Assembly (NCBI GenBank): GCA_956465555.1
Contig: OY101131.1
Location: forward strand, 881,469 to 945,468
DNA from: Nitzschia sp. pyKryTriq1
Lineage: Eukaryota; Bacillariophyta; Bacillariophyceae; Bacillariales; Bacillariaceae
Length of the DNA stretch: 64,000 bases
Direction: 5' to 3'
In this document: piece after piece, positions 1 through 64,000 of the stretch
Layout: every line of letters begins with the position of its first letter
How positions within the stretch are numbered: position 1 is the first letter of the stretch
Translations under genes and position numbers: made by a program
The notes under the pieces: generated by a model
The model's input: the letters and a program-made list of their open reading frames with translations, nothing else
Databases searched by the model: none
Told to the model about the DNA's origin: nothing

Positions 1-327
1 AGAGCTGTAAGATAAGAGGTCGCAACGACAAAAATAAAATCAATAGAAATGAGGACCGCGAATTCTTGTGCTCATTCGGGTGGGTCGACTGCGTACAAGG
101 GCTACTGGGAATGTCTGTACGTTCAACGTACCGGGAGAGTCAGTCGCCACAACCTTGTCGTACTGTTGCAAGGCGATGTAGCATCGTTGGACAAAGACTT
201 CTCGTTCCGCTTTCAGAGCAGGGCTCATAGGACGCCGCATGATTTGCTTGGCTTCTTCCAGGGCCATGTGGTAGTGGCCCAACCAGAACTGGGCACGCAA
301 GGTGTAGAGTTCATCCGGTTCCGCCAT
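1..327 (-). CDS. COPE: Coatomer subunit epsilon, N-terminal part (runs off window)
   Basis: Epsilon-COP is a subunit of the COPI coat on Golgi-derived vesicles and forms a TPR-like helical solenoid that binds alpha-COP. The protein opens MAEPDELYTLRAQFWLGHYH, the typical start of the family, followed by helical TPR-like sequence (ALEEAKQ, REVFVQRCYIALQQYDKV). I place the ATG at 327. The frame continues upstream but only through low-complexity His/Thr sequence. A strong donor (GTACGT) begins at 131 and a pyrimidine-rich acceptor (CTTATCTTACAG) ends at 5. Exon 1 is therefore 327-132, the intron is 127 nt, and exon 2 begins at 4 and leaves the window. Only about 65 of the usual 280-300 residues are visible. 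The gene diverges from the gene at 915. Confidence 0.85.
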
Positions 328-914
328 GGTCAGAGTTGTGTGTGTGTGTGTGTTGTTGTTTGTTGTGCCTGTTTTTTTCGGATTTTGGTTTTTGTATGCA
401 TGCGCGGCGCAGTCGCTACTAGCGCTGCGGCACGGCGGTCGAAGCTGGGTCGAAGTCAATGACAATAAAGTTTTGGTGGGGGCACCTGAATTCGGGGGAT
501 CGATTTACCGATGGGCCTAATCGTAACATTTGACAGAGAGGCAAATGTCCATCCTACTATTGGTCCCTTACGAAATTGCACAGGTTTTTTCCTCGTGAAT
601 CATCAGAATGGTCTTCTCAGTTTTAGTGAGATCTCGCCCCCAGCTCACCGCCCCAGATAGAGAACCAACCCCCACCGGGATCACTGTCGTCCCGCCGGCG
701 GCCTTTCTATTTCTCGGAATAAGTACCGGTATCCGGTATGTGCCGTCTGTTGTGTGTGATGAGATGTGTGCTTTCTGTTGCTTCGTATGTGCATACCACC
801 ATGGTGATGATGACTTGAGCGTCATGGAAAACCAGCATATTAAGGCACAACAAAGAAACAAAACAATAGTAAAACCAAAACCAAGTCCAGCACAAAGGCG
901 CTGGGTTTTCTAAG
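328..914. promoter_or_regulatory. Divergent intergenic region between epsilon-COP and the 915 gene
   Basis: This 587-nt stretch separates two divergent starts and must hold both promoters. It contains a short (TG)n run near 335-355 and a TACCGGTA-type palindrome near 724-738. Open frames here on both strands look like chance. No known core promoter element could be assigned. Confidence 0.4.
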
Positions 915-3146
915 ATGAATAGATTAATATCCTCGTCCCCATCGTCTTCGACGATCTCACAAGTCCCGCCCACTCCCACGCCCGAATCGTCGAAGAATCG
1001 GTTTCGAGCGGGTCTTGACTGGTTTCAGTCGCAACTCAACGCGGATGGAATTCTGAACCTAGGCCTGGGCCACTCTCGGCGGAATAATAAGCACAAGAGC
1101 CGCCGGGGGCGGCCATCCGAGGAGTCGTCCGCCGACAGAGTGACGCATAGAATCCGCTTTGACGCTGAAAAGAACGAGACGCGAGCTACGATTTCTCTGC
1201 ACGAGTACACGGACGATGAGTTTGAGGGCTCGTTCTTCAACCGCGACGATTTGACGCGGATCTTCGAACGCACCAACAGAATTGTGCTTCAAATGGAGAG
1301 CGGGGAAGTGGATGCCAGGGTTTGCACGCGGGGTCTCGACAAGCTATTCGGGGAGCGACAGGAAGCGTGCAGGACGCTGCGTTCCAAAGCCGTCAATGCT
1401 GTCATGGATCTGCAGGAAGACCAGTGGGAATCTGGCCAGGATGATTTCGACCTGCTGGCCAGAGTCTCAAGCGACATCACCAAGGAAGCCGCTGCTAGGG
1501 CCCTGCACGAAGCGAGACAGGACGTTCAGGCGGCCAGATATTATTTGCAAGACGTTGACACGTCCCCGTGGTCCTCGTTGACGAGTACAACTAGATCTTC
1601 TACCACTCCGTCTCGCTCGAAATCCATCCTTAAGACGCGACATTCCACCTCTGAGCTTCTGTCTACGGCGTTTCTGTTTCCCGAAAATAAGCCAGATGTC
1701 AGTGACCGCGGCACACGTACTGGTGTGAGGTCAACACACGAACGACGAACGGCTCCCTCGCGGGCCAAATCTATGCCGGTGTCGGATGGCAAACGCAGTA
1801 GGAGCACGCCTCCCGTCCAACGACCGACGAGACCCAATCGCCCTCAAACACGTGCCGCTCCAGTGCCACTCACCCCCGCAACCACGACTTCGAAACCCTC
1901 CTTGAACGTGCGGGTGGGAATGGATAGTTCCATGCCCACCATGACCCCCATGCAACGAGCCAAAGCCCGAGTCGCGCATTCATCCACACCGGATACCTCA
2001 TCCTCCGAACATCGCCGAAACAAAATCGCGGCCGCATTGACCTCGTCTACAGATATCTTAGAACTTCAAAGCACGGATATACGGCGAAATCGGGCCGGTG
2101 TCAACAGACAATTACCTCGACGTTGCAAAAGCTCTCTTCCGACTTCAACGACACAATCAAGCCACCACCAGCGCCGGGTTAATGACTCGCTTTCCTCCGA
2201 AAGTACTCATTCGGTGTCCTCCTTCGCCAACGATGACCACGATGACTTGCTCTCCGCTCAAGTTGAACCACCGCGAGGGGCAATCCCTCTAAGAAAAAGC
2301 AGTATTGATGCAAATAACACGAAGAATCGGGACGGAGTGATTTCATCCCAGCACCCGAAAGAAGTTAGTTATTCATCGGAACACCAAGACTCTTCTTCGG
2401 GGCCATCGTCTATACGTCAGCTACCAACACGAGGAAAATACAAAGCAACGCTATCTAATGAGGATATTACAATGTCCGGTCATAACTCTTCTCGTCATCG
2501 ACGACCACCCCCTCAACAAGGAGCCCACGGCGACTCCTCTCATCATCGTAGAACGACAATACAAAACCACTCAGAAATATCCGGCGGCATGGACAATGTT
2601 AGAAAGACCAGAAGTCGGACTCCTCCTCAACGATCTCGATCGTCAGCAGCCGGAAAGTCATCCAATGACTCGTCGTCGTCGTCGTCTTACCACCGGCAAA
2701 AATCACCACAAGCACCAGAGCGAGGGGATCTTCCTAAAAGACGATTAAGACCGCCGCAACGCTCCCAAAGTGAGTTGGTGAATGGTGCGAATTCTGCCCC
2801 CAAGGAATTCACCTCTACTGGTAGTAGTCCGAAAACAGGTAGACCAGCGCGACGAAATCGATCCGGACAGGAACCCTCCCAGCGCACTCACACTCCCCCA
2901 AACGCTACAGCGGCGGGTTGCAGGCAAAAGTCTGGTGTTGGTGCTTCTCAGCGATCCACGAGTGCTGCTGCCATTTCCACAACAACGTTGGCTACTGGTA
3001 GCGGCCCTGCTCCCCCACCATGCACATCTCCCACCAAGATGCGACCCAATCCCAATGAAAAATGCCGGCAAGCTCCCAACCGGACGAAATCGCTCCCGGC
3101 GACCACTCCTTGGGCGCAACGCCAAAGTAAGGCCACTTTGGCCTAG
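915..3146 (+). CDS. Hypothetical basic, largely disordered protein
   Basis: This is a single-exon protein of 743 residues. Residues about 85-205 look folded and mostly helical: an acidic EYTDDEFEGSFF segment, then IFERTNRIVLQMESGE, then a long helix ending EARQDVQAARYYLQD. The arrangement recalls a family common in diatoms in which a tyrosine/acidic segment precedes an EAR-type helix, but this is memory and not a search. The remaining roughly 530 residues are Ser/Thr/Pro/Arg/Gln-rich with many SxxR and RSxS patches, and look intrinsically disordered and phosphorylatable. No catalytic motif, membrane span or signal peptide is seen. It converges on the coiled-coil gene ending at 3297. Function unknown. 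Confidence 0.75.
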   Translation: MNRLISSSPSSSTISQVPPTPTPESSKNRFRAGLDWFQSQLNADGILNLGLGHSRRNNKHKSRRGRPSEESSADRVTHRIRFDAEKNETRATISLHEYTDDEFEGSFFNRDDLTRIFERTNRIVLQMESGEVDARVCTRGLDKLFGERQEACRTLRSKAVNAVMDLQEDQWESGQDDFDLLARVSSDITKEAAARALHEARQDVQAARYYLQDVDTSPWSSLTSTTRSSTTPSRSKSILKTRHSTSELLSTAFLFPENKPDVSDRGTRTGVRSTHERRTAPSRAKSMPVSDGKRSRSTPPVQRPTRPNRPQTRAAPVPLTPATTTSKPSLNVRVGMDSSMPTMTPMQRAKARVAHSSTPDTSSSEHRRNKIAAALTSSTDILELQSTDIRRNRAGVNRQLPRRCKSSLPTSTTQSSHHQRRVNDSLSSESTHSVSSFANDDHDDLLSAQVEPPRGAIPLRKSSIDANNTKNRDGVISSQHPKEVSYSSEHQDSSSGPSSIRQLPTRGKYKATLSNEDITMSGHNSSRHRRPPPQQGAHGDSSHHRRTTIQNHSEISGGMDNVRKTRSRTPPQRSRSSAAGKSSNDSSSSSSYHRQKSPQAPERGDLPKRRLRPPQRSQSELVNGANSAPKEFTSTGSSPKTGRPARRNRSGQEPSQRTHTPPNATAAGCRQKSGVGASQRSTSAAAISTTTLATGSGPAPPPCTSPTKMRPNPNEKCRQAPNRTKSLPATTPWAQRQSKATLA

Positions 3147-3296
3147 TAGAGTAGAGAGCAAAGTAAGAAGGCTGGAACAGGTCGATTTTTAATAGGGCAG
3201 GCACAGAACGCGAAGAAGCGCATCAATGTTGCTAAATCCTACAGTGTAAGTCTGTGTACGCCCACAGCTGTTGGCTGGTCTCTTCTTCTTCTTCTT

Positions 3297-4532
3297 CTAT
3301 TCTACATCCAGTGCTAATTTTTCCATGTAGTCTTCATCCATATTCTCGTTTCCATCATTCTCGTCCTCGGCAGCAAGTTTCATTGCAGCAATGGATCGTA
3401 GAGCAGCTGCATAGACCAAGGGGAACTCATCATCTTCTTCAAAGTAGTGCTTCTCTGCCTCCTCAATGATCGTATAGTTCAACATGCTCTTGACGAGGGA
3501 TGGAAAATACACAATTTCGTCCCTCATGACGTCGTAAAACTTTTTCTTGTAGGCAACAGCCTTCGCCCCAATTCGAAGCGCTTCGATTGCTTCTTCTTCA
3601 AAAGGCTCTTCCATTTCTTCTTCTTCCGCTTGCTTGATGAGGGTATCTAGTTCTTCGTCGATTCGCCGATACAACTTCTCGCGTTCTGGCATTTCACTGT
3701 TGGATGATTCTTCTGGCTCTGCCCCATCCTTTCCCCTTGGTTCCCGTTGGTCGGAGGCCGATATAATAATCTCTTCGCCCTCGTCGATACTTATTGTCAG
3801 TTGTTCCGACAGTCCCACCTCTGATGACTCTTCGTCAACAGAGGGGGCTGTTTGCCCACCCTTGCCAATATCGTTGAGATCAGCTTGTATTTCTTTCTTG
3901 CTGATGGCAATGTTTGTAAGTTGCTCTTCCAGCTTGGCTTCTCTGATCGATAACAGAGCTTCTCGTTCTTCTAAATTTTCTTCATTTGATTGCAAGGTAG
4001 CCCCCCTTTGAACCAACGCATTTTCTAGCGCCTGCAAAGCTACCCCTTGTAGTTCCAGTGATTGCGTTCGAGCCTCCAGCGCTTCTTCCGTGATGGCACA
4101 TGCCTGTTCCCGCTCCTTGATTGCGTCTTCTCTGACCTCGAGCTCCTTCTGTCGCTGTCGAATATCCGCTAGCTGCTGGGCCAGCGTTTCTTTCTCAACG
4201 TCCACCGCTGCCAAGGCCTCTCTGAGTCGTTCTTCGTCCCGTGCCACCTGCCGTTCTCTACCAACGATCAAGGCATCTTGAATCGCTCCGGGATCCTTTT
4301 TTCGTAGATATGATTTATAATAGGGAAAAAGGAAAGATCGTGAGGGAAGATGTAAACATATCGCATTTGCGTCCCAAGGTGGGTTTAATCTTCACATTCA
4401 GTCAGTCAGTCAGTCAGTCAGTCAGTAACTCACCAATTCCAATTTATTTTTATTGGCCCTTGTACTAGTAGCAGCATCATCCGACGCCGCATCTCCGAAT
4501 TTAAATTTGAAACAAGCGTCGAAAAAGGGCAT
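3297..4532 (-). CDS. Two-exon coiled-coil protein, function unknown
   Basis: The long frame has no in-frame ATG of its own. An upstream exon solves this: ATG at 4532, 33 codons beginning MPFFDACFKFKFGDAASDD, and a donor GTGAGT at 4433. A phase-0 acceptor ends at 4296, so exon 2 is 4295-3297 and the intron is 138 nt with a (GTCA)n run just past the donor. The predicted protein is about 365 residues. Roughly residues 45-170 form a highly charged coiled coil (REALAAVDVEKETLAQQLAD, then repeated EERE and REAKLEEQL patterns). An acidic, Glu-rich C-terminal region follows, including DEELDTLIKQAEEEEMEEP. No enzymatic motif is visible. It could be a cytoskeletal or scaffolding protein, but nothing decides that. 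Confidence 0.7.
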
Positions 4533-5058
4533 GATGATCACTGAACTTTACTTTAGCTCAGCAGATGATGCCAGCTGAAAAAATTAAAACCTACTCCTCT
4601 ATTCGTACTGTAGACTAGAGTAGACTACTCTAGACTCGAAAATAGGAGTGATATACATATGGTGGTGTGGGATGATCTGAGATGAAACTACTCGACTCTT
4701 AGAGCAGAGTAGAGTAGAGTAGAGTACCTGGTAGCTGCAGTCTGCTTGCTAAATATTGACGCGCACGGGGGTCCAAAATTGGGACATGTAATACCGGTAC
4801 AAAAGGGGGCTTCCGGAACAAAAGCAGCGTGATCGTTGCTAGTAGAGGACAGTTGCGCCGGGCACGCACGCGGTCTCACAGCTCCGCGGGGGGATCGATA
4901 GTAATGGATAACCCACTGGGAGCGGCAAACCCCCACAGAATTAAAGCGCCCAAACCCGAAACCCAAAACTTTGAAAACCGAAACCCAAAACTTTCTTTAT
5001 TCGTTGTTACAGAGACTATCGCATCTACTGTTCGAACGTATGTTATCACCCTACAGGT
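4533..5058. other. Intergenic, divergent 5' region
   Basis: This region holds the 5' flanks of the coiled-coil gene and the two-domain glycosyltransferase. It has TAGAGTAGAG-type simple repeats near 4613-4625 and 4700-4727, an ACCGGTAC motif near 4790, and a CCCAAAACTTT duplication near 4960-4992. No gene is supported. Confidence 0.5.
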
Positions 5059-7419
5059 ATGAGACTTAACACCAGCAAAACCGACAGGAGCAGTACCAAC
5101 TACACCATACAAACACTGTTTACTCGTCCTCCTCGCCGACGACGACGAGCAATCGCAGTCGTTGTGTTCGCTGGACTTGTACTCGCACTGCAAATGGACA
5201 CGTTGCTCAAGTCCCAATCATTGTGGTACGATCTCGCTGAAACTGGTGCGATCGACGACAAATTCCTCACCCCGCCAACCACCACCATCGCAGCAGCAAC
5301 AGCAACAACAAGGTGGACGAAAAAGTTGTGGCTTCTTACCTGCGAAACACGAAGAGATAGCGGCAATTTGAAAGGCTGGATGCAAAGTGCCGTACGATTT
5401 AAAAACAGCAAGCTGAATCGGAACCTTGCTGCTAGTCGTGAATGGCAAAGTTACAGTACTAACAGTGACAGAGACATTGACAGTGATGTTGACGAGATGA
5501 TTCGAATCCATAACATTTGCAGTGGTGGGAAAACATGGGAAGGGGATTTGGTGAAGGTACGGGCGCTTCTGGATTTTCTCTCGAACAACGTTTCCGATGA
5601 AAACTCGATCGTCATCTTCACCGATTCAGTCAGTCGGTTCAATCCGTACGCCTTTAGTGTTTCTGAAGTACTGCAAGCCTACGACCAAGCCCGTCACGGT
5701 CGTCCCATATTGGTCAGTGGCGAGGCGTCCTGCTCGATAGGTGTGCGCTGCAACTTGGATATTCTCGACACACTATATCCAGAAGCGACAGATGAAGGTT
5801 CCTTCTGTCCTCAATTCTTAAATTCAGGACAATTTATGGGGACCATGCCACGTATTCAGAACATGCTTGAACTCATGCTAAAAGACCGACAGGAACAAAT
5901 GGAACAAGGAGTCTCCATTAATAGCGACGAACATCTGCTTGCTAGATTTCGTGCCAATCACCTAGGACAAATGGAAATTGACTACGAGGCATCGGTATTT
6001 CGAAATCTGGCAGTTGGAAAACTTGATCCTAACGTTAAGCAAAAAGGTGGTAAAACCTGCGGACGTGCCAAAATAAGAAGATGCGGTGACGCAAAAATCC
6101 CATATACCGGAAAAGTCAATCCTCTCTCACTGTCGATTGAAATGGATCCAGTCCCAGGCTGCACATTATCTACAACGCCGTTTTCCCTTCACGAGTCTGG
6201 TGTCTCCGAGTTATCATTATTCAGTGATCTGAAAAGATTTGACAATAAGTTAAACTTGGCATTGGCGCAGGATCCCAACGCTCCTGTGGTAGGCGCCGAT
6301 CCTGCAGGGGGTGCTGGTACTACGGATCCAAGAAGAAAGAAGAAAAGGAAGGCGGTGGTGGTGGATATTCTCAGCATAGCATCCAATTCGCGCAAAAGCT
6401 ACTACCAAACTCAGCAGCGCACTTGGGCGAACCACAGTTTGGTTCGGAACTTTATGTACGTCACCGAAGATTTGGACGATCCGACATCGGCCTGCCGGAA
6501 GATGTCTGTGGACGTTGCCGTGCAAATTCTTGCTTGGTGTGAAGATCAATACTCAGGGACGGAAGGGTCCTGGCTGATGAGACGCTACATGGCGCAGATG
6601 TTGCCTCGAAAGTGGTACACGGATAAAGACGATCCGGTGGCTTGGCTATGTGCACAGCGGCGCTTCCCATTGGGTCTGGCCACAATTATTCTAGGATACG
6701 GGAAAGAAGAAAGGAATGAGTCCCTACCAGACTATCTTTTAGTAGTCGACGATGATACATATTACAACATGGATCTTTTTTATGATTTGGTTGTCAGCTA
6801 CCGAGATTCAAACGATCCCTTTGTGGGCGCTGGCTGCCTTATCGACAAGCAAAAAGGACGACGCTTTGCTGATCCGAGTGGGTTCGTCTATCCCTTTGGG
6901 GGGTTCGGACTTACGTACTCAAAAGGAAGCCTCGAACGATTTCTGAAGCCCATACACATGCACGCTCTCAACAAGACGGGGGTTGATGATGATAGCTTGT
7001 GGGAAAGGTCCACTATTGCCACAATACAAAACGACAATTTGATCTATGAACGGGAATCCTTCCATGACGGTATGAGTGTGGCCGAGTTGATGGAGGCCTA
7101 CGTGAAAAAGGATCCTTTTCAAGATTTCTACAATTGGACTAGGGGTTATTGTTTCCATGGAGATTGGCTGCTGGCAGCGATGCAACAGCTATATAGACTG
7201 CACTCGTCTCTTCTCATGGACGCACTGTTGGACTCGCTATACATCCCTGCGCTAGAACGGCTACTATCAAGCGGTAACTGTTTGAACGGGGCTGGCAACT
7301 GCAGTAGGTCAGATCTTGCTTGCCACTATCAACGTCCATCCGACATGGAACAACTATCGATCGCCCTAGATGAATTCTCCACGAAAGAGCAAGCTCTGAA
7401 AAATAAGGATGGAAGATAG
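5059..7419 (+). CDS. Two-domain glycosyltransferase: PLOD-like GT plus GT31-like GT
   Basis: A single-exon type II membrane protein of 786 residues, presumably Golgi or ER. A basic N-terminus (PRRRRRAIAVVV) precedes a signal-anchor at about residues 30-48. Residues about 90-320 resemble the glycosyltransferase domain of lysyl hydroxylases/procollagen galactosyltransferases: IVIFTDS, then ILVSGEASCSIG, then FLNSGQFMGTMPRI. Residues about 430-700 resemble GT31 (Fringe/core-1 galactosyltransferase type): SRKSYYQTQQRTWANHSLV, the metal-binding LLVVDDDTYYN, and PFGGFGLTYSKGS. The first domain reads TDSVS where the PLOD family normally has a second Asp (xDSYD), so it may have altered or lost activity. 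The second domain's DDD is intact. It diverges from the coiled-coil gene and converges on the GT49-like gene. Confidence 0.8.
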   Translation: MRLNTSKTDRSSTNYTIQTLFTRPPRRRRRAIAVVVFAGLVLALQMDTLLKSQSLWYDLAETGAIDDKFLTPPTTTIAAATATTRWTKKLWLLTCETRRDSGNLKGWMQSAVRFKNSKLNRNLAASREWQSYSTNSDRDIDSDVDEMIRIHNICSGGKTWEGDLVKVRALLDFLSNNVSDENSIVIFTDSVSRFNPYAFSVSEVLQAYDQARHGRPILVSGEASCSIGVRCNLDILDTLYPEATDEGSFCPQFLNSGQFMGTMPRIQNMLELMLKDRQEQMEQGVSINSDEHLLARFRANHLGQMEIDYEASVFRNLAVGKLDPNVKQKGGKTCGRAKIRRCGDAKIPYTGKVNPLSLSIEMDPVPGCTLSTTPFSLHESGVSELSLFSDLKRFDNKLNLALAQDPNAPVVGADPAGGAGTTDPRRKKKRKAVVVDILSIASNSRKSYYQTQQRTWANHSLVRNFMYVTEDLDDPTSACRKMSVDVAVQILAWCEDQYSGTEGSWLMRRYMAQMLPRKWYTDKDDPVAWLCAQRRFPLGLATIILGYGKEERNESLPDYLLVVDDDTYYNMDLFYDLVVSYRDSNDPFVGAGCLIDKQKGRRFADPSGFVYPFGGFGLTYSKGSLERFLKPIHMHALNKTGVDDDSLWERSTIATIQNDNLIYERESFHDGMSVAELMEAYVKKDPFQDFYNWTRGYCFHGDWLLAAMQQLYRLHSSLLMDALLDSLYIPALERLLSSGNCLNGAGNCSRSDLACHYQRPSDMEQLSIALDEFSTKEQALKNKDGR

Positions 7420-7560
7420 ATCACCGAACTGGACACCGCAAGTATGCGTGGGTACTCTCACTAAAAGAGTGCATTGCTGGCGATTGAACTCACTGTTGGT
7501 GTTGGGATATGGCAAATGAAAAGCAGTCCTGAATCTACGATCGCTTACAATAGAAATATA

Positions 7561-9009
7561 TCAAAAGTCTTGTATCGGATATTGTTCATCCAAATACTTT
7601 TCAAATGCCTTAAATTTGATGTCGTTGTCCATGTGTTGCCCGTGATTGAGGTTAGTGGGATGGGGTAAATGAAAGACAAAAAAGTCCCACAAGCTTCCGA
7701 ACAAATACCCAGCGCGGTCCAATTCTTGAAACCACGATAGCTTGTTTTGCCCATAGCCTCGAAAGTCATTCCAATAACTGGGAATGCCAGGACGGTAGGC
7801 CAAAACATAGGGTTCAAAGAGTGGTTGGTAAAAGATCGGATAATAAGGAGAAGGCGTAGTGGTGGAAGTCGAACTCATCGTGTTGGTGGGTGCCATCATG
7901 ATCTCATCGACAACGGGTTCAAACCATTTGGTAAAGTTGGTCGGACCATGTCCGGGCGGGAACATTTTTACTTGGAAACTTTGTGCTCGCTTCGCTTCAA
8001 CCAGACGAAATAATTCAAGCTTGGAAGCGGGCAGTTGGTCAGGAGTAAGCTTGGAAGCGGGCAGTTGGTCAGGAGTACGCTTGGAAGCGTGCAGTGGGTT
8101 AGGGTCGTAGCCTTCAAAGGCCGGTAGCACCATGACGAGCTTCTTCCGTCTCATTTCCTCTGCCATCCTACCCTCTTCGTCGTCAAAAAGGAGGGTGTGT
8201 AGTTTGGAGTAGCAGTCGGCCGGGTGGGGGATAAAATCGACATCCAGAGCGAGAATATAGTCACTGTCGCATTGAGCCATGGCCAAGTTGCGCAAGAGAT
8301 TGTGAGGATACGGCAACGGTCCCTCTTTGGAGTTGGTATATTCCATCATGACGTGAATCGATGTATTTCGTAACGTTTCCCGATGCTCCTGTAAAAAGGT
8401 CTCCAGAGTGGCAATCTCATCGGGAGTGCTCCTGGTCTCACTGCTGCTGATCTCGTTGATATGCAGAGCCAGCGACGCCGGACCGTTCCAGTATCGCAGC
8501 TGGACCAGGAAGGTCTCTAATTTGAATAGGGTACCGTGTGCTAGCAAGACAATGTCCCGAGAGTTTGGTTTCTCGCGTGGTTTCCAATGAGCCAACACCT
8601 TTTGAGATGTTTGGCCCGGCGGCGTCTCCTCCTTTAATTGTTTCCAAAGAAGCCGCAGCACGGTATTGCCTGGACCGGGTGATGATGCTAATGTTTGTTC
8701 TTTAGATGGATCAAAGTGCGCCTCACTACTTTCGGAAGGAGACCATTTGTGGTCGTACGTGTAGTTGTGGATTGTATCATCTTGGCGGGCCACCAGCATC
8801 GTCGGCCCATCAAAATCAATTACGGCAGGGCGATATTCTGGCACAAAGCGCAGTGCTCGCCTGATCCCCGCAACATTGAAGAAGACTAGGACGAAAATAC
8901 CAATTACTATCCGAGATGTGCGTCGGCGACGAGCAGGAGCCCCTCGTCGGTCTTCCCTGTCCTCCTTGGCGCTGTTAGGCGCTTGTATTAACACTCTTAC
9001 CACCACCAT
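7561..9009 (-). CDS. GT49-like (LARGE/B4GAT1-type) glycosyltransferase
   Basis: A type II membrane protein of 482 residues with the start placed at the ATG at 9009; the frame runs further up only from a GTG. The arrangement is a short basic cytoplasmic tail, a signal-anchor (IVIGIFVLVFFNVAG, about residues 35-49) and a lumenal domain. GT49 hallmarks appear in order: YPHNLLRNLAMAQCDSDYI, the LALDVDFIP motif with DVD at about 256-258, MVLPAFEGYD, then LFEPYVLAYR, NDFRGYGQNKLSW and a terminal FVFHLPHPTN. GT49 enzymes in animals add glucuronic acid or xylose/GlcA repeats; the sugar used here is unknown. Three 30-nt tandem units at 8017-8106 insert a DQLPASKLTP-type repeat after the AFEGYDPN motif. 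The gene is tail-to-tail with the gene ending at 7419. Confidence 0.85.
   Translation of the reverse strand: MVVVRVLIQAPNSAKEDREDRRGAPARRRRTSRIVIGIFVLVFFNVAGIRRALRFVPEYRPAVIDFDGPTMLVARQDDTIHNYTYDHKWSPSESSEAHFDPSKEQTLASSPGPGNTVLRLLWKQLKEETPPGQTSQKVLAHWKPREKPNSRDIVLLAHGTLFKLETFLVQLRYWNGPASLALHINEISSSETRSTPDEIATLETFLQEHRETLRNTSIHVMMEYTNSKEGPLPYPHNLLRNLAMAQCDSDYILALDVDFIPHPADCYSKLHTLLFDDEEGRMAEEMRRKKLVMVLPAFEGYDPNPLHASKRTPDQLPASKLTPDQLPASKLELFRLVEAKRAQSFQVKMFPPGHGPTNFTKWFEPVVDEIMMAPTNTMSSTSTTTPSPYYPIFYQPLFEPYVLAYRPGIPSYWNDFRGYGQNKLSWFQELDRAGYLFGSLWDFFVFHLPHPTNLNHGQHMDNDIKFKAFEKYLDEQYPIQDF
8017..8106 (-). repeat. 30-nt in-frame tandem repeat inside the GT49-like gene
   Basis: Three 30-nt units begin at 8017, 8047 and 8077. 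The first two are identical and the third has diverged. They encode a ten-residue repeat of the type KLTPDQLPAS in what looks like a surface loop. Confidence 0.9.
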
Positions 9010-9244
9010 GGGTAGTTTTTTTAAGACCCTGTCGTAGGAGAGCACCACGGGCCCATAGTGCTGCGATAAAGTGATTTACGTACTCCGAGGACGAGTACTC
9101 TGTACACCTAGTCTTGATAAAAAAGAGACTAGTAGTGTTATCCTGGAAACGATGATGTTGATGATGACGACAAAGAGATTGTGAGATTGATGTTACGGAG
9201 AAGGAAAGTGGTGGTTATTGATTTCTGTATGTTCCGAATATCGT

Positions 9245-9804
9245 ATTAAGGCCTCGTACCAAAAATTCGTGCGGGGAGCTCGATTTTTTATTCGTAGTAG
9301 TCAGCCGTGTACGACCCGGTACTCGTCCTACACGACTCGATCGCCATTTCAAGGAGATGGCAAGATTTGATAGAATGGCACTGGAGGACGATGATTGAAG
9401 CTTTTTCGCCAAACTTTCACATAGGAAACCTCTTCGGAGTAACGTTCGGACAGTAACTTCGATGGGACAGTAGAGTTTCCGCACATAGGGGTTGCTGTAG
9501 AATGCTAACTCTGAAAAGAGCTAGAAATCTATCAATTTTTCAGAGTTAGCTATGTAGTTTCCGTTGAGGATGCGGAAACCATACCTTCACTATGATTCTT
9601 AGTGGCGTGACACTATAACAAAAAAGTCGACTATCTGACTTTCTATGAAATGAGACTCGGAAGGTCATCTAAGTAGCTCGCCAAAGTTGGCCAGTTTCCT
9701 ATTGAAATGGCGATCGAGTCGTGTAGGACGAGTACCGGGTCGTACACGGCTGACTACTCCGAATAAAAAAATCGCCCGCACGAATTTTTAGTACGAGGCC
9801 TTAA
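9245..9804. mobile_element. MITE with about 100-bp inverted arms and TTAA flanks
   Basis: The left arm 9249-9352 and right arm 9702-9800 are near-perfect inverted complements. Both arms read GGCCTCGTAC inward from the ends and continue through GTACGACCCGGTACTCGTCC. Each end abuts TTAA (9245-9248 and 9801-9804), the target duplication used by piggyBac-type elements, although TA or TTA duplications are also possible because the ends are palindromic. Inside are two further nested stems: CGGAAAC arms near 9474-9482/9570-9579, and a 14-bp stem GCTAACTCTGAAAA at about 9503-9516 paired with about 9537-9551. There is no transposase ORF, so the element is non-autonomous. A decayed relative lies at 34165-34460. 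Confidence 0.75.
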
Positions 9805-9938
9805 TGTGTGAATGGGGTGAGCGATGATAAGTCATAATGCCACGTGGAAGGGTTGGATGACTTGAGAGAGTCGAATGAGTCATGAAAAGTAGGTCGAAGA
9901 TCGGTTCACTCCCTCTGATGTTGTTGGTGCGTCTTGAA

Positions 9939-10076
9939 TTCCGCATTGCTCGAGGGCATTCCGGGCAAGAAGTGTTTGCCCGAGCGTGCGCTTTTGGCTT
10001 TTGACCCATGCCCGTCTGCATAAGTTGTCGTTGCAAAGAGCCTTCCATGCCTGATACTCCGAAAAGAGCGTTGGTC
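9939..10076 (+). repeat. Local repeat R1 (complete unit, about 138 bp)
   Basis: This is the complete form of a repeat whose left 76 bp recurs exactly at 10223-10298 and whose right part recurs with few changes at 11417-11493. It has no coding content and contains GGGCATTCCGGGCAAGAAGT and GCCTGATACTCC. It acts as the undisturbed reference for the split copy around the methyltransferase-like gene. Confidence 0.9.
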
Positions 10077-10222
10077 GCAAGAACAAGATGCGTGCACGCC
10101 GCTTTTTTCCGATGTTGTGATCTCTTGTTGTGTGATGGATTGCCGGCCGGCGTGCGTCGGCATCAAATAATATAATCAAAACACCGGGGACGACCGAGCA
10201 ATCCCGCATCTCCTTGCGACAC

Positions 10223-10298
10223 AATTCCGCATTGCTCGAGGGCATTCCGGGCAAGAAGTGTTTGCCCGAGCGTGCGCTTTTGGCTTTTGACCCATGCC
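10223..10298 (+). repeat. Local repeat R2 (left half, 76 bp, identical to R1)
   Basis: Identical to 9939-10014. It ends with the 22-bp segment (10277-10298) that recurs at 11417-11438, and it supplies the first available ATG (10294) of the following ORF. Confidence 0.9.
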
Positions 10299-11430
10299 AG
10301 CAATAGCAATATCTATATTAGAACAGAATAGTAGAGGTACTTACTGTTCAACCGTTACATGTTGTATAATAGTAATGACGTACGATGTTGTGTACGTCCG
10401 TATATGTTCGACAAGGTTTGATGACGACTGGCGTATGACGTCATCAGTATGTCCTTCTGTCCTGATCGAGGAAATTACGCGCGGAGCCACGCACACGTTA
10501 GTCGCCAAGGGTTCGAATTTTGTGCACACAAGCAATGTGAGAGCCTTGATGCTCCAACATCTCGAGGAGTTCTTGGATATTTACGAGAAACGACCTGACA
10601 AGGTGAACTTGTGCGGGATTCGAATCAATCATGCACTGGCACTCTTTTTGACGCTTAAAGTCCTACAACCCACTGCCATAATTGAGTCGGGTGTCAACGC
10701 GGGCCAGTCGACATATTTCATGCGGGCGGCGGCTCCCTACGCTCGGATCTATGCAGTTGATCCTCTCGACAAGCCCATTTGCGGACAAACAAGTCGATGG
10801 ATCGATACTCAAGGGCCCGTGCAATACTTCACCGGACGCAACTTTAAAGATGTTGAACAAATTGATTGGGCTTCCAAGATCCAGTCTGGTGAAATGGACA
10901 CAAACAGAACCTTGGTCTTTTTGGACGACCATTTAGTCGTCTTTGATCGGATCGCGGTTTTCATGAAATTCGGCATCCGCCATGTTTTGCTCGAAGATAA
11001 TTGCAAGGTCGGAGAGGGTGGGACAGTCAAAGATCGTGCGGGATTTACCCCAAAGCAAATGTTCAACCGTAGAGATGACGATTCGGCTTACCTATGGAAT
11101 AATTTGGTGAGCTATGCCGAGTTCCCGCCATTGGTTGCTCCCATCCTAGCGAAACGTTGGAAGGGAGTGCGAAAGGCAGCCGGTGGATTTCTCTTTGCTA
11201 CCGACAGCAACGTCGATATTGTGCCGCCTATTCTGCAAGCGCACAATGTTCAAGACGATATGCAACTATATGAACGAATTTGCAAGCAGCTAGGTATCGA
11301 CCCTCTCTTAGAGGACGACCAAAGTTACATGCAGATTATGAATTACAACCAGATTGCCTATTTTGAGTTGGCTCCCATGGCACCTCGAATAGTCGAACGA
11401 ATACAAATTCGTACCACTTTTGGCTTTTGA
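10294..11430 (+). CDS. SAM-methyltransferase-like protein lying inside a split repeat
   Basis: The 378-residue frame contains a class I Rossmann-type core: an IIESGVNAGQSTYFMRAAAP segment resembling motif I (E/DxGxxxG), then RIYAVDPLDK, then LVFLDDH and RHVLLEDN. It resembles methyltransferase/hydroxylase-like proteins found with polysaccharide genes, and the substrate is unknown. The first ATG (10294) lies in repeat R2 and the stop lies in repeat R3, so both ends are supplied by repeat DNA. The first roughly 50 residues look non-native. The conserved part starts near MTSSVCPSV (ATG at about 10437), which may be the true start. Unlike its neighbours it has no membrane anchor. It may be a 5'-truncated gene or have a missed upstream exon. 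Confidence 0.55.
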   Translation: MPAIAISILEQNSRGTYCSTVTCCIIVMTYDVVYVRICSTRFDDDWRMTSSVCPSVLIEEITRGATHTLVAKGSNFVHTSNVRALMLQHLEEFLDIYEKRPDKVNLCGIRINHALALFLTLKVLQPTAIIESGVNAGQSTYFMRAAAPYARIYAVDPLDKPICGQTSRWIDTQGPVQYFTGRNFKDVEQIDWASKIQSGEMDTNRTLVFLDDHLVVFDRIAVFMKFGIRHVLLEDNCKVGEGGTVKDRAGFTPKQMFNRRDDDSAYLWNNLVSYAEFPPLVAPILAKRWKGVRKAAGGFLFATDSNVDIVPPILQAHNVQDDMQLYERICKQLGIDPLLEDDQSYMQIMNYNQIAYFELAPMAPRIVERIQIRTTFGF

Positions 11431-11493
11431 CCCATGCCCGTCTGCATAAGTTGTCGTTGCAAAGAGCCTTCCGTGCCTGATACTCCCAAAAGA
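11417..11493 (+). repeat. Local repeat R3 (right half)
   Basis: Matches R1 from about 9992 to 10069 with few substitutions. Its first 22 bp are identical to the last 22 bp of R2, forming a direct repeat that flanks the methyltransferase-like segment 10299-11416. Confidence 0.9.
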
Positions 11494-11596
11494 TGCTTGG
11501 TCGAGGTATTGCCCGAGCCATGGCCTTCCTGGGATGACATTTAATGACAAGGACGGCATCATGATTGAGGCCAAACGCCGTTATTTATGTTCTCCT

Positions 11597-13120
11597 TTAG
11601 ATTCCAGACAACAACTCGACGCTTCCATTTTCCACCGTCAATAATCTATTATTGACCGCTCGATGGCCATGCTTTTGGATCTTCTGTTTCCAAAAATTAC
11701 CATCGGGAAGTCGATCATAGATCCACGAATCGTCGGGTGGGGTTTGATTGTACAGTTGAACATATCTCCATAGTAAACCGGGCAGCAAGATGTAGGTCTT
11801 CAAACGCAACTCGGGCGTGTCCGCCATGAAGAACCTCTCGTACTCGTCACTATCGTTGAACCTGCGGTCGCGATACATGGACCACTGAAATTCCTCGACT
11901 GTGTGATCATGGTTCGTCCAATACCAATAATTGGGATGATCCGCTGACGACATGTCGCAGGGCTCTATCAGGGGGTGACTTCCAATCCAATGTTCGGGCC
12001 GCCACCTGCTGGTACCAAGCACCCACGGTTGCTCTCCCTTTTCGAGAAAATGAAAGAAACCTTCCGATTCGAGTTTCTGCACCTGTCCCGCCAATTTGGT
12101 CATTCGAGATTTGTACTCCATGGGGTGATGTAACCGGCGAATGTACTTGCAGGAAGCAATGAAGAAATTACCAGGAAACAACATGGTGAACATCCTCGGT
12201 GGAGCCGAAAATTGCAAGCCACACACGTTGCAACTTTCGTCGGGAGGCTTGGCGCAGTCTCGGGACATGATAGCGTCCGTCATGGACCTCCTCCATCTAT
12301 CGTTATTGATATAAGGATGATAGGACCCTTTATTGTGCAAGTAGACAACTTTGGTATTTGTTTCTTCTTTGTCTGCTTCTTCATCATCTGCTTGATGATG
12401 ATTCCTAGCACAGAACTCATGCAGATTCGATAATGTGTCCAGTTCTCCACCCCATGGAATAGTGTTTGAAAGAATGCACTTTAAGGAATTTGCTGCTGAT
12501 GATGGTGATACTTGGTCGCAAAGGTCATCGATAAAGTTTTGATCCACCGTCAGCGAGGATGAGGTGGTCGATGCACCACCGGTACCGCCACCACCACCAC
12601 CACCACCACCACCAGCAGCGACAGATGACGATGAGGCGATTCCGTACCTTCCAACCAATGTGAAAAATATGGTTGTATTTTGAGTCCCTACGTACGAGCG
12701 ACTGATTTGTTGTAGCTGTTCGGAAACAATCCCCCAAGAGACTCTTTCGAATCTCCCTTTCCTGGGGTTGTCGGTCGGTGGCACGTACACATTGAAGAAT
12801 ACGGATACACGCTGCTTTGCTCGTCTGGTGAGGGGTGGATTTTGAGTTGTGGGGATGCTGATTCTTTCCCCAGATACTATTGGTCGAATACTACCACCGG
12901 CACCGGCACCAGCAGTATTGGAATTGGAACTGGAATCCATATCCATGCCACTAGCGTGATGTTGTTGTAACCTCATCAGATCGCTCTCCATCAAGACTCC
13001 TAATCTCCGAAACACAAAGATGTATTGGAACCAAACACTGGCCGCCAGAATGAACCATGGCCATGATGATGGGTGGCAGAACCGCAGCGGCCTTTTGCGA
13101 TTGCTAATTCTCAATCTCAT
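11597..13120 (-). CDS. Putative Golgi enzyme, YxHNKGS family, copy 1
   Basis: A 507-residue type II membrane protein starting at the ATG at 13120, with a signal-anchor near residues 19-38 (WPWFILAASVWFQYIFVF). The lumenal part shares a series of blocks with the protein at 15314-16912: FFNVYVPP near its start, KVVYLHNKGS followed by NNDRWRR, a CNVC pair, FPGNFFIASCKYIRRL, EHWIGSHPLIEPCDM, then LLPGLLWRYVQLYNQTPPDDSWIYDRLP. The HNKGS block faintly recalls the IHTK block of RgpF-type rhamnan-synthesis proteins. I do not recognise the family otherwise, and it lacks a clear DxD. A (Gly)n insertion is encoded by a GGT/GGC microsatellite near 12580-12612. Context suggests a glycosyltransferase, but this is inference. 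Confidence 0.75.
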   Translation of the reverse strand: MRLRISNRKRPLRFCHPSSWPWFILAASVWFQYIFVFRRLGVLMESDLMRLQQHHASGMDMDSSSNSNTAGAGAGGSIRPIVSGERISIPTTQNPPLTRRAKQRVSVFFNVYVPPTDNPRKGRFERVSWGIVSEQLQQISRSYVGTQNTTIFFTLVGRYGIASSSSVAAGGGGGGGGGGTGGASTTSSSLTVDQNFIDDLCDQVSPSSAANSLKCILSNTIPWGGELDTLSNLHEFCARNHHQADDEEADKEETNTKVVYLHNKGSYHPYINNDRWRRSMTDAIMSRDCAKPPDESCNVCGLQFSAPPRMFTMLFPGNFFIASCKYIRRLHHPMEYKSRMTKLAGQVQKLESEGFFHFLEKGEQPWVLGTSRWRPEHWIGSHPLIEPCDMSSADHPNYWYWTNHDHTVEEFQWSMYRDRRFNDSDEYERFFMADTPELRLKTYILLPGLLWRYVQLYNQTPPDDSWIYDRLPDGNFWKQKIQKHGHRAVNNRLLTVENGSVELLSGI

Positions 13121-13391
13121 CGAGTGAGACTGCAAAATGCACGAAAGTCTCGGTATTATTGTGATATTCTTTCTTCTCTCAGTATAACATCATGTCGTCC
13201 CAACATATAACATTGTAGTGTTGAAATATCCCAGCTCCCGCTTATCTCCTGCCATGTGGCAAGATACAAAATGGTCAACAGATTATTGTGTGCCACATCA
13301 TCGTCATCACTGCTCCTTTTTCTTGGTATCCCGCACCGCGCAAACCCGTCGCGCGAAGTTTTGGATTTGGTTTTGAGCCAACACAGAATAC

Positions 13392-13476
13392 ACGACGCGA
13401 GGCTCCGAATCCCTTTTGGAGTTTCTACCAGTTCTCGAACCCCTTACGCCTGCCCTCCGACTTCCAATCTCTTCAA
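13392..13476 (+). repeat. Dispersed repeat, copy A (CTCCGAATCCCTTTTGGAG family)
   Basis: An approximately 85-bp unit beginning ACGCGAGGCTCCGAATCC, passing through TTCTCGAACCCCTTACGCCT and ending CTTCCAATCTCTTCAA. Parts recur at about 26362-26400, 26921-26980 and 49771-49828, and its end sequence recurs in the arms of the inverted element at 29219-29575. The core can fold as a short CTCC/GGAG stem. The rest of the 13121-13608 gap holds no supported gene. Confidence 0.8.
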
Positions 13477-13608
13477 TCAGTACTTCTTTCACCTTTCACA
13501 TTTGAACTTTCATGATATGTTCGTCGTCGCGACTGAAGGCAGCCCCTCATTGTAATACTGTGTTTTGAAATATCTATTGTGGATGGTCCACTAACTATAC
13601 TACGTAGC

Positions 13609-14916
13609 ATGGTGATAAGACTCGATGCTGATGCAAATATTATAGTAGGTCGTCCCTACATTGCCGGTAAAAGAAGATTGGGGTTGAACGCACCCCGTGG
13701 ATACACGAGACGATCCGTCGTTTATACGCTGATTTTGGTGGTGACCGGCCTCGCCCGTTCGTATATGGTGCTGCGGGTGAAAACCAATGGAGATGGAACA
13801 TGGTGGAAAGAGCAACAAATCAACGCCGGTAAGCACAGGCACAGCAACTTGGACTGTCTACAACGTAGGGGGTCAAGTGGTGAATGGATGTTGGACTGGG
13901 ACTATGCCAATCGAAGTAATTATCCCAACCATGGCAGCTACACCACATGGCATTTGGCGGAGCAAAAGTTTCAACCATCTCTAGAAGAGCCATTTCGAAT
14001 GGCGACAGCATGGAGATGGGTCGACGACAGCTGTCCTCTTACCGAAATTTCTCACGAAGGTTTTTGCCAGGCGTGCGAGGATCTGAGAATCCGACGGATT
14101 CTTATCATGGGCGACTCTCTGTCCATCGAATTCGCACAATCAATTCAATCCTTATTGGGCTTTGCACCAAGGAGTACTGGTTTCAACGCAAGGTTCAAAC
14201 CAGTCCCTATTCCGTGTCCGCAAGGGTTTGATATTGTTTTTCTGACGCTCAGGCGTAGTTCATCCTCAGACTTCGTAAACCTTGCTATGACGGACATAGC
14301 TGGTAGAGCGTTCATCGAGACACGAACAGCAATTATTGCAAATCTAGGTGCTTGGTTTCACAGCATGGATGAATATCGCCAATCATTTGATGCGCTACTG
14401 GACTGGATTGACTCACTCGATAGTGATGCAATTGTCCCTTTTTTTCGGCCTACCATACCCGGTCATACTGGTTGCAAACCAAACAATGGAAACGCATCAT
14501 TCCTTCCCGTGCATTATGAGTGGCCGCCATTGTCATTTCATTCGGAGCCCTATCGTTCCTATGGTGAATATGTGCAGGATGAAAAACGGCTCAGAGAGTT
14601 ATACGTTTCCAATGATGCCGAGGAATACCGCTGGGACTATTTTGAGAGCTTCAATCGATACAGTTTCGACAAGATCAAAAGCCGAGCCTGCAACCACAGT
14701 GTGACCAACATACACTGGCTAAATGTCTACAATTCCTCCATTCTTCGACGCGACGGTCACGTAGGGTTTGGTGATTGTCTGCACTACTACCTGCCAGGTC
14801 CCATTGACTGGTGGACCCATTTTTTCCATTCGGCCCTCCTGGATTTAAATTCTGTGGAACACCAAAAGAAGAACGAGACAACAAAAGATGCTGATTGGTC
14901 TTCAATGTGCCCTTGA
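13609..14916 (+). CDS. TBL/PC-esterase-type putative glycan O-acetyltransferase
   Basis: A single-exon type II membrane protein of 435 residues from the ATG at 13609; the frame extends upstream only to a GTG. A signal-anchor lies at about residues 37-53 (SVVYTLILVVTGLARSYM). The lumenal region carries W-R-W-x-D-x-S-C-P, then RRILIMGDSLSIEF with the GDS triad block at 168-170, FFRPTIPGHTGC, and a C-terminal DGHVGFGDCLHYYLPGPIDW with Asp382 and His384. This order (GDS block then DxxH/DCxHWCLPG block) defines the PC-esterase superfamily, including plant TBL/ESK1 polysaccharide O-acetyltransferases and CASD1-like enzymes. The acceptor glycan is not known. Its position between the two YxHNKGS genes suggests decoration of the same product. 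Confidence 0.8.
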   Translation: MVIRLDADANIIVGRPYIAGKRRLGLNAPRGYTRRSVVYTLILVVTGLARSYMVLRVKTNGDGTWWKEQQINAGKHRHSNLDCLQRRGSSGEWMLDWDYANRSNYPNHGSYTTWHLAEQKFQPSLEEPFRMATAWRWVDDSCPLTEISHEGFCQACEDLRIRRILIMGDSLSIEFAQSIQSLLGFAPRSTGFNARFKPVPIPCPQGFDIVFLTLRRSSSSDFVNLAMTDIAGRAFIETRTAIIANLGAWFHSMDEYRQSFDALLDWIDSLDSDAIVPFFRPTIPGHTGCKPNNGNASFLPVHYEWPPLSFHSEPYRSYGEYVQDEKRLRELYVSNDAEEYRWDYFESFNRYSFDKIKSRACNHSVTNIHWLNVYNSSILRRDGHVGFGDCLHYYLPGPIDWWTHFFHSALLDLNSVEHQKKNETTKDADWSSMCP

Positions 14917-15313
14917 ATCGAATCTTACGTACTACGAAGATGAACAGAAGACGACATGCGAGTAGTAGAGTCGCCAGCCAAAGCACAAACCACTCCTCCT
15001 TTTCAACCAGAAGAAGCTCAGAAGTGGCTGGAAGCAGTAATCCGGAGGGTTTCACGCAATAACCAGCGAATGTTGAAGGTCCAGCATCTCGTACCATACA
15101 AACGGTTTGATGTTGATGACCCGCAATGATTTCTATCGCGCCACTTTTCGTAACGATGATGATTACGACTGTGAGCTAGATTACTTTTGCTTTTGCTATT
15201 CTATTCGCCCACGAATTTCAAAATGGAAGTCAAAGTAATACCTCTCCTATAGTCGTCCCACTGTATATCATCATCGACGCGCTGCTGCTTGGCCTTTTTC
15301 CTCCAATACAGGA
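14917..15313. other. Intergenic, convergent 3' flanks
   Basis: Lies between the TBL-like gene (+) and YxHNKGS copy 2 (-). Open frames on the minus strand near 14675-15097 overlap the end of the TBL-like gene and show no domain. No gene or repeat is supported. Confidence 0.5.
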
Positions 15314-16427
15314 TTAGGAAATGCCATCCTCGGTCTTCCTCGGACCTGTATAATTAATTGGAGGATATACGTCAGGATGATAGATCCGATGATAGATCCA
15401 GCTCGTATTCTTGGACGGAGCTTGGCCGTACAATGCTCGATACTCGTACAACCGACCCGGCAGGAGAAACCAAGGATGCAATGCGGAAGCCCGACGTTTT
15501 AAAGTCGCATTATTCTCCAGTTGAGGTGCCAACTTTCTTTCAGGTGCTAGTGTATTCCAATTATTGGGGGGTCGGAAAGGAGAATATTGGAATCTGAAAT
15601 GGTAGACATCGCACGGTCTCACGGAAGGATGACTGTAGACCCAATGTTCCATGGCGTACCTCTTTTCGCCCACCCAGGACGGACGCTCCAGCTGCCACTG
15701 GTGCCCCGAGAGGGGAGGGGCGGGAAATCCGAGTTCTTGCCAAGTCAAGTTTCGAACTTTGGCGAGAAGATCTTCTTTGGCTGCCGTGAATTGGTTGGGA
15801 GGGATGAGCCTTTGGACATAGTCACATTCCGCCACGAACATATTCCCTATCGTGCTATGAAACGGAAAAATGGAAAAGTGTGCCGAGCACACGTTGCAAT
15901 GATCCTGCGATAATGATAATGATAATGATGAGGAGGTGGTTGTTGCATTTTGACGGCGCGGCATGTCGTAGCATTCGGAGGAAAAGGCTCCTTTGGTCAA
16001 GACTTTTCGTAGTCGTTCGTTGTTTGGGGTCTTGGAAAAGGATCCCTTGTTGTGAATATAAATGACGCGATGATCCATATGCTTGGAGTCTTGACAGTAT
16101 TCATAAAGGGCTTGCAGTGTCAGCACTTCGTCGCCCTGCTCTACTGCATTCAGCTGGATGCAGGGATGGCAGGAGGATGGCAGAGAAATATTCTTCGTGT
16201 CACCAATGAGCGTATAATATAGTGTGGTATTCGCCAAGTGAGAGTCCATCTCCCGAGCCTTCAGCTGCTCCTGGACAATGCGCATGCCGTTCTCGACGTT
16301 CAGGGGCGAAACGAAAATATTGTAAAATATTGCCAGCGAGGAGGACACATTCTTCTTTGGTTCGTCCGTCCGTGGTGTTGGTGCTGGTGATGGTGGCTTC
16401 TCTGCCAACACAGTTGTCGTCGTCGTC

Positions 16428-16472
<45 letters not shown>

Positions 16473-16912
16473 GCAGTATTTGTCAAAGCGTCGATCTGTT
16501 GTTCGTGGGGGACAAAGGCTCCTCCTTTCCATTCGTCGCTGAATCGTCGAAGGTAGGCAGCATGGCCCGATACCACAAGAAATCCCACGACGAGAGTCGC
16601 CATCTTTTTCCGTAGACGATTCCGGAGACCCGGAAGCCAGACTGCTGCTGCGGCTGCTGCTGTTGCTGGATCCGCCGTGTTTGGTTCTATTTGGATTGCT
16701 GAGACGCTCATCATGCTCCTGCTGCCTGTAACTGCAGTGTTCAATAATAGAGCATAGAGCAACATACAGTGGAGCAAGAAGGTCCTCGCAATAATGGCAC
16801 CTTCCGCTGCATCCCGGGTACCGACGCTGAACGCCGCATACCTACTAGTACTGTTAGATTTGCCCTTGTATAGTCGGGGAGGAGGGACGGAAGAAGGACA
16901 GACTGCAGACAT
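15314..16912 (-). CDS. Putative Golgi enzyme, YxHNKGS family, copy 2
   Basis: A 532-residue protein from the ATG at 16912. Two hydrophobic stretches lie near residues 44-62 (FLLHCMLLYALLLNTAV) and 105-120 (MATLVVGFLVVSGHAAY). The second is preceded by RLRKK and could be the real signal-anchor, so translation might also start downstream. A (Thr)n run encoded by a TAG/ACT microsatellite follows (about 16420-16462). The lumenal blocks match copy 1: SLAIFYNIFVSPLN, VIYIHNKGSFS, a CNVC pair, GNMFVAECDYVQRLIPP, EHWVYSHPSVRPCDV and FLLPGRLYEYRALYGQAP followed by SWIYHR. Copies 1 and 2 share block order and spacing but are well diverged, so the duplication is old. Specific activity unknown. Confidence 0.75.
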
Positions 16913-17054
16913 TGAAATGACCGGCCGGTACCTGGTACATGCATCAAGCCCCTAACGACGACCATGGCCATAATGTTTATGTTTCTCTGTGAAGCGACGA
17001 CTTCAGCAGAGAAACAAGATATTTTGTAGTAACCCTACCTTTCCAAGCAAAATC

Positions 17055-18215
17055 ATGGCAATTCGGGCCCAAGTATCGCGACCAGTAGAGGGAAATGCGT
17101 TACCGTCATCCGATCGTCGCACTGTGGGGGTGAGGAATACGATAATGTTTGGCATTGCGGTACTCTGCATACTTGTCAACAGCCACAGAGATGTCCAAAG
17201 CACATCGGATATGACGGCTCGCCCCGTTTATGGCCGCACCCCTACAGGCACAGGAGTGTTACAACACCGTCGTGATGAGCCGACTCCGTTGGAAGAATTG
17301 GCGAGAAGTCATACGCGGCAAGCCTGTCCTCCCCCCATGATCGAACTTGAGGATCGCATCGTCGTCGGCATCAATTCTACTACTACGAGCAGCACACCAC
17401 CATCGGCGATTCCGAAACAGATCCACGTGGCATGGATCCGAGGCTCCGAGTCAAACACCAGCCGCTGCTTTCCCGAAGAGTACGTCCAGTGGACTGGCTT
17501 TTGGAAACAAAACTTTCCCAGTTATAGCTTTTACCTCCATGACGATTTCGCCGTGGATACTCTACTGAGAGAATACGTGCCAGAATTTCCCCAACTGCAA
17601 AAACTCATGACTGCGTGTGTGCAATTTGGCGGGGCGATCAAAGTCGACATTTGGAGGGTCTTGGTATTGTACAAATATGGGGGTATTTACAGCGATATTG
17701 ACGTGGCGCCCGGCCGAGATTTTACAGAAGCTTCTATTCTCCCGAACTATACTGCATTTTTTCTCAGTGATGGTTGGAACCGACCAAGTCAGTGGACTCA
17801 TGCCATGAAACCCCGACACCCCATTGCTTATTTTACCATGTTGGAAATATTGACTCGAGTGTCGGCCATGGAGGACGTCTCACATATCAAGCCTGTGTTT
17901 ACGACAGGACCCGATGCCTTGAAGCATGGCTATGGTAAAGCGTTGAACTGGGGGAACACTGGGGATGCTGTGGATCCAGATATTTATAGCACAGGAGTCC
18001 ATCGAGATAAGTTTGGCAACTACCTTTACAAGGTCGATCAAAAAGAAATGAAGAAGAAGCAGTACACGAGACCAGCAGAGTTTAACCACGGAGAGGTCAT
18101 GGAGAGGGCACTTAATGCATCGCATTGGGTGAAAGACATTCGAAAGAGGGCGGGTATACCAACAGGGTCCTGCTGGGATCAATTGCATCTTGCAGATGAA
18201 AAAATTCATGGCTGA
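17055..18215 (+). CDS. GT32-like glycosyltransferase (DXD sugar-transferase family)
   Basis: A 386-residue type II membrane protein from the ATG at 17055; the frame extends upstream only to a GTG. A signal-anchor near residues 28-42 (NTIMFGIAVLCILVN) is followed by the lumenal domain. GT32/Gly_transf_sug hallmarks are present: IPKQIHVAWIRG, then FPSYSFYLHDD, then the nucleotide-sugar motif VLYKYGGIYSDIDVAPG with D214 and D216, and FTTGPDALKHGYGK. Fungal OCH1/SUR1 and mammalian A4GALT-type enzymes belong to this fold group. The donor sugar here is undetermined. It diverges from YxHNKGS copy 2 across about 140 bp, which may be a shared promoter. It is tail-to-tail with the SGNH gene. Confidence 0.85.
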   Translation: MAIRAQVSRPVEGNALPSSDRRTVGVRNTIMFGIAVLCILVNSHRDVQSTSDMTARPVYGRTPTGTGVLQHRRDEPTPLEELARSHTRQACPPPMIELEDRIVVGINSTTTSSTPPSAIPKQIHVAWIRGSESNTSRCFPEEYVQWTGFWKQNFPSYSFYLHDDFAVDTLLREYVPEFPQLQKLMTACVQFGGAIKVDIWRVLVLYKYGGIYSDIDVAPGRDFTEASILPNYTAFFLSDGWNRPSQWTHAMKPRHPIAYFTMLEILTRVSAMEDVSHIKPVFTTGPDALKHGYGKALNWGNTGDAVDPDIYSTGVHRDKFGNYLYKVDQKEMKKKQYTRPAEFNHGEVMERALNASHWVKDIRKRAGIPTGSCWDQLHLADEKIHG

Positions 18216-18597
18216 TTTCAAAAATACGGAACTAAGCAGGCATGAATCTTTGAGACTCATTAGCGATGATTCGTACAGGTAGTAAAGTATTATGGATCCA
18301 GCACCACTTCGAGCAAGGTTGCCAGTGTCAGCAACGACTGGCCCTCACCAGCGGGTAAATCCTGCAAATTATCTACGACAATATATCATTATGTAGTAAA
18401 GCTAACACATTGAAATACTTTTACCGAAACAAAGATGCACAAGGTTCACTCTACTACTACTACTGGCACACTCACCACGGGAGGTCGTTCAATGGACTAC
18501 GTAAATGATATTCGTATTGCTATTGCTAGTATTACAGTGGAGTATTGCCACACGAAACGCAATATTGGATATTGGGCGACTACTATTAGCTACTCTA
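18216..18597. other. Intergenic, convergent 3' flanks with short repeats
   Basis: Contains a segment near 18240-18266 (GAATCTTTGAGACTCATTAG) that recurs near 24256-24282. A second segment near 18495-18532 (ATTCGTATTGCTATTGCTA) has relatives near 50405-50440 and, inverted, near 10299-10325. No gene is supported. Confidence 0.5.
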
Positions 18598-20624
18598 CTA
18601 GTCTTTGCAGAACGCCAAGCCATATATATTGAAATTGGAGCCGGACGTTAAAGATGCATCAAAGAAAATAGTGTCGCCAACTTGTGCAGGGGCACCACCA
18701 GGCATGGGAAACTTGAATGGGACATGTACGCTTGTTTGAATGTCATGGTAGCCTGAAACCTCAAACGATGCCTGGAGTTCCGTAGTAGTATCACTTTCAA
18801 CTTCGGTTCCTCGCTCGATTCGAACCGTAATGGACAAGTTCGTCCCCACAAACGTGGGCCCGTAGCTTTGCATTACCACAACAGTAAGAGCAGACACCTC
18901 AAGAGTTGAAACGGTGATTTTAAGTGAAAAGATTGCATTTTCTTTCTTTGCATACCAGCCAGTTCGCGGATGTCGAACTGGGTATCCCTCCGCCGCCCAC
19001 CCGTCCACATGGGTCAGTTTGGGCTTCAATACCCGAACGAGATCGCGAGGCCATTCGATTCCGGTCACGCGGTACGACAGCCATGCATATTCGCAAACAC
19101 TCGTGATATTGTTCGGCGATGAGAAGAACTTGGTATCCTCCGATTGGCAACGCAATTCTTTTTCAACGAGGCGAGCCTTCCAGTCAGCGAGCATGGACTG
19201 CTCCGTTGTTTCCTTTTTCATGTAGCCAATATATTTGGAGGGCGCTCCCCTTGTCTCCATCTGCTCCAATGTCAAGACCGCCCTTTCTTCCGTGGTGTTG
19301 GCGGTGTTGGGCCACCAATGCTCCAAGTGGGCCGACGCTTCAATTCCACTGCTTGGATCCTGATAACACGCGTCCACAATTTCATTCAGAAAGCTATACA
19401 TGACAGTCCATGCCAAACCAATATGATATCCTGTACCCATGTGCATGCCAAATTTAGATCCCACCAATGGATCTGGTTGGCCGTCTTGTTCAACATTGCG
19501 ACTATACAGTTCATGCCCTACAACATTGCCAAAACTGATCGACATGAGTTGGTACCACTTCGCAATGGCATGGACGCGAGACGACTGTTCCACTGGTTTG
19601 TACACTCCTCCTAGCCCGCCGTAAAAGTCATCTAGCAAGATCACCAACGGTAAGTCCGCATCACAATATCTTAGCTTATGCGCCGATTGGACGATATCTT
19701 GCATGTGTCGAAACAAAACCTCGTTGTCGTCGTTCTTATGAAACGCATCGTTGACGGTGTGGGCTAGTAGAATAATGTGTGGCATCGATGAGTCTTCAGG
19801 GAGCAACCGGTACTCCAATGCAAGATTGGCAATATCCGACGAGGTTCCGCCGGCGGCCATATTGGTCACCCGTACCCTCGATTCTCCTTGGAATAGCACC
19901 TGATTCCATATATTTTGCAATCTCGCAGCCCAGGCGCAGGTGTAGGTTTCTCTTCGGGACAAGTGCGGGATTCCTTGAGGCACTGCCGTGCAGTCTATCC
20001 CCTGTGTCACCGAGCCTCCCGAAACAAGTATTTCAAGGGGTTCCCCGGTCGTTGGGTAGTCCGATAGAATCTGAGCGATCCGTCGGATGGCGGCAATGCC
20101 AGGTCGGCTGGTAGTTGCTTTGCGGAGCCTTTCCGGAGTATAATACGAGTACAATTGATCGACCCAAGCTCGAAAATTTGAATCGCTACCGATTTGATCC
20201 GGAAAATACGAAGCGTGTAGTGTGCTGTTTCGGAAATGCTGTTCCCTCCAGGTGAACGCAGTGGATGGTGTTTTATCGAATTGGGAACATATGGAGTACC
20301 TGGAGTCCGTCGTGGGACCAGGATCTGCAGCAGCAGTAGTTTCGTCTGCTAATGTCGACGCACCCGTTGTTGGTTTTCTAGCTACTCCGGCCCAGGATTG
20401 TAAGTTCACACGATACGCTCCTCGAATAGCATCGTCGCCGGTTCCTACTATGTGTGTAACGCACGGTTATCGTAATTGACTTGGAGGCCTAACAGCACAC
20501 CAATGGCGACGACCGCGATGCAACGCCATGCCCTCAATGACTGCCGCCGGCTGCCCCCCAAAACCATTTGGTGCCGAAGACTCGCCGTCTGGGTCGACTC
20601 TTTTGCCTTCAATCGTACTGGCAT
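18598..20624 (-). CDS. Two-exon membrane-anchored SGNH hydrolase-like protein
   Basis: Exon 1 (20624-20465) encodes 53 residues including a signal-anchor (RCIAVVAIGVLLGLQVNYDN). The donor GTGCGT lies at 20464, and a phase-1 acceptor GAGTAG ends at 20382, giving an 83-nt intron and exon 2 at 20381-18598. The total is about 647 residues. Exon 2 carries SGNH blocks: I as EILVSGGSVTQG (Ser about 177), the Gly block as NMAAGGTSSD, the Asn block as LAHTVNDAF, and a distal GMHMGTGYHIGLAW supplying a candidate catalytic His. A C-terminal beta-rich domain follows (EVSALTVVVMQSYGP onwards). Likely an esterase or acyltransferase of the secretory pathway; substrate unknown. The intron model is inferred from phase and signals. 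Without it, exon 2 has no membrane anchor and starts only at a GTG. Confidence 0.7.
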
Positions 20625-21102
20625 ACTTTAGTGGGATCGGGATTGAATGGATGAGGAAGCATTTCTGTCATGGAACGAATGGCAAACGACGCTGAAGCTC
20701 GAAGCTCCGACCTCCGTTTAGATGCTTCCTCTATCGTCACGCGGTGTTTATGATAGTGGCTTCGCTTCATCGCTAGCTGTGCCACCCACGTACGTGTAAT
20801 AGCTTTTTGTTAAAGTTCTGATACCTTGACAGAAAAACCGTTATTATCTGCGACATGCTAATCCTACGCGTATGCATCATACTTATGATACGAACATCTA
20901 CAGAACATACATACATACGGTCATTAGGAGGCGAACAGGAGGCGAAGCGTATCAAAATTCCGAAACAAGAGACATCGACAATGGCGCTCTTATACTGTAT
21001 CTTGCGCATCTCGCATCAACAAACTAATCAATAGTCAATAGCAAATACATATTTCAGGCAATACAACCGTCTCTTCAAGCTGTAGATTGTTGTATCTCAA
21101 GA
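20625..21102. promoter_or_regulatory. Divergent intergenic region
   Basis: Holds the 5' flanks of the SGNH gene (-) and the SLAC1-like gene (+). No ORF of interest. No recognisable promoter motif beyond AT-rich stretches near 20990-21060. Confidence 0.4.
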
Positions 21103-24099
21103 ATGACGAGTACTCGTCCATTTACAAGTACAAGTACAAGTACAAGTACAAGTACAAATGATGCTGCCGATAAAGCTGATGCGACTGATGAGGAAGGAGA
21201 AACAAAGAAGACGAGTGGTGATCATGGCACTACAAGTACAACAGCAGTAATACCACAACCACCACCCTCACCAACGCCGCCGCTGCCCCCACCGACAGTA
21301 TTGATATCGCCGTCATCTGAACCACTACCACAACCACCACCACAACAACAACAACAACAACAATTAGCACCTTCAATATTCTCCATTCCGAAACAACCAC
21401 GACAGTCGCTGGAGGAGGAGGAGCCTCCCAGAGCAAAGACACCATCAAGCAAATTCAATACAACAACAACAACTACTACTACTACTACTAGTAGAGACAC
21501 GCCAACTATCCGTTCATTCGCATCATCAGTATCAGCATCAGCATCAGCATCGGCATCGGCATCAGCATCGTTCTCGGCATCGTTATTGGCATCGGCATCC
21601 AATTCAACGTCATCATTGAGTCCCGCCAAGAAAGTGAGAAAATCCATATTTTTATCATCTCCTGCTATGAAAAATGGTGCTCTTCATCGCAAATCCCACA
21701 AGCGCCTGGCATCGATTGACGAGGGAGGAGTAGGAGGAGGAGGAGAAGAAGGAGGAGAAGGAGGAAGAGCACGGCAACAACCTGATCATGGCCAGCAGCA
21801 ACAACAACAACAACATGATCGTCTTTCTTCCGACGAATTATCATCCCTCTGGTCGACGATTGGATCATCATCGATATTTAACAGTCATCATGTACCAAGA
21901 AGCGGCAGTGGGAGTGATGATAGGGATAGGAATGGGAATAGAATGACGACAATGAGCAAGTTTAAACAAGATCAAGAGGAGCAGTTGGTCCTTCCTACCA
22001 AAGAGATGATGATCCTCGAAGCCAAACTCAATAGTGCGTTCGACCAAGAGAGCATGACAACAACGACGACGTCCACGTCGAATACGTCGAATGGTGACCA
22101 GCAGACAACAGCTACCGCCGCCACCACCACCACCACAACTCCGGGGTCGTCGTCGTCGTTAGCAGGAGCAGCAGCAGGAGCAGCAACCACAGCATTGTCG
22201 GAAAAACAAAAGAAGGAGTTCATTCAAGAATACATGTGGAAATTAGAACAAGAACGAGAATCGTTATTGGCCCAATGGAAGGCTGAATGGGAAGCTGAAC
22301 GTCAATTTCTCTTACGTGAACATGCGCAACAACAGCAGCAGCAGCAACAACAACAGCGGCGTCATCCTTTTGCCATATTCCAACGCTTGTTTCAAACATC
22401 TAAATCTTCTTGTTGGGAACCTTGTATTGAAGCCATCACTTCCATGTTGGCCACTGCCGAAGTCTTTGTCGCCAATCTCCCACTGACGATTGGCGCGGTG
22501 GGCCTTTCATGGGTGACCATGGGAACGGTCTGGTTCAAATTCATGGAAGAAACGGTAGATTTTTGCAAACCGGTTCATTATTATTCTCCCAACTGCGTCT
22601 TTCCCGAATTTCCTGGCTGTTTTGACTGTAGTGGTGGTGTTGACGACAACGACGAGACACCAACATCATCATTATCATCAACACAATACATCTATCAATG
22701 GGCGCTTTACTTTCATTTTGGTTGTTCCATCTTTGCGGGAATATGCTGCAGTCTCTTCTTTTGTAAGTTACTGGTAGCCGGAAAGCTTGTGGCTGACGAT
22801 CTTCGCAATCCCACGACTTCCACGCCCATGGGAGTGGTATGCATCGCTACCGAATGCGTCTTTGCGGGACGGGCGGGTATGGTGGGGGAAGCCATTGTCC
22901 TGATAACCTCTTGGTTTCATTTCTTTCTGGCCTTTTGGTTCCTTTACATGGCCGTCCTCCGCTTTGGACTTTGGCCGGATCCCGGATGGTTCCCCAATAC
23001 GGTCGGTCTGACGTATGGCGCCGTCAAGACATTTCTTTACTTTCCTCAAGTCGGTCTGTTCTTTCTCGCCTTTGCCGTCCTGCTCTTCTTTTCGATATTC
23101 TTTATTAGTGTCGTTCGAGTCGCCTTGTGCAATCCCAAAATCATTGCCGCCCCCGTGGCCTGGATTGGACTGAGCGCTCCAAGCATTACCATGTACGCCT
23201 TGACGTTGGTAGCTCAGCCTACTAGCCGTGACCGGGAACAATTGCTGCAGCACGACGCCGACTTGTCGCTGCATCATCGTGAACTATTGGTCCGATACTA
23301 TCTACCCTTGCAACATACCATGATGGTCTTGTCCCTCATAGGACTGGCATCGGCCGTAAGCGCTCTCATTGTACGATGGCCGACGTTTTCCAAGAAACCG
23401 TTCAGTCCGGCCCATGTCGCCTTTTGTTTCCCCACGCTATCCCACACCAATGCCGTCCAAGCCTACCGCGGCGCCGTCAATGCCTTTTCCACCAATTTGA
23501 GTCCTCTCTTTCATCGGGCCTTGTTTGCCTATTGGGTAGTCTTCTTGGTGGGTGGTACGGTGTTGAATCTGTACTTTACCACTCTTTATATGCAACGACT
23601 ACCATCATGGACCAAACTCGATATTGCCGACGAAGAAGAACCTCCGTCTCCCGAAGACACCTTTGTTCATGAAATGTTGGAAACGACCGGGGCGCATGAA
23701 ATGATGTTGCATCAACCATTCATGAGTCCGGCGGTATTGCAAGCCAACGAGGCGGGAACGCTACGAAGAGTACGACGGGGCACGCAAGAATTTCGCATCC
23801 ATGGTCCGTACATTCGAACAAGAAACGTTTCCGCGTTGGGATTTGATCCGACCATGGACTTGGAAGAATTGCGCAAGGAACGTGCCGAATTATTGGATTG
23901 GGTAGCCCGCAATGCTCCCCGAACCCGCAATCGTACCATGAGTAATCCCCTCTTTCTACTCGGAATCGGACAACCAGAACCACAACAACGAGGAGGTCGC
24001 GGTGGTGGTGGTGGTGGCGGCGAAAGGCCGTTCTATGGTACCTTTTCGAGGGGACATCAACGATCCTACACTACGACCCAGGTACTACCGCATGTTTAA
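21103..24099 (+). CDS. SLAC1/TehA (TDT) family anion channel-like protein with long low-complexity N-terminus
   Basis: A single exon of 998 residues. Residues 1-430 are low complexity (Thr, Ser, Gln, Gly and Ala runs coded by microsatellites) and end in a coiled, charged EYMWKLEQERESLLAQWKAE. About ten membrane segments follow at about 450-850: NLPLTIGAVGLSWVTMG, FHFGCSIFAGICCSLFF, LITSWFHFFLAFWFLYMAVL, GLTYGAVKTFLYFPQVGLFF, IGLSAPSITMYALTLVA and PFSPAHVAFCFPTLSHTNAV. The APSxxxxY and FSxxxxAFxFP patterns match the tellurite-resistance/dicarboxylate transporter-SLAC1 superfamily, whose plant members are guard-cell anion channels. The cytosolic C-terminus ends in a Gly-rich tail. A 33-bp piece of the 3' coding end is repeated downstream (24169-24203). 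It interrupts the glycan gene run and shares no obvious function with it. Confidence 0.65.
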   Translation: MTSTRPFTSTSTSTSTSTNDAADKADATDEEGETKKTSGDHGTTSTTAVIPQPPPSPTPPLPPPTVLISPSSEPLPQPPPQQQQQQQLAPSIFSIPKQPRQSLEEEEPPRAKTPSSKFNTTTTTTTTTTSRDTPTIRSFASSVSASASASASASASFSASLLASASNSTSSLSPAKKVRKSIFLSSPAMKNGALHRKSHKRLASIDEGGVGGGGEEGGEGGRARQQPDHGQQQQQQQHDRLSSDELSSLWSTIGSSSIFNSHHVPRSGSGSDDRDRNGNRMTTMSKFKQDQEEQLVLPTKEMMILEAKLNSAFDQESMTTTTTSTSNTSNGDQQTTATAATTTTTTPGSSSSLAGAAAGAATTALSEKQKKEFIQEYMWKLEQERESLLAQWKAEWEAERQFLLREHAQQQQQQQQQQRRHPFAIFQRLFQTSKSSCWEPCIEAITSMLATAEVFVANLPLTIGAVGLSWVTMGTVWFKFMEETVDFCKPVHYYSPNCVFPEFPGCFDCSGGVDDNDETPTSSLSSTQYIYQWALYFHFGCSIFAGICCSLFFCKLLVAGKLVADDLRNPTTSTPMGVVCIATECVFAGRAGMVGEAIVLITSWFHFFLAFWFLYMAVLRFGLWPDPGWFPNTVGLTYGAVKTFLYFPQVGLFFLAFAVLLFFSIFFISVVRVALCNPKIIAAPVAWIGLSAPSITMYALTLVAQPTSRDREQLLQHDADLSLHHRELLVRYYLPLQHTMMVLSLIGLASAVSALIVRWPTFSKKPFSPAHVAFCFPTLSHTNAVQAYRGAVNAFSTNLSPLFHRALFAYWVVFLVGGTVLNLYFTTLYMQRLPSWTKLDIADEEEPPSPEDTFVHEMLETTGAHEMMLHQPFMSPAVLQANEAGTLRRVRRGTQEFRIHGPYIRTRNVSALGFDPTMDLEELRKERAELLDWVARNAPRTRNRTMSNPLFLLGIGQPEPQQRGGRGGGGGGGERPFYGTFSRGHQRSYTTTQVLPHV

Positions 24100-24751
24100 A
24101 ACGTGGTCTGAGTATGTATTCCTGCTCGAACATCGAGCGCGGCTAGATTGATTGATTTGGACGAATTCAGACATCAACGATCCTACACTACGACCCAGGT
24201 ACTACAACAAACACCAGATTTCCCTTGAATGAGCATTTGTGATGCGGATTTACCCCTGAATCTTTGAGAATCATTAGCGACTGTGTGGCGCTTGTTCGTA
24301 TCCGATAGTACGTCCACCACCTCGAACTCCTTGTTCAAAGTATCAGGGATGAGCGATACTCCATCTTTTAGGTTGAGCGGTGTGAACGGTCCAGATTACA
24401 GATGCGTCTTCGACATCTCGGTCGGTCATGCCTGATTTCCTCTACTCCACTAGTAGTAGTAGAGTGGAGAGACTCCTTGTCTGCCTGTCTTCCACAAAGA
24501 CTACTACTAGTGCACTACTACTACTAGCAGGACTAGTACTAGCTACTTGAGACGACGTTGCTGGTGATGTAGTTCAAGAAGATATTGGGATTAATAGCCG
24601 TGAGTCCACTACGATTACTTGGGTTCATTGATTGATGATTACAGACTTCTGGGAGGAGGACCCACCGTGTCTGCTCACGAAAGAACAGAGCTGGAAAGGA
24701 CAATAAAGAAGCCCTTTGACGAACAAGGATGTACGCGTACCCTTCTATGAT
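24100..24751. other. Intergenic mosaic of gene-end fragments
   Basis: Three pieces of nearby gene ends lie side by side. At 24169-24203 is a copy of the last coding stretch of the upstream SLAC1-like gene (ATCAACGATCCTACACTACG). At 24206-24255 is a diverged copy of the 3' end of the gene at 28044 (CAGATTTCCCTTGAATGAGC). At 24256-24282 is a copy of the 3' flank of the GT32-like gene. The remainder has TAGTAGTAGAGTGGAGAG-type palindromes near 24450-24545. No gene is supported. Confidence 0.65.
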
Positions 24752-26173
24752 CTATTCGTTGGCACGGTCTTGGCAACACGTCCTCCAATCACCAACCAAA
24801 CGCTCGATCGTTTTTCGAATTACGTCCTGTGACACACAAAGATTAACAGCTCTTGCTTGGTTGCGCTCCTGCAAGCTCTTTGGCCACGAATAGTTCGCGG
24901 CTTGGTCCGACAAGTACAAGTACGAGTAGCCAATGTCTGAATGCCTCGCTAGACTTCCAAAGAATGCCGGAATGAGGTATTTGGGTGGAAAGATCTCAAG
25001 TAGCTGGCTGCACTTGCCGTTTTTGGCCAGAAAGGGCAATCCGGTTAATTGAGCCCCGTGGGGACTGATCAAAATATCCGTCCTCTGAAAGAATTTCACC
25101 TGTTCCTCGAACGAGCTGCTTTCGAAATATTCCAGGTCGACTTGATGGTGAAATGAAATGTTCGCGAGTGTATTCACAAGTTGTGCAGGATATGTAATGG
25201 ATCGTCCTTTATTTGGCATACGATTCAATATTCCGATGCGAGGAAATAGCACAGCTGCGGGGCTGTCGTCATCGCGGTCTTTCATTCCACAAAGGGGTCG
25301 CTCAAAGGTGGTCATTTCTTCCATCTTAAAAAGGTAATTATGTGCTAGCTGGTTGAGCTCGTGGACGTGGGAAATGATGTATCCGTCACGAATGTAAAAT
25401 GCAGCCGAAGAAACATTGACGCCTGTTTGGTTGTATTTTTCGTAAAGGGAGTTTTGATCGAGAATCTCAACACCCATTTCGTTTTGTAGGAGCTGGAAAT
25501 ACCCCTTTAGAAAATTATTTTTGTCCAACTGTGATTTCGTGCGTGAGGACACTAGTAGAAATTTTGGTCGATCCCCTTCTTCATCTAGGGGTTGCTGGTA
25601 GAAGGAGTAGCACGCATAGAGCTGCTGCATGGAGTGGGGAAAATGGAACCAGTTCATGCCATTGTCAGTCTTGTATTCGCACACCAGGGGTTCGTTCCGG
25701 CGGGTAGCAGGAGCAGAGGATGTATCGAAAAATTGGTTTTCAGCAAATCGACCGGAGACTTTGTAGACGGGTTGGTGGGGGTCGGGTGTGCAATACTCGT
25801 CGTTCTTGTGGTTCGTCTCCTCGTCCTTGGCGGGAAGCTGGTGGGTCTCCTCAAGCAGCACCGTTGAGGAATGATTTAAGCTACCATTTTTTACCTCATC
25901 AAAATAAGTCCTCGTCGAGTTTTTACTCTTCTCCGCAGCAGCAAGAGGTGCTTGTTCAGAATGATTTGAGCTGCCATTTACCTCATCAAAATAAGTGCTC
26001 GTCAAGTTTTTACTCTTCTCCGCAGCAGCAAGAGCTGCTTGTTGAGTATTTGGCACCCCCTGAAGCTGAGAGAGCGTCCTGGAGCTTCGAAGCATGCAAA
26101 CAACGACCAGGCTCGGGATGAGGATCATCAATGCAGCCACCTTGATCGAAAACCGCTTGATCGAAACCCGCAT
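24752..26173 (-). CDS. GT61-like glycosyltransferase
   Basis: A 473-residue type II membrane protein from the ATG at 26173; the frame extends upstream only to a TTG. A signal-anchor lies at residues about 11-28 (KVAALMILIPSLVVVCML). The stem contains two copies of a roughly 30-residue unit (LAAAEKSKN, then TYFDEV, then NHS). The C-terminal half has GT61/DUF563 features: RIGILNRMPNKGRS, EEQVKFFQRTDILISPHGAQL with His at 372, then LLEIFPPKYL and HSDIGYSYLYL. GT61 includes plant xylan arabinosyl/xylosyltransferases and animal POMGNT2/EOGT. The donor sugar here is unknown. Many N-x-S/T sites sit in the stem repeat, consistent with a lumenal location. Confidence 0.85.
   Translation of the reverse strand: MRVSIKRFSIKVAALMILIPSLVVVCMLRSSRTLSQLQGVPNTQQAALAAAEKSKNLTSTYFDEVNGSSNHSEQAPLAAAEKSKNSTRTYFDEVKNGSLNHSSTVLLEETHQLPAKDEETNHKNDEYCTPDPHQPVYKVSGRFAENQFFDTSSAPATRRNEPLVCEYKTDNGMNWFHFPHSMQQLYACYSFYQQPLDEEGDRPKFLLVSSRTKSQLDKNNFLKGYFQLLQNEMGVEILDQNSLYEKYNQTGVNVSSAAFYIRDGYIISHVHELNQLAHNYLFKMEEMTTFERPLCGMKDRDDDSPAAVLFPRIGILNRMPNKGRSITYPAQLVNTLANISFHHQVDLEYFESSSFEEQVKFFQRTDILISPHGAQLTGLPFLAKNGKCSQLLEIFPPKYLIPAFFGSLARHSDIGYSYLYLSDQAANYSWPKSLQERNQARAVNLCVSQDVIRKTIERLVGDWRTCCQDRANE
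25869..26045 (-). repeat. 90-bp tandem duplication in the GT61-like stem
   Basis: Two direct copies begin at 25869 and 25959 with a few substitutions and a small indel. Both keep the reading frame and each adds N-glycosylation sequons (NxT/NHS) to the stem. Confidence 0.85.
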
Positions 26174-28043
26174 CTTCTGCAATTCGCACAACGAACAACG
26201 AATCGAGAAAGTGAGCGCACTGTTAGAAACAGTGTATTGAATGCGTCGCTCTACACGTCAATCAAACGGTGTCTTGTTAACAGGATTGTTTTGAGGAGAA
26301 GCAAGCTACAGTAATAGCTTGTCCGCGCCGCAACTTTCTCTATTTCACGTCGGCTTCATAAGTCGACGCGAGGCTCCGAATCCCTTTTGGAGTTTCTACG
26401 AGAGGCCTTCAGATGTCCGAGTGTGGTTTGGCGCTGGCAGCGCGAGATTGCGTAACTCATGGGAGCGCATAGCACGGCGCAAGCGATAATACCCAATCAA
26501 TGGTATCTCAATGGAATCTCACCATAGGAAACAGTCAATTGAAAACATGAAACATTTAAATTGTAACGCTCAGCGCTTCTCATAATCGACAGGTTACCTA
26601 CGGATCGGTTGAGTCGGAAAGTCCAGCTTTCGACCGAGTGGACTCCTACTGGAACGATTGGCGATCCCGAAGTCTCTATAGATTCTATCCCGGTGTAAAA
26701 ACACCCGTATTAATATTGCAATTCAAGATATCATTGAACAATTTTCATGTTTACTGCAATTGACAGTAATTATTGTTATACTGATACAATTATGTTTTAG
26801 TTATCATAGATGGTAGCTCCATTTTTTCGAATATGCTCCATAGTGCTTCCACAGTCTTGTCTTGTTGTCATAATAAAATTGAGTCTGTATTCTCTACCGT
26901 CCTTCTTGAGGAGTTTGGAAAGGGCTCCGAATCCCTTTTGGAGTTTCTTGTTCTCGAACCCACTTCCAATGTCTTCAAAGTTACCTTCGCCTCCGCGGGA
27001 ATTGGTGGCGGGGGGGGGGGGGGGGTGCGTCTGCATGTTCCTACTTTGTCATATACAGTACGCGCGTTGACTGGGCTTGGGGATTCTTCCTTGGACTCGT
27101 CGATTCGCTCGTATTCTCCAACTCAGTACCAATACTACTACAGTATTATGAATGATTGGCTCTTCTCTTCTTTGCGGATGGGTTCCAACCCGGAAAATCA
27201 GCATCGTCCGGTAGACCCCTGTCAATCATTATCTGTGCCCATTTTCTCTTCAGTTGTTTTGAATCTGACATTTATTGTATCCTTCGGGTATTATGACCAG
27301 AAACGATACATAGTAAAGAAATATGAAATCTGTTTATTACCGACAGGGGAGAACAATAAGTCCGCCCAACGCGGCCATTTTTTGAATTCGAATCGAAATT
27401 CAAACCTCCCAGGATACTACTTCCACACCATCATCCTCGTCGTGACATGAACCACTAGAGTTCCATGTAGATCTTCCTGTGGATCATCCAGACGAAGGGG
27501 ATATTGAATTCCGGTGGTTGAAACTAGAATCGGGATAAGGTATTGATCGAATAGCGAGTAGCAATGGATCGCTATCGCCGATCGAACAGTCGCATCAGCC
27601 CGAAAAGGCAGTATCATCGGCATCATCCTTATCTCGCGAAGCGCTACATGTGGTGCAGAAGATTCCATTGTTGAGAGATGAATGTCACGTTCCTACCTTC
27701 CTACAAACGTTGAATTTGTCTCCTTCTTGTTCTTCGTTCGACCAGAAGCTCTTTTGCGGCGCGATCAGATGTAGCTTCTATAGTTTTCTACCTTCCTCCG
27801 ATAGTTTAGGATCTGTAATCATCACTAGTATACTGGAGAGTAATTTTTCGTCCCCGATGCTGGCTACAAAAGGCCCCACGACCGTCGTCGTCCCGATGCT
27901 GGTGACAGAAAAGCCAAAGTAGGCACAAAGAAAGCTCGCACCCTCCCGACAATGCAAGCAAAGCCGAGCAGCACGTCATGCGCTGACGCTTGCGAAGAGT
28001 GATCAATTCGGGCTCTTTCTTCTTTAAGTCATGATCGTGCTCC
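26174..28043. other. Long intergenic region with dispersed repeat copies B and C
   Basis: Contains repeat copy B at about 26362-26400 (GACGCGAGGCTCCGAATCC) and copy C at about 26921-26980 (GGGCTCCGAATCCC, then TTCTCGAACCCACTTCCAAT). A pure G run lies at about 27009-27026. An open frame at 26833-27450 crosses copy C and the G run and shows no domain, so I do not call it a gene. From 27450 to 28043 there are only short frames and no recognisable feature. Confidence 0.6.
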
Positions 28044-29123
28044 TCAATAGAAACCAATTCGATGTGTTCGATTGAAGGTAAGTACAAACAACAGATTTCC
28101 CTCGAATGAACATTCGTGATGCGATTTGACCCTACTTGATTCCAAGGTGGGGTGACATCCTTCCGAGAAGCCTTCGGACAACTGCTGTTGCATTAATTCG
28201 CCCATTCCACGAATATGGTCCCTTGGGTAGGCGTTGTTATGCGATGGATTCCACACATTGATATTATCGTACATCTTGAAGACAAATGGCTCCTCTAAAT
28301 TCGCTCTGTCAACCAGGTCACGTTGGGAAAGTGACCACGCTTGATCGTCCTTCATGGTCGAATACGGCAGATATTGATCCATTGATTTCTCGGCAAAGCA
28401 ATTTAGATTTGCATCGGCCCCATAAAGATACTTGGCACCTGTATACACCCTGCGGTAGTTGAAGGCGATGATCTTGGCCAGTTCCGTCTCATTTGCCAAT
28501 TGATCGAGCACTACCTGTTTGGGTTGGCTTACTTTCGTATCTCCGTCCATAAAACAATAGTGACTCTCGGGAGCTTCTCCGCGGAGCTTGGCGATCTTTC
28601 GTCTCCGGTTGGCGAGATAATACATGGTGTTTCGAGCAGTGGTCCACGTGGATCCTGGTAAATTGAACTGGTTGTTCGATGTATCGTTATAGGTCAAAAT
28701 TGTGTCGCACAGCTCTGGATTGCATTCTTTCCCCTTTCGAGTCGTCGGGCACAAACAAAAAAAATGCGCCGGCTTGTAGGAGGGGAGCTGGTTGTTGTTG
28801 TTGACAATAGTAGAGACAGGGATGGTGCCGCCGGTCGTGTTGTTATTTGAGCGGCTAGTACTACTTGTCGACGATGAGAAGAAGGCCAAGGGCTCGTCTC
28901 CTCCTCCTCCGTCGACTCGATATTCAGTGCAATCATGGTGCCATGCTGCATACTGTCCGGAGAAGAAAAACTGATTCGACAACCACAGAACAAACACCAC
29001 TGCCAACAAGAACGACCCTGGTGCATGCTTACGGGTAGTACTACTACTAGGCGCGTAGTAATACCGACGAAAGGGAAGAAAACTAGCTGGCGGGGGGTTT
29101 TCTTGACGGATAGTCATTTGCAT
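28044..29123 (-). CDS. Putative Golgi glycosyltransferase of unassigned family (DGD motif)
   Basis: A 359-residue type II membrane protein. A signal-anchor lies at about residues 36-54 (PGSFLLAVVFVLWLSNQFFF), then a Ser/Thr/Asn-rich stem and a compact lumenal domain. The visible blocks are HFFCLCPTTRKGKECNPELC, STWTTARNTMYYLANRR and HYCFMDGDTKVSQP with D193-G-D195 as a likely metal/nucleotide-sugar site, then IIAFNYRRVYTGAKYLYGAD and NCFAEKSMDQYLPYS. I know similar TAR...YCFMDDD-type proteins in algae only as hypothetical proteins, so the assignment is by motif and context. The C-terminal coding segment has a diverged copy at 24206-24255. Confidence 0.65.
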   Translation of the reverse strand: MQMTIRQENPPPASFLPFRRYYYAPSSSTTRKHAPGSFLLAVVFVLWLSNQFFFSGQYAAWHHDCTEYRVDGGGGDEPLAFFSSSTSSTSRSNNNTTGGTIPVSTIVNNNNQLPSYKPAHFFCLCPTTRKGKECNPELCDTILTYNDTSNNQFNLPGSTWTTARNTMYYLANRRRKIAKLRGEAPESHYCFMDGDTKVSQPKQVVLDQLANETELAKIIAFNYRRVYTGAKYLYGADANLNCFAEKSMDQYLPYSTMKDDQAWSLSQRDLVDRANLEEPFVFKMYDNINVWNPSHNNAYPRDHIRGMGELMQQQLSEGFSEGCHPTLESSRVKSHHECSFEGNLLFVLTFNRTHRIGFY

Positions 29124-29218
29124 CTAAGAGTTCGTTCCACCACTTACTGGAGATCGCAACTGATAATGATAATGATGATGATGATGAATGCGGGAAAGAT
29201 GTGTCGCGACGACGCGAG

Positions 29219-29575
29219 GCTCCTTGAAGAGATTGGAAGTGGTGAGGACTCGAACGAGTCATCTGGTCCCCAAAAATGGACATTTCTGCCATCCGTTGGA
29301 AATGACCAAAACAGAAGATCAACGAAAAGGAGCAGTGACGATGGCACACAAATCTTTCGACCACCGAGATCGAGATATTACATTAGTTGAAAAGCTTGCT
29401 CTACGAGTAAGCCAATAGAAATTTTATGAAATTTTAAGCTATCCCCCTTGCATCCAGCGCCTTCGAAAAATGGCCTCGTCCTTTACCAACCCTTGGTCAT
29501 TTCCAACGGATGGCAGAAATGACTATTTTGGGACCAGATGACTCGTTCGAGTCCTCACCACTTCCAATCTCTTCA
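29219..29575. mobile_element. Inverted-repeat (MITE-like) element with about 80-bp arms
   Basis: The left arm, about 29228-29309, and the right arm, about 29497-29576, are inverted complements with only a few mismatches (GAAGAGATTGGAAGTGGTGA and GGACTCGAACGAGTCATCTG in the left arm). The spacer is about 190 bp and has no ORF of note. The left flank GACGCGAGGCTCC and the arm end AGAGATTGGAAG match the two ends of the dispersed repeat at 13392, so the element appears to belong to, or to have inserted in, that repeat family. High arm identity implies a recent origin or gene conversion. No clear target duplication was identified. Confidence 0.65.
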
Positions 29576-29576
29576 A

Positions 29577-30230
29577 TGATGAGCGAGAAAGATCTCTCGT
29601 TCGTCCTCATCAGTGGTGGAGAAGAAAAAATGGACGACTGGCAGACGCGCCACAATGCAATTGTTGGACCAAATGGACTACAAATAATCGTATGAGAATA
29701 ACAACATGTAGTTGTAGTAGACAATGTTGGTTACATATTTTTAAAATTTTGATGTCAATAGAAGAGTCTTGATATGCCGATAAGATGATACTCAAGAAAT
29801 TCGATGTTGCTTACCACCACAGGGATACAACCGTGTCGTATCACTCGCCACAAACTGCGATTGGCCAGATTGTCTCCCCGAATGACAAGGCATTAACGTG
29901 CGGCCGCTTGCAAAATCGTCCAACTGCTTCGACTAGTGGGACCACTTTCACAGCCCCACGTCGCATGCTGGACGAATAATGTACATAATATGATATTAGG
30001 TAGTAGGTAGTATTAGTTATTTTAAAATAAATAAATAACAAGTGAGAGGGGCGGAAGAGGACGCGAACTATGCTGGAAGACGAAGAAAAAGAAGAAGGAG
30101 AAGCATATACGACGAGTCATCAGTCGTACGAGAAGGAGGCGGTGATGATGATGGAAAAACACCACATAGGAGTGCTGCCATTTATATTCTTTCTTCTTCT
30201 TATTCTTCTTCTTTCTCTTCTTCTTGTTGT
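29577..30230. other. Intergenic, no supported gene
   Basis: Contains short overlapping frames on both strands and a TAGTAGGTAGTA tract with AT-rich sequence near 29990-30035. The 3' end includes the terminator side of the desaturase gene, with a CTTCTTCTT run near 30190-30225. Confidence 0.5.
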
Positions 30231-32171
30231 TTATCCAGAGAGATTGATGGAATCCGTAAAGAGTTCATTAAAGGATTTCGCGTCGTTGGCAGTTTCGCGA
30301 AGCTTGGTCAGCATGAGACGATTGGCTGTCACAAAGGTAGCCTGATTGTACTCGAGACCATGCTCTCGACATAGACTCATGAGCAAGTCGCGAACGGTTC
30401 GTAAATGATGTCGAGCAAGACGGGGCCAGAGATGATGCTCGACTTGGAACTGGAGGCCGCCATGGAACCAATCCATCCAGGGAGGACAATCGATGCTGAG
30501 CGAGCCTCTCAGTTGGGTTCGAAGAAATCCATTGCTGGCGTCATCATAGGTGACACCCGTATGGACGGGCATTCCAAAATGGCTCAGGGTAATCTGCACG
30601 TGCAAAAGTCCTGCCACAAAATGCGCGGGCAGAAAGAATACCAGTCGGGAGGTCCAGTTCGGGAGCATCATCGTTAGGGCGATGAGCCAAGTCCAGAAAC
30701 CAATCAAGGAGAGGATTTGGAGGTGACGTTTCCAGACGAGTTCTTGTTGCGTCCCGGAGAGACCGAGCGCGTGAATGAAGCTTTGAGCGTAGAGATTGAA
30801 TCGTGCGACCATCATCACTGGGTAATAGAGGTAGTGTTGATGTCTCACGAGCAAATGCGTCCACGAATCCACAGCCAGGCTACGATTGGAATAGGTGGAG
30901 TAGAGATCTCCCTTGAGAATGGCCGGATCGACGGCAAAGACGGGCAAATGTTGGATATCGGGATCGTAATCACACGAGTTGGTCACGAGATGATGGAGGT
31001 TATGGCTTTGTTTCCACCAGCCAATACTGACTCCAGTCATGAGATTCCCCACAAATAGACCCAGATAACTATCGGAGATACGATCATGGGTGACTGAATT
31101 GTGCCCCAAGTCATGCCCGATAAAGGCCATTTGCTGCCAGAACATTCCCAACAGGAGTCCCGCTCCAAGATGTACCCAGACATCGTTGTTGTTGTTGTCA
31201 TTGTCATTGTTGCTGCTTGTCCTCCACAAGACTCCGGCTATGACACATTGGAACATGACGATATAAATCGCCATTTTGGTATAATAAAAGTTCATGTCCG
31301 TCTCGAACATTCCTGCATCTTCCAGTTTGGTAGTCAATTCCCGAAACGCCAAGGTCGCAGCGTCTTGATGAGGATGATGTTTCTCCACAATAGTAATATC
31401 ATTATCATGATCAACCTTTTCTTCTTCTTCTTCTTCTTTGAGATGAGCATAAAAGAATTTGTCCAACACACCTACACCACCACCGCCACCATTATTATTT
31501 TTATGATTATTATCATCACCACCACCACCACCACGACCACGATACACAAAGGCAGGATGGGTACTATAAAAGGCATCGGTCGCATCTTTGCCCGACATGG
31601 CTCGAAGGGTCAGATGGCCTCCGGGATGATTCATTTGCCAACGAGGAGTGGCATGATAGACTTTGTTGCCAATAATAATCAGACACTTGGTGTCGGGATC
31701 GGCTTGCTCTTTGACTTCGGCACGAGTCATTGTCATTGTCCGCATCGGCATTGTCATTGTCATGCCACTCGTATTATCCATGGACAATGACAATGACGAT
31801 GATGATGATTGTGATGCTTTTGAGTTTGATTTTGCCACCAATGCTGCTGTTGCTGCTTGTGCGGCACTGTTTGCCATGTTGGTGGGGGCCATCATGATCT
31901 TGTTCGTGGTCTTTACGGGCACTCCTCTTTCCTCTTCCTCCTCCTGCGGCTGCTCCTGCGGCTGCTGCTGTTCCTGCGGGGGAAGTGGTGTTGTGTCAGT
32001 TACTACAGGTACTTGTACCACACCATCCTTCTTCATGTTGATGATGCAGGTCGTCTTTGTCGTTGCCGTAGTTGTAGCTGCTGTTGTTGTGGTCGGATGA
32101 CTACTACTACTACTACTAGGTTCCATGATCGTTGTGGCGCTTGTAACAGTGATGGGAGTACCAACAGCCAT
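30231..32171 (-). CDS. Cytochrome b5-fused front-end desaturase
   Basis: A membrane enzyme of 646 residues that should insert a double bond between an existing one and the carboxyl end of a fatty acyl chain (Delta-5/6/8 type), or act on sphingolipid bases, using cytochrome b5-delivered electrons in the ER. The cytochrome b5 domain has the heme motif HPGG at 182-185. The three His boxes are HDLGH (353-357), HNLHH (390-394) and QVEHH (576-580). The Gln in the third box is diagnostic of front-end enzymes. Membrane segments lie near 298-316, 334-352 and 488-530. The N-terminal roughly 150 residues are an extra, Thr/Ser/Gln/Met-rich low-complexity extension. A Gly/Asn-rich insert (about 211-235) follows the b5 domain. 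Substrate position cannot be fixed from sequence. Confidence 0.92.
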   Translation of the reverse strand: MAVGTPITVTSATTIMEPSSSSSSHPTTTTAATTTATTKTTCIINMKKDGVVQVPVVTDTTPLPPQEQQQPQEQPQEEEEERGVPVKTTNKIMMAPTNMANSAAQAATAALVAKSNSKASQSSSSSLSLSMDNTSGMTMTMPMRTMTMTRAEVKEQADPDTKCLIIIGNKVYHATPRWQMNHPGGHLTLRAMSGKDATDAFYSTHPAFVYRGRGGGGGDDNNHKNNNGGGGGVGVLDKFFYAHLKEEEEEEKVDHDNDITIVEKHHPHQDAATLAFRELTTKLEDAGMFETDMNFYYTKMAIYIVMFQCVIAGVLWRTSSNNDNDNNNNDVWVHLGAGLLLGMFWQQMAFIGHDLGHNSVTHDRISDSYLGLFVGNLMTGVSIGWWKQSHNLHHLVTNSCDYDPDIQHLPVFAVDPAILKGDLYSTYSNRSLAVDSWTHLLVRHQHYLYYPVMMVARFNLYAQSFIHALGLSGTQQELVWKRHLQILSLIGFWTWLIALTMMLPNWTSRLVFFLPAHFVAGLLHVQITLSHFGMPVHTGVTYDDASNGFLRTQLRGSLSIDCPPWMDWFHGGLQFQVEHHLWPRLARHHLRTVRDLLMSLCREHGLEYNQATFVTANRLMLTKLRETANDAKSFNELFTDSINLSG

Positions 32172-33087
32172 GATTTAGTTAGCTATTTAGCGAGTGGGGA
32201 TGATGGATGGATGGATGGATGGATGGATGAATCGACGAGAAGCGCCAGAAATAATATAATATATTGTAAAAATACGAATACGAATGAATGTATGCACCGA
32301 TACAGTATGTTGTGTTGTGTTGTGATGATGAAATGAAGCAAGAGTCAAATTATTATCATAAAATAAAATAATAAACAAGCCAGAATACGAACTACTTGCT
32401 TTCTGCCGACCGACCGTTTTGTACCTCTTGCTGATGCATGCAGCAGATGCATGCATGCATGCATCGATGATCATGCATGCATGCCGATAGTAGTGAACGG
32501 AAACAATGACGAAGAATCTTCGCTTTTTTTCTCGCCAATAGCAGCTGCGCGCCGATGCATTTTATTTATCATTCCCTGCATTCCCCGCCCTTCATCTTCG
32601 TTCGCTTATTTATTGTGTCTTTCTCTCTCTCTCTCTTTCTCTCTTTCTTTCTTTCTTTCTCCCTGCCTCTCCCTACCGGTAACATACCCTCTCCGATAAT
32701 GATCCTCGCTCGCTGTTAATTCTCGTGCGTGCGTGGTCGGAAAGAAGACCACGCACGCACCACCGTACACTTACAGTCCACCGGTACCGGAAGAGAAAAT
32801 GTAGCGTACTGTAGGAGAGAGAAGAACGGTCGGCGCGCATGGGCCGGCTTGCGGACTGACTCAAGTGGCACATTACACTATTACCGGCACAGGATTATTT
32901 ATCATGCACCGGCACTTTACGTTAGTCTACCGTTACCAATACCAGTATGTGCCAGGTACTCGTTGAGAGTTAGCTACAGGTGGTAGATCTGGAGCTACCG
33001 GTGGTACTGGTACTGTACAAGTACAAGTATGATGGGTACCTGAAGGTATGGGCTGCTACCCCCGCCCGTAACTTGCAGTTAAGGCTG
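32172..33087. promoter_or_regulatory. Upstream region of the desaturase, rich in short repeats and palindromes
   Basis: Contains a (GGAT)n run at about 32198-32228, a GCATGCATGCAT cluster near 32436-32484, a CTTTCTTTC run near 32625-32660, a strong hairpin at 32725-32760 and several ACCGGTAC motifs between 32680 and 33010. No gene is supported. Some of these may be regulatory, but that is inference. Confidence 0.45.
32725..32760. other. Perfect 14-bp inverted repeat with 8-nt loop
   Basis: The arms GTGCGTGCGTGGTC (32725-32738) and GACCACGCACGCAC (32747-32760) pair perfectly around an 8-nt loop. It lies about 550 bp upstream of the desaturase start. It could form a cruciform or an RNA hairpin, or bind a dimeric factor. 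Confidence 0.75.
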
Positions 33088-33300
33088 GGTTCGATATAGA
33101 GGGGTTACTTGGTTCGATAGAGGGGTTAGTTGGTACCCATCAAGGGGATAAACCATACCCTAGACCCTCAAAAGGGTTAACACCTAAATGCACCGCCCCC
33201 AAAACAGCCCATTTGGTTCGATCACTAGGAATCAATGCTAGGTTCGATCACTAGGATTCAATGCTTGGTTCGATCGATTCGACTGAAATCCTTGGTTCGG
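33088..33300 (+). repeat. Short direct repeats containing GGTTCGAT
   Basis: Two units of about 24 bp (GGTTCGATA, then GAGGGGTTA) lie at 33088-33132. About three units of 26 bp (GGTTCGATCACTAGGA, then TCAATGCT) lie at 33213-33285. A further GGTTCGGTC is at 33293. The GGTTCGA core resembles an RNA polymerase III B box, but no tRNA fold or A box was seen. Confidence 0.7.
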
Positions 33301-33503
33301 TCTACCGGGGGAAGGACAGACGCTACTTTACTACGGTAGTAGACTACTGCTAGCTAGTAGAGAGAGTGACGGGTCGTGTCCTACGTCGTCGAGCAAATCA
33401 AATATTGAATAGCTTGTGGAAAACGAACACTGTGACAAAAGTGCGCACAGATCTCGGCCAATCAGAATCGAGAACGCACGAAATCCGAAAATAGACCCCC
33501 CGA

Positions 33504-34007
33504 ATGGGATTTTCAACCAAAAATCTACAGAAGACTTCCGGCATAACTTGCACAAAGTGCTGCATTGCTGGGCACAGTCGGTCCAGCTCTAAATTCTGTG
33601 CTTGGAATGACAAATATCAAGAAGATAATATGGAAACATGGTGTCAGCTTGTACGAAGTCAAGTAACCATTCCTCCCTTTGATGCAACACTTACCTGCCA
33701 GACATGTGACCGTGTGGGTCATCTTCCTGGATCCTTCCGATGCATTGGTCATCCTGCTTTTGACTTTGACATCGCCCGATGGCATGATGCAATGTTTTCC
33801 TGGGACGAGGATGCAGAAGTATATTATGGTGAGTGCTTTCTCATTGCTTTATGGCGCCTTGGCAGCAGTTCGTTTACGAGTATCCGTATTATTGCGCATA
33901 TTCAGTGCATTGGTATGTCGCTGCGACATTTTCTCACGGTACTTATCCCTGCGTGGACCGGTACGCGAATGGAATTCAGCCATGGGAGACTTTGCAGACG
34001 AGGATGA
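33504..34007 (+). CDS. Zinc-knuckle ORF, possibly from a mobile element
   Basis: An open frame of up to 167 residues with two Cys/His clusters: CTKCCIAGHSRSSSKFC near the start and CQTCDRVGHLPGSFRC in the middle. Both fit a C-x2-C-x3/4-GH-x4/6-C pattern used by zinc knuckles in nucleic-acid-binding proteins and in several transposon families. No transposase core is visible. The boundaries, and whether it is expressed, are uncertain. It lies immediately before a decayed copy of the 9.2-kb MITE family, so a common origin is possible. It is probably a remnant. Confidence 0.35.
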   Translation: MGFSTKNLQKTSGITCTKCCIAGHSRSSSKFCAWNDKYQEDNMETWCQLVRSQVTIPPFDATLTCQTCDRVGHLPGSFRCIGHPAFDFDIARWHDAMFSWDEDAEVYYGECFLIALWRLGSSSFTSIRIIAHIQCIGMSLRHFLTVLIPAWTGTRMEFSHGRLCRRG

Positions 34008-34164
34008 AGAGTGCGACTCAGACGACTCAAAAGAGATTCCATGTTACAGTGAAAATGACGAGATAGCAATGTTCGATGGAATGCAGCTGGAAGACGATGA
34101 ATAAAGTATCCCACATGAAAGAAGTTCATTACTAGTCTACTCTATATATGCCAGGGACGTTAAC

Positions 34165-34460
34165 TTCGCCTAGTTTCCGAAAGTTCCGCACTTCATCATG
34201 TCTGTATAAAGTTAGGAAGGCTAGAAACCGGCTATTTAGGACAAAATGACTACCTAGGCACTAGGTTTCCGTTGAAGGTGCGGAAACTCTCCAAACAGTC
34301 AAAAGTTACCATCTACACAGTCTAAGTAAAAAGTATTGCATGCGCAACATTAACGTCTGACACATATAATGCATCCAAGTAGCTCGCCGAAATTGGCTAT
34401 CTAGTTCGGCGAGATTGCGATCCAGTCGTGTACGTTTGAGTACCGGATTCTACAGGAAAC
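34165..34460. mobile_element. Decayed relative of the 9245-9804 MITE
   Basis: The order of matching blocks is the same as in the complete copy: AGTTTCCG and GCAC, then AGGCTAGAAA, then GTTTCCGTTGA followed by GTGCGGAAAC, then AAGTAGCTCGCC and GCGATCCAGTCGTGTA followed by GAGTACCGG. The right half is recognisable. The outer left arm is missing or unalignable. Substantial divergence implies this copy is much older. Confidence 0.6.
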
Positions 34461-35110
34461 ACTAATTCAGTCCTTTTCTGCCCATATTTTTTAGTACTCC
34501 ACCTTAAGTAGGGTACTGTCGCGGCACGTACAAACCCTACGAGTTTCTACGGTGGCCCGCGCGACACTACTCAAAACATTTTTGGACGAAAAGCACCTCA
34601 CTTGACAATGGCACTCCGAAAGCAACAATACGGTCAGTTCTTAAGACTATCAACTGTCAACATGTGTGACTATGATAGTGATAGACTATATCATAGAAGG
34701 GTATTATTAAATTTCAAGTATGTGAGTCGTACCAGCCATTGTAATGCACTCCATTTTTTTGTCCGATTTTGTCAGATTATAAATAAAATCCGGATTTTAT
34801 TGTCCGAAATGGGGTGCGTCACTACCCTACTTAAACCCATACCGGTACAAGAACAGCATCATGCGTACCGGTATTCTTTCCTTCCCCGGATCGACATACA
34901 GTACGGTACCATCATGACACACCATCATTCATCATCATCATCACCATTCATCATTCATCATCATCGCCTGATCATCCATAATACTACTACTGTATTCTAT
35001 CTATCACCCATATTATTTTGTTCGCTTCTTCACTTCCACTACTACTACTCTAGTCTACTCTAGTAGCTAGTAGCTAGTAGACTGGTACACGCTACAACTA
35101 ATACGACGCG
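34461..35110. promoter_or_regulatory. Upstream region of the kinesin gene
   Basis: No gene is supported. It holds a perfect 18-bp palindrome ATAAAATCCGGATTTTAT near 34785-34803, ACCGGTAC motifs near 34840 and 34868, a (CAT)n tract near 34920-34975 and CTAGTAG repeats near 35050-35080. Confidence 0.45.
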
Positions 35111-38100
35111 ATGAGCGATCCATCATCATCGTCATCATCAGCAGCAGCAGCAGCAGCAGCAGCATCCGCCGCCTTGGATGATGCGGATGCGAATGCGAAT
35201 GCGGATCATGCGAATGCTCATGATGAAGATGTCTACTATCATCACAATCACAATCATAATAATAGTATTATGGACAACAGGCTGAATGTTTGTTTACGAC
35301 TCCGGCCCATGAACAAACTGGAAATCTCGAAACGGTCCAAGGATTGCATCCATATTACTACTACTACCACTACGATTGACGACGAGGCTGATGATAATGA
35401 TAATGATTCAAAGACGAAGAAGAAGAACAACAGCAACAGCAACAGCAACAACAACAACAACAACAACAAGAATAACAAGAAGAAGAAGAATGCTGATAAA
35501 AGGACGACGACTGTCCTGACGGTCGACTCGCCACTCCAAGGCCAATCCTATGCCTTTTCCAAGTTTCAAAGTAATAATGCCATTTTCGATGAATTGGCTA
35601 CCCACCACGACGTTTATCACACCAGTGGCCTTGCCACAATCCCCATGAAACTACTCAACTACTACTATCACAATTACAATTACAACCACCACTACAACCA
35701 CCACCACCATCACTTGTGGAATACGCATCCACAAGGAATTGATTGTACAGTTTTGGCCTTTGGACCGACGGGGACTGGCAAGAGTCATTTACTGTTGGGT
35801 GGTCGAGGTGGTGGAGGTGGTGGAGGTGATGGACGTGCTGCTGCTGCTGCTGCTGCAGCTGGAGGTGGCTCCAACAGCAACCTGAACTGGAACATGAATG
35901 ACTTGACTACTAGTACTAGTACTACTACTAGTACTACGCAGGATGATGATGATGATGATCCCGATGCATTATTGCTAGACTATTTGAAACAACAACAACA
36001 ACAACAACAACAAGGACGACAATATGACAGAAAGGATCCATCCTCATTATTATCCTCCTCCTCCTCGTCGCCAGTATTATCTTCTTCTCATGGAATACTG
36101 ATTCGAATCGTTACGGATTTATTTCGACTTGTTCATCATAATCCAGACCAACCACAACCACAACAACAACAACAACAACCACGACCACAAAAAAGTCTGG
36201 AGGAGGAGGATGATGGATCATCGCCTACTACATCCCAACCACAACAACCACAACCACCACCATACTACATTATCAAATTCAGCATGGTCGAACTCTATAT
36301 GGAACAATGGATTGATTTGTTGGCATTTGACGACGACCAAAACAGCAACAACAACAACAACAAGACTAAGAATAAGAAGAATGATTCCATCGTCTGGGTC
36401 GAGAGCAGCAGCAGCAACAACAACAATACATCATCCTCATCCTCATCCTCAACTTCGAAATTGCACGGAGCTGTGGAATTGTGCTGTGTCAATGCGCAAG
36501 ATGTTATTCGTGCCGTCATTCGAGGACGACAAATGCATCGCATGGGGTGGGCCGCGACGCAACACAATAGCGATGCGGCACGATCGACCATTATCTATCA
36601 ACTCCAAGTCGTGCAGCAACAACAACAACAACAAGTAGTATCGCAACAACAAGTATCCACTACTACTGCTACATCATCAACATCAATACCATCATCATCA
36701 ACATCAACATCAACATCCATATTATTCTCTTCTACTTCGACACTTCGAATAGTGGATTTGGCAGGAAGTGAATGGGGAAAATCCAAATCGTCACGACAAC
36801 TCGATAGTCCATTGGCATTGGAAGGACGAATGGTCAGTGCGTCCTTACAAAGCATGATTCATTATGTACGGTCCAAACAACAAGGGGGGGCTACTACTAC
36901 CACGGATGGTAACAACAACAACAAATCGTCATCGTCACGACGAACCTCCCGAATGATGTCACCCCCCTCATCATCTTCTTCTTCGAACAAACCACTGTAC
37001 ATGAGCAAATTGACCAAATACTTGCAATCCAGTTTGGATGGACCCTGTTTTACAACGGTATTCTTGACTTGTTCTCCTTCGAGTTATAGTGTCAGTGATA
37101 CACTTCAAACATTACGATTCGGTGAAATGCTACAACAATTGAAATTAAAGTCCATGCCCACAATGATACCCACAACAACAACAACAACAACAACATCAAC
37201 AACACCCACACCAACCATTATTATTGAGAATCCATGGATACGATTGCAACAAGCGGAACAACGTGCTCAACACTTGACACAATTTGTCAAACTCTTGGCC
37301 GTCGAATGTCGAATGGTTCGGAAAACGGGCAAGATTAAACAACCCCACGCGGTATGGGATGTCATTTCCAGAATTGCCAAAAGCAGTACTAGTGAAGACG
37401 AAGCGGGAGCATCGGATCTTGTCATTTCTGTCACGAGCCGTAAAAAACAACAAGAAGAAGAATTGGCATCATCCATGCCAGATCATATCTCTCAAGAAAC
37501 GATGCGCCAAGCGATACAAGAGGCACAACAAGTCAGGGAAAAGGCCGAAAGTCAAATACGGGATGTCCAATCGGAACTGGCAGCCTTACGGGCCGAACGA
37601 GAACATTTGAAAGCGGAACAGCAACGAGTCGAACGAGAACGGAAAGAGACACAAGCTGAATTACTGTCCGTCAAGGAGGCCAAGTCGGAGGTCGATCAAG
37701 AATTGCAAACGAGCCGATTTCGTGAAAAGGAAGCGATTGTCTTTTTACGACAATTTCGTAGCTTTTATTGGCGACTCTTGAAAAGCAAGGCGGCACATGG
37801 CAGCAGCGGCAGTAGTATCGATGCAGCAATCATGATGATGACTGTGAATGATACCATTCTTCATCAAGTACCGGGTGCAGCCGATTTAAACGCCCTGTTG
37901 GATGTGGATCGGGTCATGATTCAAAGTGGATTGATCGAATCGGATGAATTGGGCGAAGATACCAACGATCCTAACTACAGTCCGTCTCAGATTGCGATTC
38001 AAAAGTCCGAGATGGAAGCCGAACAAGCTCAAGAGCGGGAACAACAGATACTGTTTCGAGGCGGCGGCGGCGGCGGCGGCGGCGGTCGTACAGGTACTAT

Positions 38101-40585
38101 GCAGCAGCTGCTGCTGGAACCAGGAAATGTGACAGTGTATCGCCAAAAGCTGGTGGAATCTCCTGCCGGTCGATTGGCAATCCAAAAGGAAAAGGAACTT
38201 GAAGCCAATATTATTCAATTGTCCAACAAGTGTGCTGCACTAGAAAATGCCGTCAATGCGGAAAAGGCCATGGTAGAAGCGCTTTCGACACGACAAGGAG
38301 CTCTTGGTAAAATGAAGGCGGCACAAGAAATGCATGCTCTCAAGGCCGAATTCGAACGCCGATCGAATGATCTGCAAGCGATTGTATGGAAGATGAATGA
38401 ACTACATCTCGTCAACAAGACTGTCAATGAAAAGGCGGAAAATAGAGAACAACAAGTGGCGTATTTGGAAGAGAGTCTAGCAACGCTGAAACACAAAAAT
38501 CGACAGCTACTATCGGAAAAGCTAGAAAATGAAAAGAAATTACGAGCCGAAAAGGATCATGTTTTGACTCAGTTGGAGTGCTCTACTGTGAAATTGTGGC
38601 AACTCGGAGAAATACCAAGACCTGCTTCCAGTTATAGGATCGTGGTTCCTGCATCAGGTGTACCGATGGATCTCTTGTCGCCACCCAGCAGTACCCTGGT
38701 TGCCGAGCGACGAATCACTTTGGACGATATCGCCAATGAAGGACTCGAAATCTTGGAGCCGCCACCGAAAGTTGCCACATCTATTACTACTCCTTCTATT
38801 ACTACTACAGAGATGAGTGTGCAGACGGATGAGATTGTTTTGGATATTGATGATACTGCGGTACAAACGGACCCGGTTCAAATCTTTGACATGGAGGAGA
38901 AGGTAGTACTGCCAAAGAGTACTACGGCGGAGTACGATCTAACCAGCGATGATATGACGGCCAGTATCACCAAGGATAGTACCGACAGTGCTGCTAATAG
39001 CCAAGGCACGACGATGCAAACGAGAGGTGACGAACTTCATTTCGATGTTGGGGTGCAGACGGAAGAAAGTCAACCCTTTCATGAAACAACCGCCTATTTC
39101 GCCCAACCCAAAGCGGGAGTACTCATGGTCGATGCAGGAATGCAAACCGAAAGAGAACGCACCAAGATTTGTTTCGAAGTCTGTACTCAGACGGATGGTT
39201 TGCCGGATGAAATTGCACTACTTACTACGACGACTCCAACGATGATGATGATGAGGAGGTCGTATCCTTCCGGTGGATCTCTTGACGAACAGGACGATGA
39301 GGAGAATTCCCCTCGTCCCGACCAAATGCTGTCAAGGAACAAACGTCCCCCGAATATTCCACATTGGAAATCTACTTCAGCGGATCGCTCCTTTTCCAAA
39401 CTGGATGCCAACAACAATAACAACACCAATATGATGATGATTGAGGGCCATAATTCTTCCAGCAGTCTTGGAAGCTTTGGTCAATTTGCTTCGACCAGCA
39501 TGGATCAACAACGAGGTGGTGTGCCTTCTTTGGGTGGTAGCATGAAATGGAACACTACTACTAGTAGTGATACTACTCCGCCACTATCACGTACGGCCGA
39601 TTCTACGCATCGACTTGGTGGTAGCATGCCGGTTTTACAAGGTCCTACAGTGACTCCTTCTACAGGTCAAACTAGTAGCAACAACAACAACAGCAACAAC
39701 AACCGGAGCCCACCTGCGTCAGCGACCGATTGGCGTGCCAAGCTCCGAAACAACAACAGCAGTGGCAAGACAAATGAGCCAGCACCACTCCCTCCAACGC
39801 CGTCTCGTTCCCGGTCTCTCGCCATCGGTTCTAAACCATCTTGGACTCCCTCCAGTACTGTCACCAGCAAATCTAACAACAGCATCAAAGGTCCCGTGAG
39901 TCCAAGTCCTGCTCGTCGTGCCTCGTTTTCCAAAAAGGCTGAAGGCACGAACAGCAACGCTGCTACTGCTGCTGCTGCTGTTCCCGAATGGATGGTCAAA
40001 TTTAAAGAAATGGGAATCCCACAGGCGCCAGAGGATCTCGTTGATGAAGCGGATTCATCATCATCATCGCTACCAAGGACCCCCAGGAACAACAACAACG
40101 CCAAGTCTTCTTCTTCGTCACCAATGACATCTTCATCATCATTTTCAGCTGCTGCTGCTTCTGCTGCTGGTGGTGGTGGTGGTCGTCATAGTATTTTTAC
40201 CCATCCATCACCAACAACAACAACTACGACAGCCGAAAAGCCAGGATGGATGCAAAAGTTGAAATCACCGCAAAAAAGTGGCGGCAAACCATCGATTGGC
40301 ATCAGCAGTAACAACCACGACCACCACCCAAAAGGAGCAGAGCAACCACAAGAGGGACCCGAATGGATGCAACGATTCAAAGAAATCGGCATGAAGGGGG
40401 AAGAGGAACAAATCATTGAAAGTAGTCGTGGTGGTGGTGGTGGTGATGATACAACAGCTGTGGAACAACTACAAGTATCAGGACCAGCCGCAGCAGCAGC
40501 CGCCACCGACCCAAGTCCGAAACCCGAATGGATGCTCAAAAGGTTTCGTCAAATTGGTCACGGCAAGGGGGTGACTGAAAACTGA
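35111..40585 (+). CDS. Kinesin-like motor protein with QT-motif and Trp-Met repeat tail
   Basis: A single exon of 1,824 residues: an N-terminal microtubule motor followed by stalk and tail. The motor spans about 50-690 and is inflated by Asn/Gln/Ser/His microsatellite insertions. It has LNVCLRLRPMN, the P-loop GPTGTGKS at 218-225, a switch I-like NSDAARST at 486-493, and switch II VDLAGSE at 548-554. The motor ends in KPLYMSKLTKYLQSSLDG and DTLQTLRFGEMLQQL. The typical NxxSSRSH of switch I is altered (NSDAARST). A coiled coil covers about 790-1190. Six QT motifs lie at 1235-1362: VQTD, VQTD, MQTR, VQTE, MQTE, TQTD. Four PxWM motifs start at 1625, 1711, 1750 and 1805. Cargo and subfamily are not decided. 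It converges on the membrane-protein gene at 41542. Confidence 0.88.
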   Translation: MSDPSSSSSSAAAAAAAASAALDDADANANADHANAHDEDVYYHHNHNHNNSIMDNRLNVCLRLRPMNKLEISKRSKDCIHITTTTTTIDDEADDNDNDSKTKKKNNSNSNSNNNNNNNKNNKKKKNADKRTTTVLTVDSPLQGQSYAFSKFQSNNAIFDELATHHDVYHTSGLATIPMKLLNYYYHNYNYNHHYNHHHHHLWNTHPQGIDCTVLAFGPTGTGKSHLLLGGRGGGGGGGDGRAAAAAAAAGGGSNSNLNWNMNDLTTSTSTTTSTTQDDDDDDPDALLLDYLKQQQQQQQQGRQYDRKDPSSLLSSSSSSPVLSSSHGILIRIVTDLFRLVHHNPDQPQPQQQQQQPRPQKSLEEEDDGSSPTTSQPQQPQPPPYYIIKFSMVELYMEQWIDLLAFDDDQNSNNNNNKTKNKKNDSIVWVESSSSNNNNTSSSSSSSTSKLHGAVELCCVNAQDVIRAVIRGRQMHRMGWAATQHNSDAARSTIIYQLQVVQQQQQQQVVSQQQVSTTTATSSTSIPSSSTSTSTSILFSSTSTLRIVDLAGSEWGKSKSSRQLDSPLALEGRMVSASLQSMIHYVRSKQQGGATTTTDGNNNNKSSSSRRTSRMMSPPSSSSSSNKPLYMSKLTKYLQSSLDGPCFTTVFLTCSPSSYSVSDTLQTLRFGEMLQQLKLKSMPTMIPTTTTTTTTSTTPTPTIIIENPWIRLQQAEQRAQHLTQFVKLLAVECRMVRKTGKIKQPHAVWDVISRIAKSSTSEDEAGASDLVISVTSRKKQQEEELASSMPDHISQETMRQAIQEAQQVREKAESQIRDVQSELAALRAEREHLKAEQQRVERERKETQAELLSVKEAKSEVDQELQTSRFREKEAIVFLRQFRSFYWRLLKSKAAHGSSGSSIDAAIMMMTVNDTILHQVPGAADLNALLDVDRVMIQSGLIESDELGEDTNDPNYSPSQIAIQKSEMEAEQAQEREQQILFRGGGGGGGGGRTGTMQQLLLEPGNVTVYRQKLVESPAGRLAIQKEKELEANIIQLSNKCAALENAVNAEKAMVEALSTRQGALGKMKAAQEMHALKAEFERRSNDLQAIVWKMNELHLVNKTVNEKAENREQQVAYLEESLATLKHKNRQLLSEKLENEKKLRAEKDHVLTQLECSTVKLWQLGEIPRPASSYRIVVPASGVPMDLLSPPSSTLVAERRITLDDIANEGLEILEPPPKVATSITTPSITTTEMSVQTDEIVLDIDDTAVQTDPVQIFDMEEKVVLPKSTTAEYDLTSDDMTASITKDSTDSAANSQGTTMQTRGDELHFDVGVQTEESQPFHETTAYFAQPKAGVLMVDAGMQTERERTKICFEVCTQTDGLPDEIALLTTTTPTMMMMRRSYPSGGSLDEQDDEENSPRPDQMLSRNKRPPNIPHWKSTSADRSFSKLDANNNNNTNMMMIEGHNSSSSLGSFGQFASTSMDQQRGGVPSLGGSMKWNTTTSSDTTPPLSRTADSTHRLGGSMPVLQGPTVTPSTGQTSSNNNNSNNNRSPPASATDWRAKLRNNNSSGKTNEPAPLPPTPSRSRSLAIGSKPSWTPSSTVTSKSNNSIKGPVSPSPARRASFSKKAEGTNSNAATAAAAVPEWMVKFKEMGIPQAPEDLVDEADSSSSSLPRTPRNNNNAKSSSSSPMTSSSSFSAAAASAAGGGGGRHSIFTHPSPTTTTTTAEKPGWMQKLKSPQKSGGKPSIGISSNNHDHHPKGAEQPQEGPEWMQRFKEIGMKGEEEQIIESSRGGGGGDDTTAVEQLQVSGPAAAAAATDPSPKPEWMLKRFRQIGHGKGVTEN

Positions 40586-41541
40586 AGAAACAAGTCTACA
40601 AGAATCCTCATTCACTTGACGCTCGCAGTAAGAACCTCGATGAGTGTAAGCGGGCCAAGCTTCGCTTCTTCGAAATAATTACAAGAAAAGCAACAAGAAC
40701 CTACTACTCTAGCTCTCTAGCCAGAGTAGCTGCCTTTCCAGTACGTACCTGGCTGGTATTACTTTCTCAGATGCTGACTGGAGTGGAGGATGGTCGTGTG
40801 TCCTCAACCAAGAAGAATCAAACACGAAAGTAAAGTAAAGCAAAGTAAATTAAATTAAATTAACTGCGTCGCCGTATTATGGTAGAAAGGCAAGTGCAAC
40901 TACCGGCCAATTCCCTCTCTACTAGAGTAGCAGTAGCAGTAGAGAGGTATAATATCAATTCTATATTCCACCGTACAGTACTTTACATTCAACGTCTACT
41001 ACTAAACTATTACTTCCTCAGATGCTGACAAGAGTCGAGGATGGTCGTGTATGTGATCTTGTGTCCTTCACCAAGAAGAATCCAACAGTAAAGTAAAGTA
41101 AAGTAAACCAAAGCAACAACGTCGCCGTATTAAGTTCCAGTGGTCACCGTTTCTCTCTGATTTCCTTTCCATTCCATCCACCTACTGGTAGAGTAGAGTA
41201 GAGTAGAGTAGAGTAGCGATGTGTACAGAAATACGAAATACAAAGGGCTATCGGTAGAAAGACAAGTGCAACTACTACCGGCCCATACTCTCATATAGTA
41301 GTAGTACTAGCTGCTAGTAGAGAGTTAGAGATTATCAATTCAATACTTCCACAGTTGAGTGATAGTACATCACCGTACAGTAGTTGAGTGATAGTACATC
41401 ACCGTACAGTAGTGCTTTTACATTCCACGTCTACTACTACTAGACAGACTACCTCTAGTACTGCGACGACGACCAGGACCACACTCTATACCGCACCGTA
41501 CCGTACCGTACTGTAGTTTAGTATGTGGTGATGTGCGAATT
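40586..41541. repeat. Intergenic region built from a diverged tandem duplication
   Basis: The same blocks occur twice in the same order, about 260-430 bp apart. CTCAGATGCTGAC then GGATGGTCGTGT is at 40768 and 41028. AAGTAAAGTAAA is near 40830 and 41090. GTCGCCGTATTA is at 40867 and 41120. CAAGTGCAACTAC is near 40890 and 41262. TTTACATTC then ACGTCTACTACTA is near 40981 and 41409. Inside the second unit a 29-bp segment (GTTGAGTGATAGTACATCAC) is itself doubled at 41353-41411. There is no coding content. It separates two convergent genes. Confidence 0.7.
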
Positions 41542-42576
41542 TCAACGTCTTCTCCGCCTACTACCGGTAGTAGTAGTAGTAGAAAATGATGATGATGACT
41601 TGAAGTAGAAGAAACAGCCGTAACAAAAGTAAAGGACCATGGACAGAGTTCCCAAACCTCCGAGTACCAGGACGAGCATGGTTCTTGTCTTCGCAGTAGA
41701 AGTAGTAGTCGCCGTCAAGGACGGCGATGTTGATGATGTTGATACATGATCATTTGTTTCTGTTTTGGATGTTGTTGCCGGTACTAGGAATAATTCCATT
41801 CCACAGGCCAGCATGAGCAACACATACAAAGTAAGGACCGTTCCCGTGGCGACGACTCTGGGAATGTTGGAAGCGGAAAAAGAAGAAGCGGCGGCAGCAG
41901 CAGAAGAAGAATCACCCCCATCCTCCACATTGTTGTGTTTTGTGATTGCCTTGTTGGTATTATTATTTGTCGTAGAGTAGTCCTCGCCGATGTTGGTACT
42001 ACTACTACTTCGACTGCTGCCCTTTTCCAAACCCAACAGAGGATCGGATTCGTGGGATGTAGGATTATTAAGAGTCGGACTGGTAAATTTGAAGTGTTGG
42101 TAGTTCTTGCCAGTAAAAGACGATTGAGTAGTAGTCAGTGGCGAGAGTAGATGTTGGGGCACTAATGGGACCTCGTCGTTGTCGTCGTCGTTGTCGTTAT
42201 CTTCTTCCTTGTTCTCTCCATCCCCTTTGTGATTAGTAGTAGTATCAGTATGAGTATGAGTATTTCGTTGCTGTGTGACGACCCGTTTCAAATACATCCA
42301 TGGTTTGCGAATAATCAATGGAGTTTTGTTGTTGTTGTTGTGATTGTTGTTGTTGTGATTTCCCATCAAAGTCAAACGTCGCATCAACGCCGTCGGTCGA
42401 GGAGGCGTCGTCGTCGTCGTCGTCAAACCAAAGCCCGTCGGATCACTCAAGTAAGACACTTCATCATCATCATCGTACGGTTGTTGTGTACCAGTAATAC
42501 CATTACCAGCATGACCATAACCTCTACTACTTCTGTACAGCACGACATGATGACTTTGTTCGTCGAGATTCAACAT
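41542..42576 (-). CDS. Hypothetical protein with two C-terminal membrane segments
   Basis: The frame can start at an ATG at 42714. The first 46 residues include an Ile/Asn run translated from a GAT microsatellite, so I prefer the ATG at 42576 (MLNLDEQSHH), giving 344 residues. The N-terminal 230 residues are hydrophilic with Thr, Asn and Asp runs and basic patches (TPLIIRKPWMYLKRVV). Two membrane helices follow: VLTLYVLLMLACGMELFLV and MLVLVLGGLGTLSMVLYFCY, joined by a Thr/Ser-rich loop. It ends in SRRRRR. No family recognised. Open frames on the opposite strand are shadows of its codon bias. Confidence 0.6.
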   Translation of the reverse strand: MLNLDEQSHHVVLYRSSRGYGHAGNGITGTQQPYDDDDEVSYLSDPTGFGLTTTTTTPPRPTALMRRLTLMGNHNNNNHNNNNKTPLIIRKPWMYLKRVVTQQRNTHTHTDTTTNHKGDGENKEEDNDNDDDNDEVPLVPQHLLSPLTTTQSSFTGKNYQHFKFTSPTLNNPTSHESDPLLGLEKGSSRSSSSTNIGEDYSTTNNNTNKAITKHNNVEDGGDSSSAAAAASSFSASNIPRVVATGTVLTLYVLLMLACGMELFLVPATTSKTETNDHVSTSSTSPSLTATTTSTAKTRTMLVLVLGGLGTLSMVLYFCYGCFFYFKSSSSFSTTTTTGSRRRRR

Positions 42577-42587
42577 GTTGATGTTGT

Positions 42588-42618
<31 letters not shown>

Positions 42619-43572
42619 AGTAATAACTACTCCTACTGTGCAAGGGACAGAGGTGCATGGCATGGAAGAGATGACGATACGTGCGGTACCAGGTACGAAG
42701 GATGTTCTTCTCATCCTTCGTCGGTCGTCTTCTTCCTATTTGACTTTTTTTTGAATTATTATTTTTTGTTTCGGCAATACAAGAGTTCTCATCTCTCCTC
42801 ATGCATGGGTTTGTCTGTCTGTCTGTGGTACCGGTGCGCGCGCAGGCAAACGCTCCATGCATCATACACGCTGGCATCATTATTTCGGTTGGGGGGGTTA
42901 TTTCGGTTGGACTATATCCGATTTCTTCAGACTTTTAGTATATATTCCGCGCCGACCGACCCTGTGCCACCGAACTTTCTTGCCTTGTTCTTGTGAAACA
43001 AACGGAAAGAACCTACCGGTACATACTGGTACATACCGGTACTGTATCCACTTCCTTCTTGAAGCAAGAGGATGGAGGATCATCGCTGGTACCTCTGGTA
43101 CCAGCGGCGAAAAGAAAATTTGGCGAAAAGAAATTTTGTCGAAAAGAAATTTTGTCAGTCATTGAAGACTTACCCCTTAGTGTCAAAACCCAATTCCTTT
43201 AATAGCTATTATAAATTTTTTCTCTCGAGATCCTTAAGGGGGAATGCAATTTTGGCCGCCAAAATTTCTTTCCGCCGGGTGGGTCCCGTATGTACTCGAG
43301 TACTGTACGAGGACACACCAAGTATCCCAGCATCATCAGCGGTCACCCGTGCCAGAGCCCCGGGCCCACCATTCTTTCTACTACTAGTAGTAGAGACGGC
43401 GACGACTGTTTGAACAGACATTACAACATCAATCTCTCTCTTCTTCAGAGATTACGATCAATCTATCGCTCACATTATTATCTCAATCTCTCCATTTTAT
43501 CATCGCACGTCAAAGCAGAACATAACCAGCGCCAACAATCAGGAGCCAGACACTCAAGCAAAAGAAATAATA
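42577..43572. promoter_or_regulatory. Divergent intergenic region
   Basis: 5' flanks of the membrane-protein gene and the Cys-rich secreted-protein gene. It has a (GAT)n run near 42585-42617, TACCGGTAC palindromes near 43013-43043, and a short tandem GGCGAAAAGAAATTTTG unit repeated at about 43108-43155. No gene is supported. Confidence 0.45.
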
Positions 43573-45234
43573 ATGAAATTCGGAATCGCATGTGCCGCCC
43601 TTGTCGCCAAAGCCTCGTCTATCTTGCTGGCTGAGGCGGCTCCTCCTCCACGTTCAAATAACGATAAGGTATTTTAATGTTTTCTTACGGAGCCTCCTCC
43701 TCTTTGGTTGTTGCGGTGCTGTGAGCGGGGGCGAATGAATCCAGTCGCAATCTCGTCACCCACTCCGCTCTTTCTATTTCACCGCCCTCGTCCGCAATCT
43801 CACCCATTCCGCTCTTTCTATCCCACCACTCTCCTCCACCAGCAGCAGAAAGATGAGACCGACGAAGGAAGCAGAGTGAGTTTCGGCCTTGAATAACAAC
43901 TGCGGCGTAGCACATCTTGTTGACTACAAATACTTCTTCATGATGTACACTAACGCAAATGTGTTTTGGTTCGTTCTCGTGTTCCTTCTTCTCATCATTG
44001 ATGGCATAATGAATCATAGCTCGGCAAGAACTTTGTTTCTCATCATGGACATTCCTTGGAGGAAGGCAAGGGCACTCGGATTCGCCAACTCTTGAGAGAG
44101 CAAGCAGGCGATCATCAGCAGAGTAGTCAGACCCCCAACGACGACGAGGAGCGCAGCACTAGTACTAGTACTAGTAATAAACGCAAGAGCGGCCGTCTCA
44201 TGAATCTTCCTCCCAAGAGCAAAGAGCAGACAAAGCGCAAGCTACAAGGCGTTACTTCTTGCTTGGCGCCACTATACAACCCCTGTCCCGACCAGCAGGT
44301 TCCCGTTTGCACCAAGCACACCAAGAGCGCCACCGACATTCACTTTCATTCTGATTGTTTGGATCCAACCATGCCGCTGAAAAGCGATCGCGAATTTGAA
44401 AACTGTGGCTGCTGCCCTTTTCATGAGGAAGAAACATCAAAGTCCCCGAAGACTGCCAAGTCTCTTTCGAGTTACTGTACCGAGTGTAAAACGGGTACGA
44501 ACCAGGAAATTTTGGATTGGTGCGGCATGCTGGCACCCGGTCAGCGCTGCTGCGTAGACCCTCTCGTAGGTGATGGAGTAACACCAAGAGACAGCGTTTG
44601 TAACTTCCCAGGAGAAAACACGGAACTTTGTTTCTCCTCATGTGTCGGGAGCAAGGCATGTGTTGACTGGAGTAACAACGCGGATTCGACCATTCGGATC
44701 GGTATCGGAGCATGTTCCGGTAAGGGATACAGTTGTTATCGCATCGGAAACAAGGACGGCGTCCCAGTTGATGTTGAGATCAAGGACGGTGCGTGCTCCT
44801 CGGACTTTCTTTCGTGTCAAGCACTCGGTGGTGGAGGTGCCACAAAGATAGTGGTTGACGAAGATGCATGCCGATATTCGTTCGCTTGCCGGCTCAGCGG
44901 AATTTGGAGTGATTATATCCGCATCCAAAAATCCAGTTGTGTTGGCTACACATCGTGCGACTTCATGGCAAATCAGGCTCTTGATGTTACTTCACTAATA
45001 GTCGGTGAAAACTCTTGTAATTGCCCCGACGGAGGAGGAGCATGCTGCGCATCTCTTGCCAGTGATTTTATCGGCAAAAACTTGGAGATTGCAAATGGCA
45101 TTTGCAACGGCAATGGCAAACCGTGCAACACATGTGGATTAATTTACGCCGGCAACACCATGGAATTGAAATGCGAGGAACAGTGCCAAGATGTGTTCCC
45201 GTATACTTTCAACCCCAACGCCGTCTGTGTGTAG
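43573..45234 (+). CDS. Three-exon secreted Cys-rich protein with about 24-residue repeats
   Basis: Exon 1 (43573-43668) encodes a signal peptide, MKFGIACAALVAKASSILLA, and ends at donor GTATTT. A 33-nt exon 2 (43843-43875) is flanked by CACCAG and GTGAGT. Exon 3 begins at 44020 after CATAG (44062 is an alternative) and runs to 45234. All junctions are phase 0, and the protein is about 448 residues. After a charged Gln/Ser-rich segment it carries many cysteines. From about residue 245 a repeat of 20-26 residues appears five or six times: a paired-Cys turn (CVGSKAC, CSGKGYSC, CSSDFLSC, CRYSFAC, CVGYTSC) followed by a beta-like strand (IRIGIGA, VDVEIKDGA, KIVVDEDA, IRIQKSS, LIVGENS). This resembles a stacked beta-solenoid. 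It is probably extracellular or wall-associated; no enzyme motif seen. Confidence 0.7.
43843..43875 (+). other. 33-nt internal micro-exon of the Cys-rich gene
   Basis: Encodes QQKDETDEGSR between acceptor CACCAG and donor GTGAGT, phase 0 on both sides. Skipping it keeps frame. An acceptor three bases downstream (CAGCAG) would give 30 nt by NAGNAG choice. Confidence 0.55.
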
Positions 45235-45592
45235 TAGACGACGAGCAGCAGAATGAGAGGAGTCGTACTACTACTACTAGTACTACTACCATCATGATGA
45301 TGCTGATCATTCCTGCTCTTTCTCGTCGTCACGACACACCCAACGTATATGTACTATCAGCCACAAACAACCATGCATAATCCGACATGTAGTGTACTAA
45401 AAAAGTACTAGTAATCATCAAACAAGTAAAAGAAACAAAAACAAGAAGAAGAATCATCATCGTCATCATCATCGTTGTCGTGCTGCTGCTGCTGCTGGAC
45501 TGGTGTCGCAACAACAACGGTAGCACCAGCAGTAAGTATTGCCACATGAAGGACGAGAAGGAGCAAGGAAGGAAAAGTAGTAGTACTTGTGG

Positions 45593-45625
<33 letters not shown>

Positions 45626-47094
45626 TTCTTGTCGTTTCGCCCGCCGGCCCCCTCGCGGCCGCCGCACCGAGAGCATTCTACCTACAAGAGTCATTGTAGT
45701 CGACAATAGTATCGTTGTCTCTCGCGCCGGCCGTCGTCATTTAGCGCGCAAGCATCGCTCGCAAGCATCTCTCGTTCGAAGCAAGTTGTTGTTGGAGAAG
45801 AGTGAGTGAAGGATGAGTGAGTGAGTGAGTGATGAGTGATGCAATAACATAAGATCCACAATAACAATAGCAATAACAATACCCACAAAAGAACAAACCA
45901 ACCAACTTTATCGATCGGGTCATGATTTGATTCTTCATCGATCGATCATGATGGTCCCACTGATTGATTGTGAGTATATGAATGAATGAATGAGTGGCAA
46001 AATGAATGAGTGTCGTGCCGACAAAAGACGGCGGCGTCGTCGGCGGCAGTGGCGGCGGCGAAAGTGCGATATCATATCAATCCCAAGACCACCAGCAATT
46101 CAATTCATACCATAATCATGATGATGCTGCTGCTACTACTTGACTTTTACTACTACTCTTTTGGAATGAATGAATGACGCGCTTCTTGCCATGCCTTGAC
46201 CTGACCTGACCTGACCTGACCTGACCTGACTTCTTGACCTGAGCGGAGTGAGTCGCCAACGCAACGCAGGAGTTTGTGATGATTCGTCTCAAACGACTGA
46301 TAGCATTTTGCCGAGAAGTATGATGACGATGATGCTGATGATGATGCTGATGATGATGCTGATGATGACAATGACAATTATGATGATGATGTTGATGGGA
46401 CGAAGAGGAGGAGATAAAGAGGAGAATCCAAGAGAGTAGCCTTGCAAAATAATGATTCTTCTTCTTCTTCTTCAAGACCGAAGAATAATAAACTGGCTGA
46501 CGTCCTTCCGGGAACGGTTCCCAGTTAGTCCCCCATGATGAAAGCTCTGCTGCATCATCAACACTTACTCCAACAAGCCGCTGCCGCAAGAGTTTGGCTG
46601 CATCACGCATCGCCACCCGACGACTAGACTCATTCACCAAGCGATGTTATATGGCTAGTAGCACTGGTGAAACTATCTTAATATATACGGCGAATTCAGC
46701 CATCTGAAAGATTTGGGACGAGAAAACAACGCGAGATGAAAGACCATTCGAGCCATGTCTCACCAGCAACAACATCAACAATTGACACCCACACTCTCGG
46801 TCTTTCTTGGAAGCAACAAGAACTCGTCTGGAAACATCACCTTCCAATCCTCTCATTGATTCGATTCAGGACTGGACTCGTCTGGACTGGACCTGACTTG
46901 GCTAATCTCTCTCCTCGATAAACAAGAAGAACAAAGAAGAAGAAGAATATAAATAATGGCAGCACTCGTCGTCCTATTTGGTGTGTTACCATCACCACCA
47001 CCACCTCCTTCTCTTAGTACGACGGATGACTCCTCTTAGTACGCTGCTGCTTCTTCATGTCATCCGTCCCTCTCAAACTAATACTAACTACTAG
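45235..47094. other. Intergenic, simple repeats, no supported gene
   Basis: Contains a (TTG)n run near 45594-45623, a (GTGA) run near 45808-45838, a (CCTGA)n run at about 46196-46232 and a GATGATGCT run near 46325-46370. Open frames here (for example 46116-46640 on the minus strand) are made of translated microsatellites. Nothing has domain content. Confidence 0.5.
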
Positions 47095-47345
47095 TACTAA
47101 TACCTACTACTCGTACCATTCGTTCTGGCAATCGAGTACCGTATTACGTATCTCGACTACTAGTAGTAATACTACTTGCACTTTTTTGCTCTGCTTCAAG
47201 ATATAGTACTACTACTAGAGTAGTAGTACACCGCTAAAAATCTTTCCATCAGCACGACCGACCTCTCATCAACAATCTTATTCGTATACTATAAGCACTA
47301 CTACTACTTCGTCCATTACCATATACAGTACATGATCCACAATAT
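47095..47345 (+). repeat. Duplicated noncoding segment, copy 1
   Basis: Matches 50440-50720 in block order: TCGTACCATTCGTTCTGG versus TCGTACCGTTCGTTATCA, then GAGTACCGTA, ACTTGCACTTTTT, TCTGCTTCAAGATATA, then CATCAACAATCTTATTCGTA and ACTATAAG, and a final GTACATGATC. It is located upstream of a weak open frame at 47591. Confidence 0.7.
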
Positions 47346-48193
47346 GCCATCGAACGCCTGTTCGGCTCACTCCTCAAGGGCAGTCGTACTATGCTCGAGT
47401 CTCTTTCAGTCACAACAAGATGACCGACGACTCCTGTTCCACTCGACTTTTTCAGATGATTGCCGATACGATCGTCTACACAAACAACGGTCAACGTCGC
47501 TCTTCTCTCCAACGTCTTCTTGATATCAATAATATTGGCGCGTCCCGAGTATGAGTTCGACCATGCCTACTAGTACAGTAGTACGACGAGATGCCTCCAA
47601 CAATAGGCGTAATACATGCCTTGACGTGCTGCGCGGCGCTCCTGGAAAGTACAAACGTCTACCATCATGCGAGCATCATCATAGCTGGCTCTCCTACTAT
47701 GGACGATGATGCCAAACCTTTGTTGCGACGACTTCCAATCGAGCCAGGAAGCTCCAAGAATCCGCCATCTGGTGGCTGGAAGTGGAATGCATCAACCAAC
47801 CAACACCGTCGTGATTGGTTGGTTGGTTCATCATTGACTGTTTTCCATCAGGTCAATCGGAACAAGATGAGAATGATGACTCTATATTCGTCAAGACACG
47901 CCACCATCCAAGATTCGATGATACTCGGTTGCATTCAAAGAGAAAAAAAGTTCTCGAGATTTTCAAGAAGAAGAAGAATATAATATGGAGCAGGGGTACT
48001 GCTGGGATTGGGGTTCACCATAGCGTCGGCTGTCAAAAATTTGAGGATTTCTGGCTCCCTCGAAAGTGTCGTCTGTGGGAGGAGCAGGAAGATCCACAGG
48101 AAACCCAAGTGATGATTCATGTCAAGAGAGTCTTGTTGCTTCGATGGCAACAGCAGCAGCAGCAGCAACGATGATGATGAGGCTTCACGATGC
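47346..48193 (+). other. Region with weak overlapping frames, status unclear
   Basis: Two plus-strand frames, 47591-47983 and 47815-48174, overlap. A possible acceptor TTTCCATCAG at about 47852 sits where coding character seems to change frame (the later frame reads SEQDENDDSIFVKTRHHPRF). No domain is recognised and no confident exon model could be made. It could be a small gene or a gene remnant. Confidence 0.3.
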
Positions 48194-49450
48194 TTATTCT
48201 TCGCATTCGATCGAAATCATGTGATCTTCAAGCAGGACTGCTAGATGATAGTACCACTCGACTGACATGTGAATGTTGTCTCCAGAGTTAAGATGAGGCA
48301 GTCCAACAGAGGCCTCAAAGACGTCCATAAAGGCGACGGCAGATCGGTTATATTCTGTAGAAATCAACCGACGCACTCCATCATTCCATGAACGCGTTTG
48401 ATTAATTGTTTGCGTGATCTTTCTAGTTGGTGTGGTCCGAAGCGGTGCGGTGTTCAGAATCCACAACACAAACGAGCACGTCTCCAATAACAAATCCAAA
48501 TACCATCGCACATTGCCCACAAATATGTCCCTGGTAAAAGACATGCGTGCCGCATCATGGATCCCGGCTCCCACTATGCAAGTTGGCTTTCCAAAATCTT
48601 TCACCAAGTCGGGCGTATTCCATTCTTGCTGTACGTAGTGCAGGATATTCTCTTGCGTAGTGGAATAGTTTGGAGATTGTAGCTCTACGTCCCTCGCATA
48701 TTCAATCGGCATGTATCCGCCGTAAACAAGTTTCTTCTTCTTGCCGAAAGGAGTAGCAGTACTGCCGATCCTACAGGTGCTTGCTGAACTATTGAGCACG
48801 TCACATTTCAAAAATGTGGGCTTGCATCCCGTGCATCCGGTACAGAAGCGTCTCCTGTTGTATTCAGCAGGACCTTCAAAGGTCTCGGGTTGGCGCCACT
48901 CGTCGCCCCTAATAGGATCCAAGAGAAAAATGTCGTTGTTTCCACACTGGCCGTGGCCGACACGAACTTCACACTTATACATGGTGTCTCCACTACAAGA
49001 CGAAGAAATCTGGATCTGAGCCCCCCCGACAAGGACAGGATCTAAGAATTTGAAGAGGTGGCTCGGACCGAAAGTTGAGTCACCGAACACTAGGAAACGG
49101 CGACCGATCCGCGACGATGGCAGCAGCGATTCCTCGCTGCAGACAATGCTTGATAGCATGGTTTCGCAATCGTTGGCGTCATTTGGCGGCGGCGCCCACA
49201 CACATTCTTTTTTCGTCGGTGCTCTTTCCCGCGGCGATTCTTGGCCAGCAAATGTTTTGCTCGCCCCCACCATCGATGTTACATCCGCGGATGTTGTTGT
49301 CGTTGATATTCTTACCGACGATGACAAGAAGCTTATACAAACAAGCACCAAAATGGAGAGGAGCCAGGCCGCTCGTCGTCCTGACCTGCAGGTGATTTGT
49401 TCCTCTCGTCCCTCCTGTTTGTCGGATTTCGAACGGAGTGTTACCGCCAT
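48194..49450 (-). CDS. SGNH/PC-esterase-like membrane-anchored protein
   Basis: A type II membrane protein of 418 residues from the ATG at 49450; the frame continues upstream only from a GTG. A signal-anchor lies at about residues 28-47 (AAWLLSILVLVCISFLSSSV). The lumenal domain shows FLVFGDSTFG with the GDS block at 123-125, several Cys pairs (CSGDTMYKC, CTGCTGC), FGKPTCIVGAGIHDAARM, and a C-terminal SGDNIHMSVEWYYHLA giving a D-x2-H pair. Spacing and motifs recall the PC-esterase/TBL superfamily, more distantly than the protein at 13609. It may be an acyltransferase or esterase of glycans. It is a separate locus from the main glycan run. Confidence 0.7.
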   Translation of the reverse strand: MAVTLRSKSDKQEGREEQITCRSGRRAAWLLSILVLVCISFLSSSVRISTTTTSADVTSMVGASKTFAGQESPRERAPTKKECVWAPPPNDANDCETMLSSIVCSEESLLPSSRIGRRFLVFGDSTFGPSHLFKFLDPVLVGGAQIQISSSCSGDTMYKCEVRVGHGQCGNNDIFLLDPIRGDEWRQPETFEGPAEYNRRRFCTGCTGCKPTFLKCDVLNSSASTCRIGSTATPFGKKKKLVYGGYMPIEYARDVELQSPNYSTTQENILHYVQQEWNTPDLVKDFGKPTCIVGAGIHDAARMSFTRDIFVGNVRWYLDLLLETCSFVLWILNTAPLRTTPTRKITQTINQTRSWNDGVRRLISTEYNRSAVAFMDVFEASVGLPHLNSGDNIHMSVEWYYHLAVLLEDHMISIECEE

Positions 49451-51091
49451 GATGATCGTGATGGATACTCCTTGAACTACCAGTACCGATGCGCTGGCTA
49501 GATGCACATGTTAGCAACTACTAGGCCATTCGTTCAAAGACTCGTGTATTATTATCGTTTCGCGTGGTGTTTTCTCTTCCTCCCCTTGCGTCGCCGTCGC
49601 CATCGCCATCCGCCATCCGCCATCCGCTATCCGCCCATCGTGTGATGGATGAAACTGTGTGTCGTGAATTGGATTTACAAGACTGTACATAGTACACAAG
49701 TATCGGAGACCTATTATGCGCCCCCGGCGCGCGCATCCCCCAAACTCCAACGCGCTTCAGCGCCACCAGACACGCAAATCCCTTTTGGAGTTTCTAGTTC
49801 TCGAACCCCTTACGCCTGCCCTTCGCTATGGTATGTCAGTTGTAGTGTGTCAGAACGTGCTAGTGTTGATTGGGCGTGACCGTGGCTGTTGCGAAGTCTC
49901 TAGTCTGATAAGTCGTACGAGTTACGAATGTTTCGTTTTCCAAATTATGATCCTATTTTATCTCTCTACTTTCTGCTTTTATGAATGTTCGAGATGGCCC
50001 CATGGGCCTGTTACACATGGTTTCCATGGGCCTTTAACTCGTGCTTTGTTGGGCCTTTAACTCTTGCTTCGTTGGGCCCAGAGCTCTTGATCTATTGGAC
50101 GTATAGTCCTCGGTCTCGTAATAGTATTGAGTAACGAGTCGAAGCCAAGGGTTGGTAGGGGACGAGGCCATTTTTCGAAGGAGCTGGATGACGTTCCAAT
50201 ACACCCCAAACATTCCCGATGGCGACCAACACCAAATCTTGTGGACCGATTCCGCAATTTCTTCAAACCCACCTAAACAACATCACACACCTAACCTCAC
50301 TTCTCCCCGAACAGAAACCGTGACGTCCCTGTCACCCCCGGGTTGTTAACGCCTCCCCGTAGATCTCTGCGATTGTCCACTCCTCTGGGAATGGCTACCA
50401 AAGGACTACGTAAAATAGATATTCATATTGCTATTGCTACTACCTACTAGTAGTACTACTACTACCTACTCGTACCGTTCGTTATCACAAACGAGTACCG
50501 TACGTATCTCTACTCTAGTACTACTACTAGTATTCCTACTTCTTGCACTTTTTCGTTCTGCTTCAAGATATAATAGTACTAATAGTAGTAGCTAGTTGTA
50601 GGACCTTCTATAACGGACCCCTCATCAACAATCTTATTCGTATACTATAAGTACTACTACTACTACTACTACTTGCTCGTCCACTACTATCTACTACAGT
50701 AGTACATGATCTGCACAGTATGGTATTTTAATCTCTACTACTAGAGACGATTACTAGCTAGTACTAGTACTAGCTCCATCTTTATTATTTCTCGATCAAA
50801 GAAGAAGAAGAAGAAGAAGAATCATCATGGATCATCATCAATGTAGTACAAAAGACCTCCAGCAAACCACTCTCATCGGACAATCAGAAATCAGAAGGCC
50901 ACTTGTCTGTCCTTCGCTCGTTGGGGGTATCCAGTCTGTTTCCATTATCCTTCGTGTATGAACGCGGCGACGCTGGCTATTTATACGGAATAGCATCCTC
51001 ATCCTCATCCTCCTCATCCTCATCCTCATCCTCATCCTCATCCTCATCCTCATCATATCATCATCATACTACTACTAATACAACTACTAAT
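49451..51091. other. Intergenic region with repeat copy D and duplicated segment copy 2
   Basis: Contains dispersed repeat copy D at about 49771-49828 (ACGCAAATCCCTTTTGGAG, then CTCGAACCCCTTACGCCTGC). Tandem TTGGGCCTTTAACTC units lie at about 50022-50092. The 47095 segment has a second copy at about 50440-50720. A (CTCATC)n run at about 50996-51055 lies just before the oxygenase start. No gene is supported. Confidence 0.6.
50440..50720 (+). repeat. Duplicated noncoding segment, copy 2
   Basis: Second copy of 47095-47345, with the same block order but differing lengths of CTA/TAG microsatellites. It lies about 370 bp upstream of the 2OG oxygenase ATG. Either it carries promoter sequence copied to a second place or it is a dispersed repeat. 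Confidence 0.7.
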
Positions 51092-52780
51092 ATGGTTCAA
51101 GTTCGGACAGTCGATATTTCCAGTTGGACAAAGCCTCCATCATCAGGTGATGCCGTTGTTGGTGGTGGTGGTGGTGTTGTGCCGGTCATATCTCCCGAAC
51201 AAGAAGAATGTGTGAAAGAATTCCGACTCGCCATGACCGAGCTCGGCATGGTTTGGATTATCGGTCATGGAATTCCTACCAAGTTATTGGACGAGTGCTA
51301 TGCCTCCTGCCAAGAATGGTTTTCGCAACACGATAGGGATACCAAACTCCGATTCAATCACGGACCGTACGGATGTCCACAAGGTGGTTATACGGCACAA
51401 GGCATTGAAGCCGTAGCCGCCTCCGAATTGGGTAACCAAGAAGCACGAGATCAACCCGATATCATTGAAAGTTTTGTGTTTCGTGGCATGCCCAAAGAGG
51501 AGGAGGAGGAGGAGGAGGAGGATGATCATGATGATTCTAATAATCATGCGAGTACAAGTGCACTTCTACTACCGGCACAACTGACCCATGCGGCACGACA
51601 ATACTATCCTCACATGTGTCGATTGTTGCGAATCCTTCATCGAATTTTATGTCATGCCTTGGGTCTTGTGGACGATCCCGATTACTTTTATACCCACAAT
51701 ATCCTCTCGGACAACGCCAACGACGACCATGATATCGAAACCAACCAGCGAGAAAAAGGAAATAATATACATTCCTTAAAGTTCTCGTACTATCCCCCTT
51801 CTCCGCCACAACAACAGCAAGAAAAAGAAGACAAGGATGACCATGATGATGGAATAGCAACAGGACGACTACTACCGAAACAGCAACAACAACAACAACA
51901 GCAACAACAACGACTTCGATATGGTGCTCATACGGACTTTCAAGACATTACTATTCTACGACCCGATCCCAACGATTGGACTCCTCTTGTAAGACAACGA
52001 GACGAAAAAATAGTAATAGGGGCAGCAGCAGGGGCAGTAGTAGCGGAGGACAATTCTTCTTCTTCCACCGTCACCACACCAGCAGCAAAAGCAGCAGCAA
52101 CAACACCAACACCAACAACAACAACAACACCAACAACAACACCCACGACGATGATGATTCCTACAACAGGAGGCCTACAAGTTTGGGATCGAGTCGCCCA
52201 ACAATGGATACCGGCCATTTTACCCAAAACCAGCACGACGACGAATGGCAATGATGACAATGGCGATCATGATCATGGTCATGATCATGGTCATGGTCAT
52301 CATGATAATGGCGATGCCTTGTGTGTCAATTTGGGTGACTTTTGGAATATTTGGAGTGACGGACAATTTGTGAGTCCATTGCATCGTGTTACCAATAGTG
52401 GATGGGAATTGGAAGCGCAAGAGATGCAGCAAAAGCAACAGCAGGCAACAAATACAACAACAACAACAACAAGAGGTAGTACTACGACCGCTACTCCTGC
52501 TCGTCCTCGATCATCCATTGTGTTCTTTTCCGTCCCCAATCCCGATTCGATTGTGGAACCATTAGTAGTGCCCGCCGCTGCTGAACGTTCTTCTACTTCT
52601 TCCTCTGATGACACTACTACTAGTACTACCGGTAGTACTAGTACGACGACGACGCAAAGGAGCAGAATGACAGCAGGAGAACATTTGGCCATGAAACTGG
52701 CCCGTATCAACAACAATGACAGCAGCAACAGCAATACCAAGGACGACGAAAAAGACAACGACGACGGCGAGAATGCCTAA
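51092..52780 (+). CDS. 2-oxoglutarate/Fe(II) dioxygenase of the isopenicillin N synthase-like family
   Basis: 562 residues from the ATG at 51092 (MVQVRTVDISSW). The frame also extends upstream from a TTG through a poly-Ser run that is better read as 5' leader. The N-terminal DIOX_N-type domain has VPVISPEQEECVKEFRLAMTE and LGMVWIIGHGIP. The core has YGAHTDFQDITIL with iron ligands H280 and D282, NLGDFWNIWSDGQFVSPLHRV with the distal His431, and RPRSSIVFFSVPNPDS with R473/S475 as the 2-oxoglutarate clamp. Long acidic, Gln-rich and Thr/Ala-rich insertions separate these blocks, including one between HxD and the distal His (about 300-400). A soluble oxidase is expected. The substrate is unknown; relatives include plant gibberellin/ACC oxidases and fungal oxidases. 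Confidence 0.85.
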   Translation: MVQVRTVDISSWTKPPSSGDAVVGGGGGVVPVISPEQEECVKEFRLAMTELGMVWIIGHGIPTKLLDECYASCQEWFSQHDRDTKLRFNHGPYGCPQGGYTAQGIEAVAASELGNQEARDQPDIIESFVFRGMPKEEEEEEEEDDHDDSNNHASTSALLLPAQLTHAARQYYPHMCRLLRILHRILCHALGLVDDPDYFYTHNILSDNANDDHDIETNQREKGNNIHSLKFSYYPPSPPQQQQEKEDKDDHDDGIATGRLLPKQQQQQQQQQQRLRYGAHTDFQDITILRPDPNDWTPLVRQRDEKIVIGAAAGAVVAEDNSSSSTVTTPAAKAAATTPTPTTTTTPTTTPTTMMIPTTGGLQVWDRVAQQWIPAILPKTSTTTNGNDDNGDHDHGHDHGHGHHDNGDALCVNLGDFWNIWSDGQFVSPLHRVTNSGWELEAQEMQQKQQQATNTTTTTTRGSTTTATPARPRSSIVFFSVPNPDSIVEPLVVPAAAERSSTSSSDDTTTSTTGSTSTTTTQRSRMTAGEHLAMKLARINNNDSSNSNTKDDEKDNDDGENA

Positions 52781-54390
52781 GCATTCTCCTCTTTTGGATT
52801 GCGTGCGTGCGTTGGTGGTGCTGAACCAGAAGAATTATCATCATGAGCAACAACAACAATGATGATGATGATGAAGATTACTGATTCGGACGATGATTGC
52901 GACCTAGTACTACTACTACCTGTGCCTCCTCCTCCTACTACTCTAGTAGTACTATTATGTATTATAGTACTTAGCTATCGTCCAACACAACAAGAACGAG
53001 GAAATTCGCCAAGAACCATCTCGTCATGCAGAATGGAAAAAGAGCAGGAATTTGCAGGAGAAACAGCAAGAAGGCAACAACCCTGCCAGATTTCGTCGAA
53101 AGAGGACGAGCAATGAACAACAAACCTACCCTCCTCGCTCAAGTACTAGTCTACTCCTGCTGCTACTAGTAGTACTGTATAGTCCCGCACCGCCATCGGC
53201 CAACCAACATCGGCCCACCACCCGCAGCAGAATCACGGCACCAGGAGACTCCGGTCGGTCGGTCGGTACAAGCAAGAAGAAGTACCATACTACTCATTCG
53301 ACACACCCGCTCTCCTACTAGTAGTAGCCCTGATAGTTCTACTACCAAGAAGTCCGGTACGTAACGACGACCATACGCATTCCCACTACTACTAGTAGTA
53401 ACTGTAGAGTTCTCGAAGCAAGCCGAATGAAGCTCCTCGCTCAAACAAGAAGAACGAACGAAGAAGAAGCTCTTCGAATGAAGTCGATGAAGCAATGAAG
53501 AAACTCACACGCGCGACAGTAAGTTACTACTACTCCACTCTACTACTAGTAGTAGGGGAAAAAATCGCTGCCTTGTAGAGCCATGTTAGTATTTATCGTT
53601 TGAGATGCTCGTGAAACAAAAGGCAGTAGTGGTAATCGAGTTTGCGAAGCCCTTGTTCGTTTGCCTTCGGCAATGCTGGAATGAAACGAACAAAGCTGCG
53701 GTATTATGTAGACAGTAGTGTGTGAGCGAGCCGAATGCAACCATCATCACAGTATCGAGTTCTCATCTTTGATTTTATTATTGTTTTTCGTTCTTGCTAG
53801 AGTGGAGTACTACTACAAGCAGACTCTCTAAAAGGCACGTGCGTGATGGAGTTCTCTTTGGATACATTATGAGAACATTATTGTTGTTTTCAACAAGACG
53901 CATTTTCGCGATCAGAAGACGGCGTCAAGGACCGACAATACACGGTAATGCACGTTCTTTGAAAGATATTAAAATTTCTGCTACCCAACGAAAGAAAAAG
54001 AATATGGGCACCGATGTGATACAAGGCATAATTAAATTGAAGAATGGTAAAAGAAGAGAACTTCCAACGATGTTCTCGTTTCGAGCTCACATTATTTGGG
54101 TGTTCCCATCGATGGTCTTATGCTCGAACAATATTCTTCGTTTCGTTCAATTCACGAGAAAAAAAGCAATCGTATTGCGGTAATGATAGTCAGTATATCC
54201 AGTAGCATATAGTGTTGCTTCGCGTTTGCTGATGGATTAAATCATCTGAAATCATGCTTCTTCTTTTTTCTCTGGCCGTGCATCGAGCGTAGTTGTATCG
54301 CAGAGGTCTCTCGTCATAAAAAATTCAACGGATTACACAATATTCAAACCCACAAAGACCAACCAGGAGAGTAAACAACGATACGCCAGC
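52781..54390. other. Intergenic, no supported gene
   Basis: Contains ACTACTACTAGTAGTAG palindromes near 53385-53400 and 53536-53556, and GGTCGGTCGG at about 53253-53266. A 129-codon frame at 53794-54183 is basic and lacks any recognised domain. It is too weak to call a gene. Confidence 0.45.
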
Positions 54391-56152
54391 ATGAAATTGC
54401 TGCTTCCAATCCTACTACTTTGTAGTCACGCTCGACGAGGAGGTACGTGCTAGTAGTGGAGAGAGCTATTGAGGTTTTTTATCCAACGAATATTGTTGTT
54501 CTTGTTCTTTTGCTGATCATTCTTTCTCATGATGGTGTCTTGTATTGTGCAACACGATATCAACAGCGACCGCCTTCCTTCAAACGACTCTCGATCAAGA
54601 GAGCTCTGGTGTAAGTACGAGAGGTGGAACAGAAAGGTTGATCACGCAATAACAGAACCTGCATGTTTGTTGGCTCACACGTTGTTTGGTTTTCATTGTC
54701 AAATAGATTGAGGAGCGATCCTTGTTCGAAGACCTTGGCGCGGGTGCTGTGAGCCAGGTTGACGCCTTGCAGCTTCGATGGGAGATTGATCCCACTTCCT
54801 GGGATCTCAGGCCCAATCCGAACGGGGACGGCTACCATACTCTTACAGTTGAGCACGGCATTGGTTCGGAAAGGGAGGAACAGTATAACGCCTTTTACAT
54901 CTACTACGATCCGAATTTTGCAGCAACTGGAGCTTATAACGATGCCGCACAAAGGAAATTGGCATGCAGGACCGATGGAGGAATGCTGCTTGGAGGCGTA
55001 GGGACAACTGCCTGGGACAAGACGCTAGAGACGGGAACGGTCCTCCAGGCCAGGCAAAATATCAGACCGGCAGATCATGTTTTGGACCACTCCATGAGGA
55101 AAGCAAACCTTCAGTTCAGGTTCGGCAGGGACTTGGCAAGCAGTGGCCTCATCTACAAACCAAGAATTGGCAACCCACCAGGCAGGCAGGTAGCCTATCT
55201 CAAGTTCTGTGTCGAATTCGTGATGCAAACTGAATCGAACGGTGTTTCAGTTGCAAGCAGAGACATGAATTCCAGAGAGTTGGCTGTCCTCATGGCAATT
55301 GAGTTGGATAGCAACTTTGACACGACGACCGCCGAAATCTTGAGATTCACAACCGAGCCCGCGGACCCTACACTCAATGGAAATGAAGATACCATCGAGT
55401 TTGGCGTCACCGCCATGATCCGCCCACCAGGGGCTAAAGCACTTTCTCGCAGTGTTCCTACCACGCTGTACAAGCCTGGACAGGCCGTGTCGGTGTGCGC
55501 TTGTGCCGACGAGTATCCATTGACTGCGGTGGGCAACTTTGGATTCTTGAGTCTCAGCACGGAAAACAGGGATCAAACTGGAACATATAATGAGCCGGTC
55601 GTTCTCATCAATAGCCAGAGGAATCAACAAAACGGCAAGACCATTAACATGGATGCCTTGCAAGTTGTGATCGCCAGGAGAGACAGTACAGGGAGATCAG
55701 AATTTGATGCCAAACTCTCGGGCGCGGGAGGCGTGACAAATTCAATGGACCCAACAAGCACGTCAGCTGTTTGGAGAAGGGATGACTTTCTCGAGAGAGT
55801 TCATTGTCGATGCTGGGACTGTGCTTTGGATAACGCCTTTTTTGATCTCGACTTTGACAGGGCTAATAATCAGAAGATCGTCTACGTCGATGGTGTGATC
55901 GACCTTTGGATTGGTCCGACCAACCCTGCCAATGTCCGAAGACTGGAGCATGGATCATTTCGCCGTGTCCTTCAGGTGGACGATGGCGCAGAACAAGAGA
56001 CCATCCAGGAAGAAGCGTTCCACACCGTCATTACACTTGAGCAAGTGAACGATGACGCTGCTGCACCTCGTACTTCTACTACTACCCTCATGGTCGGTGC
56101 AGTCCTCGTTGGAAGTGTCCTCTTGACCTTGCTGTCCTCGTCTATCATCTAG
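54391..56152 (+). CDS. Three-exon secreted protein with GPI-like C-terminal tail
   Basis: Exon 1 (54391-54442) encodes a short signal peptide, MKLLLPILLLCSHARRG. Donor GTACGT follows. Exon 2 (54567-54610) completes codon 18 and ends at a perfect donor GTAAGT. Exon 3 starts at 54707 after AAATAG and runs to 56152. The introns are 124 and 96 nt and all phases agree. The protein is about 513 residues. The mature part is beta-rich with few cysteines (VCACADEY, VHCRCWDCALD) and no recognisable enzyme motif. The end, TLMVGAVLVGSVLLTLLSSS followed by II, is a hydrophobic tail preceded by small residues, as in GPI-anchor signals or a C-terminal membrane anchor. Likely a surface protein. Family not recognised. 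Confidence 0.72.
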
Positions 56153-57052
56153 TAGTAGGATTGAAAGGAAGACGACGACCACCATTCGACAGGTCCTTAC
56201 CGGTACATATTGCTGTCTCTTGCATGATTAACCACGAACGAGACGCCCCTCATTGATGTGGATCGATACATTGAATGATTTTCTGTGTGGATGAATGAAT
56301 GAATGCATGCATGCATGGAATACGAAACAAGAAAAAGAAGAATGATGAGAACGCGGATGGAAGGATGGATGGATGGAGTCGAGTCCGTAGTAGTACAAAT
56401 GAATAATATAATAAAGAGGGACGCAACACTTACAGCAGAGAGTAGTAGTAGCTCTACTCATCCTCGAGTACTATCATGATATTATGGAGCGCTGTTACCA
56501 TCACCACCTCCACCACCAGCAGCAGCATGATCTATCAATCATCAGGGTGTTGGAGCGCTCTCACAACAACAACACCACCACCACCATGATCAATCAATCA
56601 TCAGGGTGTTGGTGGTGGTGGTGGTGTTGGTGCTGCTGGCATCTTTCGTGTTGATCGAATCATCATCGTTTCACGTGTCTGTCGAGCTGAGGATATTATC
56701 ATTATTATACCACATACAGCTGCTCCACACCATCACCACCTCCACCACTTCCACCGTTCTCGTCGTTGCACGAGAAGAAAGCACCACCACCAGTAGCACC
56801 ACCACCAGTAGCAGTATTAGAAGCAGCAGCAGCAGGAGCAGCAGCACCACTTCCAGCAGTCGAGCAGAACAACCACAACAACCACAACCACAATAGGTAG
56901 GTAGATAGGTAGGTATTGATTGATTGATTTACGTGGCATATCGAAGCAATTCTTCGGTCGTATCAATCTTGTTGTTTCGTCCTACAACAACAACAAAAGG
57001 TATGTCGAGCAATATAGAAAAAGGCAAAAGGCAATCAGCAATGACGGAAAAT

Positions 57053-57091
<39 letters not shown>

Positions 57092-57191
57092 ATGACGATG
57101 ATGATAATGATAATGATGTAGACAAGGAGGACATTGTTCGTCGTCTTTGTTCGTTCGTTCGTTCGTTCGCACACGTCCTCGTCCTGGTGTA
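56153..57191. other. Intergenic, simple repeats
   Basis: Contains ATGCATGC runs near 56303-56316, a (GGTGGT)n/(CACCAC)n cluster at 56500-56630 and 56725-56870, and a (TG)n run at 57053-57089. Open frames here are translated microsatellites. No gene is supported. Confidence 0.5.
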
Positions 57192-58658
57192 CTATAGTAG
57201 TAAGTATGTGTACGTACCTGCAACATGGGCAATCAAATCTCCCTTGTGATAATATTCCGAATGCATATACCATGGTTCTTGTTGTATCGTTTCCGGATGT
57301 TGTTGATACTCTTGCGCTTGTTGCGGTGTGATCCATTTCGTGACACTATTAAAGGAACATCGGGGTGGGACAACGACATGTCGTTCCCATTCCGTAGGGG
57401 GCATGCGTTGCGTCAGGTAGGCATATAACGCATCATTATCGCCCGATACGCTCAATCCCTTGACACGAACATAATCGTTCATATTCCACCAAGTGTTCAA
57501 AAAATGTTTGGACCATTTCGAATTGCGAATCATCCATGCGCCGGCATTGTAACTATCGGATTTTTGACGTGTCACGACAAAGTCCGGTCCAACATCATCA
57601 TCAATATCAGTATCATCATTATCAGTATCATCAGTATCATCAGTATCAGTATCATTGTGATTCTCACTCCTGGGTCGACGACGACGACGACGTACTGGTG
57701 CTGGAATAATATCTTCGAATCGTTTTTCGCTATTCATAATGACTGTATCAGCATCCAACCATACCACCCAATCACAATGTTGATAATGACGATGTTGTTG
57801 TTGTTGTTGCTGTTCTTGCAGTTTCGTTTGCGTCATTTTGCTTTTGCTTTTGCTTTCATCCTCCAAAGAAGTTGTTGTTGTTGTTGTTACTGGTACTGCT
57901 GGTACTGTTACTGCTGGTACTGGTATTGGTATCCCATATTCTAATAAATGATATACGGCCTTGATTTTACTCCACGACGGTGGTCGAGAGTTATCCAACA
58001 GGTACGACGAATCGACGAGATGATATCCATGCTTGTCGCAATACGCTTGTTTATTCGGCCACGTCATTGCCAACAAGGTATCAAATTGACGCCATTTCAA
58101 TAGTTTTTGGGCCGTATCGGCCTGCTGTTGATCCGTCAGGGTCGTGACACAAATACTAATGTTATTTTTTGTATTTGTATTTGTAGAAGAAGTAGAAGAA
58201 GTAGATGTATTCGTAGAAGTAGAACTTGTTGAACTTGTACTTGTAGAACTTGTACTGGATGATGATGTGGATGATAGGGTGGGATAGTCGACGGCGGGAC
58301 AGTCACGGGAAAGAAATTGAATGGGAGCCGGTGCCCATGTTTGGGTATTCAATTTCCAGGCAATCATCCTATGGACCGTCAGTGATATCATTCCGACCAA
58401 CGTAAGTACCGCGAGGACGGCTGGACGACGACAGTAGCGCCGGACGATGCCGCCCATCCACAACCACAATGGCAACAACACGACATTCGTCCCGAGTCTC
58501 TTGTTTGTGTGTCGGTGGCGGCGGCCTTTGTTATTATTGTTAGTATTCTTGAAGATGCTGCTCTTGCTGCTGCTGCTGCTGCTGCGGCCGTCATTGGTAC
58601 CGCCGTTGCTGCTGCTTTGGCTGATAATATTACCAGCAGCAGCAGCAGCAGCAGTCAT
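57192..58658 (-). CDS. GT34-like (MNN10/GMA12-type) glycosyltransferase
   Basis: A type II membrane protein. I place the start at the ATG at 58658, giving 488 residues (MTAAAAAAGN). An ATG at 58973 would add a Ser/Thr-rich 105-residue leader that looks like translated repeats. A signal-anchor lies in AVLAVLTLVGMISLTVHRM. A Ser/Thr microsatellite linker precedes the catalytic domain. GT34 blocks are in order: NKQAYCDKHGYHLV, PPSWSKIKAVYHLLE, CDWVVWLDADTVIMN with DAD at about 302-304, SYNAGAWMIRNSKW, LSVSGDNDALYAYL, and YYHKGDLIAHVAG. GT34 enzymes are alpha-galactosyl-, mannosyl- or xylosyltransferases of the Golgi. Acidic and Gln-rich inserts break the domain in two places. The sugar specificity is unknown. 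Confidence 0.88.
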   Translation of the reverse strand: MTAAAAAAGNIISQSSSNGGTNDGRSSSSSSKSSIFKNTNNNNKGRRHRHTNKRLGTNVVLLPLWLWMGGIVRRYCRRPAVLAVLTLVGMISLTVHRMIAWKLNTQTWAPAPIQFLSRDCPAVDYPTLSSTSSSSTSSTSTSSTSSTSTNTSTSSTSSTNTNTKNNISICVTTLTDQQQADTAQKLLKWRQFDTLLAMTWPNKQAYCDKHGYHLVDSSYLLDNSRPPSWSKIKAVYHLLEYGIPIPVPAVTVPAVPVTTTTTTSLEDESKSKSKMTQTKLQEQQQQQQHRHYQHCDWVVWLDADTVIMNSEKRFEDIIPAPVRRRRRRPRSENHNDTDTDDTDDTDNDDTDIDDDVGPDFVVTRQKSDSYNAGAWMIRNSKWSKHFLNTWWNMNDYVRVKGLSVSGDNDALYAYLTQRMPPTEWERHVVVPPRCSFNSVTKWITPQQAQEYQQHPETIQQEPWYMHSEYYHKGDLIAHVAGTYTYLLL

Positions 58659-59852
58659 ATTGGTAGTCGTAGTATTGGTAGTAGTAGTAGTAGTAGTATT
58701 GGTAGTAGTAGTAGTAGTCGGTAGGAGCAACAAAGACGACGAAGACAACGAAGAGGAAGACAAAGACGAAAATGTCACTATTATGGTTATTTGGATGGAG
58801 AGAAAGGTCCAACAGTAAGTGTTTTTGTGTGGGTTTTGTCGTGGCTGCTTTCCTACCGGTAGTAGTACAAACCAGTACACGGGTACTTGGGAAGGTACCT
58901 GTACCGCATGATCGGATGTTATCCTTGATCGAAAACGCTGCTGTTGAGTTGTGCGGGCGAGGCACGCTCTCATCGGCACACTCGCTCAATGTACCGGTAC
59001 TTAAATAACCGTACGTCCCGGTACGTATCGTACGACACAGGTAAGAGCGTGCAGTAAGTGTGTCATTGTCGTCGAGGATAATCTTTTAACGAATGATAGT
59101 ACCATTCATTCATTCATTCATTCATTCATGTGCAAAGATCGCGTCACGCCCCCCCCCCCCCCGCCCCCGGCGCGCCCGCCCGCCCGCTCGCGGACATTCG
59201 TACGTAACCAAGTACGTACAGTACCAATTACTACCTGTACAAGGGAGACGCAGGATACAGAGGAGGAGGAGCAGACAGACGCGTTACGACCACATCGACG
59301 GGATGATTGCAACATAACTACATACCGTGGTCAAGAAGGAAGAACTACACAATACTATTACACTACAAACAGAGTACCCTACTATCGTACCGTACCGTAT
59401 CGTACCGTACCGTACTTCCATAGGTAGCTAGCTAGCTAGCTAGCTATCTAGAGTAGAGAGGGTCCCGCCAGAGGACTAGTAGTAGACCACGCAAGCGGTG
59501 AGCGATACCACTCCTCCTGAGTGATACGTACTTCGACTACTAGCTAGTAGGCATCATCATCATCATAATCACTAGGTAGGTAGTATCATCACTAGTAGAG
59601 TACCTACTACTAATACTAGTAGCATCATCATCATCGTCGTCGTCGTCGTCGTCGTCTCACCACCGCAACAACATAATAGTAGTACATTATTATTTATGAT
59701 TGTGATGATTATGATGTTGATGATGTTGATGATGTTGATGATGTTGATGATGTTGATGATGTTGATGATGTTGATGATGTTGATGATGTTGATGATGTTG
59801 ATGATGATGATGATGATGATGATGATTACTACTATTCCTGTCCTGCTGGTGC
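58659..59852. other. Intergenic region with a 9-bp minisatellite
   Basis: The GT34 5' flank carries ACCGGTAC motifs near 58855 and 58992. A (CATT)n run is at 59104-59128 and a C-rich run at 59150-59162. CCGTACCGTA repeats lie at about 59388-59412 and GCTAGCTAGCTA near 59427-59446. A minisatellite of ATGATGTTG units, roughly ten copies, occupies about 59711-59802. No gene is supported. Confidence 0.55.
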
Positions 59853-61265
59853 TCACCAGGCTTGTGGCGGCGCCAATTCCGTCACGTTGATACTCAAGAT
59901 TATACTATTGTTGTTGTTGTTGTGGTTGTTGTGGTTGTTGTGGTTGTTGCTGGTGTTGTTTTGTCCACCAGTGGTTGTTGTGGTTGTGGTGGTTGTCGTC
60001 GTTGTCGTTGTCGTGGTAGTAGTTAATCGGGCATAAAAGTACGCTTTGGATCCACCTTGATTTCCCAAGGCTCCTTGTTGTCCCGCTCGTTCCATCCATG
60101 CCAAGATACGATCGTACGGTGGATGAATAAAGGTTTTGAGCGTTCGACTTTGATCATAACACAACATGGGATAATGCTGTTGTTGTTGTTGTACTACTAC
60201 TGGTGGTGATTGTTGTACAATCGATGATGACGATGACGACGATGAGTCTTCAGTATGTGGTAGTGATGGTGGTGGTAATGGTGGTGGTGGTGATGGTAGT
60301 GGTAGTGGTGCTGCTCGTTGAATTTTGACAATCACACGACCTTGAGAATCCAAGAGGGAGGATGCCGCCGCCGCCGCCGTAGACGCTGCTGCTGCGGCTG
60401 CTGCTGCGGCTGCCTTGTTCTTTTTGGCGCCCTTGTTTTTCTTTTTGTTATTCTTACTATTATTACCGCCACCACTACCACTCTTCTTGGCTGTTGTTGT
60501 TGTTGTTGTCCCTTCTACCGGTGCCGCTGCTGCTGGCGCAGGTGGTTGCGGCGACGGTGCCGATTGAAAATTAATCAAGGCTTGATGCGGACGGGATCCA
60601 CTTTGATCCAACGGGACATTTAAAAAGACGTGAACATAGTCATCGTCATTATAGTCCGCTACTGCTCCTGCTGCTGCTGCTGCTACTTCTCCTGCTGATG
60701 CTGATGCTGATGCTGATGCTGCAGCAACTGCAGCTGCTGCGGCGGCTGACCTTGTTGCCGCCTCATTACTGGGGACGGTATTGTCTTGACCAATCGTATA
60801 TAGCCGAGGGGATGGATTGCTGGGGCCTTGCAATTGTTTGAGCCTTTCCAGCAAGTCGGCATTGTTGGGAGTATCAGCAGTGTTGCCGTTGTTGTTGTTG
60901 TTGTTGTCATCGCCCTCCTCTAATGATTTCCAAATCCGTTCAATCTCTTCTATAGTCACCTTGGATAATAATAAAGAATGTTTATACGCCAAGCATTGCG
61001 CTTCTTCTTTTTGCGATACGACTTGAGTAATTTCCTTCCACACCGACATGGGCGTACATTCCTCCTTTTCTTCTTCTTCTTGCTGTTGCTGCTGTTGCTG
61101 AGAAAATTGAATGGCCCGTACCAACTCTTTCAACAACAACTCTTTTTCCGTGGCATCATGATCATCATCATTGTTGTTGTTGTTGTTGTTGTTGTTGTGG
61201 TCGTCTTTTGATGATGGTGGTGGTGGTGGTGATGATGTATTATGATCATTAATATGTTGCGACAT
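59853..61265 (-). CDS. Hypothetical low-complexity protein
   Basis: 470 residues from the ATG at 61265 (MSQHINDHNTSS); the frame extends upstream only to a GTG. Between Pro, Asn, Gln/Glu, Ala, Lys/Asn and Thr runs, several sober segments remain: TEKELLLKELVRAIQFS, MSVWKEITQVVSQKEEAQCL, YVHVFLNVPLDQSGSRPHQA, GRVIVKIQRA, YDQSRTLKTFIHPPYDRILA followed by WMERAG, and a terminal IILSINVTELAPPQAW. The last segments look like beta strands split by repeat insertions, so a small folded domain may be scattered through the protein. No signal peptide or membrane span. Not recognised. Confidence 0.6.
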   Translation of the reverse strand: MSQHINDHNTSSPPPPPSSKDDHNNNNNNNNNDDDHDATEKELLLKELVRAIQFSQQQQQQQEEEEKEECTPMSVWKEITQVVSQKEEAQCLAYKHSLLLSKVTIEEIERIWKSLEEGDDNNNNNNGNTADTPNNADLLERLKQLQGPSNPSPRLYTIGQDNTVPSNEAATRSAAAAAAVAAASASASASAGEVAAAAAGAVADYNDDDYVHVFLNVPLDQSGSRPHQALINFQSAPSPQPPAPAAAAPVEGTTTTTTAKKSGSGGGNNSKNNKKKNKGAKKNKAAAAAAAAAASTAAAAASSLLDSQGRVIVKIQRAAPLPLPSPPPPLPPPSLPHTEDSSSSSSSSIVQQSPPVVVQQQQQHYPMLCYDQSRTLKTFIHPPYDRILAWMERAGQQGALGNQGGSKAYFYARLTTTTTTTTTTTTTTTTTTGGQNNTSNNHNNHNNHNNNNNSIILSINVTELAPPQAW

Positions 61266-62690
61266 GATATGGATAGGATATACACCTGACACAACAGGGA
61301 CTACTAATGCTGCTCTACTGATACTGTAGATAGATAGATATCAGATAGATAGATATCGGATAGATAGATATCAGATATCAAATATCAGATAGATATAGAT
61401 GATGAACCACTCGCACTGTTTGTTAATAATAATAATATACAGTCGTATATTATTATTCTGTACTGTCTGTAATACGCGGCAGCAGAGTGATGATGATGAA
61501 AGATAACAACACGATCCTCCACCCCAGCTAATTAATACCAATACCGGTACAGTAGTAGTAGCAGCAGTATAGCTAGCTCTACTCTAGCTAGTAGCGGTAG
61601 CAAAGCAAGCAAGCAAGAAATGAAATGAAATGAAAGGAGATACGCTGCCGCGTCCGTATCTAAAAGACGTCATTTTTTTTGTGTACAGTACATACGTTTT
61701 GTGTACGTAGTGTACGAAGTCTACGTAGCAGCCGTAGAGCACTGGTTTTCTCATCTCTTGCTTCCGTGTGATAATATCATGATTTTTTTGATGATTCTTC
61801 ATTCGATCGGATGTGTCGGACGCAGTGCAGACACACGTATGTTCTATAGAGATGTCATCCCGATCATTTTCTATTTTCGGTAGTAGCAGGTCGTCCTCGT
61901 TGTTCTTCCTGCCACCTTCTTTGACGACGGCGACTCCGTCTCCACTACTACTTCTCCGTCCCTTTCCATCCGATTGTTCCTCTCCTCCTCTCGCTCATTC
62001 ATGCTACTGTGGTATGTAGTATGATGCATGCCTCTTCTTGTCAAAGGCGACTATTGTTATGGTGGTACGACTACTACTAGTAGTAATGATGGTGGCTGGG
62101 GCGGGCTTGTTGGCGGTCAACAAGATCCAACAAGAAGAAGAAGGTGACCCTGGTGCGCCTGTGCTGGTGCCAAGAACAACAAGAATGTCGTCGTCGTCTC
62201 TGTTCTTGACTTGACTATCTACTACTAGTACTATCATCTATCCGGACACGTTTCGTTGTTGTTCTTGTTCTTCCTCCACGACGAGGAGGACGACCTACTA
62301 CTATTCTTACTATCATGATTAGTTGTTAGTAGTAGTAGTAGTAGTAGTAGTAGGAAAAGTTTGGTAAAAGAAGAAGAAGCCAGTCTCAAAACGCGTGAGG
62401 ACTGGCTACTCTAGCTAGCTAGCACTATTAGTAGCTAAAACTAGTAGTAGTTCGGGTAGTAGACGCCCATACTAGCTAGTAGTAGTAGTAGTACTTTTAG
62501 AGTATGTCTATTTTTTATTTCTCATTCGTGCATCCATTTATTCATTCATTTATTCATTTGTTCGTTCGTTCGTTCATGTTGGTTCCGTTTCGTTTTACAT
62601 TCGATTACTGCTTTCGATCGTTCTTTCTTTCGTTCCCTCTCTGTTCTTTCGTCCTTTCTGTTCTTTTATTCTTTCGTTTGTTTGTTCGCT
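61266..62690. other. Intergenic, simple repeats
   Basis: Contains tandem GATAGATAGATATCAGATA units at about 61327-61392, TGAAATGAAATGAAA at 61618-61633, TAGTAGTAG near 62328-62352, and CATTCATTTATTCATT and GTTCGTTCGTTC runs near 62525-62577. No supported gene. Confidence 0.5.
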
Positions 62691-63026
62691 TTACCCCCCA
62701 AAGCAAGATCGCGCCATGGGCAAGATTCCTTCCAAGAATCGGGCATACATTTGCGCTTGACTGGCTTCCTTGAATTTCCACAAGTACGATTCTTGTGTTC
62801 CCGTCGAATCGATAATGGTAATAAAGCTCAGGTAGTTGTCATTCTTGAGACTGACCTTGGATTCCTTCCACAATGGGACATTCAATAGTACCTTGGTCGC
62901 AGGCCCGTTGGGTGTCGATTCCCGACGTTGGACGAGCCGAAATTTGGGTGGATCGGAATTATTGTCCTGTAACAATTTCATGGGACCGACGCCCAATTCT
63001 TGCCAACGAAATAATGTCAATGGAGG

Positions 63027-63059
<33 letters not shown>

Positions 63060-64000
63060 GGTTGCTGAGGCCGATTTCTTTTCTTTCTGCTGTTCATCCG
63101 TCTTTTCGTTAGATGTCCCTTCTTCTGCAATGCTGTTGCTAGTTCCGTCATCTTTTTCTTCCTTGCCCTTGCTGCTAGTAGTAGTCGTGTGGATTTGAAA
63201 ATCTTTCGAAGGTTGGACCGAAAGGTGTTGTTTCTTTTCCTTGTCTGCTCCCGCCAACTCCTTCTCTTCTTCTGGACCTCGTCCTCCGTCGTCCGGTACC
63301 CATTGAAAGGTCTTGCATCGGCAATCATGTAGATTCAATTCTTCTTCTTCTCCCGTTGACAGTTGGACATTTTCAGGAAGCGCCAGCACTGGTACTGTGG
63401 TGGAATCTCCCCCATTATTTTTTTCCTTTTGACTACTACCGCTAGTATTTGCAGCAGCCGCCGATCCAAACCCAAAAGAAAAGGTACTGCTCGGCGTACC
63501 AGTACCAGCGCTCGTGGAAAAGAGAGATGTGGTTGGTGCAGCTGCTGCTGCCGCCAGGCTTCCAAATCCAGCAGCAGCAGCAGCAGGAGCAGCAGCAGGA
63601 GCGGTAGAAGTAGTAGCAGTAGCAGTATTTCCAAATCCAAACCCTGTACTTGTACTCGTACTCGTACTCGACATTGCAAATCCAAACCCGGTACTTGTAC
63701 TCGTACTTGTACTTGTACTACCCGTACTCGCAGACTTTCCAAATCCAGTCACGCCACTTGCTGCTGCTGCTGCTTGTTGGAATCCACCAAAGCCTGATCC
63801 AAAGACTGCTGTTTTTGTTGGTGCTGTTGTGGTAGTGGTTGGCGCGGTGGATGTGGTAGATGTTGCTATCAAGGTGGTGGCAGCAAAGGGATTACTACTG
63901 GCGGCTGTCCCAGCTCCACCAGTATTACTATTACTATTACTGCTGCTGCCACCACCTCCCAGGGGCCGCTTGGCCTTGAGAATTTTGCGCTGGGCCAGGA
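62691..64000 (-). CDS. Nup50/Nup2-like FG nucleoporin with RanBD (5' end off window)
   Basis: The frame stays open to the window edge, so the N-terminus is missing. The visible N-terminal part has a basic RKILKAKRP stretch suited to importin-alpha binding or nuclear import, then NPFAATL. FG-type repeats follow (VFGSGFGGF, TGFGK, TGFGFAM, FSFGFGSA) separated by Ser/Thr/Ala linkers that are partly microsatellite-coded. An acidic, Lys-rich linker leads to a Ran-binding domain in the C-terminal 115 residues: FRWQELGVGPMKLL, then FRLVQRRESTPNGPATKVLL and NVPLWKESKV. This is the Nup50/Nup2 architecture: a nuclear-basket protein that aids recycling of importin-alpha. Ran binding is expected. About 435 residues are visible. 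Confidence 0.82.

What the first reader, a model, noticed from the sequence alone, without database searches (positions are those of the whole stretch)
5059..29123. A 24-kb run of secretory-pathway glycan genes
Ten of the eleven genes between 5.0 and 29.1 kb encode predicted glycosyltransferases, acyltransferase/esterase-like enzymes or a methyltransferase-like protein. Eight of the ten are single-exon proteins with an N-terminal anchor (PLOD-like/GT31-like fusion, GT49, GT32, GT61, TBL-like PC-esterase, two YxHNKGS paralogues, DGD protein). A two-exon SGNH protein and an unanchored methyltransferase-like protein make up the rest. Clustering of distinct glycan families, rather than tandem paralogues, is unusual for a eukaryote nuclear genome and suggests a co-inherited pathway for one decorated glycan (transfer, then O-acetylation or O-methylation). 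The SLAC1-like channel is the exception.
Basis: partly seen in the sequence, partly recalled or inferred. Interest (0 to 1): 0.8.

Follow-up and report, generated by a model that had tools for sequence, protein, structure and literature searches.

The report
Diatom cluster of sugar-attaching enzyme genes
A stretch of one diatom chromosome is crowded with different genes for building or trimming sugar chains in the secretory pathway; the crowding is largely real, but two of the ten genes look damaged and nothing yet shows that they form one pathway.

Summary
The window is C17:881469-945468 of a 40.65 Mb, 20-contig genome, a diatom judging by silicon transporters at 8 places. The gene run exists. 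Five of eleven genes pass Pfam cut-offs as glycan enzymes (PLOD-GT plus Fringe, GT49, GT32-type, GT61, PC-esterase). SGNH is sub-threshold. The Pfam-less YxHNKGS protein gives a model with a GT-A-like fold. The methyltransferase-like and DGD proteins remain unverified.

Corrections: the SGNH gene is not two-exon but a frame-broken copy of an intact one-ORF gene on the same chromosome; the methyltransferase-like ORF begins with about 70 residues of dispersed repeat. The run has soft edges.

Against one inherited pathway: outside the run, 56 relatives from seven families co-locate no more than chance (P 0.21-0.35), and the closest copies are scattered. For partial linkage: on C12 the best HNKGS2 relative sits beside a GT61 copy, same order and strands.

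Best reading: a neighbourhood of Golgi cell-surface glycan genes built mostly by single-gene duplication, holding one older linked pair. A single pathway is unproven. Synteny in other diatoms and expression could not be tested here.

The parts
5059..7419 (+). 786-aa two-domain transferase: PLOD-type GT domain (residues 161-330) fused to a Fringe/GT31-like domain (550-632 matched); one N-terminal anchor
   Evidence: Pfam GT_PLOD E 1e-9 and Fringe E 8.7e-6, both over cut-off; anchor; GT31-like half copied at C17:874727-875776 (79%) and C6 (51%), PLOD-like half not found elsewhere
7561..9009 (-). GT49 (LARGE glucuronyltransferase-like) with LDVDF motif and anchor
   Evidence: Pfam E 2.8e-35; LARGE1 chain E 2.1e-18, LDVDF aligned to SDIDF; nearest copy C10:184828, 64% over 337 aa
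9245..9805 (.). inverted pair of ~105-b arms (9245-9352 / 9702-9805), mobile-element-like
   Evidence: 92.7% inverted match
10294..11430 (+). methyltransferase-like ORF; first ~70 residues are dispersed repeat, the rest single-copy, no profile
   Evidence: 26 further genome places match only residues 5-77; no Pfam/NCBIfam/PHROG/PDB match
11597..13120 (-). YxHNKGS protein 1 (HNKGS1), HNKGS1/C13 subfamily
   Evidence: family of 8 places; tree; fold inferred from HNKGS2 model
13609..14916 (+). TBL-like PC-esterase (putative glycan O-acetyltransferase) with GDS and DxxH
   Evidence: Pfam PC-Esterase E 2.3e-8; GDS at residue 168, DCLH at 389
15314..16912 (-). YxHNKGS protein 2 (HNKGS2), GT-A-like fold predicted
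   Evidence: model, PDB second look, BFVD; best relative C12:1342603, 49.5% over 319 aa
17055..18215 (+). GT32-type (OCH1-like) transferase with SDIDV motif and anchor
   Evidence: Pfam Gly_transf_sug E 4.9e-10; motif and anchor
18598..20624 (-). SGNH-type gene, frame-broken: N-terminal anchor piece (from 20624) and catalytic open frame (18601-20466) are in different frames
   Evidence: alignment to intact 680-aa copy at C17:623835-625874; GDSL E 2.8e-4, sub-threshold
21103..24099 (+). membrane protein (reader: SLAC1-like), the non-glycan exception; identity not confirmed
   Evidence: five hydrophobic stretches; no channel profile in Pfam
24752..26173 (-). GT61 transferase with HGAQLTG motif and anchor
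   Evidence: Pfam E 2.1e-13; near copies C6 80%, C16 78% (partial), C11 62%, C12 51%
28044..29123 (-). anchored DGD-motif protein, single copy, family unknown (transferase by motif only)
   Evidence: one place in genome; DGD at 193, anchor; no glycan profile
48194..49450 (-). SGNH-like anchored protein outside the run (label by eye)
   Evidence: no Pfam match supporting it; anchor
57192..58973 (-). GT34 transferase outside the run
   Evidence: Pfam E 4.7e-20

Best explanation
A neighbourhood, not a proven pathway. The locus is a stretch of a diatom chromosome in which genes for Golgi-type enzymes that build and decorate cell-surface or secreted glycans have gathered, mostly by duplication and relocation of single genes from different families. 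Around this sits at least one older linked pair (HNKGS2 + GT61) that was duplicated together to or from C12. Mechanistically, the intact genes would make type II Golgi membrane enzymes that transfer sugars (GT49-like glucuronic acid or similar, GT32-like hexose, GT61, GT31/PLOD-GT, HNKGS) and O-acetylate them (PC-esterase) on a wall or extracellular glycan such as the sulfated glucuronomannan reported from diatoms. Shown: gene content, families for five genes, fold for one HNKGS protein, duplications, the C12 pair, the two altered genes. Inferred: Golgi location, substrates, and that they act on the same class of glycan. That they act in one ordered pathway is not shown.
For: Five families over cut-off; GT49 to LARGE1; HNKGS2 GT-A-like model; anchors in 7 of 8. 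Copies scattered one by one: GT49 to C10 64%, GT61 to C6 80%, SGNH to C17:623.8 kb 83% aa, GT31 half to C17:874.7 kb 79%. C12 pair with same order and strands, 49.5% and 51% identical; chance of that specific pair about 0.0012, about 0.014 expected over 46 possible near-copy pairs. Repeat DNA at the MT 5' end and beside the GT31 copy. Diatom wall glucuronomannan: passages of PMC4584364.
Against: Direction and mode of duplication are not dated. The excess over background depends on labels that are not all verified. The MT-like and DGD genes have no relatives in this genome beyond the repeat, so 'gathering by duplication' is not shown for them. Head-to-head pairs with short gaps (HNKGS2/GT32 142 b, HNKGS1/PC-esterase 488 b) would also fit selected co-regulation.
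Confidence: 0.5

Rival explanations
1. One co-inherited pathway: the genes make and decorate one glycan (transfer, then O-acetylation and O-methylation), held together by selection for co-inheritance or co-regulation, as in metabolic gene clusters.
For: Distinct families side by side; short head-to-head gaps HNKGS2/GT32 142 b and HNKGS1/PC-esterase 488 b; paired HNKGS2 + GT61 counterpart on C12.
Against: No excess co-location of the families elsewhere (56 genes, P 0.21-0.35; at most 3 families in 65 kb, P 0.09). Two tailoring genes look broken or altered. Nearest copies scattered. Soft edges.
Confidence: 0.2
2. Mostly background: glycan and esterase-type genes are common on this chromosome, and the run is the extreme of an ordinary distribution plus generous labelling.
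For: Roughly 8 to 12 of 83 ORFs held from elsewhere on C17 look glycan-related by my count. With only the six Pfam-hit genes the excess does not survive correction. Strand pattern and GC3 ordinary.
Against: With the two HNKGS genes the excess is borderline, and with all ten it is strong. The comparison ORFs include the run's shoulder and a stretch chosen because it holds the SGNH copy, which raises the background.
Confidence: 0.15
3. A fast-turnover surface-glycan region with a role in recognition or virus resistance, like the small outlier chromosome of Mamiellales green algae.
For: Same kinds of genes (varied transferases with methyltransferase-like ones), recent copies, repeats, broken members. 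In O. tauri, chromosome 19 transferases change expression in virus-resistant lines (passages of PMC5082852).
Against: No GC difference: GC3 of 11 core ORFs equals that of 39 flank ORFs (p 0.50). Embedded in an ordinary chromosome. No variation or infection data.
Confidence: 0.12
4. Imported island from a virus or bacterium.
For: Single-exon genes; fold-level resemblance of HNKGS2 to phage and giant-virus proteins.
Against: No sequence relatives in the searches made: MT-like, DGD, GT61 and the HNKGS alignment in viral contigs, the HNKGS alignment in 84,980 prokaryote genomes, MT-like and HNKGS1 in plasmids, HNKGS proteins in phages. Normal GC3; relatives of most of the families elsewhere in the same genome.
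Confidence: 0.03

Closest known systems
Small outlier chromosome (SOC) of Mamiellales, e.g. Ostreococcus tauri chromosome 19 (PMC5082852, Bathycoccus PMC3491373; passages seen)
   Same: Crowded with varied glycosyltransferase and methyltransferase genes, local groups suggested to act on one glycan, recent copies, repeat elements
   Different: A whole small low-GC chromosome in green algae; here about 24-40 kb inside a normal-GC 1-Mb diatom chromosome; no virus-response data
Diatom metabolic gene cluster: domoic acid (dab) genes of Pseudo-nitzschia (PMC11499653, search listing and start of abstract only)
   Same: Unlike genes side by side in a diatom nucleus
   Different: dab is a defined small-molecule pathway; here no pathway, product or co-regulation is known
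LARGE1 (GT49 domain)
   Same: GT49 homology over residues 140-462 with aligned DxD
   Different: LARGE1 also carries a second transferase domain (recalled); the diatom protein has GT49 only
PLOD/LH3 GT domain and Fringe/GT31 transferases
   Same: Profile matches over cut-off for both domains in one ORF
   Different: The two are fused in one protein here; I did not establish whether this fusion is known
Plant TBL / PC-esterase O-acetyltransferases
   Same: Pfam PC-Esterase match, GDS and DxxH motifs, anchor
   Different: Distant; match limited to the C-terminal part of the profile; activity untested

Membership tests
Eukaryotic metabolic/biosynthetic gene cluster | adjacent genes of unlike families | tested here: met
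   five distinct glycan families over cut-off within 24 kb; two HNKGS of different subfamilies
Eukaryotic metabolic/biosynthetic gene cluster | conserved co-location | tested here: inconclusive
   within this genome: no general excess, one pair on C12; other diatoms not available
Eukaryotic metabolic/biosynthetic gene cluster | co-expression and one product | not testable with these tools
   no expression or chemistry data
Mamiellales-like outlier region (SOC) | base composition distinct from the rest | tested here: not met
   GC3 of core equals flanks, p 0.50, 11 vs 39 ORFs; GC profile flat
Mamiellales-like outlier region (SOC) | enrichment in transferase/methyltransferase genes | tested here: inconclusive
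   transferases enriched if all labels hold; the methyltransferase label is unverified
Mamiellales-like outlier region (SOC) | expression change in virus-resistant lines | not testable with these tools
   no such data
GT49 | Glyco_transf_49 profile and DxD | tested here: met
   E 2.8e-35, LDVDF aligned to LARGE1 SDIDF
GT61 | Glyco_transf_61 profile | tested here: met
   E 2.1e-13, over cut-off; weak EOGT match E 0.014
GT32 | Gly_transf_sug profile and DxD | tested here: met
   E 4.9e-10, SDIDV
PC-esterase / TBL | profile, GDS and DxxH | tested here: met
   E 2.3e-8 over cut-off; motifs
GT-A transferase (HNKGS proteins) | GT-A fold | tested here: inconclusive
SGNH hydrolase / acyltransferase | GDSL/SGNH profile over cut-off | tested here: not met
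   Lipase_GDSL_2 21.8 bits against cut-off 32.9; GGS in place of GDS
SAM methyltransferase (10294 ORF) | methyltransferase profile or fold | tested here: inconclusive
   no profile; single-sequence model unusable, pLDDT 32

The most novel reading that the evidence does not exclude
A diatom 'glycan supergene': eight or so intact Golgi transferase and acyltransferase genes on C17, nucleated by an ancient HNKGS2 + GT61 pair (also kept on C12), that together write one variable cell-surface glycan, with shared head-to-head promoters and frequent gain, loss and breakage of tailoring genes. It would be the diatom counterpart of the Mamiellales outlier chromosome, with a two-headed PLOD-GT/GT31 enzyme that could act like a disaccharide-building synthase.
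Probability: 0.17. Interest if true: 0.75.

Novelty: new variant of a known kind. Interest (0 to 1): 0.42.

Why it matters
Almost no enzyme is assigned to diatom wall and mucilage glycans, which matter for biofilms, carbon export and attack by bacteria and viruses (general knowledge; the wall glucuronomannan itself from passages of PMC4584364). If the run is a working set, it hands over candidate enzymes for one glycan in one place. If it is only a neighbourhood, it shows how such genes spread by single-gene copying, and it yields one testable pair (HNKGS2 + GT61) and a new-looking transferase family.

Tried and rejected
Rejected: two-exon SGNH (intact intronless copy). Strand alternation as a signal (9 of 10 in the run, 28 of 42 outside it, p 0.10). 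Foreign composition (GC3 p 0.50). SGNH + GT61 proximity on C5 (28 kb) and C14 (32 kb): those GT61 places are not among the near copies of the window's GT61, so I do not lean on them. A virus or bacterium as source: the searches found no relative.

Led nowhere: MT-like single-sequence model (pLDDT 32). PDB sequence searches for MT-like, the PLOD-GT/GT31 protein and SGNH gave no match; the HNKGS profile gave only three weak unrelated chains. PHROGs gave only weak hits without function. Among the VIA-align rows no family is excluded by absence. Papers: four searches for glycosyltransferase clusters or regions in diatoms or microalgae listed no diatom glycan-gene cluster among the rows shown; subscription journals are mostly missing from that library.

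Rows dropped before counts: I left out the genes inside the run and merged split matches (GT49: 13 matches to 10 genes, 9 outside the run), and treated the genome as one line. In the HNKGS tree 7 of 8 places were used (C9:349933 is split and was left out). The count of 83 ORFs covers 190.9 kb of C17, cut at 10-kb edges; the Pfam tally of those 83 showed only 25 of 102 families, so I scanned 10 chosen by eye (7 of 10 hit, 1 over cut-off). One search's gap for SGNH to channel used a guessed start; one search corrects it to 478 b.
Full report
Where it is. The window is C17:881469-945468 of a 40.65 Mb, 20-contig genome. C17 is 996,348 b long and ends on the right in (TTGGGG)n. The genome carries silicon transporter genes at 8 places, seven of them at 873-885 bits, so I take it for a diatom. 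A TTAGGGTTGGGG telomere is reported for Nitzschia inconspicua (passages of PMC8329260); I did not identify the species.

What is in the run. Eleven main ORFs fill 5059-29123. Over Pfam cut-offs: GT_PLOD (E 1e-9) plus Fringe (E 8.7e-6) in one 786-aa protein; GT49 (2.8e-35); PC-Esterase (2.3e-8); Gly_transf_sug, the GT32 type (4.9e-10); GT61 (2.1e-13). The GT49 protein aligns to the LARGE1 transferase at E 2.1e-18 with its acidic motif in register. The esterase keeps GDS and DxxH. SGNH is below cut-off (E 2.8e-4). The two YxHNKGS proteins, the DGD protein and the methyltransferase-like protein have no glycan profile.

Two genes are not as described. The SGNH gene has an 83%-identical (89% in DNA over 2.1 kb) copy at C17:623835-625874 that is a single intronless 680-aa ORF. 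Aligned to it, the window copy differs in length by two bases in a short repeat just after its anchor, which puts anchor and catalytic part in different frames. That is a lesion or an assembly error, not an intron. The methyltransferase-like ORF starts with a dispersed repeat: 26 other places match only its first 77 residues at most. So it may have lost its own start, and its lack of an anchor means little.

How unusual. I compared the run with 83 ORFs of at least 180 aa from 190.9 kb of C17 that I held. If all ten labels stand, the excess is strong (p 5e-8 to 2e-6). With the six Pfam-hit genes only, p is 0.001-0.01 and fails a rough correction for choosing among 1690 windows. With eight it is borderline. 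The shoulder of the run also holds such genes: GT8-like (E 2.2e-4, sub-threshold), Methyltransf_22-like (2.3e-4, sub-threshold) and a GT31-like copy 79% identical to the fusion's second half, all 5-11 kb left of the window. GT34 lies at 57192-58973.

Is it inherited as a unit? Genome searches gave 19 places for GT61, 10 genes for GT49, 14 places for GT32, 5 for PC-esterase, 8 for HNKGS, 4 for the GT31-like part and 4 for SGNH (lower bounds). Outside the run, 56 of these genes form 1, 3 and 6 mixed-family pairs within 6, 35 and 65 kb, against 0.38, 2.1 and 4.0 expected (P 0.32, 0.35, 0.21); the best 65-kb stretch holds 3 families (P 0.09). So these families do not cluster in general. Nearest copies lie apart: GT49 on C10 (64%), GT61 on C6 (80%), C16 (78%, part) and C11 (62%), SGNH at C17:623.8 kb, GT31 half at C17:874.7 kb.

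The exception is C12:1,342,603-1,348,953. There the best relative of HNKGS2 (49.5% over 319 aa) and a GT61 copy (51%) lie under 4 kb apart, in the same order and strands as in the window, with a second, stop-interrupted GT61 piece and a sulfotransferase-like ORF (label by eye; no Pfam match) between them. Chance for that pair is about 0.0012, and about 0.014 would be expected over 46 possible near-copy pairs. It was noticed after the fact, so I take it as moderate evidence that HNKGS2 and GT61 were linked before they were copied.

Regulation. Head-to-head gaps are short for HNKGS2/GT32 (142 b) and HNKGS1/PC-esterase (488 b), and 478 b between SGNH and the channel-like gene. The 9-of-10 strand alternation is within the habit of this region (28 of 42, p 0.10). 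No expression data were available.

Origin. GC3 equals the flanks (p 0.50). No relatives turned up in viral contigs for MT-like, DGD, GT61 and the HNKGS alignment, in prokaryote genomes for the HNKGS alignment, in plasmids for MT-like and HNKGS1, or in phages for HNKGS1 and the C12 HNKGS. The other genes of the run were not searched for this.

Reading. The intact genes look like type II Golgi enzymes (hydrophobic stretch near the N-terminus in 7 of the 8 claimed). Diatom walls hold sulfated glucuronomannan with variable O-methylation (passages of PMC4584364), so a GT49-like glucuronyl step, a GT32-like step and an O-acetyl step are plausible on such a polymer; that is inference. The nearest precedent is the Mamiellales small outlier chromosome, rich in transferase and methyltransferase genes and tied to virus resistance in Ostreococcus tauri (passages of PMC5082852; of PMC3491373). 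The diatom run lacks its base-composition mark. I conclude: a real but soft-edged neighbourhood of glycan genes, partly decaying, with one older linked pair. A single pathway is possible but not shown.

Noticed in passing
C12:1296406-1403010 (outside window; L044 covers 1341901-1348900): Five copies (67-93% over their main matches) of a sulfotransferase-like ORF (label by eye, no Pfam match) within 107 kb, interleaved with GT49, HNKGS and GT61 places: a second candidate glycan neighbourhood.
   Followed up: partly
5059-7419: Single ORF fusing a PLOD-type GT domain to a Fringe/GT31-like domain; the PLOD-like half has no other match in the genome.
   Followed up: partly
C17 right end (L020): Telomere-like (TTGGGG)n rather than TTAGGG.
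   Followed up: partly
9066-10300: Repeat-rich gap between GT49 and MT-like: inverted arms, a dispersed repeat also found near the GT31 copy at C17:~876.5 kb, and 125 b upstream of GT49 shared (89.6%) with its C10 copy.
   Followed up: partly
C15:593477-629974: Four GT32-type matches within 37 kb, unlike the mixed families of the window.
   Followed up: no
L038 and L039 (C1:4152897, C3:3017298): Two nearly identical GT49 genes on different chromosomes, a recent duplication.
   Followed up: no
C1:79892-317295: Five silicon transporter matches within 240 kb.
   Followed up: no
L003-L008 (C17:605-665 kb): Neighbourhood of the intact SGNH copy also holds a GT8-like and a sulfotransferase-like ORF, both below Pfam cut-off.
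   Followed up: partly
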